From: Porphyridium purpureum
Lineage: Eukaryota; Rhodophyta; Bangiophyceae; Porphyridiales; Porphyridiaceae
Reading direction: 5' to 3'
Assembly: GCA_008690995.1 (NCBI GenBank)
Contig: VRMN01000003.1
Coordinates: 434,001 to 498,000, forward strand
Length of the DNA: 64,000 bases
This document shows, piece by piece, positions 1 through 64,000 of this stretch; positions within the stretch are counted from its first letter, which is position 1, and each line of letters starts with the position of its first letter. Under the pieces are notes generated by a model, which saw nothing but the letters and a program-made list of their open reading frames with translations, was not told the DNA's origin and did not search any database. Made by a program: the position numbers and the translations under genes.

Positions 1-740
1 TCATCGTCAAACACATTGTCAAACAGACCGTCGGTGGCAACAATCACCCAGTCACCCTTGCGCACGCGCTGGTTCACATTCTGACCCATCTGGACCGAAT
101 CGGAGCTGTCTGAACCCAGTTGGTAAGGACAGTTAAAGAAATGCTGTTGCTCCTTCGTGCGCCACATCAACTTGCCATCACGAACAATGCGCACACCAGA
201 ATCGCCGAGGTTGATTCCGTTCATCCTGCCCGATTCCTCCATTCCCACGACGCACGCGGTGCTCGCACCGACCAGCGTGTTTGCCTCGGCAGCGTCAATC
301 AGACTTTTTACGCTCAGCTTGACACCGTTCTCCTGAACATTATTGAGAGTCAGCAAAGCAAGGTTCTGCGAATAGAGACGCGGATCCACGCCATTCACGG
401 CAGCGCCTCCCACACCGTCAAACACACCCACCGAGTTGCCTTCAATATAGAACGCGTCCTCGCCCGTCTGCTTTTCCGGATGCGCCAGAAAGGCATAGCC
501 GACATCAAAGTACAGCGGCGGCGGTGGCGGACCGTCCTTGGAGATGAACGGGATCTTGAAATTCCCGATCATGTTCAGTTCCGTCGAGGCCGCGCGACCA
601 CGCGCGCGGTGCGATCGCACGCTTCGTGCGCGAGCCGCGCCATCTGCTCCATGATTCCTCCTCAGCCGGGCGCCGCAAACAGATCTCGTCCCGCTGAACT
701 GGTCCACCAGAGGCACGGACGGAACAAACAGCGTCGCCAT
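1..740 (-). CDS. PP2C-family Ser/Thr protein phosphatase (3' part cut by window edge)
   Basis: About 246 residues are visible; the C-terminus lies beyond the left edge. PP2C (PPM) enzymes are Mg/Mn-dependent Ser/Thr phosphatases. Seen in order: GEDAFYIEG, VGVFDGVGG (metal-binding Asp followed by the GxGG turn), NGINLGDSGVRIV, and WVIVATDGLFDNV at the truncated end. The wording is closest to the PPTC7/SpoIIE-like branch (ATDGLFDN), which in other eukaryotes is mitochondrial or plastidic. The first ATG in frame (738-740) gives a basic, Arg/Ala-rich leader of about 65 residues before the catalytic core, which could be an organelle presequence (inference). Three ACTGTAC elements lie 160-230 bp upstream. 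The family call is secure; the location is not. Confidence 0.85.
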   Translation of the reverse strand, partial: MATLFVPSVPLVDQFSGTRSVCGARLRRNHGADGAARARSVRSHRARGRAASTELNMIGNFKIPFISKDGPPPPPLYFDVGYAFLAHPEKQTGEDAFYIEGNSVGVFDGVGGAAVNGVDPRLYSQNLALLTLNNVQENGVKLSVKSLIDAAEANTLVGASTACVVGMEESGRMNGINLGDSGVRIVRDGKLMWRTKEQQHFFNCPYQLGSDSSDSVQMGQNVNQRVRKGDWVIVATDGLFDNVFDD

Positions 741-894
741 CGCAATTTCCAATCTCGTTCTTCTTGTCGTCCCGCGTCCCGCGTCCCGCGTCCCACACCC
801 CACCCTCCTGCACGTGCTTCCAACCCGAAGGAATCTCGCCCTACTTCTCCACCAGCATCTCCGATTTTCAAAACACGCCCTTAAAAAATCTAAT

Positions 895-975
895 GGGAAA
901 CTGTACTCACTGTACATAAACAATTTCGAGCTTACGCCAAATAAGCAGTCCTTCTCGGCGTTTACTGTACAGCTC
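895..975. promoter_or_regulatory. ACTGTAC element cluster upstream of the PP2C gene
   Basis: Exact ACTGTAC copies lie at 900-906, 909-915 and 964-970; the first two are spaced exactly 9 bp apart. The cluster is in the 282-bp spacer between the 5' end of the phosphatase gene and the 3' end of the gyrase gene, so it most likely serves the leftward phosphatase gene. The same heptamer recurs in front of many other genes here. A promoter role is inferred from position and recurrence only. Confidence 0.5.
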
Positions 976-1022
976 GACGAAGCTGGTGTCGGCGCTGCGG
1001 GTTCGCCACAAGGTCACTCGGT

Positions 1023-3836
1023 CTAATCCAGTTCCTCGCTTCCCGAACTGGCTCCGTCATCGAGATCCTCGCCTCCATCTTCTCCCACGTCTGCGTCTAT
1101 GTCTCCGTCCAGCTCGCCCATTTCAGTCTGTGCTACGATGGCAATGTCTGTCACCGTCTCGTTGGCAGCAACCGATTGCACTAAGCAGCCCTTCGCCATG
1201 CGGCCTAATATCGGAATGGAGTCGAGCTCCTGGCGGTTGATGGTACCATTGCTCGTGATGATCATAATCTGGTCTCCCTGCTTGCACGAACGCAAGCCCA
1301 CGACGCGCGCGTCCGTTTTCTTGGTCGGAAGCGCAATCACTCCGCCGCCGCCGCGGAGCTGTAGCTTGAAGTTTTTGGCCATGACGCGTTTGCCGCGCCC
1401 GTCAGATGCGATCATGATCAGCACAGATTCACTGTTGTCTGCAGCTGAAATGATATCCATATCCACAATCTCGTCGTGCTCGGAAATTCTCATCGACCTG
1501 ACGCCTCGTGCCCACCGGCCCATGCTGCGCAGCGATTTCGGAGAGCACGAGAAGCGAATGACCTTACCGGCTCGCGAAGAGACAATAATGGAGTCCTCGT
1601 CCTCGCACTTGCGAACCCAGCCCAACTGATCTCCGTCCGCAAATTGTATCGCACGCAACCCACGAATATTAACTCGCTCAAACACATCCAAGCGCGTCTT
1701 TTTCACCAGACCCTTCTTAGTCAGCAACACGATGGACGAATTTTCCTCAAACGCGGAAACCGGAAGCAACGACGCTACGCTCTCACCCGCCGGCACACCC
1801 GGAATCAAGCGGGACAGGGGTAGCCCACGTGATGAGCGCGAGCCCGCGGGGACCTTGTACGCGGGAAGCTTGTACGCAATGCCGAGATTGCTAAACACTA
1901 AAATATCGTCGTGGTCCCGGCAGTAACAAAAGTGCTCCACAATGTCGTCCCCCTTGAGCTTTGAAATGCCTGCCTTACCCGCCGTCCTGCGACGTTGCGA
2001 TTTAAACACATCTAGTGGCATGCGCTTGATGAATCCATACTTCGTCATGAGCACCACCGATTCATTGTTCGGAATCAGTGCAAGATCGTCAATGCTGCCT
2101 TCATCCACTGCGATCTCCGTGCGGCGCGGCTGCGAGCATGTCTTGGCAATCTCCTCCATCTCTTCAATAAGCACACCCTCCAGAAGGTGGCGATTCTGCA
2201 GCAGCGAGTCAAGGGAAGCCATCGACTCCTGCAACTCTTTTGACTCCAGCTCGAGCCGCTTACGCTCCATGCTTGTAAGTCGGCGCAGTTGCATGGATAA
2301 AATCGCCTCTGCTTGCGCTTCACTCAAGCCAAATTTTTCAGAAAGGCCCATCCGCGCTTCCGCGGCGTTGGTACTGGACCGGATCGTTTCTATCACGCCC
2401 GAAGTGTTTTCCGCAGAGATCATGAATCCCTGAACAATGTGGTACCTTTCGCGGGCTCGTTGGAGCAAAAACTTTGTGCGGCGCTTCAAAACCTGAATGC
2501 GGAATTCAGTAAATTCTGTCAAATAGTCCCGGAGCGTCAGTCGGCGAGGCCGACGCTTGTCGTCCAGCGCCAACACATTCGCACTGAAGTTCACCTGCAT
2601 TGAAGTCTTCTTCAGCATATTATTCACGACGACTTCAGGAAGTTGATCCTTTTTCAATTCGATGACAACTCGCATACCGCTCCGGTCCGATTCATCCCGA
2701 AGGTCAGCAATGCCATCTAACTTGCGGTCATTGACCAGCTCTGCGATGCGTTCAACTAGGCTGGCCTTTTGAACCTGGTACGGCAGTTCGGTAATAATGA
2801 TGGCATCGCGTACCATCTTCTTGTCGCGTGAAATCTTTTCAAAATGATATGAACTCCTCAGTGGTATGCTACCGCGTCCGGTCATGTACATTTCCCGCAC
2901 GCCAGACAATCCCATTATTTTACCTCCGGTGGGAAAATCTGGTCCAGGGCACTTCTCCAGCAGCTCCACGTCGCTCATTCTCGGGTCCCGAATTAAAGCT
3001 ACACACGCGGCGACCAACTCACCCAGATTATGTGGTGGAATATTCGTTGCCATACCGACAGCTATCCCTGTCGATCCGTTGAGGAACAAGTTCGGTACAC
3101 GGGCTGGTAGCACAAGCGGCTCGGTCTCGCTATTGTCAAAATTCGGAATCATGTCGACCGTTTCCAAGCCCAAGTCGGCGAGTAGTGCGTCACGGCTCAT
3201 GGCAGTCAGTCTGCACTCCGTGTAGCGCATAGCGGCTGGTGGATCGCCGTCTACGGATCCAAAATTCCCGTGCCCGTCCACCAGCGGCACAGACATGGAG
3301 AACGATTGGGACATGCGAACCAGAGCGTCATACACTGCGGTATCTCCGTGAGGATGAAACTTTCCGAGAACTTCACCGACGACGCGAGCACACTTGCGAT
3401 GCTGTGTGGATGGCTGCAAGCCTAGGCCGTTCATTGCATAGACGATCCTGCGATGTACTGGTTTGAGCCCGTCACGTAAGTCTGGAAGCGCACGCCCCAA
3501 AATGACGCTCATGGCATACTCCATGTACGACTGGCTGATTTCTGAATGCAGCTCTGCCGTGCCCGTTACGCCTCGCGCAAGGACGGCAACCCCCGCGCCT
3601 TCACCTCCGTCACCCTCAGCACCATCTTCAAATGACCCAGGAAGCTCTTCATCGATCTCTCCATCTCCTGCCCGTTCGTGCACCTGCGTCAATGCGCGAG
3701 TGCGAGCGCTCGCGCGCCCGAGCGCATGCACGCGCGAACACGCATTGACGCGGTCGCTGGGCCGGCATGCACTCTGCTTCTTCGAACCTGCGCCGCACGT
3801 CAAGTTCGGCACGAATGCAGTATAGTTGGCCTCCAT
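1023..3836 (-). CDS. GYRA: DNA gyrase subunit A, probably plastid-targeted
   Basis: ATP-dependent type IIA topoisomerase subunit that cuts and reseals DNA to supercoil organelle genomes; its partner GyrB is not in the window. The 937-residue protein from the ATG at 3834-3836 has a leader of about 100 residues rich in Ala, Arg and Ser, then the GyrA core: [49 protein letters not shown], and [10 protein letters not shown] carrying the catalytic Tyr at about residue 205. The GyrA box is recognisable but diverged as [10 protein letters not shown], and beta-pinwheel blades follow to an acidic tail. A longer frame to 3959 starts at TTG and was not used. The bacterial-type core with an N-terminal leader fits a nuclear gene of cyanobacterial origin; in plants gyrase serves plastids and mitochondria. 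The position equal to E. coli Ser83 is Thr. Confidence 0.93.
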
Positions 3837-3979
3837 TCCCCCGCGCCCACGCCAACCGCTTGACCCGGTAAGCTTCGCGACGTCCACCAAGCAGTTACCG
3901 TCACGTCCCCATCCGCCGCCCGCGCGCTCATCCCCTCCGGTGCGGACCGTGAAGCTCAACCGACAAACCGTTCACACAG

Positions 3980-4030
3980 TACCGCGCTGTACCTCCACAC
4001 AAGATGAGCTGTACTTACACTGTACTATTT
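3980..4030. promoter_or_regulatory. Divergent promoter region with ACTGTAC-type elements (GYRA / PSMB5)
   Basis: The 398-bp spacer between the divergent gyrase and proteasome genes (3837-4234) carries an exact ACTGTAC at 4019-4025 and two CTGTAC variants at about 3987-3992 and 4009-4014, all within 40 bp. They lie 150-190 bp from the gyrase ATG and 210-250 bp from the proteasome ATG. Nothing else is recognisable in the spacer. A shared bidirectional promoter is an inference. Confidence 0.5.
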
Positions 4031-4234
4031 AGGAGTGTTTGTCCTAGACGTGCTGGCACATTGAAAGAGGCTAAACGCGATCGTTTGCATATGCTTGCTT
4101 AGTCCGCAAGGGGACTGAACGCGTGTTGATTGGCAAGAAGCAAGGCAAGAAGTTGGACCTCAAGAGCGTGAGGGGCGAGAGACTAGGCGTGACGAGACGA
4201 AGAGCGGCAGCCGCGTTCCGCGGAGAAGCGCGTG

Positions 4235-5095
4235 ATGGAGTTGGGCTTCCTGGATCGGCCGCACGGCGCTGGCGGGGTCCGCGTGACGGGCGCGGCGCTT
4301 GTGGACGAGCTGGGCTATTCGCTGGGCTGCGATCGGATGCATCCGACTGGGGCGCCAGTTTTGACTGCGCCTCCCGGCGACGCGCCGGCCTCGTTTTTGA
4401 CTGAAGCCTTTCGCGGACAGGACGACCATGCGCTGAAGTTTTTGCACGGAACGACCACACTCGCTTTCGTCTTTCAGGGTGGCGTAGTCGTCGCAGTGGA
4501 CTCGCGCGCAAGTATGGGCCAGTACATCGGATCGGGCTCCGTGAGGAAAATCATCGAAATCAATCCCTACTTGCTGGGCACGATGGCAGGAGGTGCGGCC
4601 GATTGCTCATTCTGGGAACGAGATCTGGGCAGAAGATGCAGGCTGTACGAGCTCCGAAACAAGGAGAGGATTTCTGTCGCCGCGGCATCGAAGTTGTTGG
4701 CAAACACCGTGTATGGGTACAAGGGCATGGGGCTCAGTATGGGGACAATGATCACGGGCTGGGATAAGACCGGCCCGAACTTGTTCTACGTGGACAATGA
4801 TGGTACCCGATTGAAGGGACACAAGTTCTCGGTCGGCTCAGGCTCAACATATGCGTACGGGGTACTGGACCAAGGGTATCACTGGGATCTGACGGTTGAA
4901 GACGCCCTCGAGCTTGGCAGGCGGTCAATTTTCCACGCCACTCATCGCGACGCCGCGTCGGGAGGTTTCATCAACGTTTACCACGTGAAAGAAGACGGAT
5001 GGGTCAACATTAGCCATGAGGATAGCGGTATGACAAAGTACTACGAGTACAAGGCACAATCCGCAGCTGTAGATTCTACCGCGATGGAGTCGTGA
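4235..5095 (+). CDS. PSMB5: 20S proteasome subunit beta type-5 (chymotrypsin-like)
   Basis: Catalytic beta5 subunit of the 20S proteasome, an N-terminal-nucleophile hydrolase made with a propeptide. The ATG at 4235 gives 286 residues. The propeptide of about 72 residues ends at the autocleavage site [10 protein letters not shown], so the mature Thr1 is residue 73. The catalytic partners follow at the right distances: Asp17 in VAVDSR (residue 89) and Lys33 in [10 protein letters not shown] (residue 105). The stretch [20 protein letters not shown] is the beta5 signature and is almost identical to animal and plant orthologues. Later blocks [19 protein letters not shown] and [15 protein letters not shown] also match beta5, not other beta subunits. 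It is divergent from gyrase A and convergent with eL34. Confidence 0.97.
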
Positions 5096-5550
5096 ACGCG
5101 CTGAAGGCCTATCTGAGTGTGCTAGTGCAAGGTTCTTAAAATCAAAGTCGCTTTCTCTGTAATGAATTTGTTTAAGTATGCTTCCTTGTCCACAACTCCG
5201 AATCTTGCGGACGATCCTCCACACGCCTTTACGCCTCTGCGACCCACTGAAGAACTTCTTCGAGGCAAATTTCCGGGCGCTCCGGCACAATCGTGACATC
5301 CCCATGTCGCACCGTCTGCCAAAAGTGATCGTCACGAGGCAGATTTCTTTTGCAGACCCGCTCGGGAACGCATATTGTATGTGGGGGAAGATGGTTGCGC
5401 GTGCCTTAGACCTCTAACTGACGGCCGTCTGAGAGCGGCGGACGTCCTCGAAGCCGAAGAGTCTACACGAATGCGCTCCGCTGAAATAGATTTCGTCGCG
5501 TACGACCAGATACAATATTGAGACGAACAGAAAGGCGGGCGGCCCCGAGT
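5096..5550. other. Convergent 3' spacer, no gene seen
   Basis: 455 bp between the 3' ends of the proteasome beta5 gene and the eL34 gene. Short open frames exist on both strands, but none resembles a known protein or has a promoter-like element in front. It most likely holds only the two 3' untranslated regions. Confidence 0.5.
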
Positions 5551-5892
5551 TTACTTGGCGGCCTTCTGGCTCTTCAACACCTTCTTCACGATCTTCTGCT
5601 CCTCAATCAAAAACGCGCGGACAATTCTGTCGCGGACGGCTTTCCCGCTGAGGTGTCCGCCGTACACTCGGGACACGTTCTTCTTCGGCCGGGACATGCG
5701 CATCTTCTCTGCCGGCCGTGCTGACTTGATGCCATTGAGTCTCTCGCCCGTGTCGCCACACACCGGCGTCTTGCCGCGCTTGACGTGGTAGTGAACCACG
5801 AGCTTGGCGCCCGGCGTCTTAACTTTCTTGATGCGGTTGCTCTTTGTCGCGTACGAGTGACGGCGACGTAAGGTCACGCGCTTGTCCGCCAT
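5551..5892 (-). CDS. RPL34: 60S ribosomal protein eL34
   Basis: 113 residues, the normal size for cytosolic eL34, a structural protein of the large ribosomal subunit. Seen: basic N-terminus [23 protein letters not shown], then [26 protein letters not shown], and the hallmark [20 protein letters not shown] near the C-terminus. In yeast and human eL34 four cysteines (CxxC...CxxC) bind zinc. Here only the first survives: CGDT replaces CGDC, and the second pair is replaced by LSGKAV. The fold is probably kept without zinc (inference). The start ATG is at 5890-5892. Confidence 0.96.
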
Positions 5893-6222
5893 CTTACTAT
5901 CTCACAGGCCTCGCCGCTTGATCTGCTGCTCCCCCCTTCCCAAAGAATCACCAGACAGGCAGCCCTGCACATCTACCTCTCGCCAACGACACTTCAGCCT
6001 CTCTTATCTCTGTGTGCAATCGGCGCCCTTTTCTTAGAATGAAGGCCCGCACTCTCTCATCAAACTGGGCTGTTCTCGGGAGTCGAACCACCGCCGGCGC
6101 GCCTGGGTGTCAATCACTGTACCCAGGCACTGAACGTTGGTCTGTGCGCGGCACCACAGAACCCTTAACCTAACCCTGCGCCACGGTTAGCTTCAGGGTT
6201 TTAAAAGAGGTACACTACCGTC
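5893..6222. promoter_or_regulatory. Divergent spacer eL34 / Furry-like gene with one ACTGTAC element
   Basis: 330 bp. An exact ACTGTAC lies at 6116-6122 inside a perfect 8-bp inverted repeat (GCCTGGGT...ACCCAGGC on the minus strand). A telomere-like run CCCTTAACCTAACCC lies at about 6163-6177. A T-arm-like GGTTCGACTCC on the minus strand near 6082-6092 has no matching tRNA body. No gene is visible. It probably acts as the promoter for both flanking genes. Confidence 0.4.
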
Positions 6223-9200
6223 ATGGGTGTACAGCAATGCGGCACTTCACAACTTGCCACAACACGAAACTTTCCGACTCGTGCGCTGTCGAACGGAGCG
6301 TTCAAACCGGCGCTTGTGCTCTTGTGCTGCTTGTGTTGCGGAACGCGAACGAGTGTTCCGGCGCATTGCCAAGGAGCACGCACGCGCTTTCTCGTGAGCA
6401 CAGGCTCACCACCTGCGGAGTTTCGTGCGGAGTTGAATGTGCGTCCCATTGAAGTCATGACTGAGCCGCGGGCGGCTCAAGCTCCAGGCGTCGGCGGGCT
6501 TCATCCAACACCTGCGGCGTTTGGAATAAAGCCGCTGAAGGGCGCCGACACAATGTCGACGTCTGATACTTCTGACTTGACCGGAGAGATTTTCATGACA
6601 CCACGTGCCGAAAAGCCCAAATCGACACGTTTCCGTGCAGGAATTTCGGAAGGAACCAGCGGTGCACATCCTTCCGGCGCGGGCAATTCGGTGCTATCGC
6701 CCGGCAAGCGCAGTGTGAAGAGTCGAAGCGGTGCAGATTCGGCGAGTATACACCACGACGTCGAACGAGTACACGCCGATGCAGATTCACTTTCCAATCC
6801 CGGCCCAAGGTCAGGAAACTCAAGTACGTTTACCAAACGGTCGAAGGGCAAGCACGCACCTCACGCATTGAAGAAGGCAAAAGCCGGCGACAAGTCGGGA
6901 TCACTATCCGCGAGCAAAAGTGTCACAGGTGAGAGGCCTTCAGCAGGAGAGACCACCGCGCCCTTTGGTGGTGTTCCAATTTCTGATGGGATCCTCTTAA
7001 TGCGTGCTGTCGTCGATCGCGTACAAAGAGAGGCACTCGAGCTCATCAAGGACCTCATTCCAAGAGAAGACAGGAGGGTTCTTGGTCTTGATGGCACGAA
7101 CACAACACCAAGTGAAAGCCGGAACTTTGCAGATACTTCGCGACCAGAAGCGGGGATCGGACAATTTCTTGGAGCGCGGCTCTTGGGCGGGGCGCACGCT
7201 TCAGCGGGCGGGATAGTAGCTGGAGTTATGCCGGTCGCAGGCGCCGGTGTGAACACCGCAGGCGTAGGGGCGCAGGGTCAGACGACTCAAACAAAGGATT
7301 CGAACGTTTCTAGTACTGCTGCCCCAAACTCAGCGGGTGCAAAAGACTTGGGCTATCAGGTGTTGTCCGATGTTTTGCCTGTTAGAATAGATCCCCTCTT
7401 TTCGTCTGGTGAGGCGCGTTTTCCGTCGTCGCTCGGCGCTTGCTCCCAATTCAGGACGGACCGGTTCAGTGGCACACAGCAGTGGTCCTTGGACATCGAG
7501 ACTTCCTCCGGACGGCCGCGCTCCTTCATCGACTTGCTTCTGGTGTGCTCGCAGATTGAGGCTGGGAATGAGATCATTTGGGACAATCTACTTCGACTGC
7601 TGCATTGGCGCGAATTCATTCTGTTTTCAGATTCTGCTGATCTTGTCGGCCGCCAACACTCTTTTTCTTCCTTTGCGAAAGTCGGGCGGGTGCAGAGCAC
7701 TTCAAAAATAAGGCCTGAAAGCTTGACAGCACTAGTTACACGTGCGACGTCCGGAAAGGTGACTGCTTTAGAGGAGGCGTGGTTGCGGATGCTTATAACA
7801 GTTGAGTTTGTTCTTAGCTACATTCTTATTGAGTTTCTGTACGCTCATCAAGGCCAGCTGAACGCTGGTGGGCTGTCTTTGAACAGTGGGTATCTTGGCA
7901 ACGGGAATCTTTCCACAGCTGATAATCGAGGAAGCGGGACTTTCACGGCAGATTCCCAACCCGTCGCACGGATGAGATCAATGATCCGATCGCACGCAAT
8001 TGCCTCAATCAAGATGTTTGGCGTGCCTTTTCGGGCGGTATCAACATGGGAAGAAGCGACGCTTCAGAATCAACGAATCATTGTGGAGATGTATGGTCGC
8101 ATTCTAGCATTCTTGGATTATCCCGGCTCGTACGCGTCGGGTGCCATCGAGTTCAAAGGCATTTTGGAACTCGAGTTGAAGAAATTGAGCAAGGTGACGC
8201 TAGCAGATGTGCAAGACACAGTGGGGCTTCCAAAGCTGCCCTTAAATCGTGCACTGGTGCACACGCCTTTCTTCAAAGCGGAAGAGAGCAAGCAGACACG
8301 AACATTGCGCGACTCCGTGCTACAGCTTGAAGTGCTCTATAACCTCAGATTTTGCAATTTAGGCTACGCACATGACCACCCGGACGACTCGGTCGCGCTT
8401 TTTCGTTTATTTTTAGGCCTCGTGTCATCGGTTCGCAAGCCTGAGGTGATGCTGGCACTTGCCGATGTTCTAATTGAGCTACTTGGCAGCATGGATCCTT
8501 CTGAAATTCCAGACTCGAATGGATGGGACCGAGTAATCACGGACCTCTTTCGGATGTTCTACACTCAAAAGATCCTTGCGTCGACGTACCCGGTGTGTGC
8601 TGCACTCTTGGCTTTCCAAAATGAAAGCTTCTACCTTGAGAACAGCAAGTTGTTTTTCAGGGAGTGTATGAGAATCATTGAGGTTCCCAAGTCAGGCAAG
8701 GCAAACCAGAGCCTCCGTTCAGGTGCTTTTCGCGCGCTCGCCGTGTTTTTCTTTTTTGACCTGAAGCGCTCAGTGCAACGGAACTGGTCACGAGTCTCGC
8801 AACGCGTAATGGACTTATTCGAACTCTTTTTGATTTCGAACAGCGGTACTTTGCTGATGGAGCCCGAAGGCCCTGAACTCATTGTGTCAGTGATGGAGTC
8901 ATTGTGCCGGTACGCTGATCACGACTTTCTCATGAACTTTTTTACCGCTCTGTTCGAAGCCCGTCACTGTCGTACGGAGTCCGTGACCATTGGACTGCGC
9001 GCATACTTGAATGTAATCGCTCTTGTTGAGGAGGAACGGGAGCTTGAATCGCGAGGCCGGAGCTCGAGTCGCCCACGGCAAAGTGGCGCTGTGGCTGCTG
9101 ACATGGAGCGTATCCTTGATCTAGGTGACGTATCCCGGGACATGGATAGTGAGCACGACAATAACAACTACAAAAACAACACACATGCGTCAAGGTCTTC

Positions 9201-12200
9201 CTTGGATCAAGTATCAACAAAGGACCATAATGCGCTTGATGCCACAACGAAAAGCGTGACTGGACAAGAGATTTCGAACGGACTCGTGAGTTCTGCGTAT
9301 TTGAGCGCGCGCGTGACGCGCATTCTTGTCGAAGCATCGCGCTTTGTGCGTTCGGAAGTCATTAGCTCCATCCAGTCTCATCGGTGGGAACAGCAAAATG
9401 AGCTTGAACGAGATGAAGGAGTGGCGCGCAACTACTCGCGCTTGCTTCTTGGCATTGAGTGCTGGACCCGAGCACTGCGATTGGTGCCAGGCGACGCCCT
9501 GGGATACCTCCATCCGCAGATGATTTGGCCTGGAAGCAAGTCGCTAATTTTGTCTTGGCTTGTTCACCCGAACCGCGATGTACGCACGTTAGCCTGCGAG
9601 CTCATTCAAATTTTGTTTCTGCGTTGTCGCGTCTTGCGCTCCAGCCTGTTGAGAGAAGTCACTGTGCTTGCGTTTGAACCTATTCTTTCTCTCATGCGCC
9701 CGGAGCCTGTCATTTTAAGCCCCATCATACGACTCGTGCGACAGCTTCTGGAGTACCAGAGCTTTTTCGTGTGGAAGCTCGGCTCTGAAGTGGTGGATAG
9801 AGATCCATTTGACTCGAGTACGCGCGAGCAGGGACGCTGGGACTCCGACACGAGCGTCATGAATCTCGTCGGCGGTCTGATTTTGCATTGCCTTTGTTCG
9901 CCTGACGTCGCTGTGAGAAACAGCGCCTCCGAGGCCCTTCATGGTCTATCTAAACTGCGAAACGTATTCCAGTTGAACAAGGTGAAAGACTTGAAGCCTT
10001 CTCTCTGGCGAACTTCTATTGCAGATTTTGCACGGTGCATACCCGTTCCATCTTCATCGACGACAGCCGCACCTACGATTGGCGATCAGCAGGACAAGGG
10101 GCGCATCGTGTCTGCTCTAGCACTGTCCGATGCGGATCGCGAGTGGAGACAGGTTCTAGTCCACTTTGTGTCAAGCTGCACAGCGGCAAAAGTTGCAGAG
10201 ATGCCCCCTGCAATTTCAATGACTTGGAACCAGATTCTAAGTAGTGTGCCTCGCATCGCGGCCTCGCTTCTTGATGCACCCAAAAAAACAGGCTATGGGG
10301 TCGCGAATTTGGAATTTGCCAAGAACCGCAACGCAAAAGTAGCGCCATGGTTTGTGCCTTACTGGACCTCGTATCTGCAGAATTATATATACTTTCTTTG
10401 CGCGGCCGCTCGGTGCACCGGCAGCGTGCAAGACGTGTACCGAGCGTTGCGAGCAGACACTGCAGATGCTCAGGAGGATTGCAACTGCCACATCAGCGGC
10501 GAAGCTGTCCGATCATTTCTGCAGCTCCTGATTCGAGCTTGGGGAGGAGGAGATGATCCGGATATACTGGACCTGCCAGAGGATGTGCGAAATATCATAC
10601 ACGGTGCTCTGTCGCTGGTCCACCCGTTTGCGGTCGATAGCTTATTTGCGGAACTCGATGCCGAACTTGAAACTCCTATCTTTCTCTTGGACGAAGCGGC
10701 ATCTCCCAGTCGCCATGCAACCAAAGATAAGAAGGCCGGACGGCTGAGACGCAATGAAGGTATACTGTACCAGATTGAGTACGTGTATATGGTCGTGGCA
10801 CGCCGCATGAGCACATGTGGCCTACTATTTACGCACAGTGCAACCCTGAAAAGCGTCGTGAAGCACGTGCGCCGTGTACTGCATTATTTCATGACGCGTC
10901 GCGGGCATGGTCTTGCGGACTTGAACGGGTCTACAACCGCCACTCCCAAGCACCCGCTGTACTTTCTCGAGTTGGTACAGATCCTGATCCATGATCAGAA
11001 TGAAAAAAGCCAAAGCCGCGTGGCCACGACGGCGGCGGAAGCACTGGACGTGAAAACACGCACAGGTCTTTTTGATCTACTCCACTCTTGGTTTTTCTCG
11101 GAGCATCGTTCTCGCTTCGTGAATGGTCCTCCAGTTAGTAAGGCCAGAAAGGAGTCGAGCCAGGCGAATTTGCAGTCATCTTGGGGACTCGACCAGGCGC
11201 CTTCTCATTTGGAAACGACAGGTTTGCTAGAGAAACTGACAGAGAGTTCGTCGCTCATTAAGTCTATGTCACTTTGCTTGATGGGTGGCAGTTGGCGTTC
11301 TGATCCAGATTTACTTATCGAAGCGTCAGAACCTCTCGTGCCTACAAGCAACGAGCTCAAAATCATTCAGTGGGCAACGGCAGTCTTCCAGTCCGGCATC
11401 AGTGCTGATATTGGTGCGGTACGTGCGGGTCTTATTGCTTATGTTCGCGCGACGCCTTTCTTCGGCAATCTCCTGATTGATTTGTGCTATCCTACACATG
11501 AAGGTGACAAGTCACGTCTAGCGGCGGTGCATTTCTTCATCACACTGTGCCAGATCATGCTCGTGAAATTGCAGAACATGCCCAAGCACGCGCGAAATAT
11601 GCACCATGCAGCCGAGTATGAATTTCACGCGAAGATCATGACAATGTGCCTGCTAGCACTTCTCGCGGATCGCACTGGTGCGTCGCTTCATCAAATCGCC
11701 GGCACGCATGTCAAAATTCTTGGGTTGCAGGTCCTTCAGCTTCTCTTCCAACACCACATGCATCCGCCAGAGGACGTAGGCGATTCGAGTCTCCAGCACG
11801 AGCGGCGTCTTGGGTTTGACTCGGTTTCTCAACTGGAGCGTGTGTCGTTTGTGCCGCGACTCATTGAGGAACTGGAGGAGGTAGTGGATGATTTGTGTGA
11901 CTTCTTGACGACGGAGCTCAAGTTTTTGGCCGTTTTCATCGCGCTTGAGATGATTACGCGTCTGCAACATTCATTTCTCGGGCACGAAGAAATTCGACGA
12001 GCAGTGCGTGCTCTGTCGCACTTTGTGCGCGTGCTCACGCCATCAACGCCGCAGATTGAAACCGTCACAAGACACCTCATGATGCTTTCGCTGAAGTATG
12101 CGAGCGAGAATACCTCGTCAATTCAAGACATCTGGATGGCTTACGCAGAAAAGTGCATCGCTGTCGGCATGTCTTTGGTGCTGGCTTGGACTGTGCAGTC

Positions 12201-15123
12201 GCTCCGTCATTTTAATGCGGACAACGCGCTGCGAATCGTACTTTATAAGTCTATTTCGCTTGCCTTCTTGCGAAAGCACCCGCGCAGTACGGTCGAAGGA
12301 TTTTGTCGGGTGGTGTTCTCGAGTGCAGTCACGCTACGAGCGATGGCCTACGCGGATCCGCACTCCAGTGAAGTGCTTGTATCTGAAATTCGCGATCTTT
12401 TGACGAAGAAGCCGGAACTTACATTCCCTGTGGATCCATTTGCCAACGTGGACGTGCCGGCTGCCGAGCCGAGCTTTCCTATATCGTACAGTGATGGTGC
12501 GCTCGTGTTACTCTCCGATTTAGCATATGAATCTGGGGATGAACTACGACCTTTTCTGCCATGGTTGCTCCACGGAGCACTGATTCGCTTGGATTGCTCA
12601 CTTCCCATTGTTTCCTATGACTGTAAGCTCCTGGTATGCCATCTTGTGCATGCACTAGTGATCCGTCAACCCGGTCGCTTTCCTTCGAAGGCTGAGTACG
12701 ATGAAGCAGAGCAGGAAGTGCAGAAATTATTTTCGGTGGTGCTTTCTTCGAAGCCTTCTCTTACATTTTGGTCGTGGGATGAGTCTGAGGCATTGAATGC
12801 CAAAATTTCGAGCTTTGTGGATCTCGTCGTGGCACCGCTGTCAAGGGTTGAAATCCGCCTGTGTCAAACATGGTCAACGCACGCACTTTTGTTTGCCTCG
12901 TCGGCTCGGTCCTTTCATTTTGTGTACCGTTCGCTTCAAGTGCTGTGTGGCTTGAAGCCTTCATTAGATGCCGAACTGCTCCGCGTGCTCATTCTTGGGC
13001 TTTGCTCTTGCACTGAGGGAGCCAAGTATGACCAGACCAGAGACATCGTGTCAGAACTGTGGCTAACAATTGCGACAATCACGTGCTCAGCGGAAACAAG
13101 GTCACTGTACTTGTATCCCCAGCTCTTATGGGCGGCAGTTGCATACATCCAAGGCGGCACAGGCGCGGGCACGATTTCAGCGCTGCGCGTGATCTGCTCG
13201 TATTTTTCGAAGCTGGCCAGCTGGGGCCAGGACTCGGAGTACATTCGATTCGTACAGGGTTTGCTTCCTCAAGAGCTTTCAAAGCGCAGCCGCGACTTCG
13301 TACCTGCATTGGTTGAAAGCGGTGCTTTGTGGGTTCCAGAGACCTCGCAAATTGCCTCTATGCTGCTCGCGGTGATGGCGCTACCCATCACGGACACGGC
13401 GCGTCTTGTTATGTCGGACGGATCACCAAAGGAAATATTTCTAATGCGACTGACGGCGAGCTTGCTACCTTGGCTTGTTTCCGTACTTTTAGAACGTGAT
13501 GACTACAGCCAAGTCGGTATCAATGCAAAAGTTTTGCGTATGCCCCGGCGAGTTGGTAACCTGTCGCGAGTCGTCTCTTTGAGAGGAAATTCAAGCTCGC
13601 CACACGATCTTTCGCGATCAAACTCGGGCGATATGGATGTCGGGAGGCAGATGCTGAAGCAGTGCCACTCTCAGCTGCGCCAGGAGTGGTTTGAGCGGTT
13701 GGGCCAGGTTTCAAAAGCGGGTCCAAAGTCGGATGAGAATATTCCGACAGAGTCCGAGAACGCAGGGTTCTCGAATGCGGAGGGCAGTGCGCTGAAGGAC
13801 GCCAACGTGGAGCGAATGGATGGGGACCTTGCTTCACCCGGTATCTCAACGAGTGAGGATGATTTCGGCCATGCTCGCCGTCTGCGCAAGGTGCGTAACG
13901 CACTTTTCGACTCCAACGGAGTAGCGGATGAATTCAAGATCATTCCGTGGTCAGCCGACTTGATCGTAGAGTCTTTGTCGAAAGTGTTTGACTCGGACTC
14001 GCTCCCGGAAGTTGTTTCACATTGGCTCAGTGTGCTGTGCAAAGTGTCCGGTTGCATGACGCTTAGTCACGCTTTTGCCGTGTACGCCGAGAACAATGTG
14101 AACCTGACTAGCACCGACTTTTTGCAGCTTATCCGCATTCCACTTTGTTCCTCATTTTTCCCAGACCTAGCTCCAGAATTTTTGGAGATCTTGCTTAGTG
14201 GTTTGCGCGTCGCGCCGAAAGATGGATACCTTCAGAAGAGCCTCCTGGACCTGCTGGCAACGGCTCTTCCGGAAATGAGCGAAGAAGCAGTGGACAAAAT
14301 ATGCGAGACATCGTCTGTGTATATATTTGAGCCAGTAGCAGACTCGTTGCAAGGCATGCATGCGAAGGAGGCAGCGCAAGTGATGAGTCTGGCGCTGAGC
14401 AAGTTTGAGTGGAGGCAGAGCGGGACCGATTTTTACAGTCCGTATGAGCACGAAAATGAGAGTCACTCGCGGGCGCGAGAGCTCGAGGTACAAGATATGA
14501 CGCGGGCGAGGATGACAGAGAACTTGGAGCTCATTTTGGACACACTCCAGTCCACCTCGACGCCGTGCACACATGAGCTTCCGTACTCGGTCTCACTGCA
14601 TGATGACTTGATGCCCATGTTTGAGACGATGGCACTTGATGATCTGGGCAAATCAGCACTGCGTCTCGGCGAATCAGCGGCAGACCGGGAACCGGGAGTG
14701 TGGGATGACGTGGTCGGGAGAAAGCAAAGCAGCCGCGTGACGACAGTACTTACCTCTCGAACGCAGGACTCAGGTATGTCCAAGCGCGAGTCCCTATTCG
14801 GTCGCATTTTGCCCGCTCGTTCGGCGAGCATGTCGCAGTCGGCTGTTCCTGGCCGTGAACGTGAGTCCACAGGCACCGGAAAGCGAATGTCAGATCAAAT
14901 GGGGGATATGCCGAAGAACCTCTCGCGCGGTTTCGCGGACACGTGGGAAGGTGCGGGCGCCAAGGTTTCTTCAGGAAGCACTGTTGCTGTTTCCGAAGCT
15001 GCCGGGCCACCGGAAAGATCCTCACAGCCCGTCCGACTCATTCCGAGCATGCTCAAGAGTCTGATGAGCAGCGGCGCCCCCCGCGCAACCACCTCGACTG
15101 CGGGCGCAAATGGTCAACGGTAG
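6223..15123 (+). CDS. Furry/Mor2/Tao3-type cell morphogenesis scaffold, 2,966 aa
   Basis: Giant intronless gene. Furry-family proteins are ARM/HEAT-like scaffolds for NDR/LATS kinases with MOB cofactors, acting at the cortex in polarity, cytokinesis and spindle control. Residues 1-250 are Ser/Gly-rich and probably disordered. Helical repeats then run to about residue 2,700, and the last 260 residues are again disordered. The clearest family match is near residues 2,090-2,150, where GALVLLSDLAYESGDELRPF, then PWLLHGALIRLDCSLPIV and CKLLVCHLVHAL follow the Furry pattern (ILL-x-EIAYE-x-DEDFR, then LPLLFH...MDSSE-x-IV, then LLVNLLY). Fungal Tao3 and plant Furry homologues have similar length. The first ATG (6223) gives a leader with a hydrophobic Cys-rich stretch; Met79 (6457) is an alternative start. 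Confidence 0.75.
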   Translation: MGVQQCGTSQLATTRNFPTRALSNGAFKPALVLLCCLCCGTRTSVPAHCQGARTRFLVSTGSPPAEFRAELNVRPIEVMTEPRAAQAPGVGGLHPTPAAFGIKPLKGADTMSTSDTSDLTGEIFMTPRAEKPKSTRFRAGISEGTSGAHPSGAGNSVLSPGKRSVKSRSGADSASIHHDVERVHADADSLSNPGPRSGNSSTFTKRSKGKHAPHALKKAKAGDKSGSLSASKSVTGERPSAGETTAPFGGVPISDGILLMRAVVDRVQREALELIKDLIPREDRRVLGLDGTNTTPSESRNFADTSRPEAGIGQFLGARLLGGAHASAGGIVAGVMPVAGAGVNTAGVGAQGQTTQTKDSNVSSTAAPNSAGAKDLGYQVLSDVLPVRIDPLFSSGEARFPSSLGACSQFRTDRFSGTQQWSLDIETSSGRPRSFIDLLLVCSQIEAGNEIIWDNLLRLLHWREFILFSDSADLVGRQHSFSSFAKVGRVQSTSKIRPESLTALVTRATSGKVTALEEAWLRMLITVEFVLSYILIEFLYAHQGQLNAGGLSLNSGYLGNGNLSTADNRGSGTFTADSQPVARMRSMIRSHAIASIKMFGVPFRAVSTWEEATLQNQRIIVEMYGRILAFLDYPGSYASGAIEFKGILELELKKLSKVTLADVQDTVGLPKLPLNRALVHTPFFKAEESKQTRTLRDSVLQLEVLYNLRFCNLGYAHDHPDDSVALFRLFLGLVSSVRKPEVMLALADVLIELLGSMDPSEIPDSNGWDRVITDLFRMFYTQKILASTYPVCAALLAFQNESFYLENSKLFFRECMRIIEVPKSGKANQSLRSGAFRALAVFFFFDLKRSVQRNWSRVSQRVMDLFELFLISNSGTLLMEPEGPELIVSVMESLCRYADHDFLMNFFTALFEARHCRTESVTIGLRAYLNVIALVEEERELESRGRSSSRPRQSGAVAADMERILDLGDVSRDMDSEHDNNNYKNNTHASRSSLDQVSTKDHNALDATTKSVTGQEISNGLVSSAYLSARVTRILVEASRFVRSEVISSIQSHRWEQQNELERDEGVARNYSRLLLGIECWTRALRLVPGDALGYLHPQMIWPGSKSLILSWLVHPNRDVRTLACELIQILFLRCRVLRSSLLREVTVLAFEPILSLMRPEPVILSPIIRLVRQLLEYQSFFVWKLGSEVVDRDPFDSSTREQGRWDSDTSVMNLVGGLILHCLCSPDVAVRNSASEALHGLSKLRNVFQLNKVKDLKPSLWRTSIADFARCIPVPSSSTTAAPTIGDQQDKGRIVSALALSDADREWRQVLVHFVSSCTAAKVAEMPPAISMTWNQILSSVPRIAASLLDAPKKTGYGVANLEFAKNRNAKVAPWFVPYWTSYLQNYIYFLCAAARCTGSVQDVYRALRADTADAQEDCNCHISGEAVRSFLQLLIRAWGGGDDPDILDLPEDVRNIIHGALSLVHPFAVDSLFAELDAELETPIFLLDEAASPSRHATKDKKAGRLRRNEGILYQIEYVYMVVARRMSTCGLLFTHSATLKSVVKHVRRVLHYFMTRRGHGLADLNGSTTATPKHPLYFLELVQILIHDQNEKSQSRVATTAAEALDVKTRTGLFDLLHSWFFSEHRSRFVNGPPVSKARKESSQANLQSSWGLDQAPSHLETTGLLEKLTESSSLIKSMSLCLMGGSWRSDPDLLIEASEPLVPTSNELKIIQWATAVFQSGISADIGAVRAGLIAYVRATPFFGNLLIDLCYPTHEGDKSRLAAVHFFITLCQIMLVKLQNMPKHARNMHHAAEYEFHAKIMTMCLLALLADRTGASLHQIAGTHVKILGLQVLQLLFQHHMHPPEDVGDSSLQHERRLGFDSVSQLERVSFVPRLIEELEEVVDDLCDFLTTELKFLAVFIALEMITRLQHSFLGHEEIRRAVRALSHFVRVLTPSTPQIETVTRHLMMLSLKYASENTSSIQDIWMAYAEKCIAVGMSLVLAWTVQSLRHFNADNALRIVLYKSISLAFLRKHPRSTVEGFCRVVFSSAVTLRAMAYADPHSSEVLVSEIRDLLTKKPELTFPVDPFANVDVPAAEPSFPISYSDGALVLLSDLAYESGDELRPFLPWLLHGALIRLDCSLPIVSYDCKLLVCHLVHALVIRQPGRFPSKAEYDEAEQEVQKLFSVVLSSKPSLTFWSWDESEALNAKISSFVDLVVAPLSRVEIRLCQTWSTHALLFASSARSFHFVYRSLQVLCGLKPSLDAELLRVLILGLCSCTEGAKYDQTRDIVSELWLTIATITCSAETRSLYLYPQLLWAAVAYIQGGTGAGTISALRVICSYFSKLASWGQDSEYIRFVQGLLPQELSKRSRDFVPALVESGALWVPETSQIASMLLAVMALPITDTARLVMSDGSPKEIFLMRLTASLLPWLVSVLLERDDYSQVGINAKVLRMPRRVGNLSRVVSLRGNSSSPHDLSRSNSGDMDVGRQMLKQCHSQLRQEWFERLGQVSKAGPKSDENIPTESENAGFSNAEGSALKDANVERMDGDLASPGISTSEDDFGHARRLRKVRNALFDSNGVADEFKIIPWSADLIVESLSKVFDSDSLPEVVSHWLSVLCKVSGCMTLSHAFAVYAENNVNLTSTDFLQLIRIPLCSSFFPDLAPEFLEILLSGLRVAPKDGYLQKSLLDLLATALPEMSEEAVDKICETSSVYIFEPVADSLQGMHAKEAAQVMSLALSKFEWRQSGTDFYSPYEHENESHSRARELEVQDMTRARMTENLELILDTLQSTSTPCTHELPYSVSLHDDLMPMFETMALDDLGKSALRLGESAADREPGVWDDVVGRKQSSRVTTVLTSRTQDSGMSKRESLFGRILPARSASMSQSAVPGRERESTGTGKRMSDQMGDMPKNLSRGFADTWEGAGAKVSSGSTVAVSEAAGPPERSSQPVRLIPSMLKSLMSSGAPRATTSTAGANGQR

Positions 15124-15366
15124 CAAGTGCAGGCCAGTAAATTTTTACTGAACCCTACCAAACCGGAAGTACAGTGTGGGTGTTCTGTATTCGCTGTACC
15201 CGGGCGTCCATTCAAATTTTTGAAAACGGCATTCCACTAGAAGCCCGGAATGCGGCATGTGTTCCGGTCTGAGGACGGGGATTGAAGCCGTACGTAGAGG
15301 ACAGACGCAGCGACGCCAGCCGCGCTTCTCCAGGTTTGGCAGGAGTTTACGAGGAATAGAAGCAAT
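15124..15366. promoter_or_regulatory. Spacer with GTACAGT element upstream of the coiled-coil gene
   Basis: 243 bp. GTACAGT lies at 15169-15175 and a CTGTAC variant about 25 bp downstream, roughly 170-200 bp before the ATG at 15367. This matches the distance seen in front of other genes in the window. No other feature is visible. Confidence 0.45.
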
Positions 15367-16542
15367 ATGGCGCCTGTGGAAGCGGTCGAGAGTAGAGACG
15401 CCAACGTGGTTGTCACAGAGCTCACGGACCAAGGGGCAGCTGGGGTGAAACGGAGTGACCTCGGAACATTCGACGCCTCGCAGAGTCTCTCTGGCCTCGA
15501 GACATTTAGAATCATGCAAGAGTATGAAGTATCTTCTTTGTCGTTCGCGCCGGATGGGCTATGTAGTCTCCGCACCCAGTCATCAGAAGACAAAGATGCG
15601 GTCGCGCCGCCTCGAATCAGCCCGGCTTTGTACGCACATTTTCAGGAGGAAAGGTTCAAAAAAGTCAAGCTCGCGTATCTTGAACTGGAGTCAAAGTCCC
15701 GATTTCTGGACGCATTGCTCTCGAGTGAGCATTCCTTTTTCTGCCCTCCGGATGACTCTTTTCGGGAGCTCGAGCTGCAGGTTGCGCACAGTAAGACGAA
15801 GCTTAAAAAGGTGAAGCAGACGCGAGAGACTGAGCGCACTGAATTGCGCGAGGCGGTGGAACGCCTCGCGCGGAGCTCGACGAACATCGAAGCGCTCGGC
15901 GCCGAGGTCGCCGGCATGCAAAGGCAACTCGAAGCGGTTTTGGCAGCAAAGAAGATTCAGGATATGGCGCAGTCCACGGCCGATGATACACAGGCAATCA
16001 TTTCCACAACGAACGCCGAGTTTCTGGCACTCGTGAGCAAATTAGACTCGATGCGGAGCCATATCGTTCAGCGCGATCTCAATGCACTGGTTGCGCAGCA
16101 GTCTGAGCAGAATGCCGGGTTGGAGACTGAGCTGCACAATTTCAGGGAGCGCGAGTGCGCGCTTCAGGTGCAAGAATCACAGCTGCTTGAGCGAATTGCC
16201 GAGTATGGGAAACTGCTCGATCGGGACGCACCACTAGAGGCTGAGCGAGCAAAACTGCATGACCGCGAGACGCAGCTGGAGGTCACACGGCGCCTTTTGG
16301 AACGGCTCGGTGGTATATCTGACGTGCATTTCAGTGACGAGCTCATGTCAGTGACACTGCACGTCCCGAACGCCTCGCACGTGCTCGAAATAATGTTTGA
16401 GCCCGACGTCAGCGCCATCCAGGCTGCGCTTATGACTCCACCGTCTGTAATTTCAGTTTCGGAGCTCGCAAAAACGCACCGCACTGACCCATTCATGTTC
16501 GTGCAGAAAGTTCTTGAGAGTTTGCAGAACCAGTCACAGTAA
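15367..16542 (+). CDS. Coiled-coil protein, possible Sos7/Kre28/Zwint-type kinetochore subunit
   Basis: 391 residues. Seen: an N-terminal region of about 90 residues, then FKKVKLAYLELESKSRFLDA (about residues 95-115), a long heptad-rich coiled coil to about residue 310, and a compact C-terminal segment with alternating strands (VHFSDELMSVTLHVP, VLEIMFEPDVSAIQ). The [FL]xxLKxxYLExExKxxFL pattern ahead of a coiled coil is the hallmark I associate with Sos7/Kre28, the Zwint-1 relatives that partner KNL1 in the outer kinetochore. That link is family knowledge applied to one motif, not proof. Its 3' end overlaps the convergent DUF1415 gene by 9 bp. Alternative: an unrelated coiled-coil protein. 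Confidence 0.45.
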   Translation: MAPVEAVESRDANVVVTELTDQGAAGVKRSDLGTFDASQSLSGLETFRIMQEYEVSSLSFAPDGLCSLRTQSSEDKDAVAPPRISPALYAHFQEERFKKVKLAYLELESKSRFLDALLSSEHSFFCPPDDSFRELELQVAHSKTKLKKVKQTRETERTELREAVERLARSSTNIEALGAEVAGMQRQLEAVLAAKKIQDMAQSTADDTQAIISTTNAEFLALVSKLDSMRSHIVQRDLNALVAQQSEQNAGLETELHNFRERECALQVQESQLLERIAEYGKLLDRDAPLEAERAKLHDRETQLEVTRRLLERLGGISDVHFSDELMSVTLHVPNASHVLEIMFEPDVSAIQAALMTPPSVISVSELAKTHRTDPFMFVQKVLESLQNQSQ

Positions 16543-17193
16543 ACTCCAGAAGCTCTTGATGTCGCGTCGAGCAGCCAGTCCTTTCAGCCTGTCCTTATTT
16601 GCCCTCCAAATCAGCTCGGTGTCTTCTCCATACATCTCAATTGCTCGCTCGACGTCGAGGCTCGCCAGCAAGTGGAGAACAGGTAATGGACTCCGATTGG
16701 TATAGTTTGTTACGTCTTCCATTCCCTCCGAGTCTCCGAATACGTACTTGGGGTGGAATGTGGCGAGCTGCACCACGCCTTCGCAATCCATTGCCGCGAT
16801 CATGTGCTCCACGTTGTCCGCGTACATCAGAAAGGACTCGAAGTCAGCGAACCACTCATTCGTCAACACAATGAGAACCGTGGGTGCTCGTTGTGTGAGC
16901 TCACCGTTCCGGGCACCGAAACTTTTTCGCCCAAGCGGCAGTTTCGAGGCATTGTTGTGCCACTGACGCAAACATGCGACATGGGTCGCAACGACCGAGT
17001 CCAACTCGGGTGCCCAGCCACCGGTGTGCTCGACGAACACCACTGCGTTCTGCTCCTGCACCTGACTTGCCCAGGGACACAACTTGAGCCCGACAACAAC
17101 GTTAGTGACCCAGTGCCGCACTCGACCAACAGGACATGCGGGTCTTTGATCACTGCTCGACACGCGGGCGACAACGGAAGCAGCAAACGCCAT
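16534..17193 (-). CDS. DUF1415 family protein
   Basis: 219 residues from the ATG at 17191-17193; the frame continues to a TTG at 17232, which was not used. DUF1415 proteins are conserved in bacteria and photosynthetic eukaryotes; their function is unknown. Seen: RHWVTNVVVGLKLCPWA (residues 26-42, with the family Cys-Pro-Trp), a central APTVLIVLTNEWFADFESFL, EGVVQLATFHPKYVFGD (about 138-155) and NYTNRSPLPVLHLL (163-176), which together are diagnostic. No membrane segment is seen. The first 25 residues could be a short presequence. Only 93 bp separate its ATG from the next gene's 3' end, so its promoter must be very short or lie inside that gene. The last 9 bp overlap the convergent coiled-coil gene. 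Confidence 0.88.
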   Translation of the reverse strand: MAFAASVVARVSSSDQRPACPVGRVRHWVTNVVVGLKLCPWASQVQEQNAVVFVEHTGGWAPELDSVVATHVACLRQWHNNASKLPLGRKSFGARNGELTQRAPTVLIVLTNEWFADFESFLMYADNVEHMIAAMDCEGVVQLATFHPKYVFGDSEGMEDVTNYTNRSPLPVLHLLASLDVERAIEMYGEDTELIWRANKDRLKGLAARRDIKSFWSLL

Positions 17194-17286
17194 ACCGGAC
17201 TGCGTTGTCGCCTTCTTGCTCGTCGATAGCAAGGGAATTTTTGAGTATCGTTAGACAATCGTCTCGGTCTCGTTTAGTTTGTAACT

Positions 17287-20200
17287 TTACAACTTGTGAA
17301 TGTGCAGGGTGTCGCTTTGCACGATCAGAGAACCATTCGAAGAGATAGCATGGACAGGTTTTTCAGACATGGATGGCACTAGCCGGCCATCTGCCCCAAT
17401 GTCATAAACAAGTCCATGCACTTTTCGGGGTTGCGGCAGAACGGAGATTCTGCTCATTCGCTTCTTGCCATGCAAGTCGCCGTATTCTTTGCGAATAAGA
17501 ACCGGTACCACAGACTTCTTATGCTCCTGCGACCGAAAATAGGCAGGGATTCTCGACCCAACCCGGTAGTTGTTGTATCCCATGACTGCGGGCTCACGAG
17601 GTAGCTCGCTCACTTTGCCCGCACATGCGCCAGCCGGTGGTATTGACTTGCCTGGCGTTGCTGCACTCGCTTGTCCAGCCTTACTATCAAAGTCTATGTA
17701 TGCGACCTTCTCACTCGGGAAACCCGAACCTTCTGCCTGTTTCGCGGGACGGGCGCTCAGATCAGAAACGCTCAGCACTTGCGTGCTCCCAGAATTCACG
17801 CGAGGATACCGCCTCTCATCGATGACGAAGTCATTCAAGTATGTTTTGGACTGAAACCGATGCGCGCGATTATCTCCTCGATCAAGCAAGTGCTTCTTCG
17901 GCGGTGATTGGTCCCATCGCGCACGGTAGGCAATATCGTGCACGTCTCCTTCCAAGGATCGCGTGTGAGCCAAACGCGCTAGCGCAGAAGAACGAATCGC
18001 ACCGTCTTGGGCGTTTAAATCAAACCTCGACACCATCGGATGGAGAACGGGCGCTATGTGTTCCCCCTCTGTAATTCTCGCCATGAGAGTATCCGCATCC
18101 TGGCTTTCCACAGTCTGCGCGCATTCGCGACATTCACAACTTCGGCTATTTGATTCCGACACCGTCAAGCTTGACGCCCGCGTTGCTCGCTGCTCGTACT
18201 TCACCAATGCATTCACTCTCGCATTCGACACAGCAGCTCCCGAAAAGTCAGAGCCAAAGTCGCTCTCGCTGATCACAGCGGTGGAAGGTTCTGCGTGCGC
18301 CAAATTATCAGCAAGATCAGTGAGAGACGTGTTGGACATGAAGTCAATCTCGCGATCAATAGAGAGCCCAACAGCCTCCAACTCTACCATGTAGTCGTTC
18401 AGGGTCCTTTCAAAAGTTTCAAATTCCGGAAACATTTCGCGCAAATCCGCGACAGAGTTGTCTGGGTTCATTTGAAGCATGTCTGAGCTCGAATCGGCTG
18501 GTGACAAAGATACGGCTGCTCGAGGAGGCAGTCCCTCCGACTCATGATGTGGCACGATTTCTCCGACCATCCCCTGCTCTCCCTGTGTCGCCTGCTGACG
18601 GCTCGACGTGGGAGCGTCATTTGCGGTGACAGTGCTGACCTGCGTGACTCCTTCTTCTGGTGGAAGCGCACCATGAAACCACGTCGGATACAATGGTATT
18701 TCCTCGGACTTATTTTCACAAGTCCAGTCTGCGCCATTGACATCTATATTAGCTGTTCTTTCCGGATTGCCTTCTCCAGAGCATACGGATGCTTGCGGAT
18801 GCGGTCGGGACCCTGAAAGCCACGTTTCAGTTTGAAATGGGCGAAAGCTTCGTGACGGAAAGGCTGATACAAGTCGCTCTGTCGGCAGAGAGTCTAATTC
18901 GATCTCCTCACCCGGTGCGCAGCGGCTGAGATTATTATTGGTTCCCACCATTCTGGCGTCCTGTCTCAACCCAAACGACCCCGACGGGTGATTGCTTCCG
19001 ATACGAACAACAGAATTTAAAGGATCGGGCGCATTTACCTGGTTCTCGATGCTCGAGCCTCCCAGATGAGACGATGATTCGCTTCTTCTGTCCACGGGGG
19101 ACAAGAGTGCCACGCCCGAGCCCACTTGCGCTTGCAATGCAGGCCTTGGACCGCCGGCAAGAGTGCATGGCTCTTCCAACTCTCTTTGCTCGTTGATAGA
19201 CGTATACTGATCACGTACATGCTGAGCATTCCAGTTCGAAGAAGAAGCCTGGGAGTCATCGATTTTCGACGCAACCACTCTCCCGTCTTGATCACCACTG
19301 CTCGATGAAGCCTTGGCCATGAAAGCGTCAGCAGCTCTGTCGGCCCTGAACCACGTTTGTGACTGAAACGAGGTAGTGCGCCTTTTGGACTGCTTCTTGG
19401 TTCGCTGTGATAGAAGCGGCGACAGATCGTGCCGCTCTATTCTGTGAACTGCCGAGACCACTCTTCCAGGCGAGGACAGCGAATCGATTAGACTGTCTTG
19501 CGCTGAGCTCACTTCGTCTGAAGAAGAATCTTTGGCGGACGCAAGATCTGGATCCCCAATATAAGCGCCTCCCGATTCTGTTCTATCTAGACGACGAAAG
19601 TGGCTCACCGCAGGACGTGCGTCCGCAAACAAGGTTGGAACACATTCACGCTCCACCAAATTACTGCTCTGTGCAGGAGTGCTACGCACCTCAGGATTCT
19701 GCCGATCGACTAACTCCGCAACGACATGCACCCAGTCGCTCATATCCGCGCCGAGCGAAATGGACGTCCGGGCAGCTCTCGATGCAGTTTGCTCAGCACC
19801 CTGGCTTGCAGGCCGCTCATGATCCGAATGCGAGCGAGTAAGTTTGCATGCATCTTCCTCCGGTCCCTCGGAATGAGTACCGGCAGAATCCGAGTTGGCA
19901 TGCGCTCTTCTTTTCGAAGTCTCAGCCTCCGACTGCGGACTTGGTGAATTTGTGTTGCGCTGGTCTGGGGCGCGCCGCAGCTGGCTTGGAAGCACGTGCA
20001 GTTGCCTCGCCTCTGTTTCAACAGTGTCCTGCTCATTGGTCAGCCGCGGCGAGGGCGCCCGTGCGCCAGCAGAGACCTCATCGTCTCCTCCATTCTTTGC
20101 CGCGCTGTGAGCTTGTGCAGGCGCTTCATCTCGTGGAGGCGAAGCTACATTTCGGTCTCCAATTGGACTACGTGCTGCAATCGCTGCGTTGTCTATATTC

Positions 20201-20508
20201 CCCTCAGTTCGCGGCCGCCTGCCGTCGTCCGCCAGGCCACAGGCCGCCTGCGATTCCCGCGCGCTTGTGCCACCAGCCGAGCGCGCTTGCACTCGAGCTC
20301 CCATGGCTGTGTTTCCCGCATCGTCCAACACGTCCATACTGCCAGGACCCCCACGCGGCTGCGCGGGGCTGTGCGGCGCGCGTTGTGTGCGCGCTGTCTC
20401 TTCGCGGCGCTCCTCCAGCCGCGCGCGCTCGCTACCAGCACCACGTGGCGCACCACCGCTGCCGCGCCGCGCGCGAGGCGCCGTGCTCATCGTCCGCTTC
20501 CTCTCCAT
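17287..20508 (-). CDS. Large disordered protein with three FQxxT[WY] motifs, function unknown
   Basis: 1,073 residues from the ATG at 20506-20508; Met7 is an alternative start. No known domain was recognised. It is rich in Ser, Arg, Asp and Glu throughout and looks mostly disordered. A short motif recurs three times: FQSQTWF (381-387), FQTETWL (558-564) and FQSKTYL (885-891), each followed by small or charged residues. A related LYPTWFHG lies at 606-613. A Cys pair CECREC lies at 791-796. The C-terminal 100 residues are the most ordered-looking part (GYNNYRVGSRIPAYFRSQ, VHGLVYDIGADGRLVPS) and may be a small domain. The spaced aromatic motifs suggest binding to one partner at several sites (inference). 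Confidence 0.75.
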   Translation of the reverse strand: MERKRTMSTAPRARRGSGGAPRGAGSERARLEERREETARTQRAPHSPAQPRGGPGSMDVLDDAGNTAMGARVQARSAGGTSARESQAACGLADDGRRPRTEGNIDNAAIAARSPIGDRNVASPPRDEAPAQAHSAAKNGGDDEVSAGARAPSPRLTNEQDTVETEARQLHVLPSQLRRAPDQRNTNSPSPQSEAETSKRRAHANSDSAGTHSEGPEEDACKLTRSHSDHERPASQGAEQTASRAARTSISLGADMSDWVHVVAELVDRQNPEVRSTPAQSSNLVERECVPTLFADARPAVSHFRRLDRTESGGAYIGDPDLASAKDSSSDEVSSAQDSLIDSLSSPGRVVSAVHRIERHDLSPLLSQRTKKQSKRRTTSFQSQTWFRADRAADAFMAKASSSSGDQDGRVVASKIDDSQASSSNWNAQHVRDQYTSINEQRELEEPCTLAGGPRPALQAQVGSGVALLSPVDRRSESSSHLGGSSIENQVNAPDPLNSVVRIGSNHPSGSFGLRQDARMVGTNNNLSRCAPGEEIELDSLPTERLVSAFPSRSFRPFQTETWLSGSRPHPQASVCSGEGNPERTANIDVNGADWTCENKSEEIPLYPTWFHGALPPEEGVTQVSTVTANDAPTSSRQQATQGEQGMVGEIVPHHESEGLPPRAAVSLSPADSSSDMLQMNPDNSVADLREMFPEFETFERTLNDYMVELEAVGLSIDREIDFMSNTSLTDLADNLAHAEPSTAVISESDFGSDFSGAAVSNARVNALVKYEQRATRASSLTVSESNSRSCECRECAQTVESQDADTLMARITEGEHIAPVLHPMVSRFDLNAQDGAIRSSALARLAHTRSLEGDVHDIAYRARWDQSPPKKHLLDRGDNRAHRFQSKTYLNDFVIDERRYPRVNSGSTQVLSVSDLSARPAKQAEGSGFPSEKVAYIDFDSKAGQASAATPGKSIPPAGACAGKVSELPREPAVMGYNNYRVGSRIPAYFRSQEHKKSVVPVLIRKEYGDLHGKKRMSRISVLPQPRKVHGLVYDIGADGRLVPSMSEKPVHAISSNGSLIVQSDTLHIHKL

Positions 20509-21013
20509 CCATCACCACTCCTTCCCCACTCCTCTCCCGACGGAAACCGCCCGCGCGATATTATTCCCCACCTACGTACACACACACACACACTTTCACC
20601 ACGGACCACCCAAAAAGCCGTCGCTTCTTCTTTCGCAAACGCCTGCCGTCACCGAACACCCCACCAAAAAAGGAGGGCGCCCACCAACGTGGCGCGCGTC
20701 GATTAGAGGCGTGTACCGACACGCGCACGTTCAGTTAGCGGCTTTTTCGTAGCGGACTTGCCTTTCTGCGATTGGACACAGCGATCCGACCAACTGACCG
20801 ACCAACCATTCATTCATTCGCTCACGCGGAGGCGCGCGCGCGCGCCGTTGGTGCGCGGCGTGCGGGTGTGTCTGGCCGTGCCTCTGGTCGGAGCCGGTGG
20901 TTCTGAAAGTGCACAAGGTCGGACGGCAGAAGCCCTTGCAAGGAAGAGCTGCCGTACAGCGCATGGCTTAGCGGGAATGTGCCGTGGTGGATAGCTGCCC
21001 GCGGCGCTAGGGT
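20509..21013. other. Spacer upstream of the 1,073-aa gene
   Basis: 505 bp of GC-rich DNA with a CA run at about 20579-20592 and pyrimidine-rich stretches just upstream of the leftward gene's ATG. No exact GTACAGT copy is present. It probably holds the 5' untranslated region and promoter of the leftward gene and the promoter of the candidate rightward multi-exon gene. Confidence 0.4.
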
Positions 21014-23000
21014 ATGTGTGCAGGAAATCCATCGGTGCGTCGAGCGATAACGGCGTCTCGTGCGCGCTTCTTGAGCGCCAGCGGAAGACAGACGTCTGTA
21101 TCTGCGGGCGTGGTGCGTGGAGTGGCGCGGCGCGGGCGCGGGAATCGAGGCAGTGTGCGGGACGCCGCGCGCTTCTCGTCCGTCGACGCGTCATGTTGTC
21201 AATCGTGAGTCCCAGCCGCGCTGTCCACACGAAACGTCCGGCAAGGAGAGGGAACCAGACTTGCGCAGCGGTATCCAGCGGTGCACAGATGGCGTTCGTG
21301 GTGAGCGCGGTACGCTTGGCGCAATGAGTATGCGCCGGAGTGGATGCGCCGCATTTTCGCTCTTGTTGCGCGAGAATTCGAGTCGATCCGGAAAAGTGGC
21401 GACCACGGCATGGAACGTGGATGAGCCTCTATGCTCTCGAATCATCTGAGTGCTATTTTCGCACACCGCAGCACGGTCGCGTGCTCGGAAACCATTTCCA
21501 CGTTCTTGAAGGCCCACCTTCAGTGGGCATTGCCGCGGCGGGACTGTCTTCCTCATCTTTATTCCGAGAGAGAACGAGACAACAGCGTGAGTTTGTCAAC
21601 TCAATCAACTGTTTCTACGTCTGCTACCATCATTCTTGCTGTGCCTCTCTCGACGGGATCGTCCCTCCCAACGCTTTACCCGCGCAGGAAATTGCGCTCG
21701 AGCATTCGCCTTTGTAAATTAGGTAGATATCCAATGAGTAGCAGAGAAGGGACTATGAACAAAGAGCATGTTACAGATAGAGTCATCGCTTGCATGATCT
21801 CTTCAGAGGGAACTGCTTTAAAACACAAGAAGGTATTTTTCCTTCTGCTCAGAATTCCTCGTTTCTTGGGTCCGGCGCTCCGAATCCGCAGCGTTGACGA
21901 TTTCTCAACGCGTGTATCATTCCGCAGCAACAGACCACCACGCATCGACTTTACGTTGCTGGTGCTAGCCAGGACGTTCGAAGACTCCTAGTGGATCGAA
22001 GCCTCCATGGCATGACCGATCGATGGATCGCGACTGGCCTTCTGAGCAGGCAAGCATGGTCCATCCATACGGCTCTGTAAGCCAGATATGTTTCCAAAGG
22101 ATCGAGCTCTCGCTTCACAAAATGAACGCATTTAATCAGTAGAAAGAGGTTCAGTGCGACGCTGGACGCGGTACAGCATGACGCAGCCACACACGTTCTG
22201 CGGTCATGATGCCGTTGGCTCGACGATGACTTGAGGTGCGCATTGAGAATCACTCAGCCGGCGTCATACACTACGACACACACTGAAGCGCAGCCGGCGC
22301 GCCGCACGCAAGGCTCTGTGCACGAGCCCACGTTGTCTTGGCGTCGGGCTCTGGTACAGATTCCGACTTGGAGTCAGCGCTTGGCCTTGATAGAGTGTTT
22401 GAGTTCTATGGGCACCGCACAGATGAGGACATGAAAGAGAGGACTGTTTCACGACGGCTTCCTGTGCACTATGTCAGCGCAGTGCGTATTGTAGCAAGAA
22501 AAAGCACACACAGACACGCCAAGGAAACAAGGCACCGAAAACCACACATGCAGAGTCGAAAGATATATATTATACATGTTTACGCCTGGACGACATTAAA
22601 CTTCTCGTGAATACAGCCGCTTGTGCCCTTCCATGACACCAACTCGTCCACAACCTCTTCTATTGGACGACTAGTCCTGGGCGAGCCCGCAATATGAGCC
22701 GCGTTGATACGGACTGCTACCACCGCTTAGTGACACAGGGTTACCCAACCAGTTGAACGAAAAGACTCTGCGTTTGTGCAAAACTTTCGGCCATACAGTT
22801 CTCCTTCAAGCGAAGAAGATGGCGTTCGTACTGCAATCCAAGCAAGTCCAACTTTCCAACTCTATGTTTCGCTGCAGCAAGCTAGTCTTCCACCAACATC
22901 GGGAAAAACGGCAAGTCCCGTGGACCCGCTGCCTAGTTTCCAAGTCCCCATTCTCAACACGATGGCATCAGAGTCGACTATTTTTGCCATGAGTATGTAA
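21014..23000 (+). CDS. Probable multi-exon gene of unknown function (candidate gene model)
   Basis: No single frame explains this stretch, but successive protein-like segments join in phase across splice-like sites. Candidate exons: 21014-21204, 21269-21416, 21472-21586, 21688-21713, 21928-22076, 22289-22481, from 22617, and a last exon near 2274x-23000. Donors include GTGAGT (21205, 21587), GTAAAT (21714), GTAAGC (22077) and GTGCGT (22482). Acceptors include GCGCAG, CCGCAG and ATACAG. Phases agree at all six joins before the last, which is unresolved. Protein-like segments include [36 protein letters not shown] and [20 protein letters not shown]. The first exon is Ala/Arg/Ser-rich with almost no acidic residues, like a mitochondrial presequence. 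The 3' end overlaps TIM17 by 23 bp, tail to tail. No family was recognised. Confidence 0.45.
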
Positions 23001-23538
23001 AGTCGCCCTGTGTGTCTGCGGCGGCGGCGGCAGCCATATCCCGCTCGCGCTGTTGCTTCCTCTGCAGTTCGGCCATCTCTTGCTGCATTTGCTGGAGTTC
23101 TTCCGGGTTGGGTCCCATATCAGCCGTCATTCTGGTCAGGGCAATACCACAGCCCTCGATGACCGCCAAGAACACACCACCAATGACAGCCTGCTTTGCT
23201 GCAGCCCGCGGACCCGCGCGCATGGCCAGGACGCCACCGGTGATTGCGCCTGATGCAATCGAATTCCACGGGTCCTCCTTTCCGCGCAGCGCGACCAAAC
23301 AACAATCAAAAGTCGAAAAGAGGCCACCCCAGACGGCAAAGCTGGAGCCCAGCGCCGGTGCACTAATCTTCACGTTATCAATCGCGCCTGCAAATCTCGC
23401 GCCGCGCGGCGAGTTGCGCAGGCCCTTGAAGAAGTGCCAGATGGAGCCGCCGCCCAAGCCCATCGCAAAGGCGCCGCCCACATCGTCCAGAATCCGATCC
23501 GGACACGGCTCCCGCGTGTGACCCACCGTGTCACTCAT
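22978..23538 (-). CDS. TIM17: Mitochondrial inner membrane translocase subunit TIM17
   Basis: 186 residues from the ATG at 23536-23538, the normal size. It is the core channel subunit of the TIM23 presequence translocase. Seen: [19 protein letters not shown] (N-terminal Cys of the family disulfide), [36 protein letters not shown] (second conserved Cys), then [16 protein letters not shown], with four membrane segments of the Tim17/22/23 family. The C-terminal tail is Gln/Glu-rich ([20 protein letters not shown]) with an Ala run. The frame stays open upstream to 24195, but that extension is antisense to the neighbouring Sel1 gene and was rejected. It shares a divergent promoter with that gene. 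Confidence 0.96.
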
Positions 23539-23694
23539 GCTGCCTGAAAGCCAACACTCTGCTCCACCACCAAACCACCGCCGCCACTTGCACACCGGAC
23601 ACACGGTCGCGTCCGAGCCCGTCACTCCCTTTCCGGCCTTCCGTCCGTTCCGCCCCCCCCCTACACGCCCGCACGCACTCTCCGCCGTGCGCGC

Positions 23695-23770
23695 CGCTGT
23701 ACTTAGGTGTTCAGTGTCGTCTTCGCGAGACCGATCCGGAAAGGCGGCCGGTACAGTATGTACAGTTGGG
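23695..23770. promoter_or_regulatory. Divergent promoter TIM17 / Sel1-A with tandem GTACAGT
   Basis: Two exact GTACAGT copies at 23751-23757 and 23760-23766 are spaced 9 bp, the same spacing as in front of the PP2C gene; a CTGTAC variant lies at about 23697. The cluster is in the 346-bp spacer between two divergent genes for proteins with likely mitochondrial links, about 120 bp from the Sel1 ATG and 220 bp from the TIM17 ATG. Confidence 0.55.
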
Positions 23771-23884
23771 GACTGAGGTTTGCTGATGGCGTGCAGGCGT
23801 GCGTCGGTTGATGCGAGCGGGGCTGTGTGCGCCACGCGCCGGACCTGCGTGCCGATTGCATTTGCGCCGCGCTGAACGGGTTCC

Positions 23885-26527
23885 ATGGTGAGTGCTCTGC
23901 GCGCTGCGGTGCTGGACGCAAGGGCTCTTGCGTTCGGCGTTGCGCGTGCGGCCCTGCGCGTCAGGGCCTTTGCGCGCACCGCTTGGCATGAGCGCAGCTC
24001 GCAGAGACCGGCTGATGCTCTTCTTGCATTGGGTCGCACGGCGCCGTGTGCGCCCAGCAGTCGTTCGGCGCGTGGCTTCAGGAATTCTCCGATAGTCGCA
24101 AACGCAGCGGCGCACGGAAGACACCCACATTTTGCCGATGAGGAAGCGTTCGCAAACCCAACCAATGCGACGGAATTTGAGTTTGTCGAGGACACAGAGT
24201 CGCCGCGCGCATCGGACGCGCCAGACGGTGATTCAGACGATGAGGAAGTTCCAGGCGAATATCAGTACGCCGCGCTGTGTAAAGCAGAAGATGTGGATAA
24301 CGCTGTGCCCGCTGGACTTGAAAAGGGGCAGCGGCCTCATGTTGTTGTTTCTCAGGCGCTCCGCGACGCAAAGGTTTGGTATGATAAAGGAGCGGACGAG
24401 GAAGCGCGTGAAAATTACGCCGTGGCATATTATTGGATACGAAAGGCAGCGGAAGCGGGCCTCGTTCGCGCTCAGTACAAATTGGGTTTGTACTATGCCA
24501 CTGGCAGAGGTGGCCTGCAGGCAAGTGAGGAAGATGCCGTTTCTTGGTTTCGCAAGGCGGCCCTTGCCGAAGACCCTGATGCAGAATTTAGTTTGCAGAT
24601 GGCACCTGAAAAGGACGATTTCGTCTTCCGCGGCCAAGGCACCCAAACACCGGAGAAGCCACCCGCAACCCGAGCTCCAGGAAGCTTTGCCGCTGAGTGG
24701 TTGCGCAAGAGAGCAATGCTGAAGCAAAATTCGACCGAAACACCACGTGCAGCAGCCGTGCCGGGATACGCTGCTGTCACAAGGTCGCAAATAGTGTCAT
24801 CGCCCGGGCACGTTGCCGCGGATGAGTTCCGTGGACCAAACGCAGATGGAATGTATGCCACAGAATGGCTACGGAAAAGATCTTCCCCACGACCTGCCCC
24901 TAACAGAGAGAGCGGTGCGGTAGCTCAGCCCGGACCTGCCTCTCAGCATGAGTCAAGAGAGCCGGAGTCATCTGACAATGTCGTAGAGACAATTATGTCC
25001 ACCTTGTTCCCAAAGAAAGACACCACAGACAAAACAGGTGGACAGACGCCAGCAGCTACACAAGCTGCAGGCAGTGAGTTGGGCGAAAATATCGAGCCCG
25101 GGGATATTCCTGTGGGAGAGCCTACTGATAAATCCTCATCAGCACATGCCGCGGCGCAGTTCAGCTTGAGCTTTTGCTACAAAATGGGAAAAGATGATCT
25201 TTCGGTGAACGAAGAAGGGGCCGTGGAGTACTGTCGCAAGGCGGCCGAAGGCGGGCATACCACTGCGCAGTTTAATTTAGGCTCGTGGTATGCGGCTGGT
25301 GAATGTGGTCTGACAGTGGATGAAAAGGAGGCCGTTGCCTGGTGGACCAAAGCTGCCGCAAGTGGACATTCAGCAGCAATACTAAATTTGGGGCTCTTCT
25401 ATGCGGCTGGAAAAGGCGGTCTCCCTGTGGATGAGCGCCAGGCCGTAGAGTTGTTCTGCGCGGCAGCTCGCGCAGGCAACACGAATGCGCAGTACATGTT
25501 GGCCGTGTCCTATATGGAAGGAACAAGCGGGCTCCCAAAGGACGAGCGAGAAGCCCTGGAGTGGTATAGAAGAGCAGCCGCAAGTGAGCACGTAGAAGCT
25601 TTGTACGACTTGGGCACCTTCTATGACAAGGGAGAATGCACTCTTCTTCGCGATGAACGCGAGGCCGAGAAGTGGTTTCGGAAAGCAGCTATGCTAGATC
25701 AAGCCGAAGCGCAGTATATGTTGGGCGTGTACTACGAGGATGGAAGAGGTGGCCTCAGAATGAAGGAGAACGAAGCCGTTGAGTGGTATCGGAAAGCGGC
25801 AGACAACGGGAACGCCAACGCTCAGTTTTCTTTGGGTTGCTACTACTTGAACAGAGATGGCGCACTAGAAACTGATGAATTCACGTCGTTGGTATGGTTT
25901 CGCAAAGCTGCGGAAGGTGACCACAGCGACGCTCAGTTCTACTTGGGCAGCTGCTACATGCACGGCTCGTCAGGCATGGACGTAGATGAGCAGAAGGCAT
26001 TGGTTTGGTACCGCAGAGCTGCCCTTGGCGGACTAGCCGCCGCGCAATTTAATTTAGGCCTGTTGCACATTCAGGGCAAATGTGGGCTTTCGATTGATGA
26101 ACAGGAAGCTCTTGCGTGGTGGCGCAAGGCTAGTGATGGCGGTGATGCTGATGCCCAGTTTAATTTGGGCGTCTTTTATGATTTGGGCAGAGCAGGACTT
26201 TCTGTGGATGAGCAAATGGCGATGAAGTGGTATCGCAAAGCGGCTGAGAATGGCAATTCCAAGGCTCAATATAACATGGGTGTTTGTTATGCGAAAGGAC
26301 TAAATGGTGTAGAGATTGACGACCTTCAAGCGGTCGAATGGTATAGCAAAGCTGCTGCCAGTGGAGACCCCGGCGCCCAATTCAATTTGGGTATTTGCTA
26401 TGCAAATGGAGAATGCGGTCTGCCCATTGATACGGACAGGTCGAAGGCATATCTGCGTCAGGCCGCTGCGCAAGGATACGCTGGGGCACAAGAGGCGTTG
26501 GAAGAGTTGATTGCGATGATTTCATGA
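23885..26527 (+). CDS. Sel1-like repeat protein A, possibly mitochondrial
   Basis: 880 residues. The N-terminal 80 residues are Ala/Arg-rich with few acids (residues 1-30 look like an amphipathic presequence). Two Sel1-like units start near residue 160 ([20 protein letters not shown]). An irregular linker of about 180 residues follows, carrying two copies of [AT]EWLRKR. Then come about 12 regular repeats of roughly 36 residues with the consensus [34 protein letters not shown], running to the end. Sel1 repeats form alpha-solenoids that bind partner proteins; no enzyme domain is present. A paralogue lies 1.8 kb downstream on the same strand. A splice-like GTGAGT directly follows the ATG, but the frame is open through it. 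Confidence 0.9.
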
Positions 26528-26860
26528 TCCCCCTGTCCGCATTTGGAGGACGGCCACGCTGAAAGCGCCTTCGCAGAGTCTTGCAGGGCTTATTACTAAG
26601 AATGAAAGCGCACGGTAGCTGAGGAAAAACGCGTCACAACGCATGCTCAAGATGTCATTTGACGGACTGAAGTGGCAAAGAGTACTTTTGGAGTTTTCTC
26701 AACAGGTGGCTGGACCCGACTTGCGCAACGTCATTGGTTTTTGTATAATCGCTTTCAACCACTGTTCGAGTAACCATTGAAGCATGCGAGCTTCACTCAC
26801 CCGCCCGTGCGACCGTCCAAATGAGGTGTTCGCACACGTGTTCCAGGCACTTTCGAATTC
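26528..26860. other. 3' spacer after Sel1-A, no feature seen
   Basis: About 330 bp downstream of the Sel1-A stop codon with no convincing reading frame, repeat or promoter element; it probably holds the 3' untranslated region. Confidence 0.4.
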
Positions 26861-26864
26861 ACAC

Positions 26865-28125
26865 CGTTGACAAAGAAATAAAATACCAAAACAAGTTCAC
26901 CTCTTTGATGCTGACCGCGCTCATGTCTCTACCCAGTGCGAAGTGGCATTGTTGATCACCCGTTCGAGCATGACTCCCAATCGTGCAGTTGGCCTGAACC
27001 GTTCTTTGAAACTGTTTGGATCGCTCCACACCAGCACGCCACCACAGACTTTGCAGTTCTTGGAAAATCGCCTTCGTCTTGACTCTTGCAGCCACTGTTT
27101 CAGCGGGTGCTCGTACTTACTATACGCGTGGTGGAAGAACTTTCTGGAGTGCTCGGACTTCACCTTATCGATGTTCTTCTAGCCTGGACGAGGTTTTCGT
27201 CGTTATCTCGTGCAGGAGATATGCGCGCGGTGCTTGGACGTCCAGAACCAGTTCTCGATGAATCGGTCAGCGGATTGCATGAAAAAGTGCAGCACATCTC
27301 TTCGCTAGAATGCTTGATGAAGGCACGTCATAGTTGCACTTCGCAAGTTCCTCCAGTACCGCACTTTTGCAGGTTTACCTTTCAGCGTCTTGGTAATCAA
27401 CGTATGGAAAAGCTCCAAGCGTTTCAGGATCATTCCGCCTGATCCATAGTTCACGCATCCGGGAAACCGGCCTTAGGTGCTCGGATCGAGGAATGTATGC
27501 TTGATTAAGACCTTGATGTCGTGCTTTGCTGGCATTTGTCGACGAGACCTTATCGGCTGCGCGGACAGTACGTCAATGGATACGTGGACGTATTGACGTC
27601 TTGTCCATGGAGACCACGATGTCAATGGGATGGGCTGATGTTGCCGCGTAACAGTACTTCAGGTTCTCATTGCTGTCGACAGGTCTTCCATGGCGCGTCT
27701 TGGGGCAATGACCAAGCTGATTACGCTTCCGCGGGAGGTTATTGTATCTGACGGCACTCAGATGCTGTTGCGTGCCGCTGAAGTCAACCAAGATAGCGAT
27801 AAGATATGCGCAGACTTACGGAGCAAAGGCTATCTTATGTTGACCATATGACTCTCGAGCAACCTTGACTTTCGACCGCTTCTCTTTGCACGGACGTGGC
27901 GGTAGTTCATGCCGTTTCAAATCACCTTCCACACGGTATTGATCAGCCCAGGGCCCGAAGGTCTTGTTCCCGCGTCTGAAGGTGTGAGTCGTCTGTGCTC
28001 TGTCGTGCAACTGCCCCAGGTACTGCCGCGCGGCGGCTTCGAAGTGCTTCTCAGATCTACAAAGCACTTCCTCATTTCTTCTTGTCCCACAAGAATACGA
28101 CAGTGTCAATCTTCAGTAATGTAAA
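26865..28125 (-). pseudogene. Decayed coding remnant between the Sel1 paralogues, origin uncertain
   Basis: The minus strand carries a series of protein-like segments in shifting frames with no intact start, consistent with an inactivated gene or transposable element of unknown class. Recognisable stretches include AARQYLGQLHDRAQTTHTF, ATSAHPIDIVVSMDKTS, FMQSADRFIENWFWTS and FSKNCKVCGGVLVW, the last with a possible zinc-binding CxxC. One 42-bp segment (27778-27819) has GTAAGT and TTGAC...CAG ends like a short intron. No terminal repeats or target-site duplication were found by eye. It lies exactly between two Sel1 paralogues, so it may have arrived with, or after, that duplication (inference). 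Confidence 0.35.
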
Positions 28126-28353
28126 TCGAATCGCAGCTGTCTCAACCCGATAGACGAACACAGCAGGGAGGCGGAAAGTATCAGACGGTGTTTTGCTTTT
28201 CCCTGTGAATTAATCTGACGGGCGACGCAAGCAATCTTCGTTTGAAAAGCCTAAAGTCTCATTCGGGGAGAGAAGACGCGCGAACATCTTCTTCATCCTG
28301 TGGTTGCTCAGCCGCGGAAACAGCCTGACTCCAGAAAGCTGAGGCGAGGATCC

Positions 28354-30240
28354 ATGATTAGACAGCCTGCGCATACCATGCAATACCAAACGTTGCTGCG
28401 ATGCTCAGGTCTGATAATCCGGCCGAATCGAATGGGGCACGCTTTTCCGCACAGCGTCTCCAGAGGCATGACCGCCCATGCACTAACCAGGCTCAGCCCC
28501 GTAAGTTGTCTGCATGATCCTGCGAATCGCAGGGATGCAGCGCGACCCACGCATCGAAGCGTGTTTTCTAGGGAAGGCGTAGCAGCGACGTGGGTTCGCG
28601 CGGCGCATAAAGTAGCCGGTCGGCGCGCAAGCAATGTACATGTCATGGTGCCAGGTAGACAAACAGAATTTGCGCACGGCTTTGCAAGCACGAGCGGAAG
28701 TGTGCGCGACGAAGCAAAGAGAACTGTTGGTGATCTTACGGATGCTGCGTCTGCGCAAGGTGAGCCAGGGGGATCGCATCTCAACACTGACGACGCAGCA
28801 ACTGCGCGACATGGGCTTGGAACGGAATCGGAACCTTACGTACAAGAGATTAGTGACGGGCTGCGTCGTATTGCCAACGTTTGGTTTCAGTGTGGCTTGA
28901 GAGAGGAGGAGCTTGGAAACCATGTCGAGGCCGTGGAATGGATACGAAAAGCTGCAGATGCCGGAGTTGCTCGTGCGCAGGCAAAATTGGGCTTGTACTA
29001 CGTCAGTGGGAAAGGTGGTTTGCACGCCGACCAGGAGCAAGCGATTGAATGGCTTTGTAAGGCCGCACATGCTGGAGATGTTGACGCGCAGTTTGATTTG
29101 GGTTCATTGTATGCAAGTAGCATGGGTGGTTCGCAGGGTGGAAGCGAACGCGAGGCTTTTGAATGGTTTCGCAAGGCTGCACTACGAGGGCATGTGGCGG
29201 CGCAGTTCAACCTAAGCTTGTACTACAGAAACGGAATGGGTGGCATCACCAAAGACGAGCGCGAAGCGCTACGTTGGTGCCAACAAGCTGCTATGAATGG
29301 CAACAAGGATGCTCAGTTTAACTTGGGGGTTTCTTACCTGAACGGGGTGTGCGGTCTCGTCATTGATAAGAACAAGGCCGTGGAATGGTTCCACAGGGCT
29401 GCTGAAAGTGGACACCTCCAGGCTCTACTAAATCTGGGCGTGCTTTATGCTAACGGGATTGGCGGTGTTTCAGTGGACACAAGAAAAGCTCAAACCTTGT
29501 TCCACAAGGCGGCGGATGGCGGTGACATCAACGCACAATTCACTTTGGGGGTCTGCTACGCGACGGGAGAGTATGGAATTTCTGTAAATGAGCAAGAGGC
29601 AGTCAAATGGTTCCGCAAAGCGGCCGAGAGTGGCCACACAGATTCACAGTACAATTTGGGCGTTTACTACGCGCACGGGAAATGTGGTGTGCAGGTTGAC
29701 GAGCGCCAGGCGCAGGATTGGCTCAAAAGAGCCGCGGAGAACGGACATGCGGGGGCCATGTACAACCTTGCGGTATTCTACTCGAACGGGCAGTGCGGCT
29801 TGCATAAGAGTGATCTCATGGCTCTGGAATGGTATTATGCAGCTGCCCACCAAGGCCATACGGAAGCGCAATATAATCTAGCCGTGTGTTACGAGACTGG
29901 AAGGGGTGGTATCAAGGTGGACGGCGACCAAGCGGTGGAGTGGTATCTCAAGGCGTCAGCGGGTGGAGACTCGGACGCGGAAGTTCGACTGGGCAATATC
30001 TATGCGAGTGGGAAGTGTGGTTTTCCAAAGGACGAAGTCAAAGCAGTGGAGTGGTTCCGCAAAGCCATTGAGAGTGGAAACTCAGGCGGATACTTTTGTC
30101 TCGGGATGATGTATGCGCTTGGAAAGGGCGGTCTTCCTCTGGACAAGCCCAAAAGTGTTGACTTGATTCGAAAGGCGGCGGAGAAAGGCTACCCAACTGC
30201 TCAGCGTTTCGTGGAGCAAGCGGTGGATCCTGAAGATTGA
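28354..30240 (+). CDS. Sel1-like repeat protein B (paralogue of A)
   Basis: 628 residues from the ATG at 28354; the frame also runs back to a GTG at 28300, which was not used. The first 100 residues are basic and poor in acids (LTRLSPVSCLHDPANRRDAA), a plausible mitochondrial presequence. From about residue 190, about 11 Sel1 repeats of roughly 36 residues run to the C-terminus, with a near-identical consensus to protein A (EWIRKAADAGVARAQAKLGL versus [20 protein letters not shown] at the first repeat). Unlike A, there is no long linker after the second repeat. The shared first repeat, shared strand and adjacency point to a local duplication. No catalytic domain is visible; a scaffold or adaptor role is inferred. 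Confidence 0.88.
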   Translation: MIRQPAHTMQYQTLLRCSGLIIRPNRMGHAFPHSVSRGMTAHALTRLSPVSCLHDPANRRDAARPTHRSVFSREGVAATWVRAAHKVAGRRASNVHVMVPGRQTEFAHGFASTSGSVRDEAKRTVGDLTDAASAQGEPGGSHLNTDDAATARHGLGTESEPYVQEISDGLRRIANVWFQCGLREEELGNHVEAVEWIRKAADAGVARAQAKLGLYYVSGKGGLHADQEQAIEWLCKAAHAGDVDAQFDLGSLYASSMGGSQGGSEREAFEWFRKAALRGHVAAQFNLSLYYRNGMGGITKDEREALRWCQQAAMNGNKDAQFNLGVSYLNGVCGLVIDKNKAVEWFHRAAESGHLQALLNLGVLYANGIGGVSVDTRKAQTLFHKAADGGDINAQFTLGVCYATGEYGISVNEQEAVKWFRKAAESGHTDSQYNLGVYYAHGKCGVQVDERQAQDWLKRAAENGHAGAMYNLAVFYSNGQCGLHKSDLMALEWYYAAAHQGHTEAQYNLAVCYETGRGGIKVDGDQAVEWYLKASAGGDSDAEVRLGNIYASGKCGFPKDEVKAVEWFRKAIESGNSGGYFCLGMMYALGKGGLPLDKPKSVDLIRKAAEKGYPTAQRFVEQAVDPED

Positions 30241-30980
30241 AGCACGGAAGCGCGAAAGCGTGTGGAGACGTGGCACCAAGCAGTGCCCCAAGGATTCGGG
30301 AGGGGAAGTCCGGCGTGCGTGCTTCACCGTCTCATTTGATTTGAGGCCATTTGCACCAGATAATCCGCGTCATTCTTCGCAGACAAGCCGCAAAATTACC
30401 ATACGCCAGATTGTGGAGTGATGCTGAAGACTCCGGAAGAAGAATATGAATTTGGGGATGCGTTTGGGCATCGGCGCGATCACGAATGTACGCCCATTCA
30501 TCGTGCAGACGTCCGATGGTTTGAACTCTGTCACGCGGGTCTCATGCACCACTTGGTGGGCACGGGAGTAGGCAAAGTTTGTTCGTCTGCCTTGATTCGA
30601 GAATGGGAGAGACGTTCGACCTTGTACCATTTTGCGCAGCGCGTGCCTTCTGCAACAACAGACCCTTCTCACAGGTGCCCTAGACGTTTGTCTTCCAGGC
30701 GCAGCTGTACGCGCTTGTGAGAACACCAGAGGGACCACGCTGAATCATCGGCTACCGCAGCGACGGCAGCCGCCCAGGCCATTCGGCATCATGCGCTGCC
30801 GTGGTTGCTCATCGGAGTCGCTTGCGAAAAGTAAAGCGGTACAGTCAAACCAACTGAACCTCTTCGGAAAGCTCAGAAGCGGACGTCGGGCGGGCGAGCG
30901 GGGCGGCGGAAGAACAGAGTCTTGGCGCCCGTCTCGCAACTGACAGCTTGTGCTGGGGTTCGTGGCGGTGCGGAGGCGGA
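30241..30980. promoter_or_regulatory. Spacer upstream of the FKBP gene with one GTACAGT element
   Basis: 740 bp. GTACAGT lies at 30839-30845, about 135 bp before the FKBP ATG. Open frames of about 100-120 codons occur on both strands between 30370 and 30740, but none resembles a known protein. The rest is probably the 3' untranslated region of Sel1-B. Confidence 0.45.
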
Positions 30981-32120
30981 ATGGAGGCATTTGCGATCAG
31001 TCTGCGCGGAGGCGATGTCGCCAAAGAGTTGACAGTTCTGCGTGGGGAGGATCGTGCCGTGCTCATCACGCAGATTACGCTCGCCCAGTACGACGGAGCG
31101 AGGAGCAATCACAAGCAACGCGACGGAGAGGACGCCCGCAAAGACACATCTGGGGCTGGCGAAAGAATTTGTGTGATGCTGGTGGGGTCCGCTGGGTCGT
31201 CAGAGCTCGACAGTGACGAAGATGAGCAAGAGAGCGGCCACAACGGTCTTGGTGCTTCACCAGCCGCTCCCAGGGTGCTGGAGTCCTGCATTGCCGTGCT
31301 GATCCCGGGTGTGTGCGAGTCAGTCTCGCTTCACGTGTATGTGGCCAAGCAGGGCATGGAAATTCGCGCCCACGGAAGCAGGAAGGCAACGGTTTCAGTC
31401 ACGGGAAACGCCCTTCCGTTACCCGAAAGCTATGACAGTGACGCGGATGCCGACTACGACCCAGAGGCTGAGGAGGTCATCGGCGACGAGGACTTGGAGG
31501 ACGAGCCGCCCCAGCTTGTGCCGGCTGCGACCGCAACATTGGCGCGTACCGATACGAGGAAGCGGCCTGCGATCCCGGATCCCGAAGAGCTGGCGGCAGA
31601 GGTTTTGGCCCGCAAAAAGGCCAACAAAGCAGGCGAGGTGGCGATGCGCAAGGATCCGAAACCTGAGTTAGTTCCCAAGAACAAGGTTGAGAAGAAAACC
31701 GACCCGAAATCGGTTGCTGTGCCCGTAGAACAGTCAGGAAAGAAGCCAGTCGCCAAGCTACCGAAGGTCGAAGATGGGGAACGGGATCTCAAGGAGTTGC
31801 CTTTGGGTTTGAAGTACCGTGATTTTGTCGTTGGATCTGGCCAGCGGCCGCGCCGTGGCCGCGAGGTGCACGTGAGTTACACCCTTCGGCTACCTAATGG
31901 CAAGAAAGTCGATGCTAGCGGGAATAAGGGGTTCACGTTCCGGTTTGGAATCGGGCAAGTTATCCGTGGTTGGGATCTGGGCATAGCGTCTATGCGAGAA
32001 GGAGGAGAGCGGTTTTTGCAAGTCCCGCCTGAATTAGGGTATGGGAAAAAAGGGGCTCCGCCCGATATTCCTGGGAACTCGGTTTTGATGTTCGACGTCA
32101 AGCTGTTGCGTGCTGGATAG
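30981..32120 (+). CDS. Nucleoplasmin-like FKBP-type prolyl isomerase (Fpr3/4, FKBP39/46/53 type)
   Basis: 379 residues from the ATG at 30981; an 11-residue upstream extension starts at TTG. Layout: a nucleoplasmin-like N-terminal beta domain (about 1-125) ending in RKATVSVTGNALPLP; an acidic tract (SDADADYDPEAEEVIGDED) and a Lys-rich charged linker to about 265; then a C-terminal FKBP domain (about 270-379) with HVSYTLRLPNGKKVDAS, FRFGIGQVIRGWDLGIASM, PPELGYGKKGAPPDIPGNS and LMFDVKLL. The VIRGW motif and the Tyr/Asp pocket residues suggest an active rotamase; the usual Phe36 is Val. Proteins of this architecture are nuclear or nucleolar histone chaperones that isomerise histone-tail prolines in yeast and plants. 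Convergent with the F-box-like gene 73 bp away. Confidence 0.93.
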   Translation: MEAFAISLRGGDVAKELTVLRGEDRAVLITQITLAQYDGARSNHKQRDGEDARKDTSGAGERICVMLVGSAGSSELDSDEDEQESGHNGLGASPAAPRVLESCIAVLIPGVCESVSLHVYVAKQGMEIRAHGSRKATVSVTGNALPLPESYDSDADADYDPEAEEVIGDEDLEDEPPQLVPAATATLARTDTRKRPAIPDPEELAAEVLARKKANKAGEVAMRKDPKPELVPKNKVEKKTDPKSVAVPVEQSGKKPVAKLPKVEDGERDLKELPLGLKYRDFVVGSGQRPRRGREVHVSYTLRLPNGKKVDASGNKGFTFRFGIGQVIRGWDLGIASMREGGERFLQVPPELGYGKKGAPPDIPGNSVLMFDVKLLRAG

Positions 32121-32192
32121 TCGCGAGGGGTGTGAATCGTAGGAAGAGCGCCAAGTACATCGGTCCATTTTTTAATATACTAGGACAGTTGC

Positions 32193-33242
32193 CTACCGAG
32201 ACAATACTGGTCGTGATGACCTCCTCCGTTGCCGCTCGTACGAGTTTAAAACCTGACCATAATCCTCGACCATTCCTCCGCAGCACACTGTTTCTAGTAC
32301 GCAGTAGTATAGCTCGTCCCCGACTTGTGTCTGGAGCATGCCGCGCAAGTCGAGAACGAGGTACTGACCTACGCCCAAATTTTCAGTGGTCAGGTCAAAC
32401 CGCTGCGGCTCAGACAGGCGAAGCACGCGGAATTCCCTGCTGAACGAAGCACTCTGTGGTGAATTACATACAGCAAAGCGCACGGTTTTGCTCGGGTAAA
32501 TGGGGTGGCCGGGCTGGTAAAACGCGCGGTAGACTTTCAGCATCACCCAGTTGAGCCGTGTCGTAGGTTCCTTTAGCCTAAAAACCACTGTCTCACGCGA
32601 GTCCTGTGTCTGATGTCCAGCGCTACTCCAGAACGTCGCCGGGCGTACATCAAAATTGAGCATTTGGTTCATGCCTTGTGTCTCCGGGTCGTCGCATGAG
32701 GATACGTACACTGCCGACTCAATCAGGGACGTCTCTCGCGCCAGCGCGTAGGCGGCCTGAGACAGAACGCGCCCTACGTACAAATCGTTGAGGTTCTGCA
32801 GCTCGGCGCGGTCCTCCTTGATGTTGTTTTGCGTGTCAGGGCGCTGCATGGACAATAGCCGTCGCACAAAATCTTGGTACGCCATCATGTCCGCCGTCAT
32901 TCCGTCCGCTACCGCACCAGTAGGATTTGCGTTTCCATTCGGATTTGCGCCGTTGCGGGTAATAGGCCCAAACAACGCACGCGCGAGCGGAAACAGTCTC
33001 TCGGGCGTGACTTCGAGCAAGGGCATTGCCGGCGTTTCTCGTGCCACTGCCGGCTCGCGGTCCGGAAAGTCGCTTGGTGTGAGCACGTCTGGTGTGAGAG
33101 CGTCCGCGCCCAAATCATGTTCGTCCACATCAGCCAGGTCCAACTGTCGCAAGGGATTCGAGGCATCATGCTCCTCAGCCTCTGGTTCCGTCAGGAGAGG
33201 CTGGCCAGCTTCTTCCCCGCGCTCCCTTTCCTGGTCGTCCAT
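32193..33242 (-). CDS. F-box At4g00755-like protein (C-terminal domain present, F-box not evident)
   Basis: 349 residues. The C-terminal 200 residues match the conserved region of plant F-box protein At4g00755-like proteins: SAVYVSSCDDPETQGMNQML, RPATFWSSAGHQTQDSRETV, VMLKVYRAFYQPGHPIYPSK, TVRFAVCN, FRVLRLSEPQRFDL and LRGMLQTQVGDELYYCV, a beta-sandwich probably recognising ligand or substrate. The N-terminal 120 residues are acidic and proline-rich; no clear F-box helix pattern (LPxxLL) is visible, though EVTPERLFPLARALFG (about 77-92) could be a degenerate one. If the F-box is truly missing it would not recruit SKP1. The start ATG is at 33240-33242. Confidence 0.7.
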   Translation of the reverse strand: MDDQERERGEEAGQPLLTEPEAEEHDASNPLRQLDLADVDEHDLGADALTPDVLTPSDFPDREPAVARETPAMPLLEVTPERLFPLARALFGPITRNGANPNGNANPTGAVADGMTADMMAYQDFVRRLLSMQRPDTQNNIKEDRAELQNLNDLYVGRVLSQAAYALARETSLIESAVYVSSCDDPETQGMNQMLNFDVRPATFWSSAGHQTQDSRETVVFRLKEPTTRLNWVMLKVYRAFYQPGHPIYPSKTVRFAVCNSPQSASFSREFRVLRLSEPQRFDLTTENLGVGQYLVLDLRGMLQTQVGDELYYCVLETVCCGGMVEDYGQVLNSYERQRRRSSRPVLSR

Positions 33243-33736
33243 GCTTCAGGAGCGCATATGCGCGTTGCCTATTCCAGCACCTCTCGAGAGCTGCGCACCA
33301 GCGTTCGCCCCTCAGTGCGCGTCGCTTCCAAACTCCTCGCTTCAACCCTGAGGGTGCTTCCTCTTGTCGGCCCAACCCAGCGGCATCACCGACCTATTGA
33401 CAACTGGGAACTTCAGATTCCTTGAGAAAATAATGCCATGCGTTTGCACGTGTGCAGCTCGCGCTTTATTCAGACGCCATTGCGGCCTGGGCATGAATCG
33501 GAGTCATACAAGGGAGATTGAGCACACGTGCCGGGCTCTTTGCGGCACAGGAAGGCAGAGCACGTGCACTAGTTGGCGTCGGCTGGTGCTCGATCGCTCC
33601 AAACGCAAGGCGCCTTTCCACTGGAGAGGAGGACGGGAAGAATTTGTGAAAAGGAGAGCGGCAGTTACTATTTATCATCGTGTACGACTCACAGTGACTG
33701 GAAGTTCTTTCCTTCCTTCAGGGAGTGGCCTCATAC
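33243..33736. other. Spacer upstream of the F-box-like gene
   Basis: 494 bp between the 5' end of the F-box-like gene and the 3' end of prohibitin 2. No exact GTACAGT, no convincing reading frame and no repeat were seen. It must hold the F-box-like promoter and the prohibitin 3' untranslated region. Confidence 0.4.
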
Positions 33737-34618
33737 TTAATGCTTCACGCCGGTGCCCTCGGACAATATGTCTCCGCCGACGTCGCCGAGGTTGAGCTGC
33801 AGAGAGTCAGAATTCAGATACACGCGATTGTTCGAGCGAGCCATCACTTCGCTGATGGTGCGGGCGGCCTCGATCTTCCGTAAAGCCACAAAGCCCGGGT
33901 TGCTCTTCATCGCATCCCCTATCAATTTCGCAGACTGGGCCTCACCAGTGGCACGAATAATGGTCGATTTTTTGTCCTGGATAGCCTTCTCGACCATGAA
34001 TCTTGCGCGCTCGGCCTCTTGTTGCGCGACCTGCTTGGCTTCCACTGCCGCAGTGTACTCTTTGCCGAAGGCCAGATGCGTGATGGACACATCATCTAGT
34101 AAGATATTGAAGTCCATGGCGCGATCGCGCAAGTTGCGCTGAATGAGCCTGGAGACCTGCTCTCGCTGAGTGATCAGTTGGGAGGCGTTGAACTGGGCAA
34201 CGACGCTTTTAAGCACCTCATTCACGATGGACGGGAGCACGCGCTCGTCGTAGTCCATTCCGAGCGTCCTGTAAATGGCCGGTAATTGCTCTGGGACCGG
34301 TCTGGACAGCACGCGAAGCGAGATCTGCACCGTCTGCAGATCCCTTGAGCCCGTGAGGCTCTGGATGATTCGCGGCTTGGCGCGAACATCGTAGATGATC
34401 GGGACATCAATGAAGGGAAGGCGCAGGTGGGTGCCCTCTCCGTACACTTCTTCCCGCACGCCCGTGATCTTATTAAAGATGACTGCGCGATGTCCTCCTT
34501 CCACGTTATACAAGCCGTACCGGTACGCGCCAACCAGCAGCCCGCCCCCGATTCCTGCCATCACCAGCGCCCGGAGCCCCGTTGCCGCGCCGGGGGGCAT
34601 GTTTGGCACCTGAGCCAT
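33737..34618 (-). CDS. PHB2: Prohibitin 2 (mitochondrial inner membrane scaffold)
   Basis: 293 residues from the ATG at 34616-34618; a 19-residue upstream extension to 34675 is less likely. Prohibitins 1 and 2 form a ring complex in the mitochondrial inner membrane that stabilises respiratory subunits and controls m-AAA proteases. Seen: an N-terminal hydrophobic anchor (LRALVMAGIGGGLLVGAY), EGGHRAVIFNKITGV, THLRLPFIDVPIIYDVRAKP (PHB domain), VLKSVVAQFNASQLITQRE, and a C-terminal coiled coil KQVAQQEAERARFMVEKA. The wording at these blocks is PHB2-like (DVRAKPR, SRPV) rather than PHB1. It shares a divergent promoter with GOS28. Confidence 0.95.
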   Translation of the reverse strand: MAQVPNMPPGAATGLRALVMAGIGGGLLVGAYRYGLYNVEGGHRAVIFNKITGVREEVYGEGTHLRLPFIDVPIIYDVRAKPRIIQSLTGSRDLQTVQISLRVLSRPVPEQLPAIYRTLGMDYDERVLPSIVNEVLKSVVAQFNASQLITQREQVSRLIQRNLRDRAMDFNILLDDVSITHLAFGKEYTAAVEAKQVAQQEAERARFMVEKAIQDKKSTIIRATGEAQSAKLIGDAMKSNPGFVALRKIEAARTISEVMARSNNRVYLNSDSLQLNLGDVGGDILSEGTGVKH

Positions 34619-34894
34619 GTTCTCTCCCGCCGGTCCACACCCCAACCGCAACCAGCCGTGCCGTTCCCCACGCACTCCGACTTGGCCTCCTTCCTCCCTC
34701 TCCCAATCTTGCCTCTAGCTACACCCTTACCTATAACCTACCGGGCGCTCTGTATCAAAACGAGCGCGTTCACTTAGACAAACCGCGGGGGTCGTAGCGT
34801 CGGCGCCCACTAGTTCGCGGTTCTCTGGTTTCTTTGATCGCCCTGGCTGGCTGGCTAGCTGGCTAGCTTGCCTGCCTGTCTGGCATAGCGATGA

Positions 34895-34960
34895 AGCGGT
34901 AGGGTAAGTACAGTGCGAGGAAGGTGTGTGTACAGTATAAGTACAGTTTGTGTGTTCACT
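34895..34960. promoter_or_regulatory. Divergent promoter PHB2 / GOS28 with three GTACAGT copies
   Basis: Exact GTACAGT copies at 34908-34914, 34930-34936 and 34941-34947, within 40 bp, in the 538-bp spacer between two divergent genes. They lie 210-250 bp upstream of the GOS28 ATG and about 300 bp from the PHB2 ATG. A simple GCTGGCTGGCTAGCTGGC-type run sits beside them at about 34844-34880. This is one of the two densest clusters of this element in the window. Confidence 0.55.
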
Positions 34961-35156
34961 TAGTGGTGTGGCAGTGGTGGTGGTGGGGTGAGGCGAAAGG
35001 TGGACACACGCGCGGATGCGGATGCAGTGAGCGAGGGACAGACAGCGAGAGACACCACGGCCACATGTGGAGCGCGCGTGCGACGTGTGGAGAGGAAACG
35101 CAAGGAAGCAGGCTGGTTGTGTGTGCATGTGGTGCCGCTGAGGAAGAGGAGCCGCG

Positions 35157-35951
35157 ATGACTGCGTGGGAGCAGCTGCGCCGGGAGGCGCGGCGGCTTGA
35201 AAATGAAGTCGACGCCAAATTGGTCGTGTACGCAAAGGCCGGATTTGGAGCGACGCACCATCACCACCAACAGCAGCAGCAGTCGTCACAGCACGCCGCG
35301 TATTCGCCAAATGTGAACGGCGCCCGCGGCAGGTCAGGAGAGGAGCTCGCGGACAGGGAGAGAGAAGCGAGCTCCGCTGCAGAGCACGTCGAGAAAGAGC
35401 TCGAGTCGTTGCTGAGCCATTTGTCCTCGATTGTATCGAGCATGAAAGATCACGTCAAGGCAATACAGACGCCGGAGTCTCGAAGCTCACATCAAAGCGG
35501 GCCACCGCTAAGCGCCATGAATCATGCGCTGCAGCGACACGAGGAAATCCTCGCCGACTACAAGCTCGATTTTCAAAAGACCCGGCGACACATTGCGAGC
35601 ATACGGCAGCACTCAGAGCTGTTTGCGGCCCATAAAAGCAGAGCGGAAACGGGCGCAGATCCGCTCACGAAAGAGGCAAACTCCCTGTACGAGGAGCGCG
35701 CGTCGCTGGCCGCGTCCACCAACGTCGCAGACAATAGCGTCGCACAAGGACTTACACTACGTGATGAACTCTTACGACAACGAGCCAACTTTTCGGCCAT
35801 GATGGACCGCGTGCAGGCCATGGGCTCTTCGGTGCCCGCCATCAATACCGTCATCAATCAGATCAAACGGAAAAAGAATCGCGACGTAATCATTTTCGCC
35901 ATCGTGGTGTCTGTGCTCACCTTTGTGACGCTCGTGTGGAAGCTTTTCTAG
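35157..35951 (+). CDS. GOSR1: Golgi SNARE GOS28 / GOSR1 (Qb-SNARE)
   Basis: 264 residues. A Qb-SNARE that acts in ER-Golgi and intra-Golgi vesicle fusion. Seen: the N-terminal signature WEQLRREARRLENEVDAKLV (residues 4-23), helical Habc region to about 160, SNARE helix DELLRQRANFSAMMDRVQAM through VPAINTVINQIKRKK, and a C-terminal tail anchor VIIFAIVVSVLTFVTLVW. Length and order match animal and plant GOS28 (230-250 residues). A His/Gln-rich insert, HHHHQQQQQSSQH, lies between the first helix and the rest (about 34-46) and is a local low-complexity expansion. The start ATG at 35157 immediately precedes the WEQL motif. Confidence 0.93.
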   Translation: MTAWEQLRREARRLENEVDAKLVVYAKAGFGATHHHHQQQQQSSQHAAYSPNVNGARGRSGEELADREREASSAAEHVEKELESLLSHLSSIVSSMKDHVKAIQTPESRSSHQSGPPLSAMNHALQRHEEILADYKLDFQKTRRHIASIRQHSELFAAHKSRAETGADPLTKEANSLYEERASLAASTNVADNSVAQGLTLRDELLRQRANFSAMMDRVQAMGSSVPAINTVINQIKRKKNRDVIIFAIVVSVLTFVTLVWKLF

Positions 35952-36121
35952 GTTTCGATCAAAGATGCACAGAAACTCAAGCTGGTCTTCTCGCGTTCTT
36001 CATCTCTTTACCTCATGTCAACATGTAAACTATACACGGCAGCACAAACCAGACCAGTGACCAAGGAATACTTGGGTACAAGCTGACTGCCCGAGCAGCA
36101 CCCAACTTTCAAAAAGCATGG

Positions 36122-37423
36122 TCACAGAAAATCGCGCATCGACACAAGCGCCAAAGAACCGGTATTTTTGGATGAAAACTCGCTCTGCGCGATCACGATC
36201 TGGGATACGGCGCGCTCAAGGATACTGGAGCGCGCGCGCTTTTGCGCGGTCAAGAGCGCGACGTTGAGTGACGACGCCACGGGCTCCCGGCGCTTGGTGT
36301 GCAGCAGGTACGACACAGGACAGTCCGTTGGGTCTGGATAAGCAAGAAGTGAAAAGACTTCCTTGAGCCTCTCATCCTGGTAGTCGCCCCTGTCGCGAAA
36401 TGAAGCGAGTTCGGTACGGCCAAACTCAATCAAATTCGACGTCGGGACGGTTCGTCCGCGCACCATCTCTACAAAGTGCTGGCACTTGAGGTCAAACATA
36501 ATGCGGCTATCCGCCTCCAGTATAGCCGGTTCGAGCTCGGACATGGCGCGTATGGCTTCAGGAATTTGGCCGTCCAGCACGTACCTGCAAACAGACTGGC
36601 GCTTGATAGTCAAGGCAAGATCGTCACGAATAGCGTTCAACCTGCCTGTATCCCGTGCAAAAATCTCTGCAGATGCCGCAAAGCCATTGTGGATCATAAA
36701 GTTGAGCACGAGATCGGTCACCACGTCGTAATAGTTCGGCAATCGCGACTCTGACAGAATGGTACTCATAAGATTGGCCTTGACTTCCTGCGCGAAGCTC
36801 TCGATGTCAAAGTAAAAGGGCGCGGCCCCTGGCTGTCCAAAATTGGCGTGCACAATTTCACCCTGTGTTCTCAGTCCCACAGTTGGATAAAAGGTACCCC
36901 GTACATGCTGAAAGGCCACACCCAGAGCAATACCGTTCTTGGTGAAAAAAACCGAGCCGTCAATCATATTCCAGCAGCATCCGATTACGTCACCCGTTGT
37001 GTAAGGAGGGCCATACGCCACACCGGTACCCGAATCACGAAATGCGTGCCCATCATCACCATGATACCCAAACGAGTTGCGCTCCCAGCCAGGCAGTCGA
37101 TTCAAATTGACATTCGCCGCACAAAGCCCTATTCCAATGTACCCGCTCTGCCCCGCATGCACCACGGTGATTTCAAAATAGTAAAGCGCGCACCGCGTCG
37201 TCGGGACGCACTCTGTTGTGCGCACGGCGGCTGCATCAATGTCTGTCTTTCCGGGACCATGGTACGACACCTTCAAGTTCTCATCGGACAAACTCAGCAG
37301 ATTCCACTTGTCCTTACTGTTCCATGCGGACGGCAAGCTGCCCGACGCCACCAGCTCTTTCCTCACTTCTGGGGCGGCCACCACGCCGTGAGATACCAGA
37401 CCTTCGCTTGTGCTGCTGTCCAT
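36122..37423 (-). CDS. RanBPM/RanBP9-like protein (GID/CTLH E3 ligase subunit Gid1)
   Basis: 433 residues. RanBPM (Gid1 in yeast) is the scaffold of the GID/CTLH ubiquitin ligase. Domains in order: SPRY (about 45-205; ALYYFEITVVHAGQSGYIGI, GLCAANVNLNRLPGWERNSF, GYHGDDGHAF, GDVIGCCWNMIDGSVFFTKN), LisH (about 225-257; YDVVTDLVLNFMIHNGFAAS), CTLH (about 262-320; IRDDLALTIKRQSVCRYVLD, then GQIPEAIRAMSELEP) and CRA (about 325-425; LKCQHFVEMVR, FGRTELASF, LKEVFSLLAYPDPTDCPVSY). This is the complete RanBPM layout, though shorter than animal RanBP9, which has an extra N-terminal Pro/Gln region. The ATG at 37421-37423 lies only 63 bp from the 3' end of the next gene. Confidence 0.94.
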   Translation of the reverse strand: MDSSTSEGLVSHGVVAAPEVRKELVASGSLPSAWNSKDKWNLLSLSDENLKVSYHGPGKTDIDAAAVRTTECVPTTRCALYYFEITVVHAGQSGYIGIGLCAANVNLNRLPGWERNSFGYHGDDGHAFRDSGTGVAYGPPYTTGDVIGCCWNMIDGSVFFTKNGIALGVAFQHVRGTFYPTVGLRTQGEIVHANFGQPGAAPFYFDIESFAQEVKANLMSTILSESRLPNYYDVVTDLVLNFMIHNGFAASAEIFARDTGRLNAIRDDLALTIKRQSVCRYVLDGQIPEAIRAMSELEPAILEADSRIMFDLKCQHFVEMVRGRTVPTSNLIEFGRTELASFRDRGDYQDERLKEVFSLLAYPDPTDCPVSYLLHTKRREPVASSLNVALLTAQKRARSSILERAVSQIVIAQSEFSSKNTGSLALVSMRDFL

Positions 37424-37486
37424 ACTTACGATTCTTGCCTGTCCACAACTTTACCTTTCTCTTTACTACTTGCGTTAGCCAAGCGG

Positions 37487-38350
37487 CTACTTGAAGTCAT
37501 TTGGTACTTCAGCGGGCGAACGAAAGTATTCGCTCACATCGTCGCGTTTGACAAAGGAGACAAGCTGCGCGTACGAGCGTAAGAGGGGCTTGATGGCAAG
37601 CCACGTGGGCTTGAACACGAGCGGTGCGTCAACGAACAGGAGCTGGTCTAGACGGCGCGGATAATAAGTAAAGAAAACCTCGATCAGGTATCGTGCAAGG
37701 TTGAGGTCGGCGTTTGCGATTGAGAAGCCCTTGAGGTCGATGATGACCATGATTGTCTCGACACCCGGGTCTAGTGACGCCACGGCCTCGTCCAGCACAT
37801 GTTTGACCACTTTGCGGTTTGAATTCGGACCGTACTGGGACGCAAAGTGGAGTCGCGCGCGCACAATTAGCACGCGCCGTCCATACTTGTCCGTTTTTGG
37901 GTGGAGCTCGGTCTTGCTCGACTGGAGCTCGGCCAGGACGTTGCCTTGCAATGGTATCCGCTCCATTTCAGACACCCACTGCAGCCTCTTCCGCAGCTTG
38001 GTTATTGTCTCCTGCTCATCGAAACGCCGATCGCGGAGGAACCATTCAATCTCTTCCTCGCTCACGTTCTGAGAGTTGAACGCGCGCACGAGGGCCTCGC
38101 GCGCACGCTCTTTTTCGTCCTCTGTCTTGGATGTAGGCGGGAACTTGGCGCGTGCTGGAGACGAGAATGACATTGACAATGGTGCCCTTCGACTGTGCAT
38201 CACCAAGGCGCTACCCCGCGTTCTGTCTCGCATGCTCAAACCACGCATTCGACCGGGCGCCGACATCTGCGCCAGCGTAGCCACCGATGGCCCCACCCAC
38301 GCAAGATGACCTGGAAACGACGCCATCACAAACCTTTCACAGCGAGCCAT
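37487..38350 (-). CDS. CRAL-TRIO (Sec14-like) lipid-transfer protein with organelle presequence
   Basis: 287 residues from 38350, or 279 from Met9 (38326). The Met9 start gives MASFPGHLAWVGPSVATLAQ, with Phe near the N-terminus and a long Arg/Ser leader to about residue 65; this resembles red-algal plastid transit peptides (inference). Then a CRAL-TRIO N-like helix region (EEIEWFLRDRRFDEQETITK) and the lipid-binding fold: DKYGRRVLIVRARLHF, ETIMVIIDLKGFSIANADLN, YLIEVFFTYYPRRLDQLLFV, DAPLVFKPTWLAIKPLL. Sec14-type proteins shuttle phosphatidylinositol and other lipids. It is divergent from seryl-tRNA synthetase, with GTACAGT elements between. Confidence 0.9.
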   Translation of the reverse strand: MARCERFVMASFPGHLAWVGPSVATLAQMSAPGRMRGLSMRDRTRGSALVMHSRRAPLSMSFSSPARAKFPPTSKTEDEKERAREALVRAFNSQNVSEEEIEWFLRDRRFDEQETITKLRKRLQWVSEMERIPLQGNVLAELQSSKTELHPKTDKYGRRVLIVRARLHFASQYGPNSNRKVVKHVLDEAVASLDPGVETIMVIIDLKGFSIANADLNLARYLIEVFFTYYPRRLDQLLFVDAPLVFKPTWLAIKPLLRSYAQLVSFVKRDDVSEYFRSPAEVPNDFK

Positions 38351-38584
38351 GCAGACGTCCCGCAGCGCGTGCTCCCGCCACGCCCAACCGCAATGCGTTT
38401 CGTGTCGGACACCGCGCGAGGCTCAGACAGGGTACGGTACGAGAGAAGATGATCAGCAGACTCGTGCGCAACAGGAAATTCACAATGCCGGAGCGGTCTT
38501 TGATGTCAGAACTCTCTCTCCACTGCCGCCATCCCCGGAATCTTGCACTATCCACGGCTCCACGTGAACTCGTCCACGGTTGCA

Positions 38585-38650
38585 TTTCAACTGTACCGAA
38601 GTGGCCGATGAGCAGTACCTCTGTGTGGTACAGTTTATTCGTACAGTCGG
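38585..38650. promoter_or_regulatory. Divergent promoter (Sec14-like / SerRS) with three GTACAGT-type copies
   Basis: ACTGTAC at 38590-38596 and GTACAGT at 38628-38634 and 38641-38647, inside the 453-bp spacer between two divergent genes, 160-215 bp upstream of the SerRS ATG. Both orientations of the element occur here, consistent with service to both genes (inference). Confidence 0.55.
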
Positions 38651-38732
38651 TGGGTGTGAACTTGCGCGGCGCGGCGGTGAAGGCGTATGGAGATGGACAG
38701 AGCGGGAGACTAGGAGGGAAACGTACAGAGTG

Positions 38733-38735
<3 letters not shown>

Positions 38736-38770
<35 letters not shown>

Positions 38771-38790
38771 TGTGTGTGTGTGTGTGTGTG
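38736..38790. repeat. (GA)n-(TG)n compound microsatellite in the SerRS leader
   Basis: A GA run of about 16 units (38736-38768) passes directly into a TG run of 11 units (38769-38790), ending 13 bp before the SerRS ATG at 38804. It must lie in the 5' untranslated region, or in the core promoter if the leader is very short. Confidence 0.95.
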
Positions 38791-38803
38791 GTAAGAGACC
38801 AAC

Positions 38804-40156
38804 ATGTTGGAGCTGCAGTTGTTCCGCACGGACAAGGGCGGAGATCCAGAGAAAGTGCGTGAATCGCAGCGCCGGAGGTTCAAGGATGTGGGGCTGGTGG
38901 ACAAGGTCATCGAGCTGGACGAGGCGCATTTGAAGGTGCGCAAGGAGGCCGATAATTTACGGAAGGACATGAATGAGAAGTCCAAGATGGTTGGAAAGCT
39001 TAAAAAGGAGAAGAAGGACGACGAGGCCCAGGTGATTATGGACCAGGTGCCTGCGATCAAGAACGAAATCAAGGACAAGGAGGAAGAGGCCAAGCGCCTG
39101 ATCACCATGCGCGACGAAACAATTCGCATGATTGGAAACCTGGTGCCAGACTCAGTTCCTGTGTCTCAGGATGAAAACGAAAATAAAGTGGAGCGAACGT
39201 GGGGCGAACCGGGCGCGGCGGCAGGCGACGGTCTGAATCACGTGGACCTTCTGCATCGCATTGGTGGCGTGGAATACGAACGCGGCGTTACGGCCGCCGG
39301 CTCGCGTGGCTACTTTCTCGTCGGAGACGGCGTACTGCTCAACTTGGCACTGATCCACTACGGTGTCCATTTTCTGACGACGCGAGGCCATATTGCCGTG
39401 CAGCCGCCGTACTTCATGGAGCGCGATGCGATGGCAAAATGTGCGCAGCTCGATGACTTTGACGAACAGCTTTACAAAGTGTCTGGCGACGGCGGCGACA
39501 AGTACCTGATTGCTACCTCAGAGCAGCCGCTATGCGTCTATCACATGGACGAGTGGATCGCAGTGCAGAGCTTGCCTCTCAAATACGTCGGCGTGTCGAC
39601 TTGTTTCCGCAAGGAGACCGGCTCGCACGGGCGCGACACGCTGGGAATCTTTCGCGTGCACCAGTTTGAAAAGTTGGAGCAGTTTGTAGTGTGCAGCCCA
39701 GAAGGTGATGAGAGCTGGACGATCATGGATGAAATGCTTGGGAACGCCGAGGAATTCTACCAGGCGCTGGGCATTCCTTATCGTGTGGTGAACATTGTGA
39801 GCGGCGCGCTGAACAATGCCGCAGCCAAAAAGTACGACCTGGAGGGTTGGTTCCCCGCCTCGACGACGTATCGTGAACTGGTGTCATGCAGCAACTGCAC
39901 AGATTACCAAGCGCGTCGTCTCGAAGTGCGCTACGGACAGACCAAGAAGCAGGGCGACGCGCGCGAATCTAAATTTGTGCACATGCTCAACTCGACGCTG
40001 TGCGCGACCACGCGCGTCATCTGCGCGATTCTCGAAAACTACCAGACAAGCGAAGGCGTCAGAGTCCCGGAAGTCCTGCAGCCGTACATGGGCGGCAAGT
40101 CATTCCTGCCCTTTGTACGTGACGCTCCTCTGCCACCCAAGCCATTGCGAAAGTGA
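38804..40156 (+). CDS. SARS1: Seryl-tRNA synthetase, cytosolic
   Basis: 450 residues. Class II aminoacyl-tRNA synthetase that charges tRNA-Ser and tRNA-Sec. Seen: the N-terminal tRNA-binding coiled-coil arm (about 25-115, Lys/Glu-rich), motif 1 region RGHIAVQPPYFMERDAM, the serine/ATP pocket KYLIATSEQPLCVYHMDEW, motif 2 VGVSTCFRKETGSHGRDTLG with GIFRVHQFEKLEQF, and motif 3 ARESKFVHMLNSTLCATTRV. The EGWFPASTTYRELVSCSNCT segment is typical of eukaryotic cytosolic SerRS. No presequence is present: the start at 38804 gives MLELQLFRTDKGGDPEKV, which aligns with the cytosolic N-terminus. A microsatellite lies immediately upstream. Confidence 0.97.
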   Translation: MLELQLFRTDKGGDPEKVRESQRRRFKDVGLVDKVIELDEAHLKVRKEADNLRKDMNEKSKMVGKLKKEKKDDEAQVIMDQVPAIKNEIKDKEEEAKRLITMRDETIRMIGNLVPDSVPVSQDENENKVERTWGEPGAAAGDGLNHVDLLHRIGGVEYERGVTAAGSRGYFLVGDGVLLNLALIHYGVHFLTTRGHIAVQPPYFMERDAMAKCAQLDDFDEQLYKVSGDGGDKYLIATSEQPLCVYHMDEWIAVQSLPLKYVGVSTCFRKETGSHGRDTLGIFRVHQFEKLEQFVVCSPEGDESWTIMDEMLGNAEEFYQALGIPYRVVNIVSGALNNAAAKKYDLEGWFPASTTYRELVSCSNCTDYQARRLEVRYGQTKKQGDARESKFVHMLNSTLCATTRVICAILENYQTSEGVRVPEVLQPYMGGKSFLPFVRDAPLPPKPLRK

Positions 40157-40346
40157 CGGGGGAAAATAAACGGTTAAGGCTTTGAATCCATTAGCATCGA
40201 ATCGGCTTGAACCATAAATAGTCGTGGAGAACGATGTGAGACACGGGACAACGCGGCAACGTTGTGTGCTTCTGGACTGGCCGATCCAGTTCCGTGCTGT
40301 GTGTGTTGGTTTGTGCGTGGCTCCTGCGGGCCCCTTGTGCGCAGCA

Positions 40347-41777
40347 ATGTCGCACCCGCCACCAGTGCAGCATCCGCGTGCGTTGAGCAAGCTGGCGGCC
40401 ACGGGCGACGCAAGCGTGGCGGCGGGACTGGATTTGACGAGCGACATGAGCACGCAAGACACGTTAGCGGCGGCAAAGCGAGCACGCGAGGCGCGGCGGA
40501 GCAGGTCGCGTGCGGAGAGCATGGATGCCCCAGTGTCGCTTCCAAATCCTCGCTCCGACTCGCCGCCGGAGCATGGACGGGGTGCAGAACAGCAGCTCAC
40601 GCAGCCTTCGGCCTCGAGGGGCGACCCTGCCGCATCTCGCTCGACGAGGCAGCTGATGACAGACGTGGCGCATGAAAGACTGGCTTCTTCGTCATCTTCC
40701 TCACGGGTGCCGCCTCAGCCAACATCCTCCCAAGTGCGTGGGCAGGCTGCGAGTGCGGAACCCGAAAACAAGACAAGCAACAGTCCGCGCTTGGTTGGTT
40801 CATTACCCTCGCAAGCGTCATCCATGAGCTTCTATCGCGGAAGCAACAGACCATCTCAAGAGCCGAACGGAACGGCTGCAATTCCGCAGCGCGACCGGTC
40901 TGCAAGTCTGGACGGCATGAGTGACGGTGGTGGGAAGCCTTCCGTGCCAGCACTTCCTCCAAAGCGTGCATCGATGAGTTTCCGGCGCGCAGGTAGCACT
41001 TCACAACCCACGGAGGGTGGCAATGTCACTGCCCCTGCCGGTGGGCAAGCCAAGAAGCAACCCGTGCCAGTACCAGTGGTATTGACAGACAGTGACGCCA
41101 TAACAAGAGCTCCGCTGCCCCGCCGATCGCTCAGTTTTCATAGAGATAGTTCCAGAAACGCCGTCGGCGCTCAGGTGAGCGGGGAGATGAACCCTCTGGG
41201 AGGTACAGAGCCCCCAAAACTGCCCTCTGAAGATGCACGACGCAGCAGCGTGCCAGATTCGGGCAGTGTGAATGTTTCAGGAGCTGTGCCGCCGCGGAGT
41301 ATGAGCTTCAGGCGCGCAGGATCCTCAATCACGCCGCACCCGAACGGTGTTCTGCGCAAAGAGGGCGGATCTTCACGCGAGCAGATACCCCAAAATCTTG
41401 ACCTTGCGCGAGATGTCCTTCCGGCACGCTCGCGCTCTGTACGCTTCTCTGCGGAGCAGCAGGTTCAATCCGTAACGGCGCTGGGCGCGGGACCAGTCAT
41501 GCCAGCAACCGCAGATGCAACTTCGAGCGAGTTACGCATCGAGTGTTTGTCGTGTGCAGAGCTACAAAAAAAATACGCGCAGCTTGCGGACGATCTGGAC
41601 CACCTCGAGCGTGAGTTGCGCGTGAAGATTCGGGAGGAGCAGAAGTACCAGGCAGAGAAGGAAAAGAAGAGCTGGTTTGGCACGCGGCCTCCGACAGGTG
41701 AACGAGGGCTGCTCAAAACCGAAATTAACAAGTTGCATGTCACGGTGCTTTACCTTTACGATCGGCTCGAGAACTGA
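40347..41777 (+). CDS. Unknown protein with repeated SMSFRR-type phospho-motifs and C-terminal coiled coil
   Basis: 476 residues from the ATG at 40347; a 41-residue extension starts at GTG and was not used. No known domain was recognised. The first 370 residues are Ser/Pro-rich and disordered, with a short basic motif about every 50-55 residues: SSMSFYRGS (158-166), SMSFRRAGS (209-217), SLSFHRDSS (261-269), SMSFRRAGSS (318-327) and a diverged SRSVRFS (about 362-368). Several are preceded by Arg (KRAS, PRRS, PRS), giving basophilic-kinase and 14-3-3-like contexts. The last 90 residues form a charged coiled coil (ELQKKYAQLADDLDHLEREL) and end LYLYDRLEN. A regulated scaffold is one reading (inference). 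Confidence 0.75.
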   Translation: MSHPPPVQHPRALSKLAATGDASVAAGLDLTSDMSTQDTLAAAKRAREARRSRSRAESMDAPVSLPNPRSDSPPEHGRGAEQQLTQPSASRGDPAASRSTRQLMTDVAHERLASSSSSSRVPPQPTSSQVRGQAASAEPENKTSNSPRLVGSLPSQASSMSFYRGSNRPSQEPNGTAAIPQRDRSASLDGMSDGGGKPSVPALPPKRASMSFRRAGSTSQPTEGGNVTAPAGGQAKKQPVPVPVVLTDSDAITRAPLPRRSLSFHRDSSRNAVGAQVSGEMNPLGGTEPPKLPSEDARRSSVPDSGSVNVSGAVPPRSMSFRRAGSSITPHPNGVLRKEGGSSREQIPQNLDLARDVLPARSRSVRFSAEQQVQSVTALGAGPVMPATADATSSELRIECLSCAELQKKYAQLADDLDHLERELRVKIREEQKYQAEKEKKSWFGTRPPTGERGLLKTEINKLHVTVLYLYDRLEN

Positions 41778-41980
41778 CGACTGGTTTCAAAATGGGCTCA
41801 CCCGTCTGCATCTATGTCGACTCCCTGGGGAACGTGGCATTGTTCATTGAGCCGACCGCTCCACTGATATTTATTCAAGCTCTGATTTTGGATCCACGCG
41901 CACAACGAGCACATAATGATTGACACAGGTTAGTTCATTTTTTAAAAACAATTATAGTTGCTCTCGGTAGCGCGCTCGGT

Positions 41981-42556
41981 TTAGTACATTTCGTTGACCA
42001 GCCACATCATGGCTGCCTGAATGTTCTCGCCAGTGCGTGCGGACGCCGGAATAATTTGGATGGACTTGCACGGCAGCGAGTCCGTATCCAGAGCACGTTG
42101 CACCTTTTGTCCGGACATTGCGCCTGGCATATCTTGCTTGTTGGCCAGCACGAGCACCGGCACCTGCATGAGTGCAGAATTGGGCTTGGAGAACGAGTCA
42201 TCGGTATAAAACAGCTTCCTCAGCGCGGCGGCGGCTTCCTCCATTCGGCCGCTGTCTGTGGCGTCCACCACGTAGATGATGGCGTCGGCAGCGCGCGCGT
42301 ACAAGCGCCACGTTTCGCGCACAAGCATGCTGCCTCCTACGTCGAACATATCGATCTTGCGCCCCTCGTACTTCATGGTCTCCTTGTTGTGGCCCATTGT
42401 CGGCACCGTGTTGATGTGCTTACCCAATGTGATCTGGTAGGTCACTGTCGTCTTACCCGAGCCATCCAAACCGATCACCAGAATACCCCGGCGGCCAGAC
42501 TTTTGGTTGCGCGCGCGGTAGTTATCGACATACTTGGTTGAGAGTGCTCCACCCAT
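41981..42556 (-). CDS. ARF-like small GTPase lacking the catalytic glutamine
   Basis: 191 residues. ARF/ARL GTPases recruit coats, tethers and lipid enzymes to membranes. Seen: MGG at the N-terminus (Gly2, a myristoylation candidate), P-loop GLDGSGKTT, switch I Thr in NTVPTMGHN, the G3 motif FDVGGSMLVRETWRLYARAA, ADAIIYVVDATDSGRMEEA, G4 NKQDMPGA and G5-like PASART near the C-terminus. In ARF proteins G3 reads WDVGGQ; here the Gln that positions water is Ser and the Trp is Phe. The protein may therefore hydrolyse GTP slowly or use another mechanism (inference). The overall layout is ARL-like, but the subfamily was not settled. The ATG is at 42554-42556. Confidence 0.9.
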   Translation of the reverse strand: MGGALSTKYVDNYRARNQKSGRRGILVIGLDGSGKTTVTYQITLGKHINTVPTMGHNKETMKYEGRKIDMFDVGGSMLVRETWRLYARAADAIIYVVDATDSGRMEEAAAALRKLFYTDDSFSKPNSALMQVPVLVLANKQDMPGAMSGQKVQRALDTDSLPCKSIQIIPASARTGENIQAAMMWLVNEMY

Positions 42557-43536
42557 GATGCTGTTGCTTGTCTGCCCAGCCTCCCTTCACGCCTCTGACC
42601 TGCGATGGAGTTGCCTGGTCCTGTTGGTTGGATACTGACACCTATGTGCGCCTTTGTGCTCTGCTGTGTGTGAAACTGTATGCTTGCGTTAATCTCTGTC
42701 CGTTTGGCAGGCCATCGACCATGCTGGGGCGACGCGCCCTTTATATATCCACGCGCAGAGACCGCCCAACGGCGCGGTGGCTTTCTGTGCCGCACGCACA
42801 TGTTACATGTGACATGGCATCCTCATGGGATCACTATCTTATCACCATGCAGCCGACAGTGAGTCCGCGTTGCTTGCCTGGTGTGACCATGACGCGATCA
42901 AGACACGAACGGAAACACCCCATTTCCGCATTCCGTCCTTCCTTCCCCCTCAAAAACCCCAGCCACTTCATCCTCACGCACATAACACGGCATGTTGTCT
43001 GCATCTCGGCTCGTGTGCGTAGGATTAGTGAGGCAAGGCAAGGCAACATCCACAAACTCCTTGCGGCATCTATCCGACTTGGCGCGCCAGCACATTCCCA
43101 CCAAGAAATTCACTCACTCCCACCCACCCACAAAACATAGGCGGTGTGTAGGCGGTGTACACGCCTACATCAAAAAGATTGTGGGTTACACACACATCGA
43201 TCATCTATCCACCACGCCACACAGCGCACGTTCACCCAGTTACACTTCGCTTGCGACTCGGGCGCCCCGCATCTCTCCCGACCACCACGTCTTTGCGCGC
43301 TGCTGACTCGGACGCTAGGCGCCCGAAATGCAACGACGCCGCGTGCGACAGGGGGTACAGTCGGATTCGGACGTTGCCCCGCGCCACGTGTCGATGAGGT
43401 GGACGCCGACGCGCGGGAGGCACGCGACGGGAGGAACAAGCCACCGAGGCCACTCGCGCTTTCGCGACGCCCTCACGAAGCGCCCGGCGGTTTGATCCAT
43501 CCCCAGCGAGGAGGAGCACACAGCATTCCGGGTAGA
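42557..43536. other. Spacer upstream of the ARF-like gene
   Basis: About 980 bp. A TATA-like CCTTTATATATCC lies near 42738-42750, about 180 bp upstream of the ARF-like ATG. One GTACAGT lies at 43355-43361. Open frames of up to 190 codons occur on the plus strand, but their composition (Cys/His/Arg-rich) looks like chance. No gene is supported. Confidence 0.4.
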
Positions 43537-43869
43537 ATGCCTTCTGCGCCCCCGCCGGGGGAATCCCGCGTCTGGATACGTGAGGTCGGGTTCTCCGGCA
43601 CACGGCGCTGGCTCCAAAACCTGAGCTCCATGCGCCCTATGGCGGCGCAGTCCGCGGCCCCGTCGGTGCTCCCTCACATAAGCACGGTGAGCTCTCGTCG
43701 AAAATCTTTCTTTTTATCCTACGCACTTGCAACTTTTGTCCGCCCTTGCATGTTCGGCACATCGAAACGACAGTGGCCGAATGGTCGGGAATTCGCGAAC
43801 GCACGGGCCCTGTCGTCTCCTTACCACGAAATCAGCCAGAAGACGCGACGCGCAGTGATCACTCGCTGA
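43537..43869 (+). CDS. Small hypothetical protein, weakly supported
   Basis: 110 residues from the ATG at 43537, within a longer frame open from 43144. A GTACAGT element lies 176 bp upstream, the same distance seen for confident genes; this is the main reason to list it. The sequence (SRVWIREVGFSGTRRWLQNL) is basic and shows no known domain. A GTGAGC at about 43687 could be a splice donor, which would change the C-terminal half. It may be only a chance frame in the spacer between two leftward genes. Confidence 0.25.
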   Translation: MPSAPPPGESRVWIREVGFSGTRRWLQNLSSMRPMAAQSAAPSVLPHISTVSSRRKSFFLSYALATFVRPCMFGTSKRQWPNGREFANARALSSPYHEISQKTRRAVITR

Positions 43870-44102
43870 ACAGTTCGAAACGCTTTCACCCATTAGCTCC
43901 CAGTGCAACTATGCGTCGTCACGGAGGCGACGCTTTAATTGAATACATACCAATAGCCCGCGTCTCCCGTGCTACATTCCCAAAGACTATCATTCTCACG
44001 TTCACCAGCCTCAATACTCTGGTCGCTCAAAGACCTGATTTCGGCAAGCGTAAAGCTTGCGTGCCGGTCCCGCCGCATCGCAACGCGGGGCTTCCGCATC
44101 CT

Positions 44103-44739
44103 TCATACGGACCTCTGCGGAGTCCACCCGCCGCCCAAAATTGAAAAGGCGAGCGTCCAGACCAATACAAACAGACCAAGTGACGGCATGGTTCCCTCCA
44201 TGAGAAATGCCTTGGCGCCACCGTGCAACTCGTCGTTCGTGTTCAAATACATATTCAGGTACACCAGCGGGAGCATGATCACACAAACCCCGAAAGCTAC
44301 AAAACCGACGAACCCTTCCACGGCCCCTGCGCCAAGGACAACGCCCATGATTAACGCACCTATCTGCCGCATCCAGTAGAGTAGATCCAGCACTTGGTTC
44401 TGATCACCATGCCCAACAAGCCAGTAGCCGGCCCAAACACCAAGAGAATTCCAAGTCGGGAGAGGATTGGTTCCTCGCACAGTTAGTCTCTGTCTCAACC
44501 AAATAGTCTAGCGGTCCAAAATCTGCGCTCCGCGTCTCTCCACTCCAGGCGCGTCCGCTGATGAGGTAACGCGTCGGATTTCTTGGCCCGCGCGCGATCG
44601 AATCACAACCTACCGTTTTCATTTTCCGTCCGGCGTTCCGAGTCACCGCGAGCACGACAAGGCTCTTGGATGAGACGTCCGTGGCGACCAGCGGCGCACT
44701 GGCGGCGCGCACATTTCCGACCGAGGACGTGGTACTCAT
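44103..44739 (-). CDS. RAB5IF/RCAF1-like (Rab5ip family) membrane protein, one predicted intron
   Basis: The C-terminal 120 residues match Rab5-interacting factor (respirasome assembly factor 1, also an ER translocon-associated factor in animals): QVLDLLYWMRQIGALIMGVV, EGFVGFVAFG, IMLPLVYLNMYLNTNDELHG, then AFLMEGTMPSLGLFVLVWTL, with three membrane segments. The frame has no ATG, opening only at a TTG. A model joining 44614-44739 and 44489-44103 works: donor GTAGGT at 44613, acceptor GAGACAG ending at 44490, a 124-bp intron and both exons in phase, giving 170 residues with an N-terminus MSTTSSVGNVRAASAPLVAT. The same-strand neighbour upstream is COX6A. The family call is firm; the exact intron is inferred. 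Confidence 0.7.
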
Positions 44740-45001
44740 GATGACTACGTCAAGAGGCACAAATAGGTGCACGAATCAGTGGAAATCGTTCCCTCACCTT
44801 GCTACTCCCTCGTGCCACGACCCGATAAAATGGAAGAAAACGAAAATCGCCGTATGAAGACGGGATGTCTAAGTCCTCAAGAAGCAAATATGTTTTATCA
44901 CCATACGAGTACGTCCGTGCGTCGTGCGATGTCCTGCCCAATAACGCTTGACAGACATAGACCACGAGACGTGAGACTGTCAAGAAGCGAACATATGGCG
45001 C

Positions 45002-45433
45002 TTACTTCCAAAGAGGATCGATCTCCCCGGCGTCCTCCTTCTTCCACCTCTCGCGGTCGCTCGGGGTGCCAATCAACTCGCGGTCGCCCCACGGGTACCT
45101 CGGCACCTTGAGGCGCACCTTCATGTAATCGTAGTTGGGCGTCGGCTCGTGGTGAGGATGTCCCCCGGATAGCGTGTAAATTCCGAATAGGAAGACAAAC
45201 GGCAAGCACACCAAGCTAGCCCGGCGCCAGAGCGTCACCTGCGAGTCCATGAACGTCTCGTCGTGGTAGATGCCCGGGTCGTTACCTTCCGGAATCTTCA
45301 TACCATCTCTCTCCACCCACGGCAGCACCTTCCTCTTCGCGTCGACCTCCCCGAGGCTTTCCCCGGACGCCCTGCGCACGTTCGGCACGCGGCGCGCCAC
45401 CACGCGCCCCATTCGCGACATGAGCGACGCCAT
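45002..45433 (-). CDS. Cytochrome c oxidase subunit 6A (COX6A/COX13) family
   Basis: 143 residues from the ATG at 45431-45433 (a 4-residue extension starts at TTG). A nuclear-encoded single-span subunit of respiratory complex IV. Seen: a basic presequence MASLMSRMGRVVARRVPNVR, a soluble stretch with KIPEGNDPGIYHDETFMDSQ, one membrane helix (WRRASLVCLPFVFLFGIYTL), and the hallmark intermembrane-space segment HPHHEPTPNYDYMKVRLKVP followed by RYPWGDRELIG, matching the HxHE...YPYMRIRxKPFPWGDG pattern of COX6A. It lies next to the RAB5IF-like gene, whose animal counterpart helps join complex IV into respirasomes. Confidence 0.82.
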   Translation of the reverse strand: MASLMSRMGRVVARRVPNVRRASGESLGEVDAKRKVLPWVERDGMKIPEGNDPGIYHDETFMDSQVTLWRRASLVCLPFVFLFGIYTLSGGHPHHEPTPNYDYMKVRLKVPRYPWGDRELIGTPSDRERWKKEDAGEIDPLWK

Positions 45434-45864
45434 CTTGGACTCCAACTTCTGAATCCCTGCCCACTTCTCTATCTCCGCGCTCGCCCTGGGCCCTCGGAGA
45501 ATAACATGTTACGCACTTCGCGAGCGTCTACCAAAACAGGCTCCTTTTACCACACACTCGCCGAAACAGACACAACCTAGAAGCTTGATCAGGTTTGGCA
45601 AGTTGCAGCCGAACGGAACGCGGGGCAAGATTTACTCTACTCCATGGAGATTGGCTGAGCCGACTCTGCCTCGTGAAGCAGGGTGTCAGGAACACAGCGA
45701 TGCGCTCCATTGGTCTAAAAAGTTTATAATAAAGACGACGTTTCATGGACACACTCTTTCATTTCGTATCATTTGTACAAGGCCTCGTGCTCGGTCAGCC
45801 CCTGACGGCCGCGGTAGCACGTCGGGAAACTCATGAGCAGACGACCATGCCCTGGGATCTGGAT
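45434..45864. other. Spacer upstream of COX6A
   Basis: 431 bp between the COX6A 5' end and the PRA1 3' end. No GTACAGT copy, convincing frame or repeat was seen. It must contain the COX6A promoter and the PRA1 3' untranslated region. Confidence 0.4.
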
Positions 45865-46626
45865 TTAAGCTGTCGTCGGCGAAGACGAGGGCGAGGCATG
45901 AAGTGACTCAAGACGGTAACCAAGGCAATGCAGAGTGCACACCAACGTGGCAAGGCTGGTCCCGGTCAACATAGACGGCCCAATGCCAGTCAGCATGAAC
46001 CCTAGGAAGCCAAGGACACTCCATGCAATGACGCGACCGCGATTTGACTGGTAGGTCGGGTCCTCATCGTACAACTTCTTGAGCTTGTTTCCGACTGCGT
46101 ACGAAATGACGCCGAAAATCGCGAGACTCACGGTATTGATAATGACAAAGAAACCTGCGCAGCTCGCCGCAATAAGCCCGTAATTGACCTTGAAGTAATC
46201 AAAGTTTTGCGCAATGCGGTTTGCTGTCTCACCCGGCAGCGGGAAGCTCCAGTTTGAAAATGCAAAGAAGTCACTCCACGGGCGGGACGCGTCCATGGCC
46301 ACCATGGCGTCCTCCTTCACCTTGCCAGCCGCAGAATTCACGTACTCCCAGAATCCTTCAAAGAAGTTTGGTTCGCGCTGCTGGCTTGCAGCAATGTGTG
46401 ATGCGGGCGCGGTGTTCGCGACTTCCAGGTCTGCCGGATTCTCGATGCCCACGGCGCCGTCGCGGTAGTGATGATGATGCACCTCGACTACTCGTACTCC
46501 CTCCTCGTTGGCAACGTGGTCTGGCGCCTGCGCGCCAGTCGCGTACGTGCGTACGGGAGCAGAGGATGTCGCGCTGCCGTCGTCCATGCTCAATTTCTCA
46601 AAGCCTTCCGGAACCATTTTCCGCAT
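45865..46626 (-). CDS. PRA1 family protein (prenylated Rab acceptor)
   Basis: 253 residues from the ATG at 46624-46626. PRA1/Yip3 proteins are ER-Golgi membrane proteins that bind prenylated Rab GTPases and help deliver them to membranes. Seen: an N-terminal soluble region of about 110 residues with VVEVHHHHYRDG; then the PRA1 core RPWSDFFAFSNWSFPLPGET, ANRIAQNFDYFKVNYGLIAA; and two pairs of hydrophobic segments (SCAGFFVIINTVSLAIFGVI; AWSVLGFLGFMLTGIG). The family pattern RPW-x-EF, then R-x-x-x-N-x-x-YF-x-x-NY, is clear. The soluble N-terminus is longer than in many plant PRA1 proteins. Confidence 0.88.
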   Translation of the reverse strand: MRKMVPEGFEKLSMDDGSATSSAPVRTYATGAQAPDHVANEEGVRVVEVHHHHYRDGAVGIENPADLEVANTAPASHIAASQQREPNFFEGFWEYVNSAAGKVKEDAMVAMDASRPWSDFFAFSNWSFPLPGETANRIAQNFDYFKVNYGLIAASCAGFFVIINTVSLAIFGVISYAVGNKLKKLYDEDPTYQSNRGRVIAWSVLGFLGFMLTGIGPSMLTGTSLATLVCTLHCLGYRLESLHASPSSSPTTA

Positions 46627-46971
46627 CAAGTCGCAGGCGCGCTGGCGCGAGAAGGCGCAGAAGTGAGCCGCAGCACTCTACGCTCGCGCGCGCGTCTAGC
46701 TGCCTCGTGACTTTGTTATACTTGTCTGCCGGGTTGACACGTGCTGTTCCTTCCGCAGCTGTGTGCAATGAGGTCGTCGCACCATCCACGCCCTCTTTAT
46801 ATCCAGCTGCGCGTTCGCTCATTTATCCCAACCCGATTGCGGAAGGACAGCGCGTGCGTTTCACGTGGTTGCATTCACTGTACACTACGAGAAAAATGCT
46901 AGCCCACGTGGGGAGCTGGAGCAGCCGGTGCTGTGCAAGCGTCTGCGTGCGTGCGAGAGAGCAGCGTCCAA
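46627..46971. promoter_or_regulatory. PRA1 promoter spacer with one ACTGTAC element
   Basis: 345 bp. ACTGTAC lies at 46877-46883, about 250 bp upstream of the PRA1 ATG and about 90 bp from the 3' end of the membrane-protein gene. A TTTATATCC TATA-like string lies at about 46795-46803. No gene is seen. Confidence 0.45.
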
Positions 46972-48579
46972 CTAGGTGACGCGTTGGTCCTCTAGAGAAA
47001 TGTGGATTTGGGTGGAGCAGGCACGCGCGCCGAGCTGGAGCTGAGGATACAAGCTCCAGATGTGCTCGATGGACGGCTGGAGCGCGCAATGCAGCGACTC
47101 CAGCTCGTCCTCGTTGAACACAAGCAGCTGCGCCGTGCGGCGCGCGCGCAGCGACTCGACGCGCTCGCTCACGCACTGCAGGCGCTCGCTCTCGGCGCCG
47201 TACTTGCGCACGAGCGCACGGTACTGAAGGTCGTTGCATTCCACAATCAGTTCGCGGATCCCGTCCAGCACGACCTGCGCTTCGCGGTGGATGGAGCTCA
47301 ACGTCAGGAAACGACGCATTTGCATCCGCACAGGGTTCATCGAGTCCAAGTCGTCCAGAGGGAGTTCACAGTAGTCCTCCAGCGGGAAGGCGCTGCTCGG
47401 CTCCAATCCTCTCCGGTTCCGCGTCGCGTGCAACATGTGCCGGAAGCAAATCACAGCCGTTTGATTGAGCTGCTCTACTTCGTTCAGCATGCATTCAACA
47501 TCAAAGAGCGTTTCTGCAACCACAGCATTCTGCATCTCCAGTAATAGGCACGCTACTCGAGTCAACACCCAATAGATGTGGTAAGGGTGCAGTTGCTCAG
47601 TCCACACCGAGGCGCCAGACTCGCCTCGCATGATAATTGGCGACCGCAACAGCTTTTGAATGCCATATACGCGCACCAGCGTAAATGTGCGGGCATTTTC
47701 CAGCATGTCCATGAGAGCCGCGGCATCTATTCGGTATATCCGCAGCTTTCTTTTCTCCCACCACATCGCGCGCAACTCGAAGCCTGTTGGCACCACTTGT
47801 GCCTGCGCCTTCGTTAGCGCGCTGTGCATTGCCACCATGCGCTTCCGCAGCTCAATTTCCTGCCGCTCTTCCCATCCAAGACTTTCCGTGCTCTTAACGA
47901 GCGGTTCGGTTGTCAAGATCTCACCGCTTCTCACCAAGTCCACGTACAAGATCAACAAGATACACTCGGCCGAGGTCAAAAACGTGACTCGCGTCTTTTC
48001 GAGCAAGTCGTCTCCTGTGTAAAGCGGGAAGAAGAAAAGCGTGAATACCAGGGCAATGCCGAGCCCAATTAAGGTCTCAAAAAGGCGTTTGAGCGACAAC
48101 GAGACCAACTCGGACGTCGTAAAGGTAGCTGGATCTGAGAACAAGAAGATGACACCCAGCGTGATAATACACACCTGCATGCTGTAATTGTACTCGGCGT
48201 AGAACGGAAACTGGCGCATGTACTGCACGATAAATACCAGCACCGAGAAGACTGCCACCGTCACGAATCTCCGAGCCTGGGCCGAGTCGAAAGTGGCTGA
48301 CACGGCCACGCCGACGCCGAATGCGAGCATGGCACCTATCATTGTGCCACCAAAGCGGCCAAGGCCCTTCGACAAGGTGAGCCCGACCGTCAGCTCGCTC
48401 ACCAAAACGACCGTCAGGGAAATGAGTAGCGAGGAGTCGGTCATGTCATGTGCCAAGGCCACCACAGACACCACGCCACCCACGAACACTGCAAACCCGC
48501 ATCGCAAGGCGAACCGCAGGGGCGCATCACTTAATGACGGCCACGCGAGGCACGGTTCGAGCGCATCTTTGTATTTCAT
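46972..48579 (-). CDS. FUSC/ALMT-like membrane protein (possible organic-anion transporter)
   Basis: 535 residues. The N-terminal 210 residues hold six hydrophobic helices (ALRCGFAVFVGGVVSVVALA, LISLTVVLVSELTVGLTL, FGGTMIGAMLAFGVGVAVSA, FVTVAVFSVLVFIVQYM, VCIITLGVIFLFSD, LIGLGIALVFTLFFFPLY), the membrane half shared by plant aluminium-activated malate channels and bacterial FUSC/AaeB exporters. Arg/Lys after helix 6 and the GDDLLEKTR start of the cytosolic half fit this superfamily. The C-terminal 320 residues are helical and soluble, with no named domain. The substrate cannot be told. It is divergent from DNA polymerase eta, with only 95 bp between the start codons. Confidence 0.75.
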   Translation of the reverse strand: MKYKDALEPCLAWPSLSDAPLRFALRCGFAVFVGGVVSVVALAHDMTDSSLLISLTVVLVSELTVGLTLSKGLGRFGGTMIGAMLAFGVGVAVSATFDSAQARRFVTVAVFSVLVFIVQYMRQFPFYAEYNYSMQVCIITLGVIFLFSDPATFTTSELVSLSLKRLFETLIGLGIALVFTLFFFPLYTGDDLLEKTRVTFLTSAECILLILYVDLVRSGEILTTEPLVKSTESLGWEERQEIELRKRMVAMHSALTKAQAQVVPTGFELRAMWWEKRKLRIYRIDAAALMDMLENARTFTLVRVYGIQKLLRSPIIMRGESGASVWTEQLHPYHIYWVLTRVACLLLEMQNAVVAETLFDVECMLNEVEQLNQTAVICFRHMLHATRNRRGLEPSSAFPLEDYCELPLDDLDSMNPVRMQMRRFLTLSSIHREAQVVLDGIRELIVECNDLQYRALVRKYGAESERLQCVSERVESLRARRTAQLLVFNEDELESLHCALQPSIEHIWSLYPQLQLGARACSTQIHISLEDQRVT

Positions 48580-48674
48580 TCTTCTTCTTTTTCTTCTTCA
48601 GCTGCATGATGTCCGCCTCCCTCAACTGCGCGTCCTTCGAGCGGTGGAGTGAATAGCGGCGCGCGCAAGGTGGA

Positions 48675-50675
48675 ATGGCGGAAAACTGTAGAGTGATCGT
48701 TCACCTTGACCTGGACGCGTTCTACGCGCAAGTGGAAGCGGTGCGTCGTGATATCCCTGCGGACGTGCCGCTGGCTGTGCTGCAATGGGAATCATTGATC
48801 GCGGTGAGCTATGCGGCGCAGCGGCATGGAGTGCGTAGGTTCGGGTCGCTGGAAGAAGCGATTCGAGCGTGCCCGGACATGTTGCTGGTTCACGTGGATA
48901 CGGTAGAGCAAGCACCTTCAGGTGGGGACGCAAACGAACATATCCATACGCGTACTTACGCGCCCGTGAGGGCCGAGCATTGGCACACGCAGCTCAGGCA
49001 CAAGTTGAGCAACCCGGGCAAGATGAAGGTGAGTCTCAAAATGTACCGCGAGTCGTCCATGAAGGTGATGGATTTCCTGCAAGCGCAGTTCCACCCCTCT
49101 GACCGCGTCGTTTTTGAAAGAGCCAGTATCGATGAAGTGTTTCTTGACGTGACACATCTCGCAAGGACGCGACTGTCGGCGTTGCTTGCTTCAGGCAAAG
49201 ACAAAAACAGCACGCTGCTGGAGCTGTATGCAAATATCCATCTATCACATTTAGGCGGCAGTCACGTCCCACGTTTGGCCGACGGGCAGGAATCGGAGCA
49301 GGACAAATTGCTTCTAGTGGGCGCAATGATAAGTGACGAGCTTCGAAGGGCAGTGAAGCGCGAGCTGCGTTTTGCGATGTCTGGCGGTATCTCGAGCAAC
49401 AAGGCGCTTGCTAAGCTCGCCAGCCCCATGAACAAACCCGACGCTCAAACATTGGTGCTGCATGCCCATGTTCCGGAACTCATGGTCAGGTCCAAGGTCA
49501 AGAAGATCCGCAACTTGGGGGGCAAACTAGGCTCGACCCTCACGGCCGCAGGCTTTGAGACCGCAGCAGACGCACAGGCCTTGTCGGCGCCTGAGCTCGC
49601 GGAAATTCTGGGCTCAGATATGTCCACCGCGCGCGTGGTTTACAACCTGGTGCGTGGGATCGACCCATCCGAATGCATGCCAAAGGACGAAAAGCCCAAG
49701 AGCATGCTTGCAGCCAAAAACCTGCCTGGTGCAGCGCGCGAAAGAGTTGAGGATGTTGCCGTGTGGCTTCATGTGTTGGTGGCAGAAATGGCCGAGCGCG
49801 TGGCTGGGGACGCGCAGCGGAATAATCGCATGCCCAAGACCCTGAAGGTAAGCTTTCGCTCGAATCGCGTCACGACGACGCGGCAAGTGAGCTGGCCGGG
49901 CGACGCACTCAGTCATGACGCTCTGTTCCAGACTGCCGTCAACATTTTGAGGGATTCATCACAGCTGGCGCTGCCGTGCGGGTTTATTGGATTGACTGCG
50001 TGCAATTTTGTGGATCGCGCACGCGGCGTGCAGAAGATGGAGCTCTTCCTTTCTGATACGGCAACCGAGAAGAAAACGCAGCCGGCCGGTTGTGCAGGTA
50101 TCGCTAAAGAAAGAGACACAGAAGAAGTGGATTCGCAAAATCGGACGGCCGCGCCTCTGGTAGGTGCCGCTCGTCTTTCCAGACGACGGGATTCGGAGAT
50201 TAGGTCTCGATCCGTATGTTCTGTCCCATTGAGTGAAGAACGTTATCCAACGAATGACGAGTCCGTTGGAGTGTGCGACAAACCAGAAGCGGGACACGAA
50301 ACCGGGGCAGCTGCCGTTATTGCGGGCGCCGTTCATGTTGAAGGCCAAGAAGGAGAACGGCATGATATGGGCATGACTGCCGAGCAGGAGGCTCTGTTAC
50401 GACAGGAGGTCGAATGGAAAGATGATACCGACGCCACTTTAGCAAGAAAGCTGTACGCAGAGGAAGAACGGCGCATGCGCATTGTTAGGACTCAGAGGAA
50501 GCTTTTGCGGAAGCGGAGCCGTGGAGAAGGTGACGGCAAGTCTCGCCCGCCACCTGTAATATCAGGAACAAAGACGAAGAGCCACAGTGCTGGGTGTCAG
50601 AGTGGCGACGTATGGGAGCAATTGGCAAGACGTGGCATCAAGCGCAGTGCCAAGGAGATGGAGACGATGAAGTAA
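48675..50675 (+). CDS. POLH: DNA polymerase eta (Y-family translesion polymerase)
   Basis: 666 residues. It bypasses UV photoproducts. Seen: HLDLDAFYAQVEAVRR (metal ligands Asp12 and Asp14), AVLQWESLIAVSYAAQRHGV (finger residues, Gln37 and Tyr46), ERASIDEVFLDVT (catalytic Asp153-Glu154), SGGISSNKALAKLASPMNKP, the helix-hairpin region KKIRNLGGKLGSTLTAAGFE, and the little-finger region LKVSFRSNRVTTTRQVSWPG. QW followed closely by the SY-x-A segment and NKPDAQT favour eta over iota or kappa. The C-terminal 200 residues are disordered; I see neither a C2H2 ubiquitin-binding zinc finger nor a clear PCNA box QxxLxxFF. The short spacer to the divergent membrane-protein gene lacks GTACAGT. Confidence 0.92.
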   Translation: MAENCRVIVHLDLDAFYAQVEAVRRDIPADVPLAVLQWESLIAVSYAAQRHGVRRFGSLEEAIRACPDMLLVHVDTVEQAPSGGDANEHIHTRTYAPVRAEHWHTQLRHKLSNPGKMKVSLKMYRESSMKVMDFLQAQFHPSDRVVFERASIDEVFLDVTHLARTRLSALLASGKDKNSTLLELYANIHLSHLGGSHVPRLADGQESEQDKLLLVGAMISDELRRAVKRELRFAMSGGISSNKALAKLASPMNKPDAQTLVLHAHVPELMVRSKVKKIRNLGGKLGSTLTAAGFETAADAQALSAPELAEILGSDMSTARVVYNLVRGIDPSECMPKDEKPKSMLAAKNLPGAARERVEDVAVWLHVLVAEMAERVAGDAQRNNRMPKTLKVSFRSNRVTTTRQVSWPGDALSHDALFQTAVNILRDSSQLALPCGFIGLTACNFVDRARGVQKMELFLSDTATEKKTQPAGCAGIAKERDTEEVDSQNRTAAPLVGAARLSRRRDSEIRSRSVCSVPLSEERYPTNDESVGVCDKPEAGHETGAAAVIAGAVHVEGQEGERHDMGMTAEQEALLRQEVEWKDDTDATLARKLYAEEERRMRIVRTQRKLLRKRSRGEGDGKSRPPPVISGTKTKSHSAGCQSGDVWEQLARRGIKRSAKEMETMK

Positions 50676-50810
50676 AGGGTGCCACGTGTTTACAGGGATA
50701 GCCAGGCTGCTACGAATAGGAGTATGGTGCCGGGTAAGAGGAGAGGAGTTGTTCCAAACATTGTACTTTTAGATTAAGTGTTAAATAATTAGTCTGCTGG
50801 GTTGTAACTA

Positions 50811-51581
50811 TTAGTAGGCAAGCACGCGCGCGCGCATCTCCAGATATTCTGTCTCTGGCACACACAGCGAGAAATTAAGTTTCTTGAGCAACTGCGCCTC
50901 GAGGCGATTCATCTCTACCAGGCTTGGCACGCCGCCCATCTTCGCATAGTGTTCGTTCGAGTACACCTCGTCCTCAAGCATCTTTGACGCCAACACTACG
51001 GCCGTAATCCATAGACGGTGCACATTGTAGTCGTGCAAAGCGAGCAGCGTATCGGCTTTTCGTGCCCTCTGTAGGAAGCACAAAGCGAGGATGAAAATGC
51101 TCGAGCTGCCGCTCACCAGTGTGACCACGCGCTGGATGTACTTGACAAGCGCGAATTTCTGCTTTTGCGCCGAGTAGAAAATGATGTCCGGGTCGGTTGC
51201 GGACGGCTGCCGCTTGTCCAGCTGCTGCAACCTTGACACGTCGAGCTCGGCCTCCAAGTGTTCCGCGATACACGACACCAAGCACTCCGTGTCGCATTCG
51301 TCCACATCCTCCAGAAACACCATGTCCCCCACTGTTTCCAGCGACGCCCCCCTTTGGAAGAGGGGAGCCGGAGACACGACATCCCAACTCGAGTGCTCTG
51401 AAAGCGGGGAGAGCGATCCCGGCTCGGCGTGCCCCCAGCGCGCCTTCTTGATCTGCGTGTGGACCATTTCACTTATGTGCAGATCCTTGATGGGGCTCAT
51501 GGTTGCGTCACCAAACGATTCCTCGACCATCCTCTTCCCCAGCACCGAGCCTCCGCTCGCCGAGCGTTGTGTGGATGCCAT
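50811..51581 (-). CDS. PHO80/PCL-type (P/U-type) cyclin
   Basis: 256 residues from the ATG at 51579-51581; the frame runs on to a GTG at 51644, which was not used. P/U-type cyclins bind Pho85-like or A-type CDKs and in yeast and plants link phosphate status or cell-cycle state to kinase activity. Seen: a disordered N-terminal 120 residues, then a single cyclin box: FALVKYIQRVVTLVSGSSSI, FILALCFLQRARKADTLLAL, NVHRLWITAVVLASKMLEDE, VYSNEHYAKMGGVPSLVEMN and RLEAQLLKKLNFSLCVPETE. The VHRL-x-IT-x-VxLASK and YAK-x-GG-x-x-x-EMNRLE motifs are diagnostic. No KEN or D-box was recognised. Confidence 0.93.
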   Translation of the reverse strand: MASTQRSASGGSVLGKRMVEESFGDATMSPIKDLHISEMVHTQIKKARWGHAEPGSLSPLSEHSSWDVVSPAPLFQRGASLETVGDMVFLEDVDECDTECLVSCIAEHLEAELDVSRLQQLDKRQPSATDPDIIFYSAQKQKFALVKYIQRVVTLVSGSSSIFILALCFLQRARKADTLLALHDYNVHRLWITAVVLASKMLEDEVYSNEHYAKMGGVPSLVEMNRLEAQLLKKLNFSLCVPETEYLEMRARVLAY

Positions 51582-52146
51582 TTTCGCGTCCACTTTTGCT
51601 GCTTCGAACCTTGTCACTTTGTGGTAGTCTCTCTTCGCACACACCCCGTGTAAAAATCGCTTGTGCTCTTGGCGCCTCTGTCTTTCCCCAATCTCCTCAC
51701 GATGCCGTAACCAGTAGGTGCGTGGCGCGCTCTTATACTACGCGCGCACGCGCAACCCGTCGTTGTTTACGTGCGAAACTGGGCGGGTGCAAGCCAGCGA
51801 GCCACTCCAAGACCTGGAAGGGGCCGCACGCTAAGCAAGCGAACAACTCGCCATTTTGCTGACGGAGCGCGTACCGCATTGCGCAAACTGACCCATTTCG
51901 ACGCCAAAAAACGCTTCCGCCGTTCGCGGGATTTCTGTCGCACGTCCCACCGATGGCTCGATGATTGCTTAGTGTACACGCCGCACACGTTCCATCCGGC
52001 CCGCTCACCGTGTGCGCTGGCGGGTGAGTGAGGGAGAGAGAGAGAGAGGACAAAGCGCGAGCGTGTAACGTGATTTGTCACACGTGTGGGGTGAGAAATC
52101 CCGTCCTTTTCTCGCTTTGCGTGATTTTCGCGTCGCCGCGCCGCAC
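51582..52146. other. Spacer between the cyclin gene and the PH-domain gene
   Basis: 565 bp of divergent promoter region without an exact GTACAGT copy. It contains a GA run at about 52032-52049. Long open frames here on both strands are Arg/Cys/Ser-rich and unlike any known protein; they look like chance frames in GC-rich DNA. Confidence 0.4.
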
Positions 52147-52980
52147 ATGCCTGTCGAATTCGAAGACACCGAGCCTGTGGTGTAACAACATCCCCCTTCC
52201 ATCCCACCGGCCTCCGCGAACAGACACTACGCTCCAGCAACGCGGCGGGCTCGTATTTTTTTCGGGGGCGGTGGGGTGGCCTAGCAGAAATCAAACGATT
52301 TGGCAAGTAGACGTGGAGCGAGAGGCGGAGAAAGCCATGGTATGGCTCAATGCAGCAGCAACCCCACCGGCACGTTTGCGTCGCTGGTAGTGTTGTTGAT
52401 CTGGAGCGCGAGCCACAACAGCGGCTGCGTTCCAGGAGGGAAGAATTCCATGCTGTGGCTGACACCGCACCAGCGTTTGAAGATGGTGATGGCGATGGTG
52501 ATGATGATGCGGAAGTCAGTCAGCAGATCGTGCGACGGAAATGCCGCACGGAATGGCGGAGGAGCGCTTCGATTCTATTTTGTGTCGGTTGGTCTTTTTT
52601 TAGAAGATTGATTGGAAGCGGATTTTTGAAAAAACGCGCGCGGTGGCGTGAGCGACGTGTAAGATTATTCCACTCTCGCCATACTCGCCTCCTGGTGTTC
52701 GACGGCTCCACGAGCGGTCGCGTCAACGCTCGTCGTGTCACCGACATGGCACAACCTAGTGTGAGCGTCGTGACGGGCGAAATTCCCTTTTTAAAATTGA
52801 AGTAAAGGCGCATTCGGAAAATAACCCTGGCTCAGCATCCAACATCAGACATCTCACGAGAATGATATTTTCGGATTCAACGGGCAGTTGATTCTGCCAT
52901 TCTCAGCCGAGGGTAACGCCCGAGCCTACCATAAAGACAGCAATCGCATGCCGCATACTCTTCTGTCGGCCGTGGGATAA
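52147..52980 (+). CDS. PH-domain protein, probable four-exon gene with very short introns
   Basis: Model: exons 52147-52179, 52288-52386, 52422-52801 and 52836-52980, 657 bp in total, an exact multiple of three, giving 218 residues. Introns are 108, 35 and 34 bp, with GTGTAA, GTAGTG and GTAAAG donors and CAG acceptors. The C-terminal 125 residues read as a pleckstrin-homology domain of the PDK1-like kind: SGFLKKRARWRERRVRLFHS, TRLLVFDG, VVTGEIPFLK (compare KGEIPW in PDK1), then, only after removing the 34-bp intron, NDIFGFNGQLILPFSAEGNA, the strand pair before the last helix. No kinase domain is nearby. A central acidic run (EDGDGDGDDDAE) precedes the PH fold. The second and fourth exons are inferred; the PH strands in exon three are seen directly. 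Confidence 0.5.
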
Positions 52981-53331
52981 GAGACTAATTAGTAGTACGA
53001 CGAACTACGCCACTCGAACGACCAACCCTCACTTGTTTCGTACGCAGGAGCTTGCCTGGTTCGCTTCGCACTAGGCTGCGCACAGGAAAATTGAGCGCCA
53101 AACGCTCTTCCGCGGGCTAGGAGCGCGAGATACTAGCGAGTGAAATTCGCATCAACTGGTCTTTTTCTCGTTCACTCTGCGCCAGGACAGGTTTTGCGTT
53201 GTCTCTGCTTGTCGCACCGTGCTTGTGATGCTACAAACACTCGCCCTCCTCTCGCAAGGTCTGTTTCTCGTATCCCTAAACATCGCCGTTGCGGCCCATC
53301 GTTCGCACGATCGCGCACGCAGGAATGTGAA
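52981..53331. other. Convergent spacer, no feature seen
   Basis: 351 bp between the 3' ends of the PH-domain gene and the quinone oxidoreductase gene. No supported gene, promoter element or repeat; presumably 3' untranslated sequence. Confidence 0.4.
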
Positions 53332-54447
53332 TCAGAAAACCAGATAGTCCCTCACTTTTAGAACCATCTTTCCGGCATTCTGGTTGGCTCGCATTTTGTC
53401 GTGCGCCAAGGCGACATCCTCCAGGTTGTACGACGAATCGATTCGTGGGTGTGAGAGGACACCTAGGGAAAACAGCGGAGCGACCTCCGCGTACATGTCG
53501 CGCACCAATTCGGTTTTGTACGCATCGCTGCGCGATCGCAGAGTAGTCCACATAATCGTGATCCTTTTTTCCAGCATGGGAGCGATTGAGACACGCGACG
53601 CCAGTCGGACCGTGCCCAGCGAACCGTACATCACCCATCGCGCGTCCACGCTGGCCACTTTCTGCAGCAAGTTGAATGAGGAACCCCCGACGCAGTCCAA
53701 GATGACGCTAAAGAAGGAATTATACTGGGTCTCCATGTATTTTCGGTACGCTTCCTCTGGAAGGTAGCCAACGACAGTGGTTGCGCCCGCTGCCGCTGGA
53801 TAGGCAACTTTGCTGTTACTGCAGACCCCCACCACGGTCTCACACTTGCACAATTTTCTGCATAGCTCGATTGCGGCCAGTCCGACACTGCTACTCGCGG
53901 CCAGCACGAGCACACGGTCGTCAGGCTGGACGTTGGCCAACTTTCTCACGAGCTGGTATGCGGTGGTGTACGCCTCTGGAATCGCGGCCGCGAGCTGGAA
54001 CTTTTGGTCGTCGTTTTCCAGGTCTCTGAAACGAGGGATCGGAAGCACGTGGTTCGCACACACGCTCACAAATTCAGCATAGGCACCGCCGTCCACTAGC
54101 GCCATCACGTCGCTCCCGACCGGCGGCACCAGTGCGTCGGGCGTCTCGTTTCCTAAGGCCACGAGTTCGCCCGACACTTCGAGGCCCAGCCGATCGCATG
54201 CATGTGCGGGCGGTGGATACTTCATGTCTCTCTGCATAATATCGGCGCGATTCACGCCGGCGTACTTGACCCATATGATGGCGCGGTCCGATGCCGATGC
54301 CGACGCCTCGGTGCCCGGCGGAATGAACTCGTTCAGCTTGGGCACTGGTATTTTGGAGCTGACCCAAATATCTTCTGGCCTATGTCTAAACAACACGCCG
54401 CGCATGCGCGACGGCAGAAGCCGGTTTGCAATCGAAAAGCTGCTCAT
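53332..54447 (-). CDS. Medium-chain NADPH quinone oxidoreductase (PIG3/TP53I3-like)
   Basis: 371 residues from the ATG at 54445-54447 (the frame begins two codons earlier at a GTG). Zinc-independent medium-chain dehydrogenase/reductase that reduces quinones with NADPH. Seen: the GroES-like half with WVKYAGVNRADIMQRDMKYP and GLEVSGELVALG, which is the PIG3 signature NRAD-x-x-QR-x-x-x-YPPP; then AAAIPEAYTTAYQLVRKLAN; a Rossmann motif VLVLAASSSVGLAAIELCR, where the usual GASGGVG is altered to AASSSVG; and LDCVGGSSFNLLQ. The length is somewhat above the typical 330 residues because of an acidic insert near residue 45. The altered Gly-rich loop could weaken cofactor binding (inference). GTACAGT lies 163 bp upstream. 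Confidence 0.88.
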   Translation of the reverse strand: MSSFSIANRLLPSRMRGVLFRHRPEDIWVSSKIPVPKLNEFIPPGTEASASASDRAIIWVKYAGVNRADIMQRDMKYPPPAHACDRLGLEVSGELVALGNETPDALVPPVGSDVMALVDGGAYAEFVSVCANHVLPIPRFRDLENDDQKFQLAAAIPEAYTTAYQLVRKLANVQPDDRVLVLAASSSVGLAAIELCRKLCKCETVVGVCSNSKVAYPAAAGATTVVGYLPEEAYRKYMETQYNSFFSVILDCVGGSSFNLLQKVASVDARWVMYGSLGTVRLASRVSIAPMLEKRITIMWTTLRSRSDAYKTELVRDMYAEVAPLFSLGVLSHPRIDSSYNLEDVALAHDKMRANQNAGKMVLKVRDYLVF

Positions 54448-55347
54448 TCCCACTAGATCCGATCACTGCGTGATCACTGGCCGATCATTCACCTGGCTTT
54501 CGCCGACTCCCTCGTCCCACACTGCCCGCGTTTTCCGCCCGGGTCTAAATTTGTCGTGACGTACACTAGCTGTACTTCTACAAACCAAGTACAGCTCCTC
54601 AAATTCTGAGTACAGTATCGAACCCCCCCCTGCTTTCACGCGTGCGGAAATTGTTTCCCGAAGTGGCAACGCTTGGCGCGAGATAGAGACACGCAGGCCC
54701 ACGCGCCATGTCAACGATGCCTGACATGTTGGCCAGCTGGGAGATTGCGGCGCCTGTGCCAGTGTAATGATGGACGCGACGCAGCCAACGCGACAAATCC
54801 GGCGCGCGGTGTGCGCGCATGCATCCAAAAAAAGTCTGAGCACACACTTGCGCATACTGGGCTACTGATTTGTCGTCTCGCGGTAGCCAGTCATGTTGGC
54901 GCGCATGTGCATCTCGATCCGGGATCCATGCGGCGCACGCGCGATGCTGGCGAAGGTCAGAGCATTGCGGGTTGGCCACTTTGGGGGCCTTTCGTTGAAG
55001 GACTCGCATGTGCTGGAAAGTGGCGACCCGTCGCGGTCAAAATGCCTGGACACTCGTCTTGCCGGATGTTGCCGGACGCGGCATCTCGGGTGCTTGCACT
55101 GGGACAAGTGCTTTCAAGGTGAGATCTCACTGGCGCGAGGTGTTATTTAAGCGAGGCGAGCGCGACGTGCTTCGTCTTTTCCCGGCTCGTGGGTTCGACG
55201 CACATCTCACAAAGCAAGTTGGGGCAGAGCAAGAATCACAAGGTGGGAGCAGAGGGAGGTTTGCTGCGCTGTGATCACGTGCATACCAGAGAGACGGTCA
55301 ATTGCAGGCCAAGCGACGTCCTGGTGTAGCGATCTGCAATCGACGCC
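54448..55347. promoter_or_regulatory. Divergent spacer (oxidoreductase / Hint gene) with GTACAGT cluster
   Basis: 900 bp. GTACAGT at 54610-54616, GTACAG at about 54589-54594 and CTGTAC at about 54570-54575 form a cluster 120-170 bp upstream of the oxidoreductase ATG. Open frames of about 85-150 codons follow on the plus strand (54673-55150), with a GTGAGA at about 55119 that could be a donor, but no recognisable protein. The final 200 bp must hold the Hint-gene leader. Confidence 0.45.
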
Positions 55348-57144
55348 ATGGCTCGCACGCCGAAGGGATGGGTGGTAAATGTACATCAACGTGTGCTCTT
55401 GGTATGTGCACTGGCTGTTGTTCTTGCGGCATCGATCGACGGAGCTGTTGTGCGACTGAAGAACGAGCCGACCTTCACGAGCATGGTTCTCCGGCATATG
55501 GAGCTTCCGCCGAATATTCCCGACGAGTTCCGAGGCTGTGTGGAAGCGCTCCACGATTCATGTGGAGCCATCGCGATTGAATCGACATGTGCTGATTGCA
55601 TGATGGTCAATCGCAAAGAGCGTGGACCTCTTCATCACGAAATGCCTTCGCGCACGCGTCATCGCGAGGGCCGCGGACGCGCTGGGTCGGACGACGAAAG
55701 CGGCAACGACAGCGAAAGTGGTGAGGAAAGCCAACTTGAGTTTGGAGGCGAATGTCCCGCGGCGTGCTGCGACAAAGTGGATCTCGTCTATACTTGTGCC
55801 ATGTCGATGCTTGATTCAGACGTGTGCAGCAGTGAGACTTCTCGCGCGATGGTGACAACGAGACCGTTCCGTCGCCTTGGTAAGGCACATGACAGGTGTG
55901 AAAATGCCAGTGATGACGGTACCGATACGGAAGTACCAGAGTCGACAGAGGAAAGCTTGATGGACGGTACCGGTGATATTGCTTCGACAGTGCAACCGGG
56001 ACTCAGTGAATCGACTCCAGCGTTTGGCGGCATCGAGGCAAGCGAGCAGTCGGACGCGGAGGAAACGAACTCAAAGGACGTGAAGTCGTCTGCATTGGCA
56101 GAAGCGACGGCAGATTCGGATCAGTCCACAGCCTCCGGCGACGCTTCGAATTCTGACGGTGAAAAGAACGATGGAAGTCGAAACTCTGACGATGAAGAGA
56201 ACGATGGAAGTCGAAACTCTGACGGTGAAGAGAACGATGAAAAGTCAAACTCTGACGTTGAAAAGAACGATGGAAGTCGAAACTCTGACGATGAAGAGAA
56301 CGATGGAAGTCGAAACTCTGACGGTGAAGAGAACGATGAAAAGTCAAACTCTGACGTTGAAGAGAACGATGGAAATCCAAATTCTGACGATGAAGAGAAC
56401 GATGAAAATCCAAACTCTGACGTTGAAGAGAACGATGGAAATCCAAATTCTAACGATGAAGAGAACGATGAAAATCCAAACTCTGACGGTGAAGGGAGTG
56501 GCGAAAATTCGGACTCTCTTGCCGAGGCCATCGGGACGGGGGATGTACCGTTGCAGAACGACGTCACTGACGGGGGAAATTCCTCAAACTGCTTTGCAGC
56601 AGATGCCCGTGTCCGTCTGGAGTCTGGTGCTTTAACTCGCATGGACGAACTGAAAGTTGGAGATCGTGTGTGGATCGGAGGTGACCAGTTCAGTGATGTC
56701 TACTTTTTCGGTCACGCTGACAGGAACTCTGTCTCCCGAGACTTTGTCTCAATCCAGCTTGAGTCTGGCGCAACTGTAGAACTGACGAAGGATCATCTCG
56801 TGCGCGACGCTAGAGGTGGTCGATACGTCGCGGCGCAGCACGTACGTGTCGGTGATTCTTTGTACGACGCGGTGCATGGTATCTCGCATGTTGTACATGT
56901 GCAGCACAACCTGGAGAAGCGCGGGCTTTTCAACCCTCACACAATGCACGGGGATATCGTCGTTGGGAATGTGCTGGTATCTTCGTTCACTACTGCTGTC
57001 AATCCTTTCCTGGCACACATTCTGTTGCTTCCAGAACGACTCGCCTACTTGGTCGGGACGAGGGCGTACGGAAAGATGCTGGAGGCCCAGACTCCTGCGG
57101 TTCTTGTGAGCTTGAAAAACCAGCTGGCCGTGAGCACTCTCTGA
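55348..57144 (+). CDS. Secreted protein with acidic tandem repeats and a Hedgehog-type Hint (Hog) domain
   Basis: 598 residues. N-terminal signal peptide (VLLVCALAVVLAASIDG, about 16-32), a Cys-containing region of unknown fold (about 60-190), an acidic Ser-rich stretch, eleven tandem 11-residue repeats (268-388), then a Hint domain from Cys415. Hint evidence: NCFAADARVRLESGALTRMD with Cys at the self-splicing position, ELKVGDRVWIGGDQ, VELTKDHLVRD (the Thr-x-x-His motif as TKDH), HVRVGDSLYD, and the Hedgehog-like end GLFNPHTMHGDIVVGNVLVS. Such domains cleave themselves from the upstream part; in animals they attach a sterol. The sterol-binding tail is not evident beyond 70 residues. There is no Hedgehog signalling (HhN) domain. 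Confidence 0.88.
   Translation: MARTPKGWVVNVHQRVLLVCALAVVLAASIDGAVVRLKNEPTFTSMVLRHMELPPNIPDEFRGCVEALHDSCGAIAIESTCADCMMVNRKERGPLHHEMPSRTRHREGRGRAGSDDESGNDSESGEESQLEFGGECPAACCDKVDLVYTCAMSMLDSDVCSSETSRAMVTTRPFRRLGKAHDRCENASDDGTDTEVPESTEESLMDGTGDIASTVQPGLSESTPAFGGIEASEQSDAEETNSKDVKSSALAEATADSDQSTASGDASNSDGEKNDGSRNSDDEENDGSRNSDGEENDEKSNSDVEKNDGSRNSDDEENDGSRNSDGEENDEKSNSDVEENDGNPNSDDEENDENPNSDVEENDGNPNSNDEENDENPNSDGEGSGENSDSLAEAIGTGDVPLQNDVTDGGNSSNCFAADARVRLESGALTRMDELKVGDRVWIGGDQFSDVYFFGHADRNSVSRDFVSIQLESGATVELTKDHLVRDARGGRYVAAQHVRVGDSLYDAVHGISHVVHVQHNLEKRGLFNPHTMHGDIVVGNVLVSSFTTAVNPFLAHILLLPERLAYLVGTRAYGKMLEAQTPAVLVSLKNQLAVSTL
56149..56511 (+). repeat. Eleven 33-bp tandem repeats in the Hint gene
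   Basis: Eleven in-frame 33-bp units encode 11-residue repeats with consensus NSDxEENDxxx. Units 1-3 and 4-6 form a near-identical 99-bp super-repeat (NSDGEKNDGSR / NSDDEENDGSR / NSDGEENDEKS), and units 7-10 form two near-identical 66-bp pairs. Unit 11 is diverged (NSDGEGSGENS). The nested order indicates stepwise expansion by unequal exchange or slippage. Confidence 0.95.
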
Positions 57145-57346
57145 GTGTGCTTCAAAACTGCACGGCAAGTAGACGTGTGTGCGCCTTTATTTTCTTTTAT
57201 CACCCTTTCTCTTTTTATCTCCCTTTACTCTTCCGTGCATTTGGCAAAGTTCGGGACAAATTAATAGTGGTTGTCACTTGTTAGAAGCATTACAGGGTCC
57301 TTCTTGTGCAAGATCAGCCATCCAACAAGGTACGAGCTCCGATTCA

Positions 57347-58258
57347 CTACTCTTTCTTATCTTCCTTTCTCGTCTTCTTTGTGGACGAGGATGAACCAGT
57401 CACAGCCCTCCCCGCGCGGCGGCTCGCTGGCTCTCGGTCTCCTGCTGGACCCCTCCATTCGCGCTTGCGCCAGTTATGGAACCAAGTCTTGACTTGCTTG
57501 AAGTCCAAATCGGTTGCTGCAACCAACATGTTGACCTCTTCATCCGTCGGATACGGATATTCGATATGAGCTTCGGCCCATTTCTTCAGTTCCATCCTAG
57601 AATCGTCCTGGGTGACTCTGCCGACGACCTGTGCCGATGCGAGGTCTCTGATCGCATCATGGAACCTTTCGCGAAGCTCCTGGTTTTGCCTTCGATCGTC
57701 AGACGAATCTAGACCGACGTCGGCGGAAACCGGTACAAGTTCGCGCGCTGATTCTAACATCACCTGTTTGCATTCCTCCTCGCATTGCCTCATGAGGTGA
57801 TCGAGCCTGTTCTTGTAGCTTTCGATCAAAGATATGTACGTGTGAAACCACTCGTCCGAGCTTCCAGGAGGGCTAGGAGCAGGAGGACCTGTGTAAGACC
57901 CTGGAGCGGGTGCTTCGACCATGCCAACAGCACTTCCGGCAGCTTCGTCCACAGTGAAAGGAACTGCGTCTGCGTACGCAGACCCCGTGCCACCGAACGC
58001 GTCTTCATCGCGACCATCTGTCGCCGTGAAGGTGGCCGAAGGTCCACTTCTAGGATTCACGGCAGCAAAAATTGTTTCTCGTGCTTCGTCATGCGCGTCC
58101 TCCGGGAGGATTCGCTCTCCAAGTGAAGCTGCACTTACGCCGGGTTGAGACATCTCGAAAGCAGTTCTGGAGTTGCTTGCTCTCGTGTACGATGCCTCTA
58201 CTGCTCCAGTTGAGCCTTTCTCTGCGCTCACTGTGCTTTCGCTTGACGTTGGAGGCAT
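57347..58258 (-). CDS. TALE-class homeodomain transcription factor
   Basis: 303 residues. The C-terminal homeodomain (about residues 226-275) reads LKKWAEAHIEYPYPTDEEVN, then MLVAATDLDFKQVKTWFHNW, RKREW. The three-residue loop extension (PYP) between helices 1 and 2 and the WF-x-N recognition helix place it in the TALE class (KNOX/BELL/PBC relatives). Residues 135-215 are helical (DEWFHTYISLIESYKNRLDH, ESARELVPV) and could correspond to a diverged upstream dimerisation domain such as KNOX2/MEINOX; the match is weak. The N-terminal 130 residues are disordered. In green algae TALE pairs start the diploid programme after mating; a role here is unknown. A basic Ser/Lys tail could be the nuclear signal. 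Confidence 0.93.
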   Translation of the reverse strand: MPPTSSESTVSAEKGSTGAVEASYTRASNSRTAFEMSQPGVSAASLGERILPEDAHDEARETIFAAVNPRSGPSATFTATDGRDEDAFGGTGSAYADAVPFTVDEAAGSAVGMVEAPAPGSYTGPPAPSPPGSSDEWFHTYISLIESYKNRLDHLMRQCEEECKQVMLESARELVPVSADVGLDSSDDRRQNQELRERFHDAIRDLASAQVVGRVTQDDSRMELKKWAEAHIEYPYPTDEEVNMLVAATDLDFKQVKTWFHNWRKREWRGPAGDREPASRRAGRAVTGSSSSTKKTRKEDKKE

Positions 58259-59567
58259 CGCGGCATCAAACGCAGGTTGTTACCACCAGACAAGCCAAGT
58301 TCCGGTCTCTCTCATACCAGGGGGCGAAGGCAAAAGGTCTTCTTAGAGGTACCTGAGTTTCAACAACGATACGAGGCAAGCCCAGTCTTCGTGTGGAAGT
58401 CAGCCCCTGCTCTCTTCGAGGTCCTCCGGCGTTCTTTGTTGCCGCTTTCGACTTGTCTCGTGTCGACTAGTCAAGCTACTCAGCTCGAATGATCGAAAAC
58501 TGGCTCAAAGCCGTAAATGGAGACGGAGCCATGTGGAAGTCCCATCAATGAGTTTATGCAGCTGGTGAACATTCGCCAGCACGCGGGACCGTTTCAGACG
58601 AAGCTCTCGACATCAGACACGCCAAACTTGAAGGAGTGTCCATACTGGTGTCACCCAAGCTCGAAGTATCCGTGAGACCGCGTTTCATGGAGTCCGCGTC
58701 TTCGAAATCTGCGGCACATTCAGACCCGTGCTTTCTCTGACCTCGGCGTTCTTTGCCATCATTATCTTTCACCAACTGTGGAAGTAGCTTTTGTCCCGTC
58801 TGAACCACGCCATTTGCTTGTGGCAAAACAAGGGGCGGGAGCTACGCTTCAAAACACGTTCAATCGCGATGTCACGCCGCGGTGCGTAGACGCATTGTGC
58901 CAGCCTCTGGAAACGCATCACGCTACAACATTGTTCAATCTCCGCTGTGCGCTTCGCTCGTCCGTTCCATCACACTCGACATCATCTGACTCGAAACCAA
59001 GTTTACGTCCGGCCCTGAAGAAGGTACTTTTTGTAGTCAGTGCAGCATTTCCGGAGATTTGGGCCGCAATTGCTGTGCTTGCCAAGCTGCACATTGCACG
59101 ATTAGGATGCGAGAACTTGGCGGGGACTCGATGTGACTTCCACGAACGGAGGCATCCTTCACCAACGAGCGAACGCACGTACGGAGACTTTGCATCTGTT
59201 GCTTCGTTGGCGGGATGAAACGAGACGCCGAATCGTCGGTAAAAATAACCAGTTTAATAGGAGAACAAACTATTGGTGGAAGAGAGGTGGTTCGACGTCT
59301 GAGCTCTTCTACGGCAGAGGCCTCATCGTCGGACAAAATGCGACATATGCAGTCGCACGCAGCGCATGGGCATGCTGAAGAAACACTCCTCCGCATTTGC
59401 GAAACAACCCTCGCACTCAGCTCACTAGATGGGAACAAAGGGGGAACGTCATGCCAGAGGCCATCAACCTGTACCGTTTTGCATTCATGCATGGGCATAA
59501 AAAGCCACCTCTCTCAGCAAAAAAAAAAAAAAAAAGGGATGTTGTTGGTCGGTTTGCAGCCAGCCTT
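58259..59567. other. 1.3-kb spacer upstream of the TALE gene, undecided content
   Basis: No recognisable protein. Protein-like open frames occur on both strands over 58780-59570 (for example 59037-59498 minus, 153 codons, and 59215-59571 plus, 118 codons), so strand cannot be chosen by eye. An A18 tract lies at 59519-59536. No exact GTACAGT copy. It must contain the TALE promoter and may contain a spliced gene. Confidence 0.35.
59519..59536 (+). repeat. A18 homopolymer tract
   Basis: Eighteen consecutive A on the plus strand, 32 bp past the 3' end of the leftward gene at 59568. It may be a 3'-untranslated T-tract of that gene or the tail of an old retroposed sequence; no target duplication was seen. 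Confidence 0.9.
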
Positions 59568-60722
59568 TTAGGCTTCTGCTTCCTTTTCTCTGTTCTCAGT
59601 TGCCTCGAGGTTCATTTGAAGAACTTTGCGACTCAGATCAGCATGGTCTTGCTCAATTTGTTCTTCGAGAATGGAAGTCCACAAACTGGCAATTTCAGCA
59701 CGCAGCCTCATGATTTCTTTCGACAATCCAAGTGGTTCGGTGAAGCACGGCTCCTCCTCGCCGGGCTTGCAGCTCATGATCGGCGGTTCCAACATCATCT
59801 TCCACACGAAATCACGAGCGACGCGGAACCTTGGCACGGCGTCGTCCAAAAAATAGGCGCCTTCCTTTTCCAAAAACTTGGCCAGCCATTTACGGTGCGC
59901 GTCATTTTCGCCTGTTTTCATGTACTGCTTCACCGCGCAATACGTGGTCATACGGTCCAAGAGGTCTGCGGTACTAGACCGCATCGCATCGTGCGGAAGA
60001 GGGTCAAAATCGTGTGTGAAAACCTTTTGCAGCTCATCCTTGCTCTGCTTGTGGAACTCGACAAGATACTGTTGGCGGAGCAGCTCGTTCTCGCGCGGAA
60101 TGACCTTGAGATCCTCTGCACATTCTTTGCTCGTCTGTGCACGCACGTCCATCAGCAAACGTGCCACCTTGGCGGGATTGACCTCCTCGGTGTACTCAAA
60201 GTACTTTTGCTCGATATAAGGATTGCCAGGTGAACCCTGTCTGCGCATCGGCTTGCGAATGACGAGTTCCGTGACCTCGGCTTTCAACATGGACTCCAGG
60301 TACTCGTTCCACGGTATCTTCATTCCGCGAAAGCCGTGATACTTTCCTACGCCCTTCTGACCCGCAAAGTTCTCCAAGAAGCGTGCCCCGGTGCCATTGC
60401 CCATTTCAGTCTGGTACACCAGCAGCGTTTGAATGGCGCGCTGCAATGTGAAGTCTTTGATCAGCAGCTCTGGGTGGAACGCGCTAAACTTTGGGTAGAA
60501 CGCAGACGACCCGCCAACCGCGGTAATGACACGCGCGCGCCTGAGACCCACAGAGCGGGCACGATGGCTTGGAGCCGCGAGTCGTCGTCCAGAACTCGCC
60601 AATCCGGAGCAACTGCGGATCAAGGCGTTCTCTGAGGGGGCAAGTATCTGACACCGCTTGCACTTCTGAGCCGAAACAGCCCGGACCGGCTGCGCCGCTA
60701 CAAATCCCGTGCAGGCCTCCAT
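59568..60722 (-). CDS. Probable plastid-targeted protein of unknown function
   Basis: 384 residues. The first 70 residues (MEACTGFVAAQPVRAVSAQK, Arg/Ala/Ser-rich, few acids) read as a transit peptide. The mature part is well-behaved globular sequence with no recognised domain: LIKDFTLQRAIQTLLVYQTE, GNGTGARFLENFAG, FRGMKIPWNEYLESMLKAEV, NPYIEQKYFEYTEEVNPAKV, a helical middle, then FLEKEGAYFLDDAVPRFRVA and a C-terminal coiled coil (about 330-384) rich in Glu. The low-complexity-free composition suggests a conserved family, possibly restricted to red algae and algae with red-derived plastids (inference; a database search would settle it). No metal or nucleotide motif is visible. The upstream spacer to the divergent glycosyltransferase gene is 1.8 kb. 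Confidence 0.8.
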   Translation of the reverse strand: MEACTGFVAAQPVRAVSAQKCKRCQILAPSENALIRSCSGLASSGRRLAAPSHRARSVGLRRARVITAVGGSSAFYPKFSAFHPELLIKDFTLQRAIQTLLVYQTEMGNGTGARFLENFAGQKGVGKYHGFRGMKIPWNEYLESMLKAEVTELVIRKPMRRQGSPGNPYIEQKYFEYTEEVNPAKVARLLMDVRAQTSKECAEDLKVIPRENELLRQQYLVEFHKQSKDELQKVFTHDFDPLPHDAMRSSTADLLDRMTTYCAVKQYMKTGENDAHRKWLAKFLEKEGAYFLDDAVPRFRVARDFVWKMMLEPPIMSCKPGEEEPCFTEPLGLSKEIMRLRAEIASLWTSILEEQIEQDHADLSRKVLQMNLEATENREKEAEA

Positions 60723-62536
60723 ACTCTACCTATCTCTGCTCCGTTTCTGCAGGCGCCGTGTTCGTTCTGATGTCAGGCAGTCAGGTCGCCACGCTATCAC
60801 TCAACATCAATAGGCGGAGACACTGCGACTGGCGCGTCTCTGATCCTGTGCCCTGTCCCACCCCCTTCCACGGACTGCGCACGGTTAGTATGTTCGTCTC
60901 CAACGGCTGGCACAACCTAACGTTACCAGTCCAAACATAGGCGCGCGCTGGTTGCCTTTATAGATACTCAGCGCAATGGCCTCCAGTCCAGTCAGCCGAG
61001 GTAGTGTCACGTTGCGTTCCACCGAACTCGATGCAGGCTGACTGAAATGGGGCTGGCAGGAGTTTGGCGCACGCGTCAAGGCAAGGAGAAACCAGATCCT
61101 ATCGAAAATATCAAAGGCGTACCCGGCACCTTCATGTTTCTCCTGTTTCTGCTGTGCTTTTTTTTTTTTTTTTTTTTGCTTCTGTGTGCGTGAATGGCGT
61201 TCATGGACTGAGCTGGATTGCCTCGTTTGAAACAGGACGGAAAAAGGCTGCCGTTACGCGTTCCTTCATAGATGCGCTGCTTTTTCACGAAACGATCCTG
61301 CGTCTAGCTAAACGCTGCAGTTTTATGGAGACTGACCGACTCAGTGCGACTGTACCTCGTCCGAGAAGTGCGCTGCCGAGCCGCCATACCTCCAAGTGGA
61401 ATGGCGCAGGACGGAATTCGCGTCGCGTTGGCAGCGACGTGATATCTGACTCGTGCTGTGAGTATGACCTGGCACTGCTTCAGGCTCTCCAGATTTCGCA
61501 CCCAGCTGCTGCGAGCTCCGCGCCCGCCCACATTCCCGCTCAATTGTGCATCTCCACGCCCACGGAATCAAGACTTGCCGCCGGCTCGGAACACTGCGTT
61601 CAATGAGGATCGTGTTTTCTGATTGCATTTTGTGAGGCCCGCACAAAACGAAGTCCTTGCAGCGAAACGGCAAGCACGCAACGAGATTCAGCTGAAGCTG
61701 GTTCGTCCAAGTGGTGGCTGCCTTTTTCTCCGTCACCGAAACTGCCAACGCTGCTTGCGCATGCTTCGTGGAGCAGGTGGATGCGCACCAGATTTGCTTC
61801 GCCCTATGACCTTCACACGGGGAAGGGGCGCTCCTGAGCTGCTTCTGTGCACCCTCAAAACGACTCAATTTCCGGCTCGTCAGGGCGGAGTGGTGTGAAA
61901 TCAGAGCTGTGCTCCTCAAGTCCTCCATGGTTGTCGTACGCTGAGCCTGGGAACCCTTCTCTCCAGTTATGATAAAATAGGCGTTCTCCTCCGCGGCGAA
62001 GAAGCAATAAGCGCTGCCATGCTTCGTGATGACGAGCCCCTTCACCCGAGTTCCAACACGTATACCACAGAAGAATAGTTTCCTTCCAATGACCACACTA
62101 AACCAGCCTTGGCTCTGTAAAGCTTTTCATGAATCCAACAAGGCCGAAAGCTCGCAAAGCTGACCTGCATGAGCGTTGCGCGACTGTATCCTGTGTGGCA
62201 TGTGCATGCACAGTTGCGTGCGGGGAGAACCAGGCAGGCCTCACGGACAAAAGGCGTGGCGTTAGGTAGTCATATTTGCATGCATACAGCCAAAAAAAAG
62301 AGGATGCGGCTGCTCTAGACCAACCAGCCACCCCTGTCATTGGGTCCATTCCACGGGGCTGGCTCGCACACCCGCGTTCTCCAAGCCTCGGAGGCCGACC
62401 TGGTGCCACCCTCGCGACTTGGCGGCAAACATGGACTCTCACTTGTCGGTCTTCTCACTGTACCGCGTTGCGTCTGATCGTGACGCAAGCGCAAGTCGCT
62501 GGTCGAAGATGAGATGTGCGGGATTCGGTGAAAAGC
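60723..62536. other. 1.8-kb divergent spacer with ambiguous open frames
   Basis: ACTGTAC lies at 61349-61355 and at 62457-62463; the second is 80 bp upstream of the glycosyltransferase ATG and probably its promoter. A T20 tract lies at 61158-61177. A 251-codon minus frame (61341-62096, no ATG start) begins with protein-like GIRVGTRVKGLVITKHGSAY, while plus-strand frames at 61320-61606 and 61623-61898 are also plausible. A spliced gene on either strand is possible; none is supported enough to call. Confidence 0.35.
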
Positions 62537-64000
62537 ATGAAAGTGAGATGGCTCATCATCGTTGTTTCTGCGGTATTTGCGGCTCTCGCACTGCTGCAGT
62601 GGACGCATGTGCGCGAACACATCACCGTGCTGGGTCGGTCGGCGGACATTCCGCTCGCAGGCCCCGAAGCACATGCTCAAACTAGACGGCCTCGCACGGA
62701 CAGCGATGTCGCGCGCGCGGTAGCTTCACGATCTGGAGAAGCAGGACATGTGGAACGGCGGGAGGCACGGAAGGAGCCACTGTCAGTGGACGAACTGGCC
62801 AGGTTAGACGCTGAAGCACAAATTCAGCTGGACACACGGGAGTTACCGCCGCGATTCCTGGAACAACCGCCAGACACGTCCATTCGGATACGAGCGACCA
62901 GCAACACATCGGCAGAAGGACCTGCAGATACCACGTGTACTAGCGATCAGCAGCTGAGTGAGTGGGGACCGTTTGCAGAATGGAATCGCGGACAGCATAA
63001 ACTGTTTGTAGTTGAGACATACTTGTTGCGGACAGCGTCGTCACCAAGCGACAGTGCCGATGGTTTGGCTAGCAAGACGGAACCAGTGGCCGTATCGCCC
63101 GCATTTATCATCAAGTATCGGGGCCCATTTCAGGCCAGCAATCATTCGTGGCTCAATGTGGGCCTTCCCTTTGAACTACACCTTTCAGAAGTCTCCGACG
63201 AGGATCGATCAAGGAATAATGCTAGTGTCACTTCGGTGATCCCCTGTCGAATCCAACCACCACCGCTACAGAAGGGAGATCCAGACAATGATTTTGAGAC
63301 TTGGTATTCTTACCGATGCGGAACCGTGTGGCTCGAGTCGTCATCACAAGATGTGAGGCTCAGTGCGAGACTTGCACTGCGCGATCTTCAGACACTGCAA
63401 TTGCTGGCCCGAGACTTTTTGGTGATGATGAATGCCGATCTAACGCTTTGCGAATGGGACGAACGCGTGGGTATTCTCCCACTACCAAAGAAGCGCGTCA
63501 AGTTTGGCTTGGCCACACTCATCAAGGCCGATTTTACACCTAAACTCAGCTTTGAAGAGATGGACCGTACCGTGCGTGATCGGCTTGCGGAGTGGATTGC
63601 GTACAACATCTACTTGGGATTCGAGTTCATATCCATTTATGTAGACGGAGAGTGCGACGCGTCTATACGAGACCTGTTGCGCCCATTCACTCTCGCGGGC
63701 GTAGCTCAGTGCACATCGACATATCGGGTGCATGTGCGCGAAGATCACGAGTACATGCCACGCGATCGGGTCAAGGCGTGGAGGGACGCAATCCGCCATC
63801 ACCAGCGCACTGTTTTTTCCATGCATGTCGAACGGTACCGGGAATACATTCAATACATGAGCTTTATGGATCCTGACGAGTTTCTAGTCATTTCGCAAAG
63901 GGTTCACTCGAGCGAATCAGACTGGAAAACAAAGCCGCCCTTGGCAAGCTTGGAGGATACTTGGAATGCGCACTACAAAAATGCGTGCTCGCTTCGCGCC
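62537..64000 (+). CDS. GT92 (DUF23)-like type II membrane glycosyltransferase (3' end beyond window)
   Basis: 488 residues are visible; the C-terminus lies past the right edge. Seen: a short cytosolic N-terminus and signal anchor (LIIVVSAVFAALALL, about 6-20), a stem to about 190, then a catalytic region: RDRLAEWIAYNIYLGFEFIS, IYVDGECDASIRDLLRPFTL, a basic middle with HHQRTVFSMHVERYREY and MSFMDPDEFLVIS. The EWIAYH-x-x-LG-x-x-x-x-x-IYDN followed by LxPF pattern and the late MDxDEF motif are those of GT92/DUF23 galactosyltransferases. The usual DxD appears as VDGE here. Such enzymes act in the Golgi; an acceptor cannot be named. The ATG at 62537 directly precedes the anchor. ACTGTAC lies 80 bp upstream. 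Confidence 0.75.
   Translation, partial: MKVRWLIIVVSAVFAALALLQWTHVREHITVLGRSADIPLAGPEAHAQTRRPRTDSDVARAVASRSGEAGHVERREARKEPLSVDELARLDAEAQIQLDTRELPPRFLEQPPDTSIRIRATSNTSAEGPADTTCTSDQQLSEWGPFAEWNRGQHKLFVVETYLLRTASSPSDSADGLASKTEPVAVSPAFIIKYRGPFQASNHSWLNVGLPFELHLSEVSDEDRSRNNASVTSVIPCRIQPPPLQKGDPDNDFETWYSYRCGTVWLESSSQDVRLSARLALRDLQTLQLLARDFLVMMNADLTLCEWDERVGILPLPKKRVKFGLATLIKADFTPKLSFEEMDRTVRDRLAEWIAYNIYLGFEFISIYVDGECDASIRDLLRPFTLAGVAQCTSTYRVHVREDHEYMPRDRVKAWRDAIRHHQRTVFSMHVERYREYIQYMSFMDPDEFLVISQRVHSSESDWKTKPPLASLEDTWNAHYKNACSLRA

Follow-up and report, generated by a model that had tools for sequence, protein, structure and literature searches.

GTACAG(T/C) as a candidate upstream promoter element in a 64-kb window of the Porphyridium purpureum genome

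Gene Content of the Window

The window, by which we mean the whole 64-kb stretch of DNA analysed, carries long ORFs without introns at a density of about one gene per 2.2 kb. Our gene set consists of 29 ORF-predicted models from this one window, and their starts are predictions. Thirty-one ORFs were scored, from which an overlapping pair at 56121 (minus strand) and 56171 (plus strand) was dropped. Start codons were chosen by score at three loci. The ORF extending past the left edge of the window was given its best-scoring ATG at 740, passing over the first ATG at 917. The ORF at 22978 (Tim17-like) was started at its best-scoring ATG, 23538, and not at its first, 23886, while the ORF at 45865 was started at 46617 (best-scoring) and not at 46626. 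For the ORF at 28354 the first ATG was kept. A minus-strand fragment at 16555-17070 (172 codons), convergent with a Sos7-domain gene, has a good coding score and lacks an ATG; it may be one exon of a gene with introns. It was counted as coding in the analyses of spacer classes, of spacer shuffles and placement, of genes and variants, and of masked flanks.

Pfam matches in the window include a proteasome subunit, ribosomal protein L34e, Tim17-like, SNARE-like, Arf and cyclin proteins, a Y-family polymerase domain, a KN homeodomain and Hint. A bacterial reading of the window was rejected, as the proteasome, L34e, SNARE-like, Tim17-like and seryl-tRNA synthetase genes are eukaryotic. One scan of a prokaryote collection returned no relatives of L34e. 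The best solved match of the seryl-tRNA synthetase was entry 6gir, which we take to be a plant seryl-tRNA synthetase. Amid these eukaryotic genes lies a gyrase A gene of bacterial type (1023-3836, minus strand), presumably the sign of a plastid-bearing organism. No tRNA genes were found in the window, nor did it give any Rfam match at the gathering score. The Hint-domain ORF (55348-57144) contains a 33-bp tandem repeat of 10.4 copies at 56152-56494.

The window has a GC content of 55.4%, and the GC3 of its 29 genes is 0.651 ± 0.081. In PMC10496412, P. purpureum is given a GC3 of 0.648 ± 0.070 (22.19 Mb; 9,898 coding sequences), with 0.594 for Cyanidioschyzon (C. merolae) and 0.569 for Cyanidiococcus (C. 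yangmingshanensis). The window genes are thus nearer to P. purpureum than to either of the other two. Only around 200 introns are reported for P. purpureum (PMC8831791).

Occurrence of GTACAGT

GTACAGT occurs in 23 exact copies on both strands of the window. An earlier note on this DNA had placed 20 copies in spacers and three in coding sequence; all 23 positions proved exact, and no further copies were found. The three coding copies (10764, 12486, and 13104) all fall within a single 2,966-codon ORF at 6223-15123. The 20 noncoding copies form 13 clusters and are given below with neighbouring GTACAGC sites; negative numbers are distances in bp to the start codon.

900..915, minus strand: GTACAGT tandem pair (900, 909), 9-bp step; sense to the left-end ORF with its ATG taken at 740, and coding if that ORF starts at 917
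964..970, minus strand: GTACAGT; sense, -230 of ATG 740
3986..4025, minus strand: GTACAGT at 4019 with GTACAGC at 4008 and 3986, 11- and 22-bp steps; sense to gyrase A, antisense to the proteasome subunit gene
6116..6122, minus strand: GTACAGT; -230 of ribosomal protein L34e, antisense at -107 of a MOR2/PAG1-like gene
15169..15175, plus strand: GTACAGT; -198 of the Sos7-domain gene
23751..23766, plus strand: GTACAGT tandem pair (23751, 23760), 9-bp step; -134/-125 of a Sel1-repeat gene, divergent partner Tim17-like; coding if the Tim17-like gene starts at 23886
30839..30845, plus strand: GTACAGT; -142 of an FKBP-domain gene
34908..34947, plus strand: three GTACAGT (34908, 34930, 34941), 22- and 11-bp steps; -249/-227/-216 of a v-SNARE-like gene, divergent partner a Band_7 gene
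38590..38596, minus strand: GTACAGT; -246 of a CRAL-TRIO gene
38628..38647, plus strand: two GTACAGT (38628, 38641), 13-bp step; -176/-163 of the seryl-tRNA synthetase gene
43355..43361, plus strand: single GTACAGT, antisense, in a spacer poor in genes; nearest start 798 bp away, no target gene assigned
46877..46883, minus strand: GTACAGT; -266 of a PRA1 family gene
54569..54616, mixed strands: GTACAGC at 54569 (minus) and 54589 (plus), GTACAGT at 54610 (plus); upstream of a zinc-binding dehydrogenase-like gene, with the sense GTACAGC at -128 and the antisense GTACAGT at -169 (gap 162 bp)
61349..61355, minus strand: GTACAGT in a long spacer; sense, 626 bp from the nearest facing start
62457..62463, minus strand: GTACAGT; antisense at -80 (gap 73 bp) of a glycosyltransferase-like gene

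The motif is strongly over-represented. Dinucleotide shuffles of the whole window (n = 100) gave a mean of 2.86 copies and a maximum of 8, compared to the 23 observed. The earlier note had put the chance expectation for the 64 kb at about 8 copies, which is too high, so the excess is larger than its author thought. When only the spacers were shuffled (n = 1000), the mean was 1.29 and the maximum 6, compared to 20. The copies are also confined to promoter DNA, with 20 in 19.5 kb of noncoding DNA and three in 44.5 kb of coding DNA. Equal frequencies in coding and upstream DNA had been named beforehand as an outcome that would refute a promoter reading. Within this one 64-kb window we found enrichment upstream of genes over both coding DNA and shuffles, which does not refute the promoter reading.

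Gene-start uncertainty (917 or 740; 23886 or 23538) touches four copies and leaves the conclusion unchanged. If the alternative starts 917 and 23886 hold, 16 noncoding copies remain, still about tenfold over chance. Ranking all noncoding 7-mers against a second-order Markov model placed GTACAGT at the lowest p (20 vs 1.74 expected; p = 5e-15), followed by an A/T run (30 vs 5.12; p = 5e-14), with GA and CA runs also behind it. At k = 8, mono- and dinucleotide runs ranked above the 8-mers of GTACAGT. Two other noncoding 7-mers, AGGCAAG (12 vs 2.63) and GTGATCA (10 vs 2.1), were near the multiple-testing expectation over thousands of 7-mers, and the GTGATCA excess is inflated by the palindromic GTGATCAC.

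Core Sequence, Repeats, and Surroundings

Alignment of the 20 noncoding copies with 20 bp on each side revealed a sharp core of just seven bases, GTACAG(T>C). Outside it, no position exceeded 0.46 bits, and a C directly before the core was rare (1 of 20). Among all 21 single-base variants, GTACAGC alone was clearly enriched in noncoding DNA (10 vs 2.33; p = 1.6e-4). GTTCAGT was marginally so (7 vs 2.02; p = 0.005 before correction).

Repeats were found in several spacers, six of which hold two or three GTACAG(T/C) copies in one direction. The tandem spacings described in the earlier note are real: 9 bp for 900/909 and 23751/23760, 11 bp for 34930/34941, and 13 bp for 38628/38641. With GTACAGC included, the nine same-strand neighbour distances are 9, 9, 11, 11, 13, 21, 22, 22, and 55 bp. 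These were phased near 10-11.5 bp (p about 0.004 under two controls, n = 9, the period range having been fixed after the data were seen). Helical spacing of the repeats is supported, on few cases. The gyrase A and SNARE-like promoters have 11- and 22-bp steps in common, in reversed order.

The surroundings of the motif are AT-rich. Its flanks (20 bp per side) contain 53.6% AT, compared to 43.8% around random anchors, when motif copies are masked, and only one of 3000 trials was as high; the unmasked values are 53% and 44%. The leader downstream of GTACAGT is G-rich, as it is, less strongly, for nine motif-free genes. A jump in skew at GTACAGT relative to random anchors was not significant (p = 0.094). 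GA and GT runs are sense-biased upstream of starts, mostly within the last 20-85 bp (38727-38768 and other leaders). Sense and antisense counts were 25 and 6 for GAGAGA and again 25 and 6 for GTGTGT, where counts within runs are not independent and p is uncorrected.

Placement and Direction

GTACAGT was present in 7 of 8 divergent spacers, 5 of 14 tandem spacers, and none of 7 convergent spacers. This agrees with the earlier description of the motif as frequent in divergent promoters. By length, the classes held 13 copies in 4,874 bp (divergent), 7 in 12,812 bp (tandem), and 0 in 1,249 bp (convergent); the convergent zero is weak evidence because these spacers total only 1,249 bp.

Sixteen of the 20 noncoding copies lie in sense orientation 125-266 bp before an ATG. 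Random placement in spacers (5000 trials) gave on average 2.4 sense copies at 100-270 bp, with a maximum of 8, this distance window having been picked after the data were seen. The statement that nearly all copies lie 80-300 bp upstream of a start codon therefore holds for these sixteen, and fails for those at 43355 and 61349. The copies at 54610 and 62457 are near a start codon but antisense.

A preference for the sense direction is likely, though not firmly shown. Flipping whole clusters gave p = 0.040, which is marginal because a copy flipped within a divergent spacer will in many cases point at the gene on the other side. When strands were counted over all upstream regions, the result was not in favour (16 sense vs 12 antisense; p = 0.29), and this count is uninformative since each copy in a divergent spacer is scored for both neighbouring genes. 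In tandem spacers, four of five clusters (900-970, 15169, 30839, and 46877) read in the direction of a gene no more than 270 bp away, and 43355 is the one antisense cluster.

Genes with and without the Motif

Within 350 bp upstream, 10 of the 29 genes have a sense copy of GTACAGT, 6 have antisense copies only, and 13 have none. The motif had been proposed as a general promoter element; its promoter-proximal position and preferred place support a promoter role, while the 13 genes without a copy show that it is not universal. Genes with a sense copy include those for gyrase A, L34e, seryl-tRNA synthetase, FKBP, SNARE-like, and PRA1 proteins. Motif-free genes include Arf, cyclin, Hint, and homeobox. 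Three of the 13 motif-free genes have a whole spacer shorter than 100 bp, and a fourth has one of 190 bp. Using GC3 as a rough proxy of expression, the 16 motif-bearing and 13 motif-free genes did not differ (p = 0.47). Two consecutive Sel1-repeat genes (23885-26527 and 28354-30240) are present, the first alone having GTACAGT within 500 bp upstream.

A sense TATA[AT]A was found within 500 bp upstream of 4 of the 29 starts. Noncoding DNA contained 8 such sites compared to a shuffle mean of 3.06 (sd 1.84). As this is above the shuffle mean, the promoters are best called TATA-poor; that they are TATA-less is unproven.

Comparison with Known Systems

The yeast general regulatory factors Reb1, Abf1, and Rap1 bind compact, sharply defined sites, repeated in some cases, in housekeeping promoters that are divergent and poor in TATA boxes. 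GTACAGT resembles such sites in all these respects and in lying upstream of the start. However, it is unlike the Reb1 core (TTACCCG) in sequence, and its probable orientation preference also differs. The oomycete INR-FPR elements are core promoter elements read by the basal machinery. GTACAGT is similar in its probable sense orientation and in belonging to promoters of a microbial eukaryote in which TATA boxes are scarce, but has another sequence, a variable position, and multiple copies.

Two further candidates were considered. SBP-domain proteins are a green-lineage family, and GTAC copper-response sites occur in green algae and plants; these sites share the GTAC core with our motif. In noncoding DNA, GTAC as such was found 71 times vs 59.4 expected, GTACAA 5 vs 7.8, and CGTACA 8 vs 9.9, unlike GTACAG, which was enriched (33 vs 8.0). 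TALE (KNOX/MEIS) homeodomain proteins have TGACAG as their site, with ACAG common to both motifs, and a KN homeodomain gene is present in the window (57347-58258). Noncoding TGACAG was not enriched (5 vs 9.4). As neither GTAC in general nor TGACAG is enriched, the green-lineage GTAC sites do not fit, and nor do the TALE sites.

Discussion

Several explanations could account for a short motif upstream of genes. It is hardly credible that the copies are remnants of a dispersed repeat or mobile element, or an artefact of composition. Their clustering would suit this origin, but no similarity beyond the core was found (no position outside it exceeding 0.46 bits), spacer shuffles (n = 1000) produced at most 6 copies compared to 20, and the 2 bp separating the 9-bp tandem copies are not the same in the two pairs. 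We also regard as very unlikely that the motif acts in RNA, with GUACAGU in 5′ leaders serving as the site of an RNA-binding protein or as the 5′ splice site of leader introns. The probable sense orientation and the initial GT are consistent with such a role. However, six genes have the motif in antisense only, copies are concentrated in divergent spacers, and tandem copies hardly fit a splice donor. The stretch from motif to ATG holds a branch-site-like CTRAY, a consensus which may not be the organism's, in sense in only 3 of 10 promoters and in antisense in 1 of 10, and the roughly 200 introns reported for P. purpureum (PMC8831791) are few.

The probable orientation would also suit an initiator-like core promoter element through which the basal machinery sets the transcription start itself. 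The G-rich, leader-like sequence downstream and the AT-rich dip around GTACAGT are also in its favour. We nonetheless consider it improbable: the distance to the ATG varies over 140 bp (-125 to -266), six spacers have two to three GTACAG(T/C) copies in one direction, 13 of 29 genes are without GTACAGT, and 9 of 10 promoters, as a raw count, have upstream ATGs separating the motif from the start codon. Together, the spread in distance and the repeated copies make an upstream factor-binding site likelier than a fixed-position core element. Such a site could belong to a pathway-specific regulator (of the cell cycle, light, or nutrients) whose targets merely look housekeeping. This would suit the 13 genes without GTACAGT, among them Arf, cyclin, Hint, and homeobox. 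Yet 16 of 29 genes of mixed function (10 sense, 6 antisense only) are a high share for a specialised regulon, and we think a regulator of this kind unlikely.

Our data suggest that GTACAG(T/C) is probably an upstream promoter element, the predicted site of a sequence-specific nuclear factor in an intron-poor red alga. We infer that such a factor is bound at GTACAGT and that it activates transcription. The putative factor would bind within the AT-rich dip of mostly TATA-poor promoters, at a site lying some 125-270 bp upstream of the ATG and in most cases pointing the same way as the gene. The site may be used singly or as direct repeats. As direct copies are about one or two DNA turns apart, two to three factor molecules could share a helix face. 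Once bound, the factor would hold the promoter in an open state and bring in the transcription machinery, which would then start downstream; the target promoters would be mainly those of housekeeping genes.

Promoter motifs are a known kind of element, while GTACAGT itself appears undescribed in the literature searched: judged by title and the start of the abstract, none of the literature matches listed reported it as an algal promoter motif. A more far-reaching proposal, which we put forward tentatively and consider rather doubtful, is that promoters of a red algal nuclear genome are defined mainly by GTACAG(T/C) arranged as helically phased direct repeats. The element would there stand in place of TATA boxes or yeast general regulatory factors and be recognised by a family of DNA-binding proteins that green plants are not known to have. 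A motif this sharp and frequent offers a direct handle for promoter dissection in an alga open to transformation, and a way to find the factor that recognises it.
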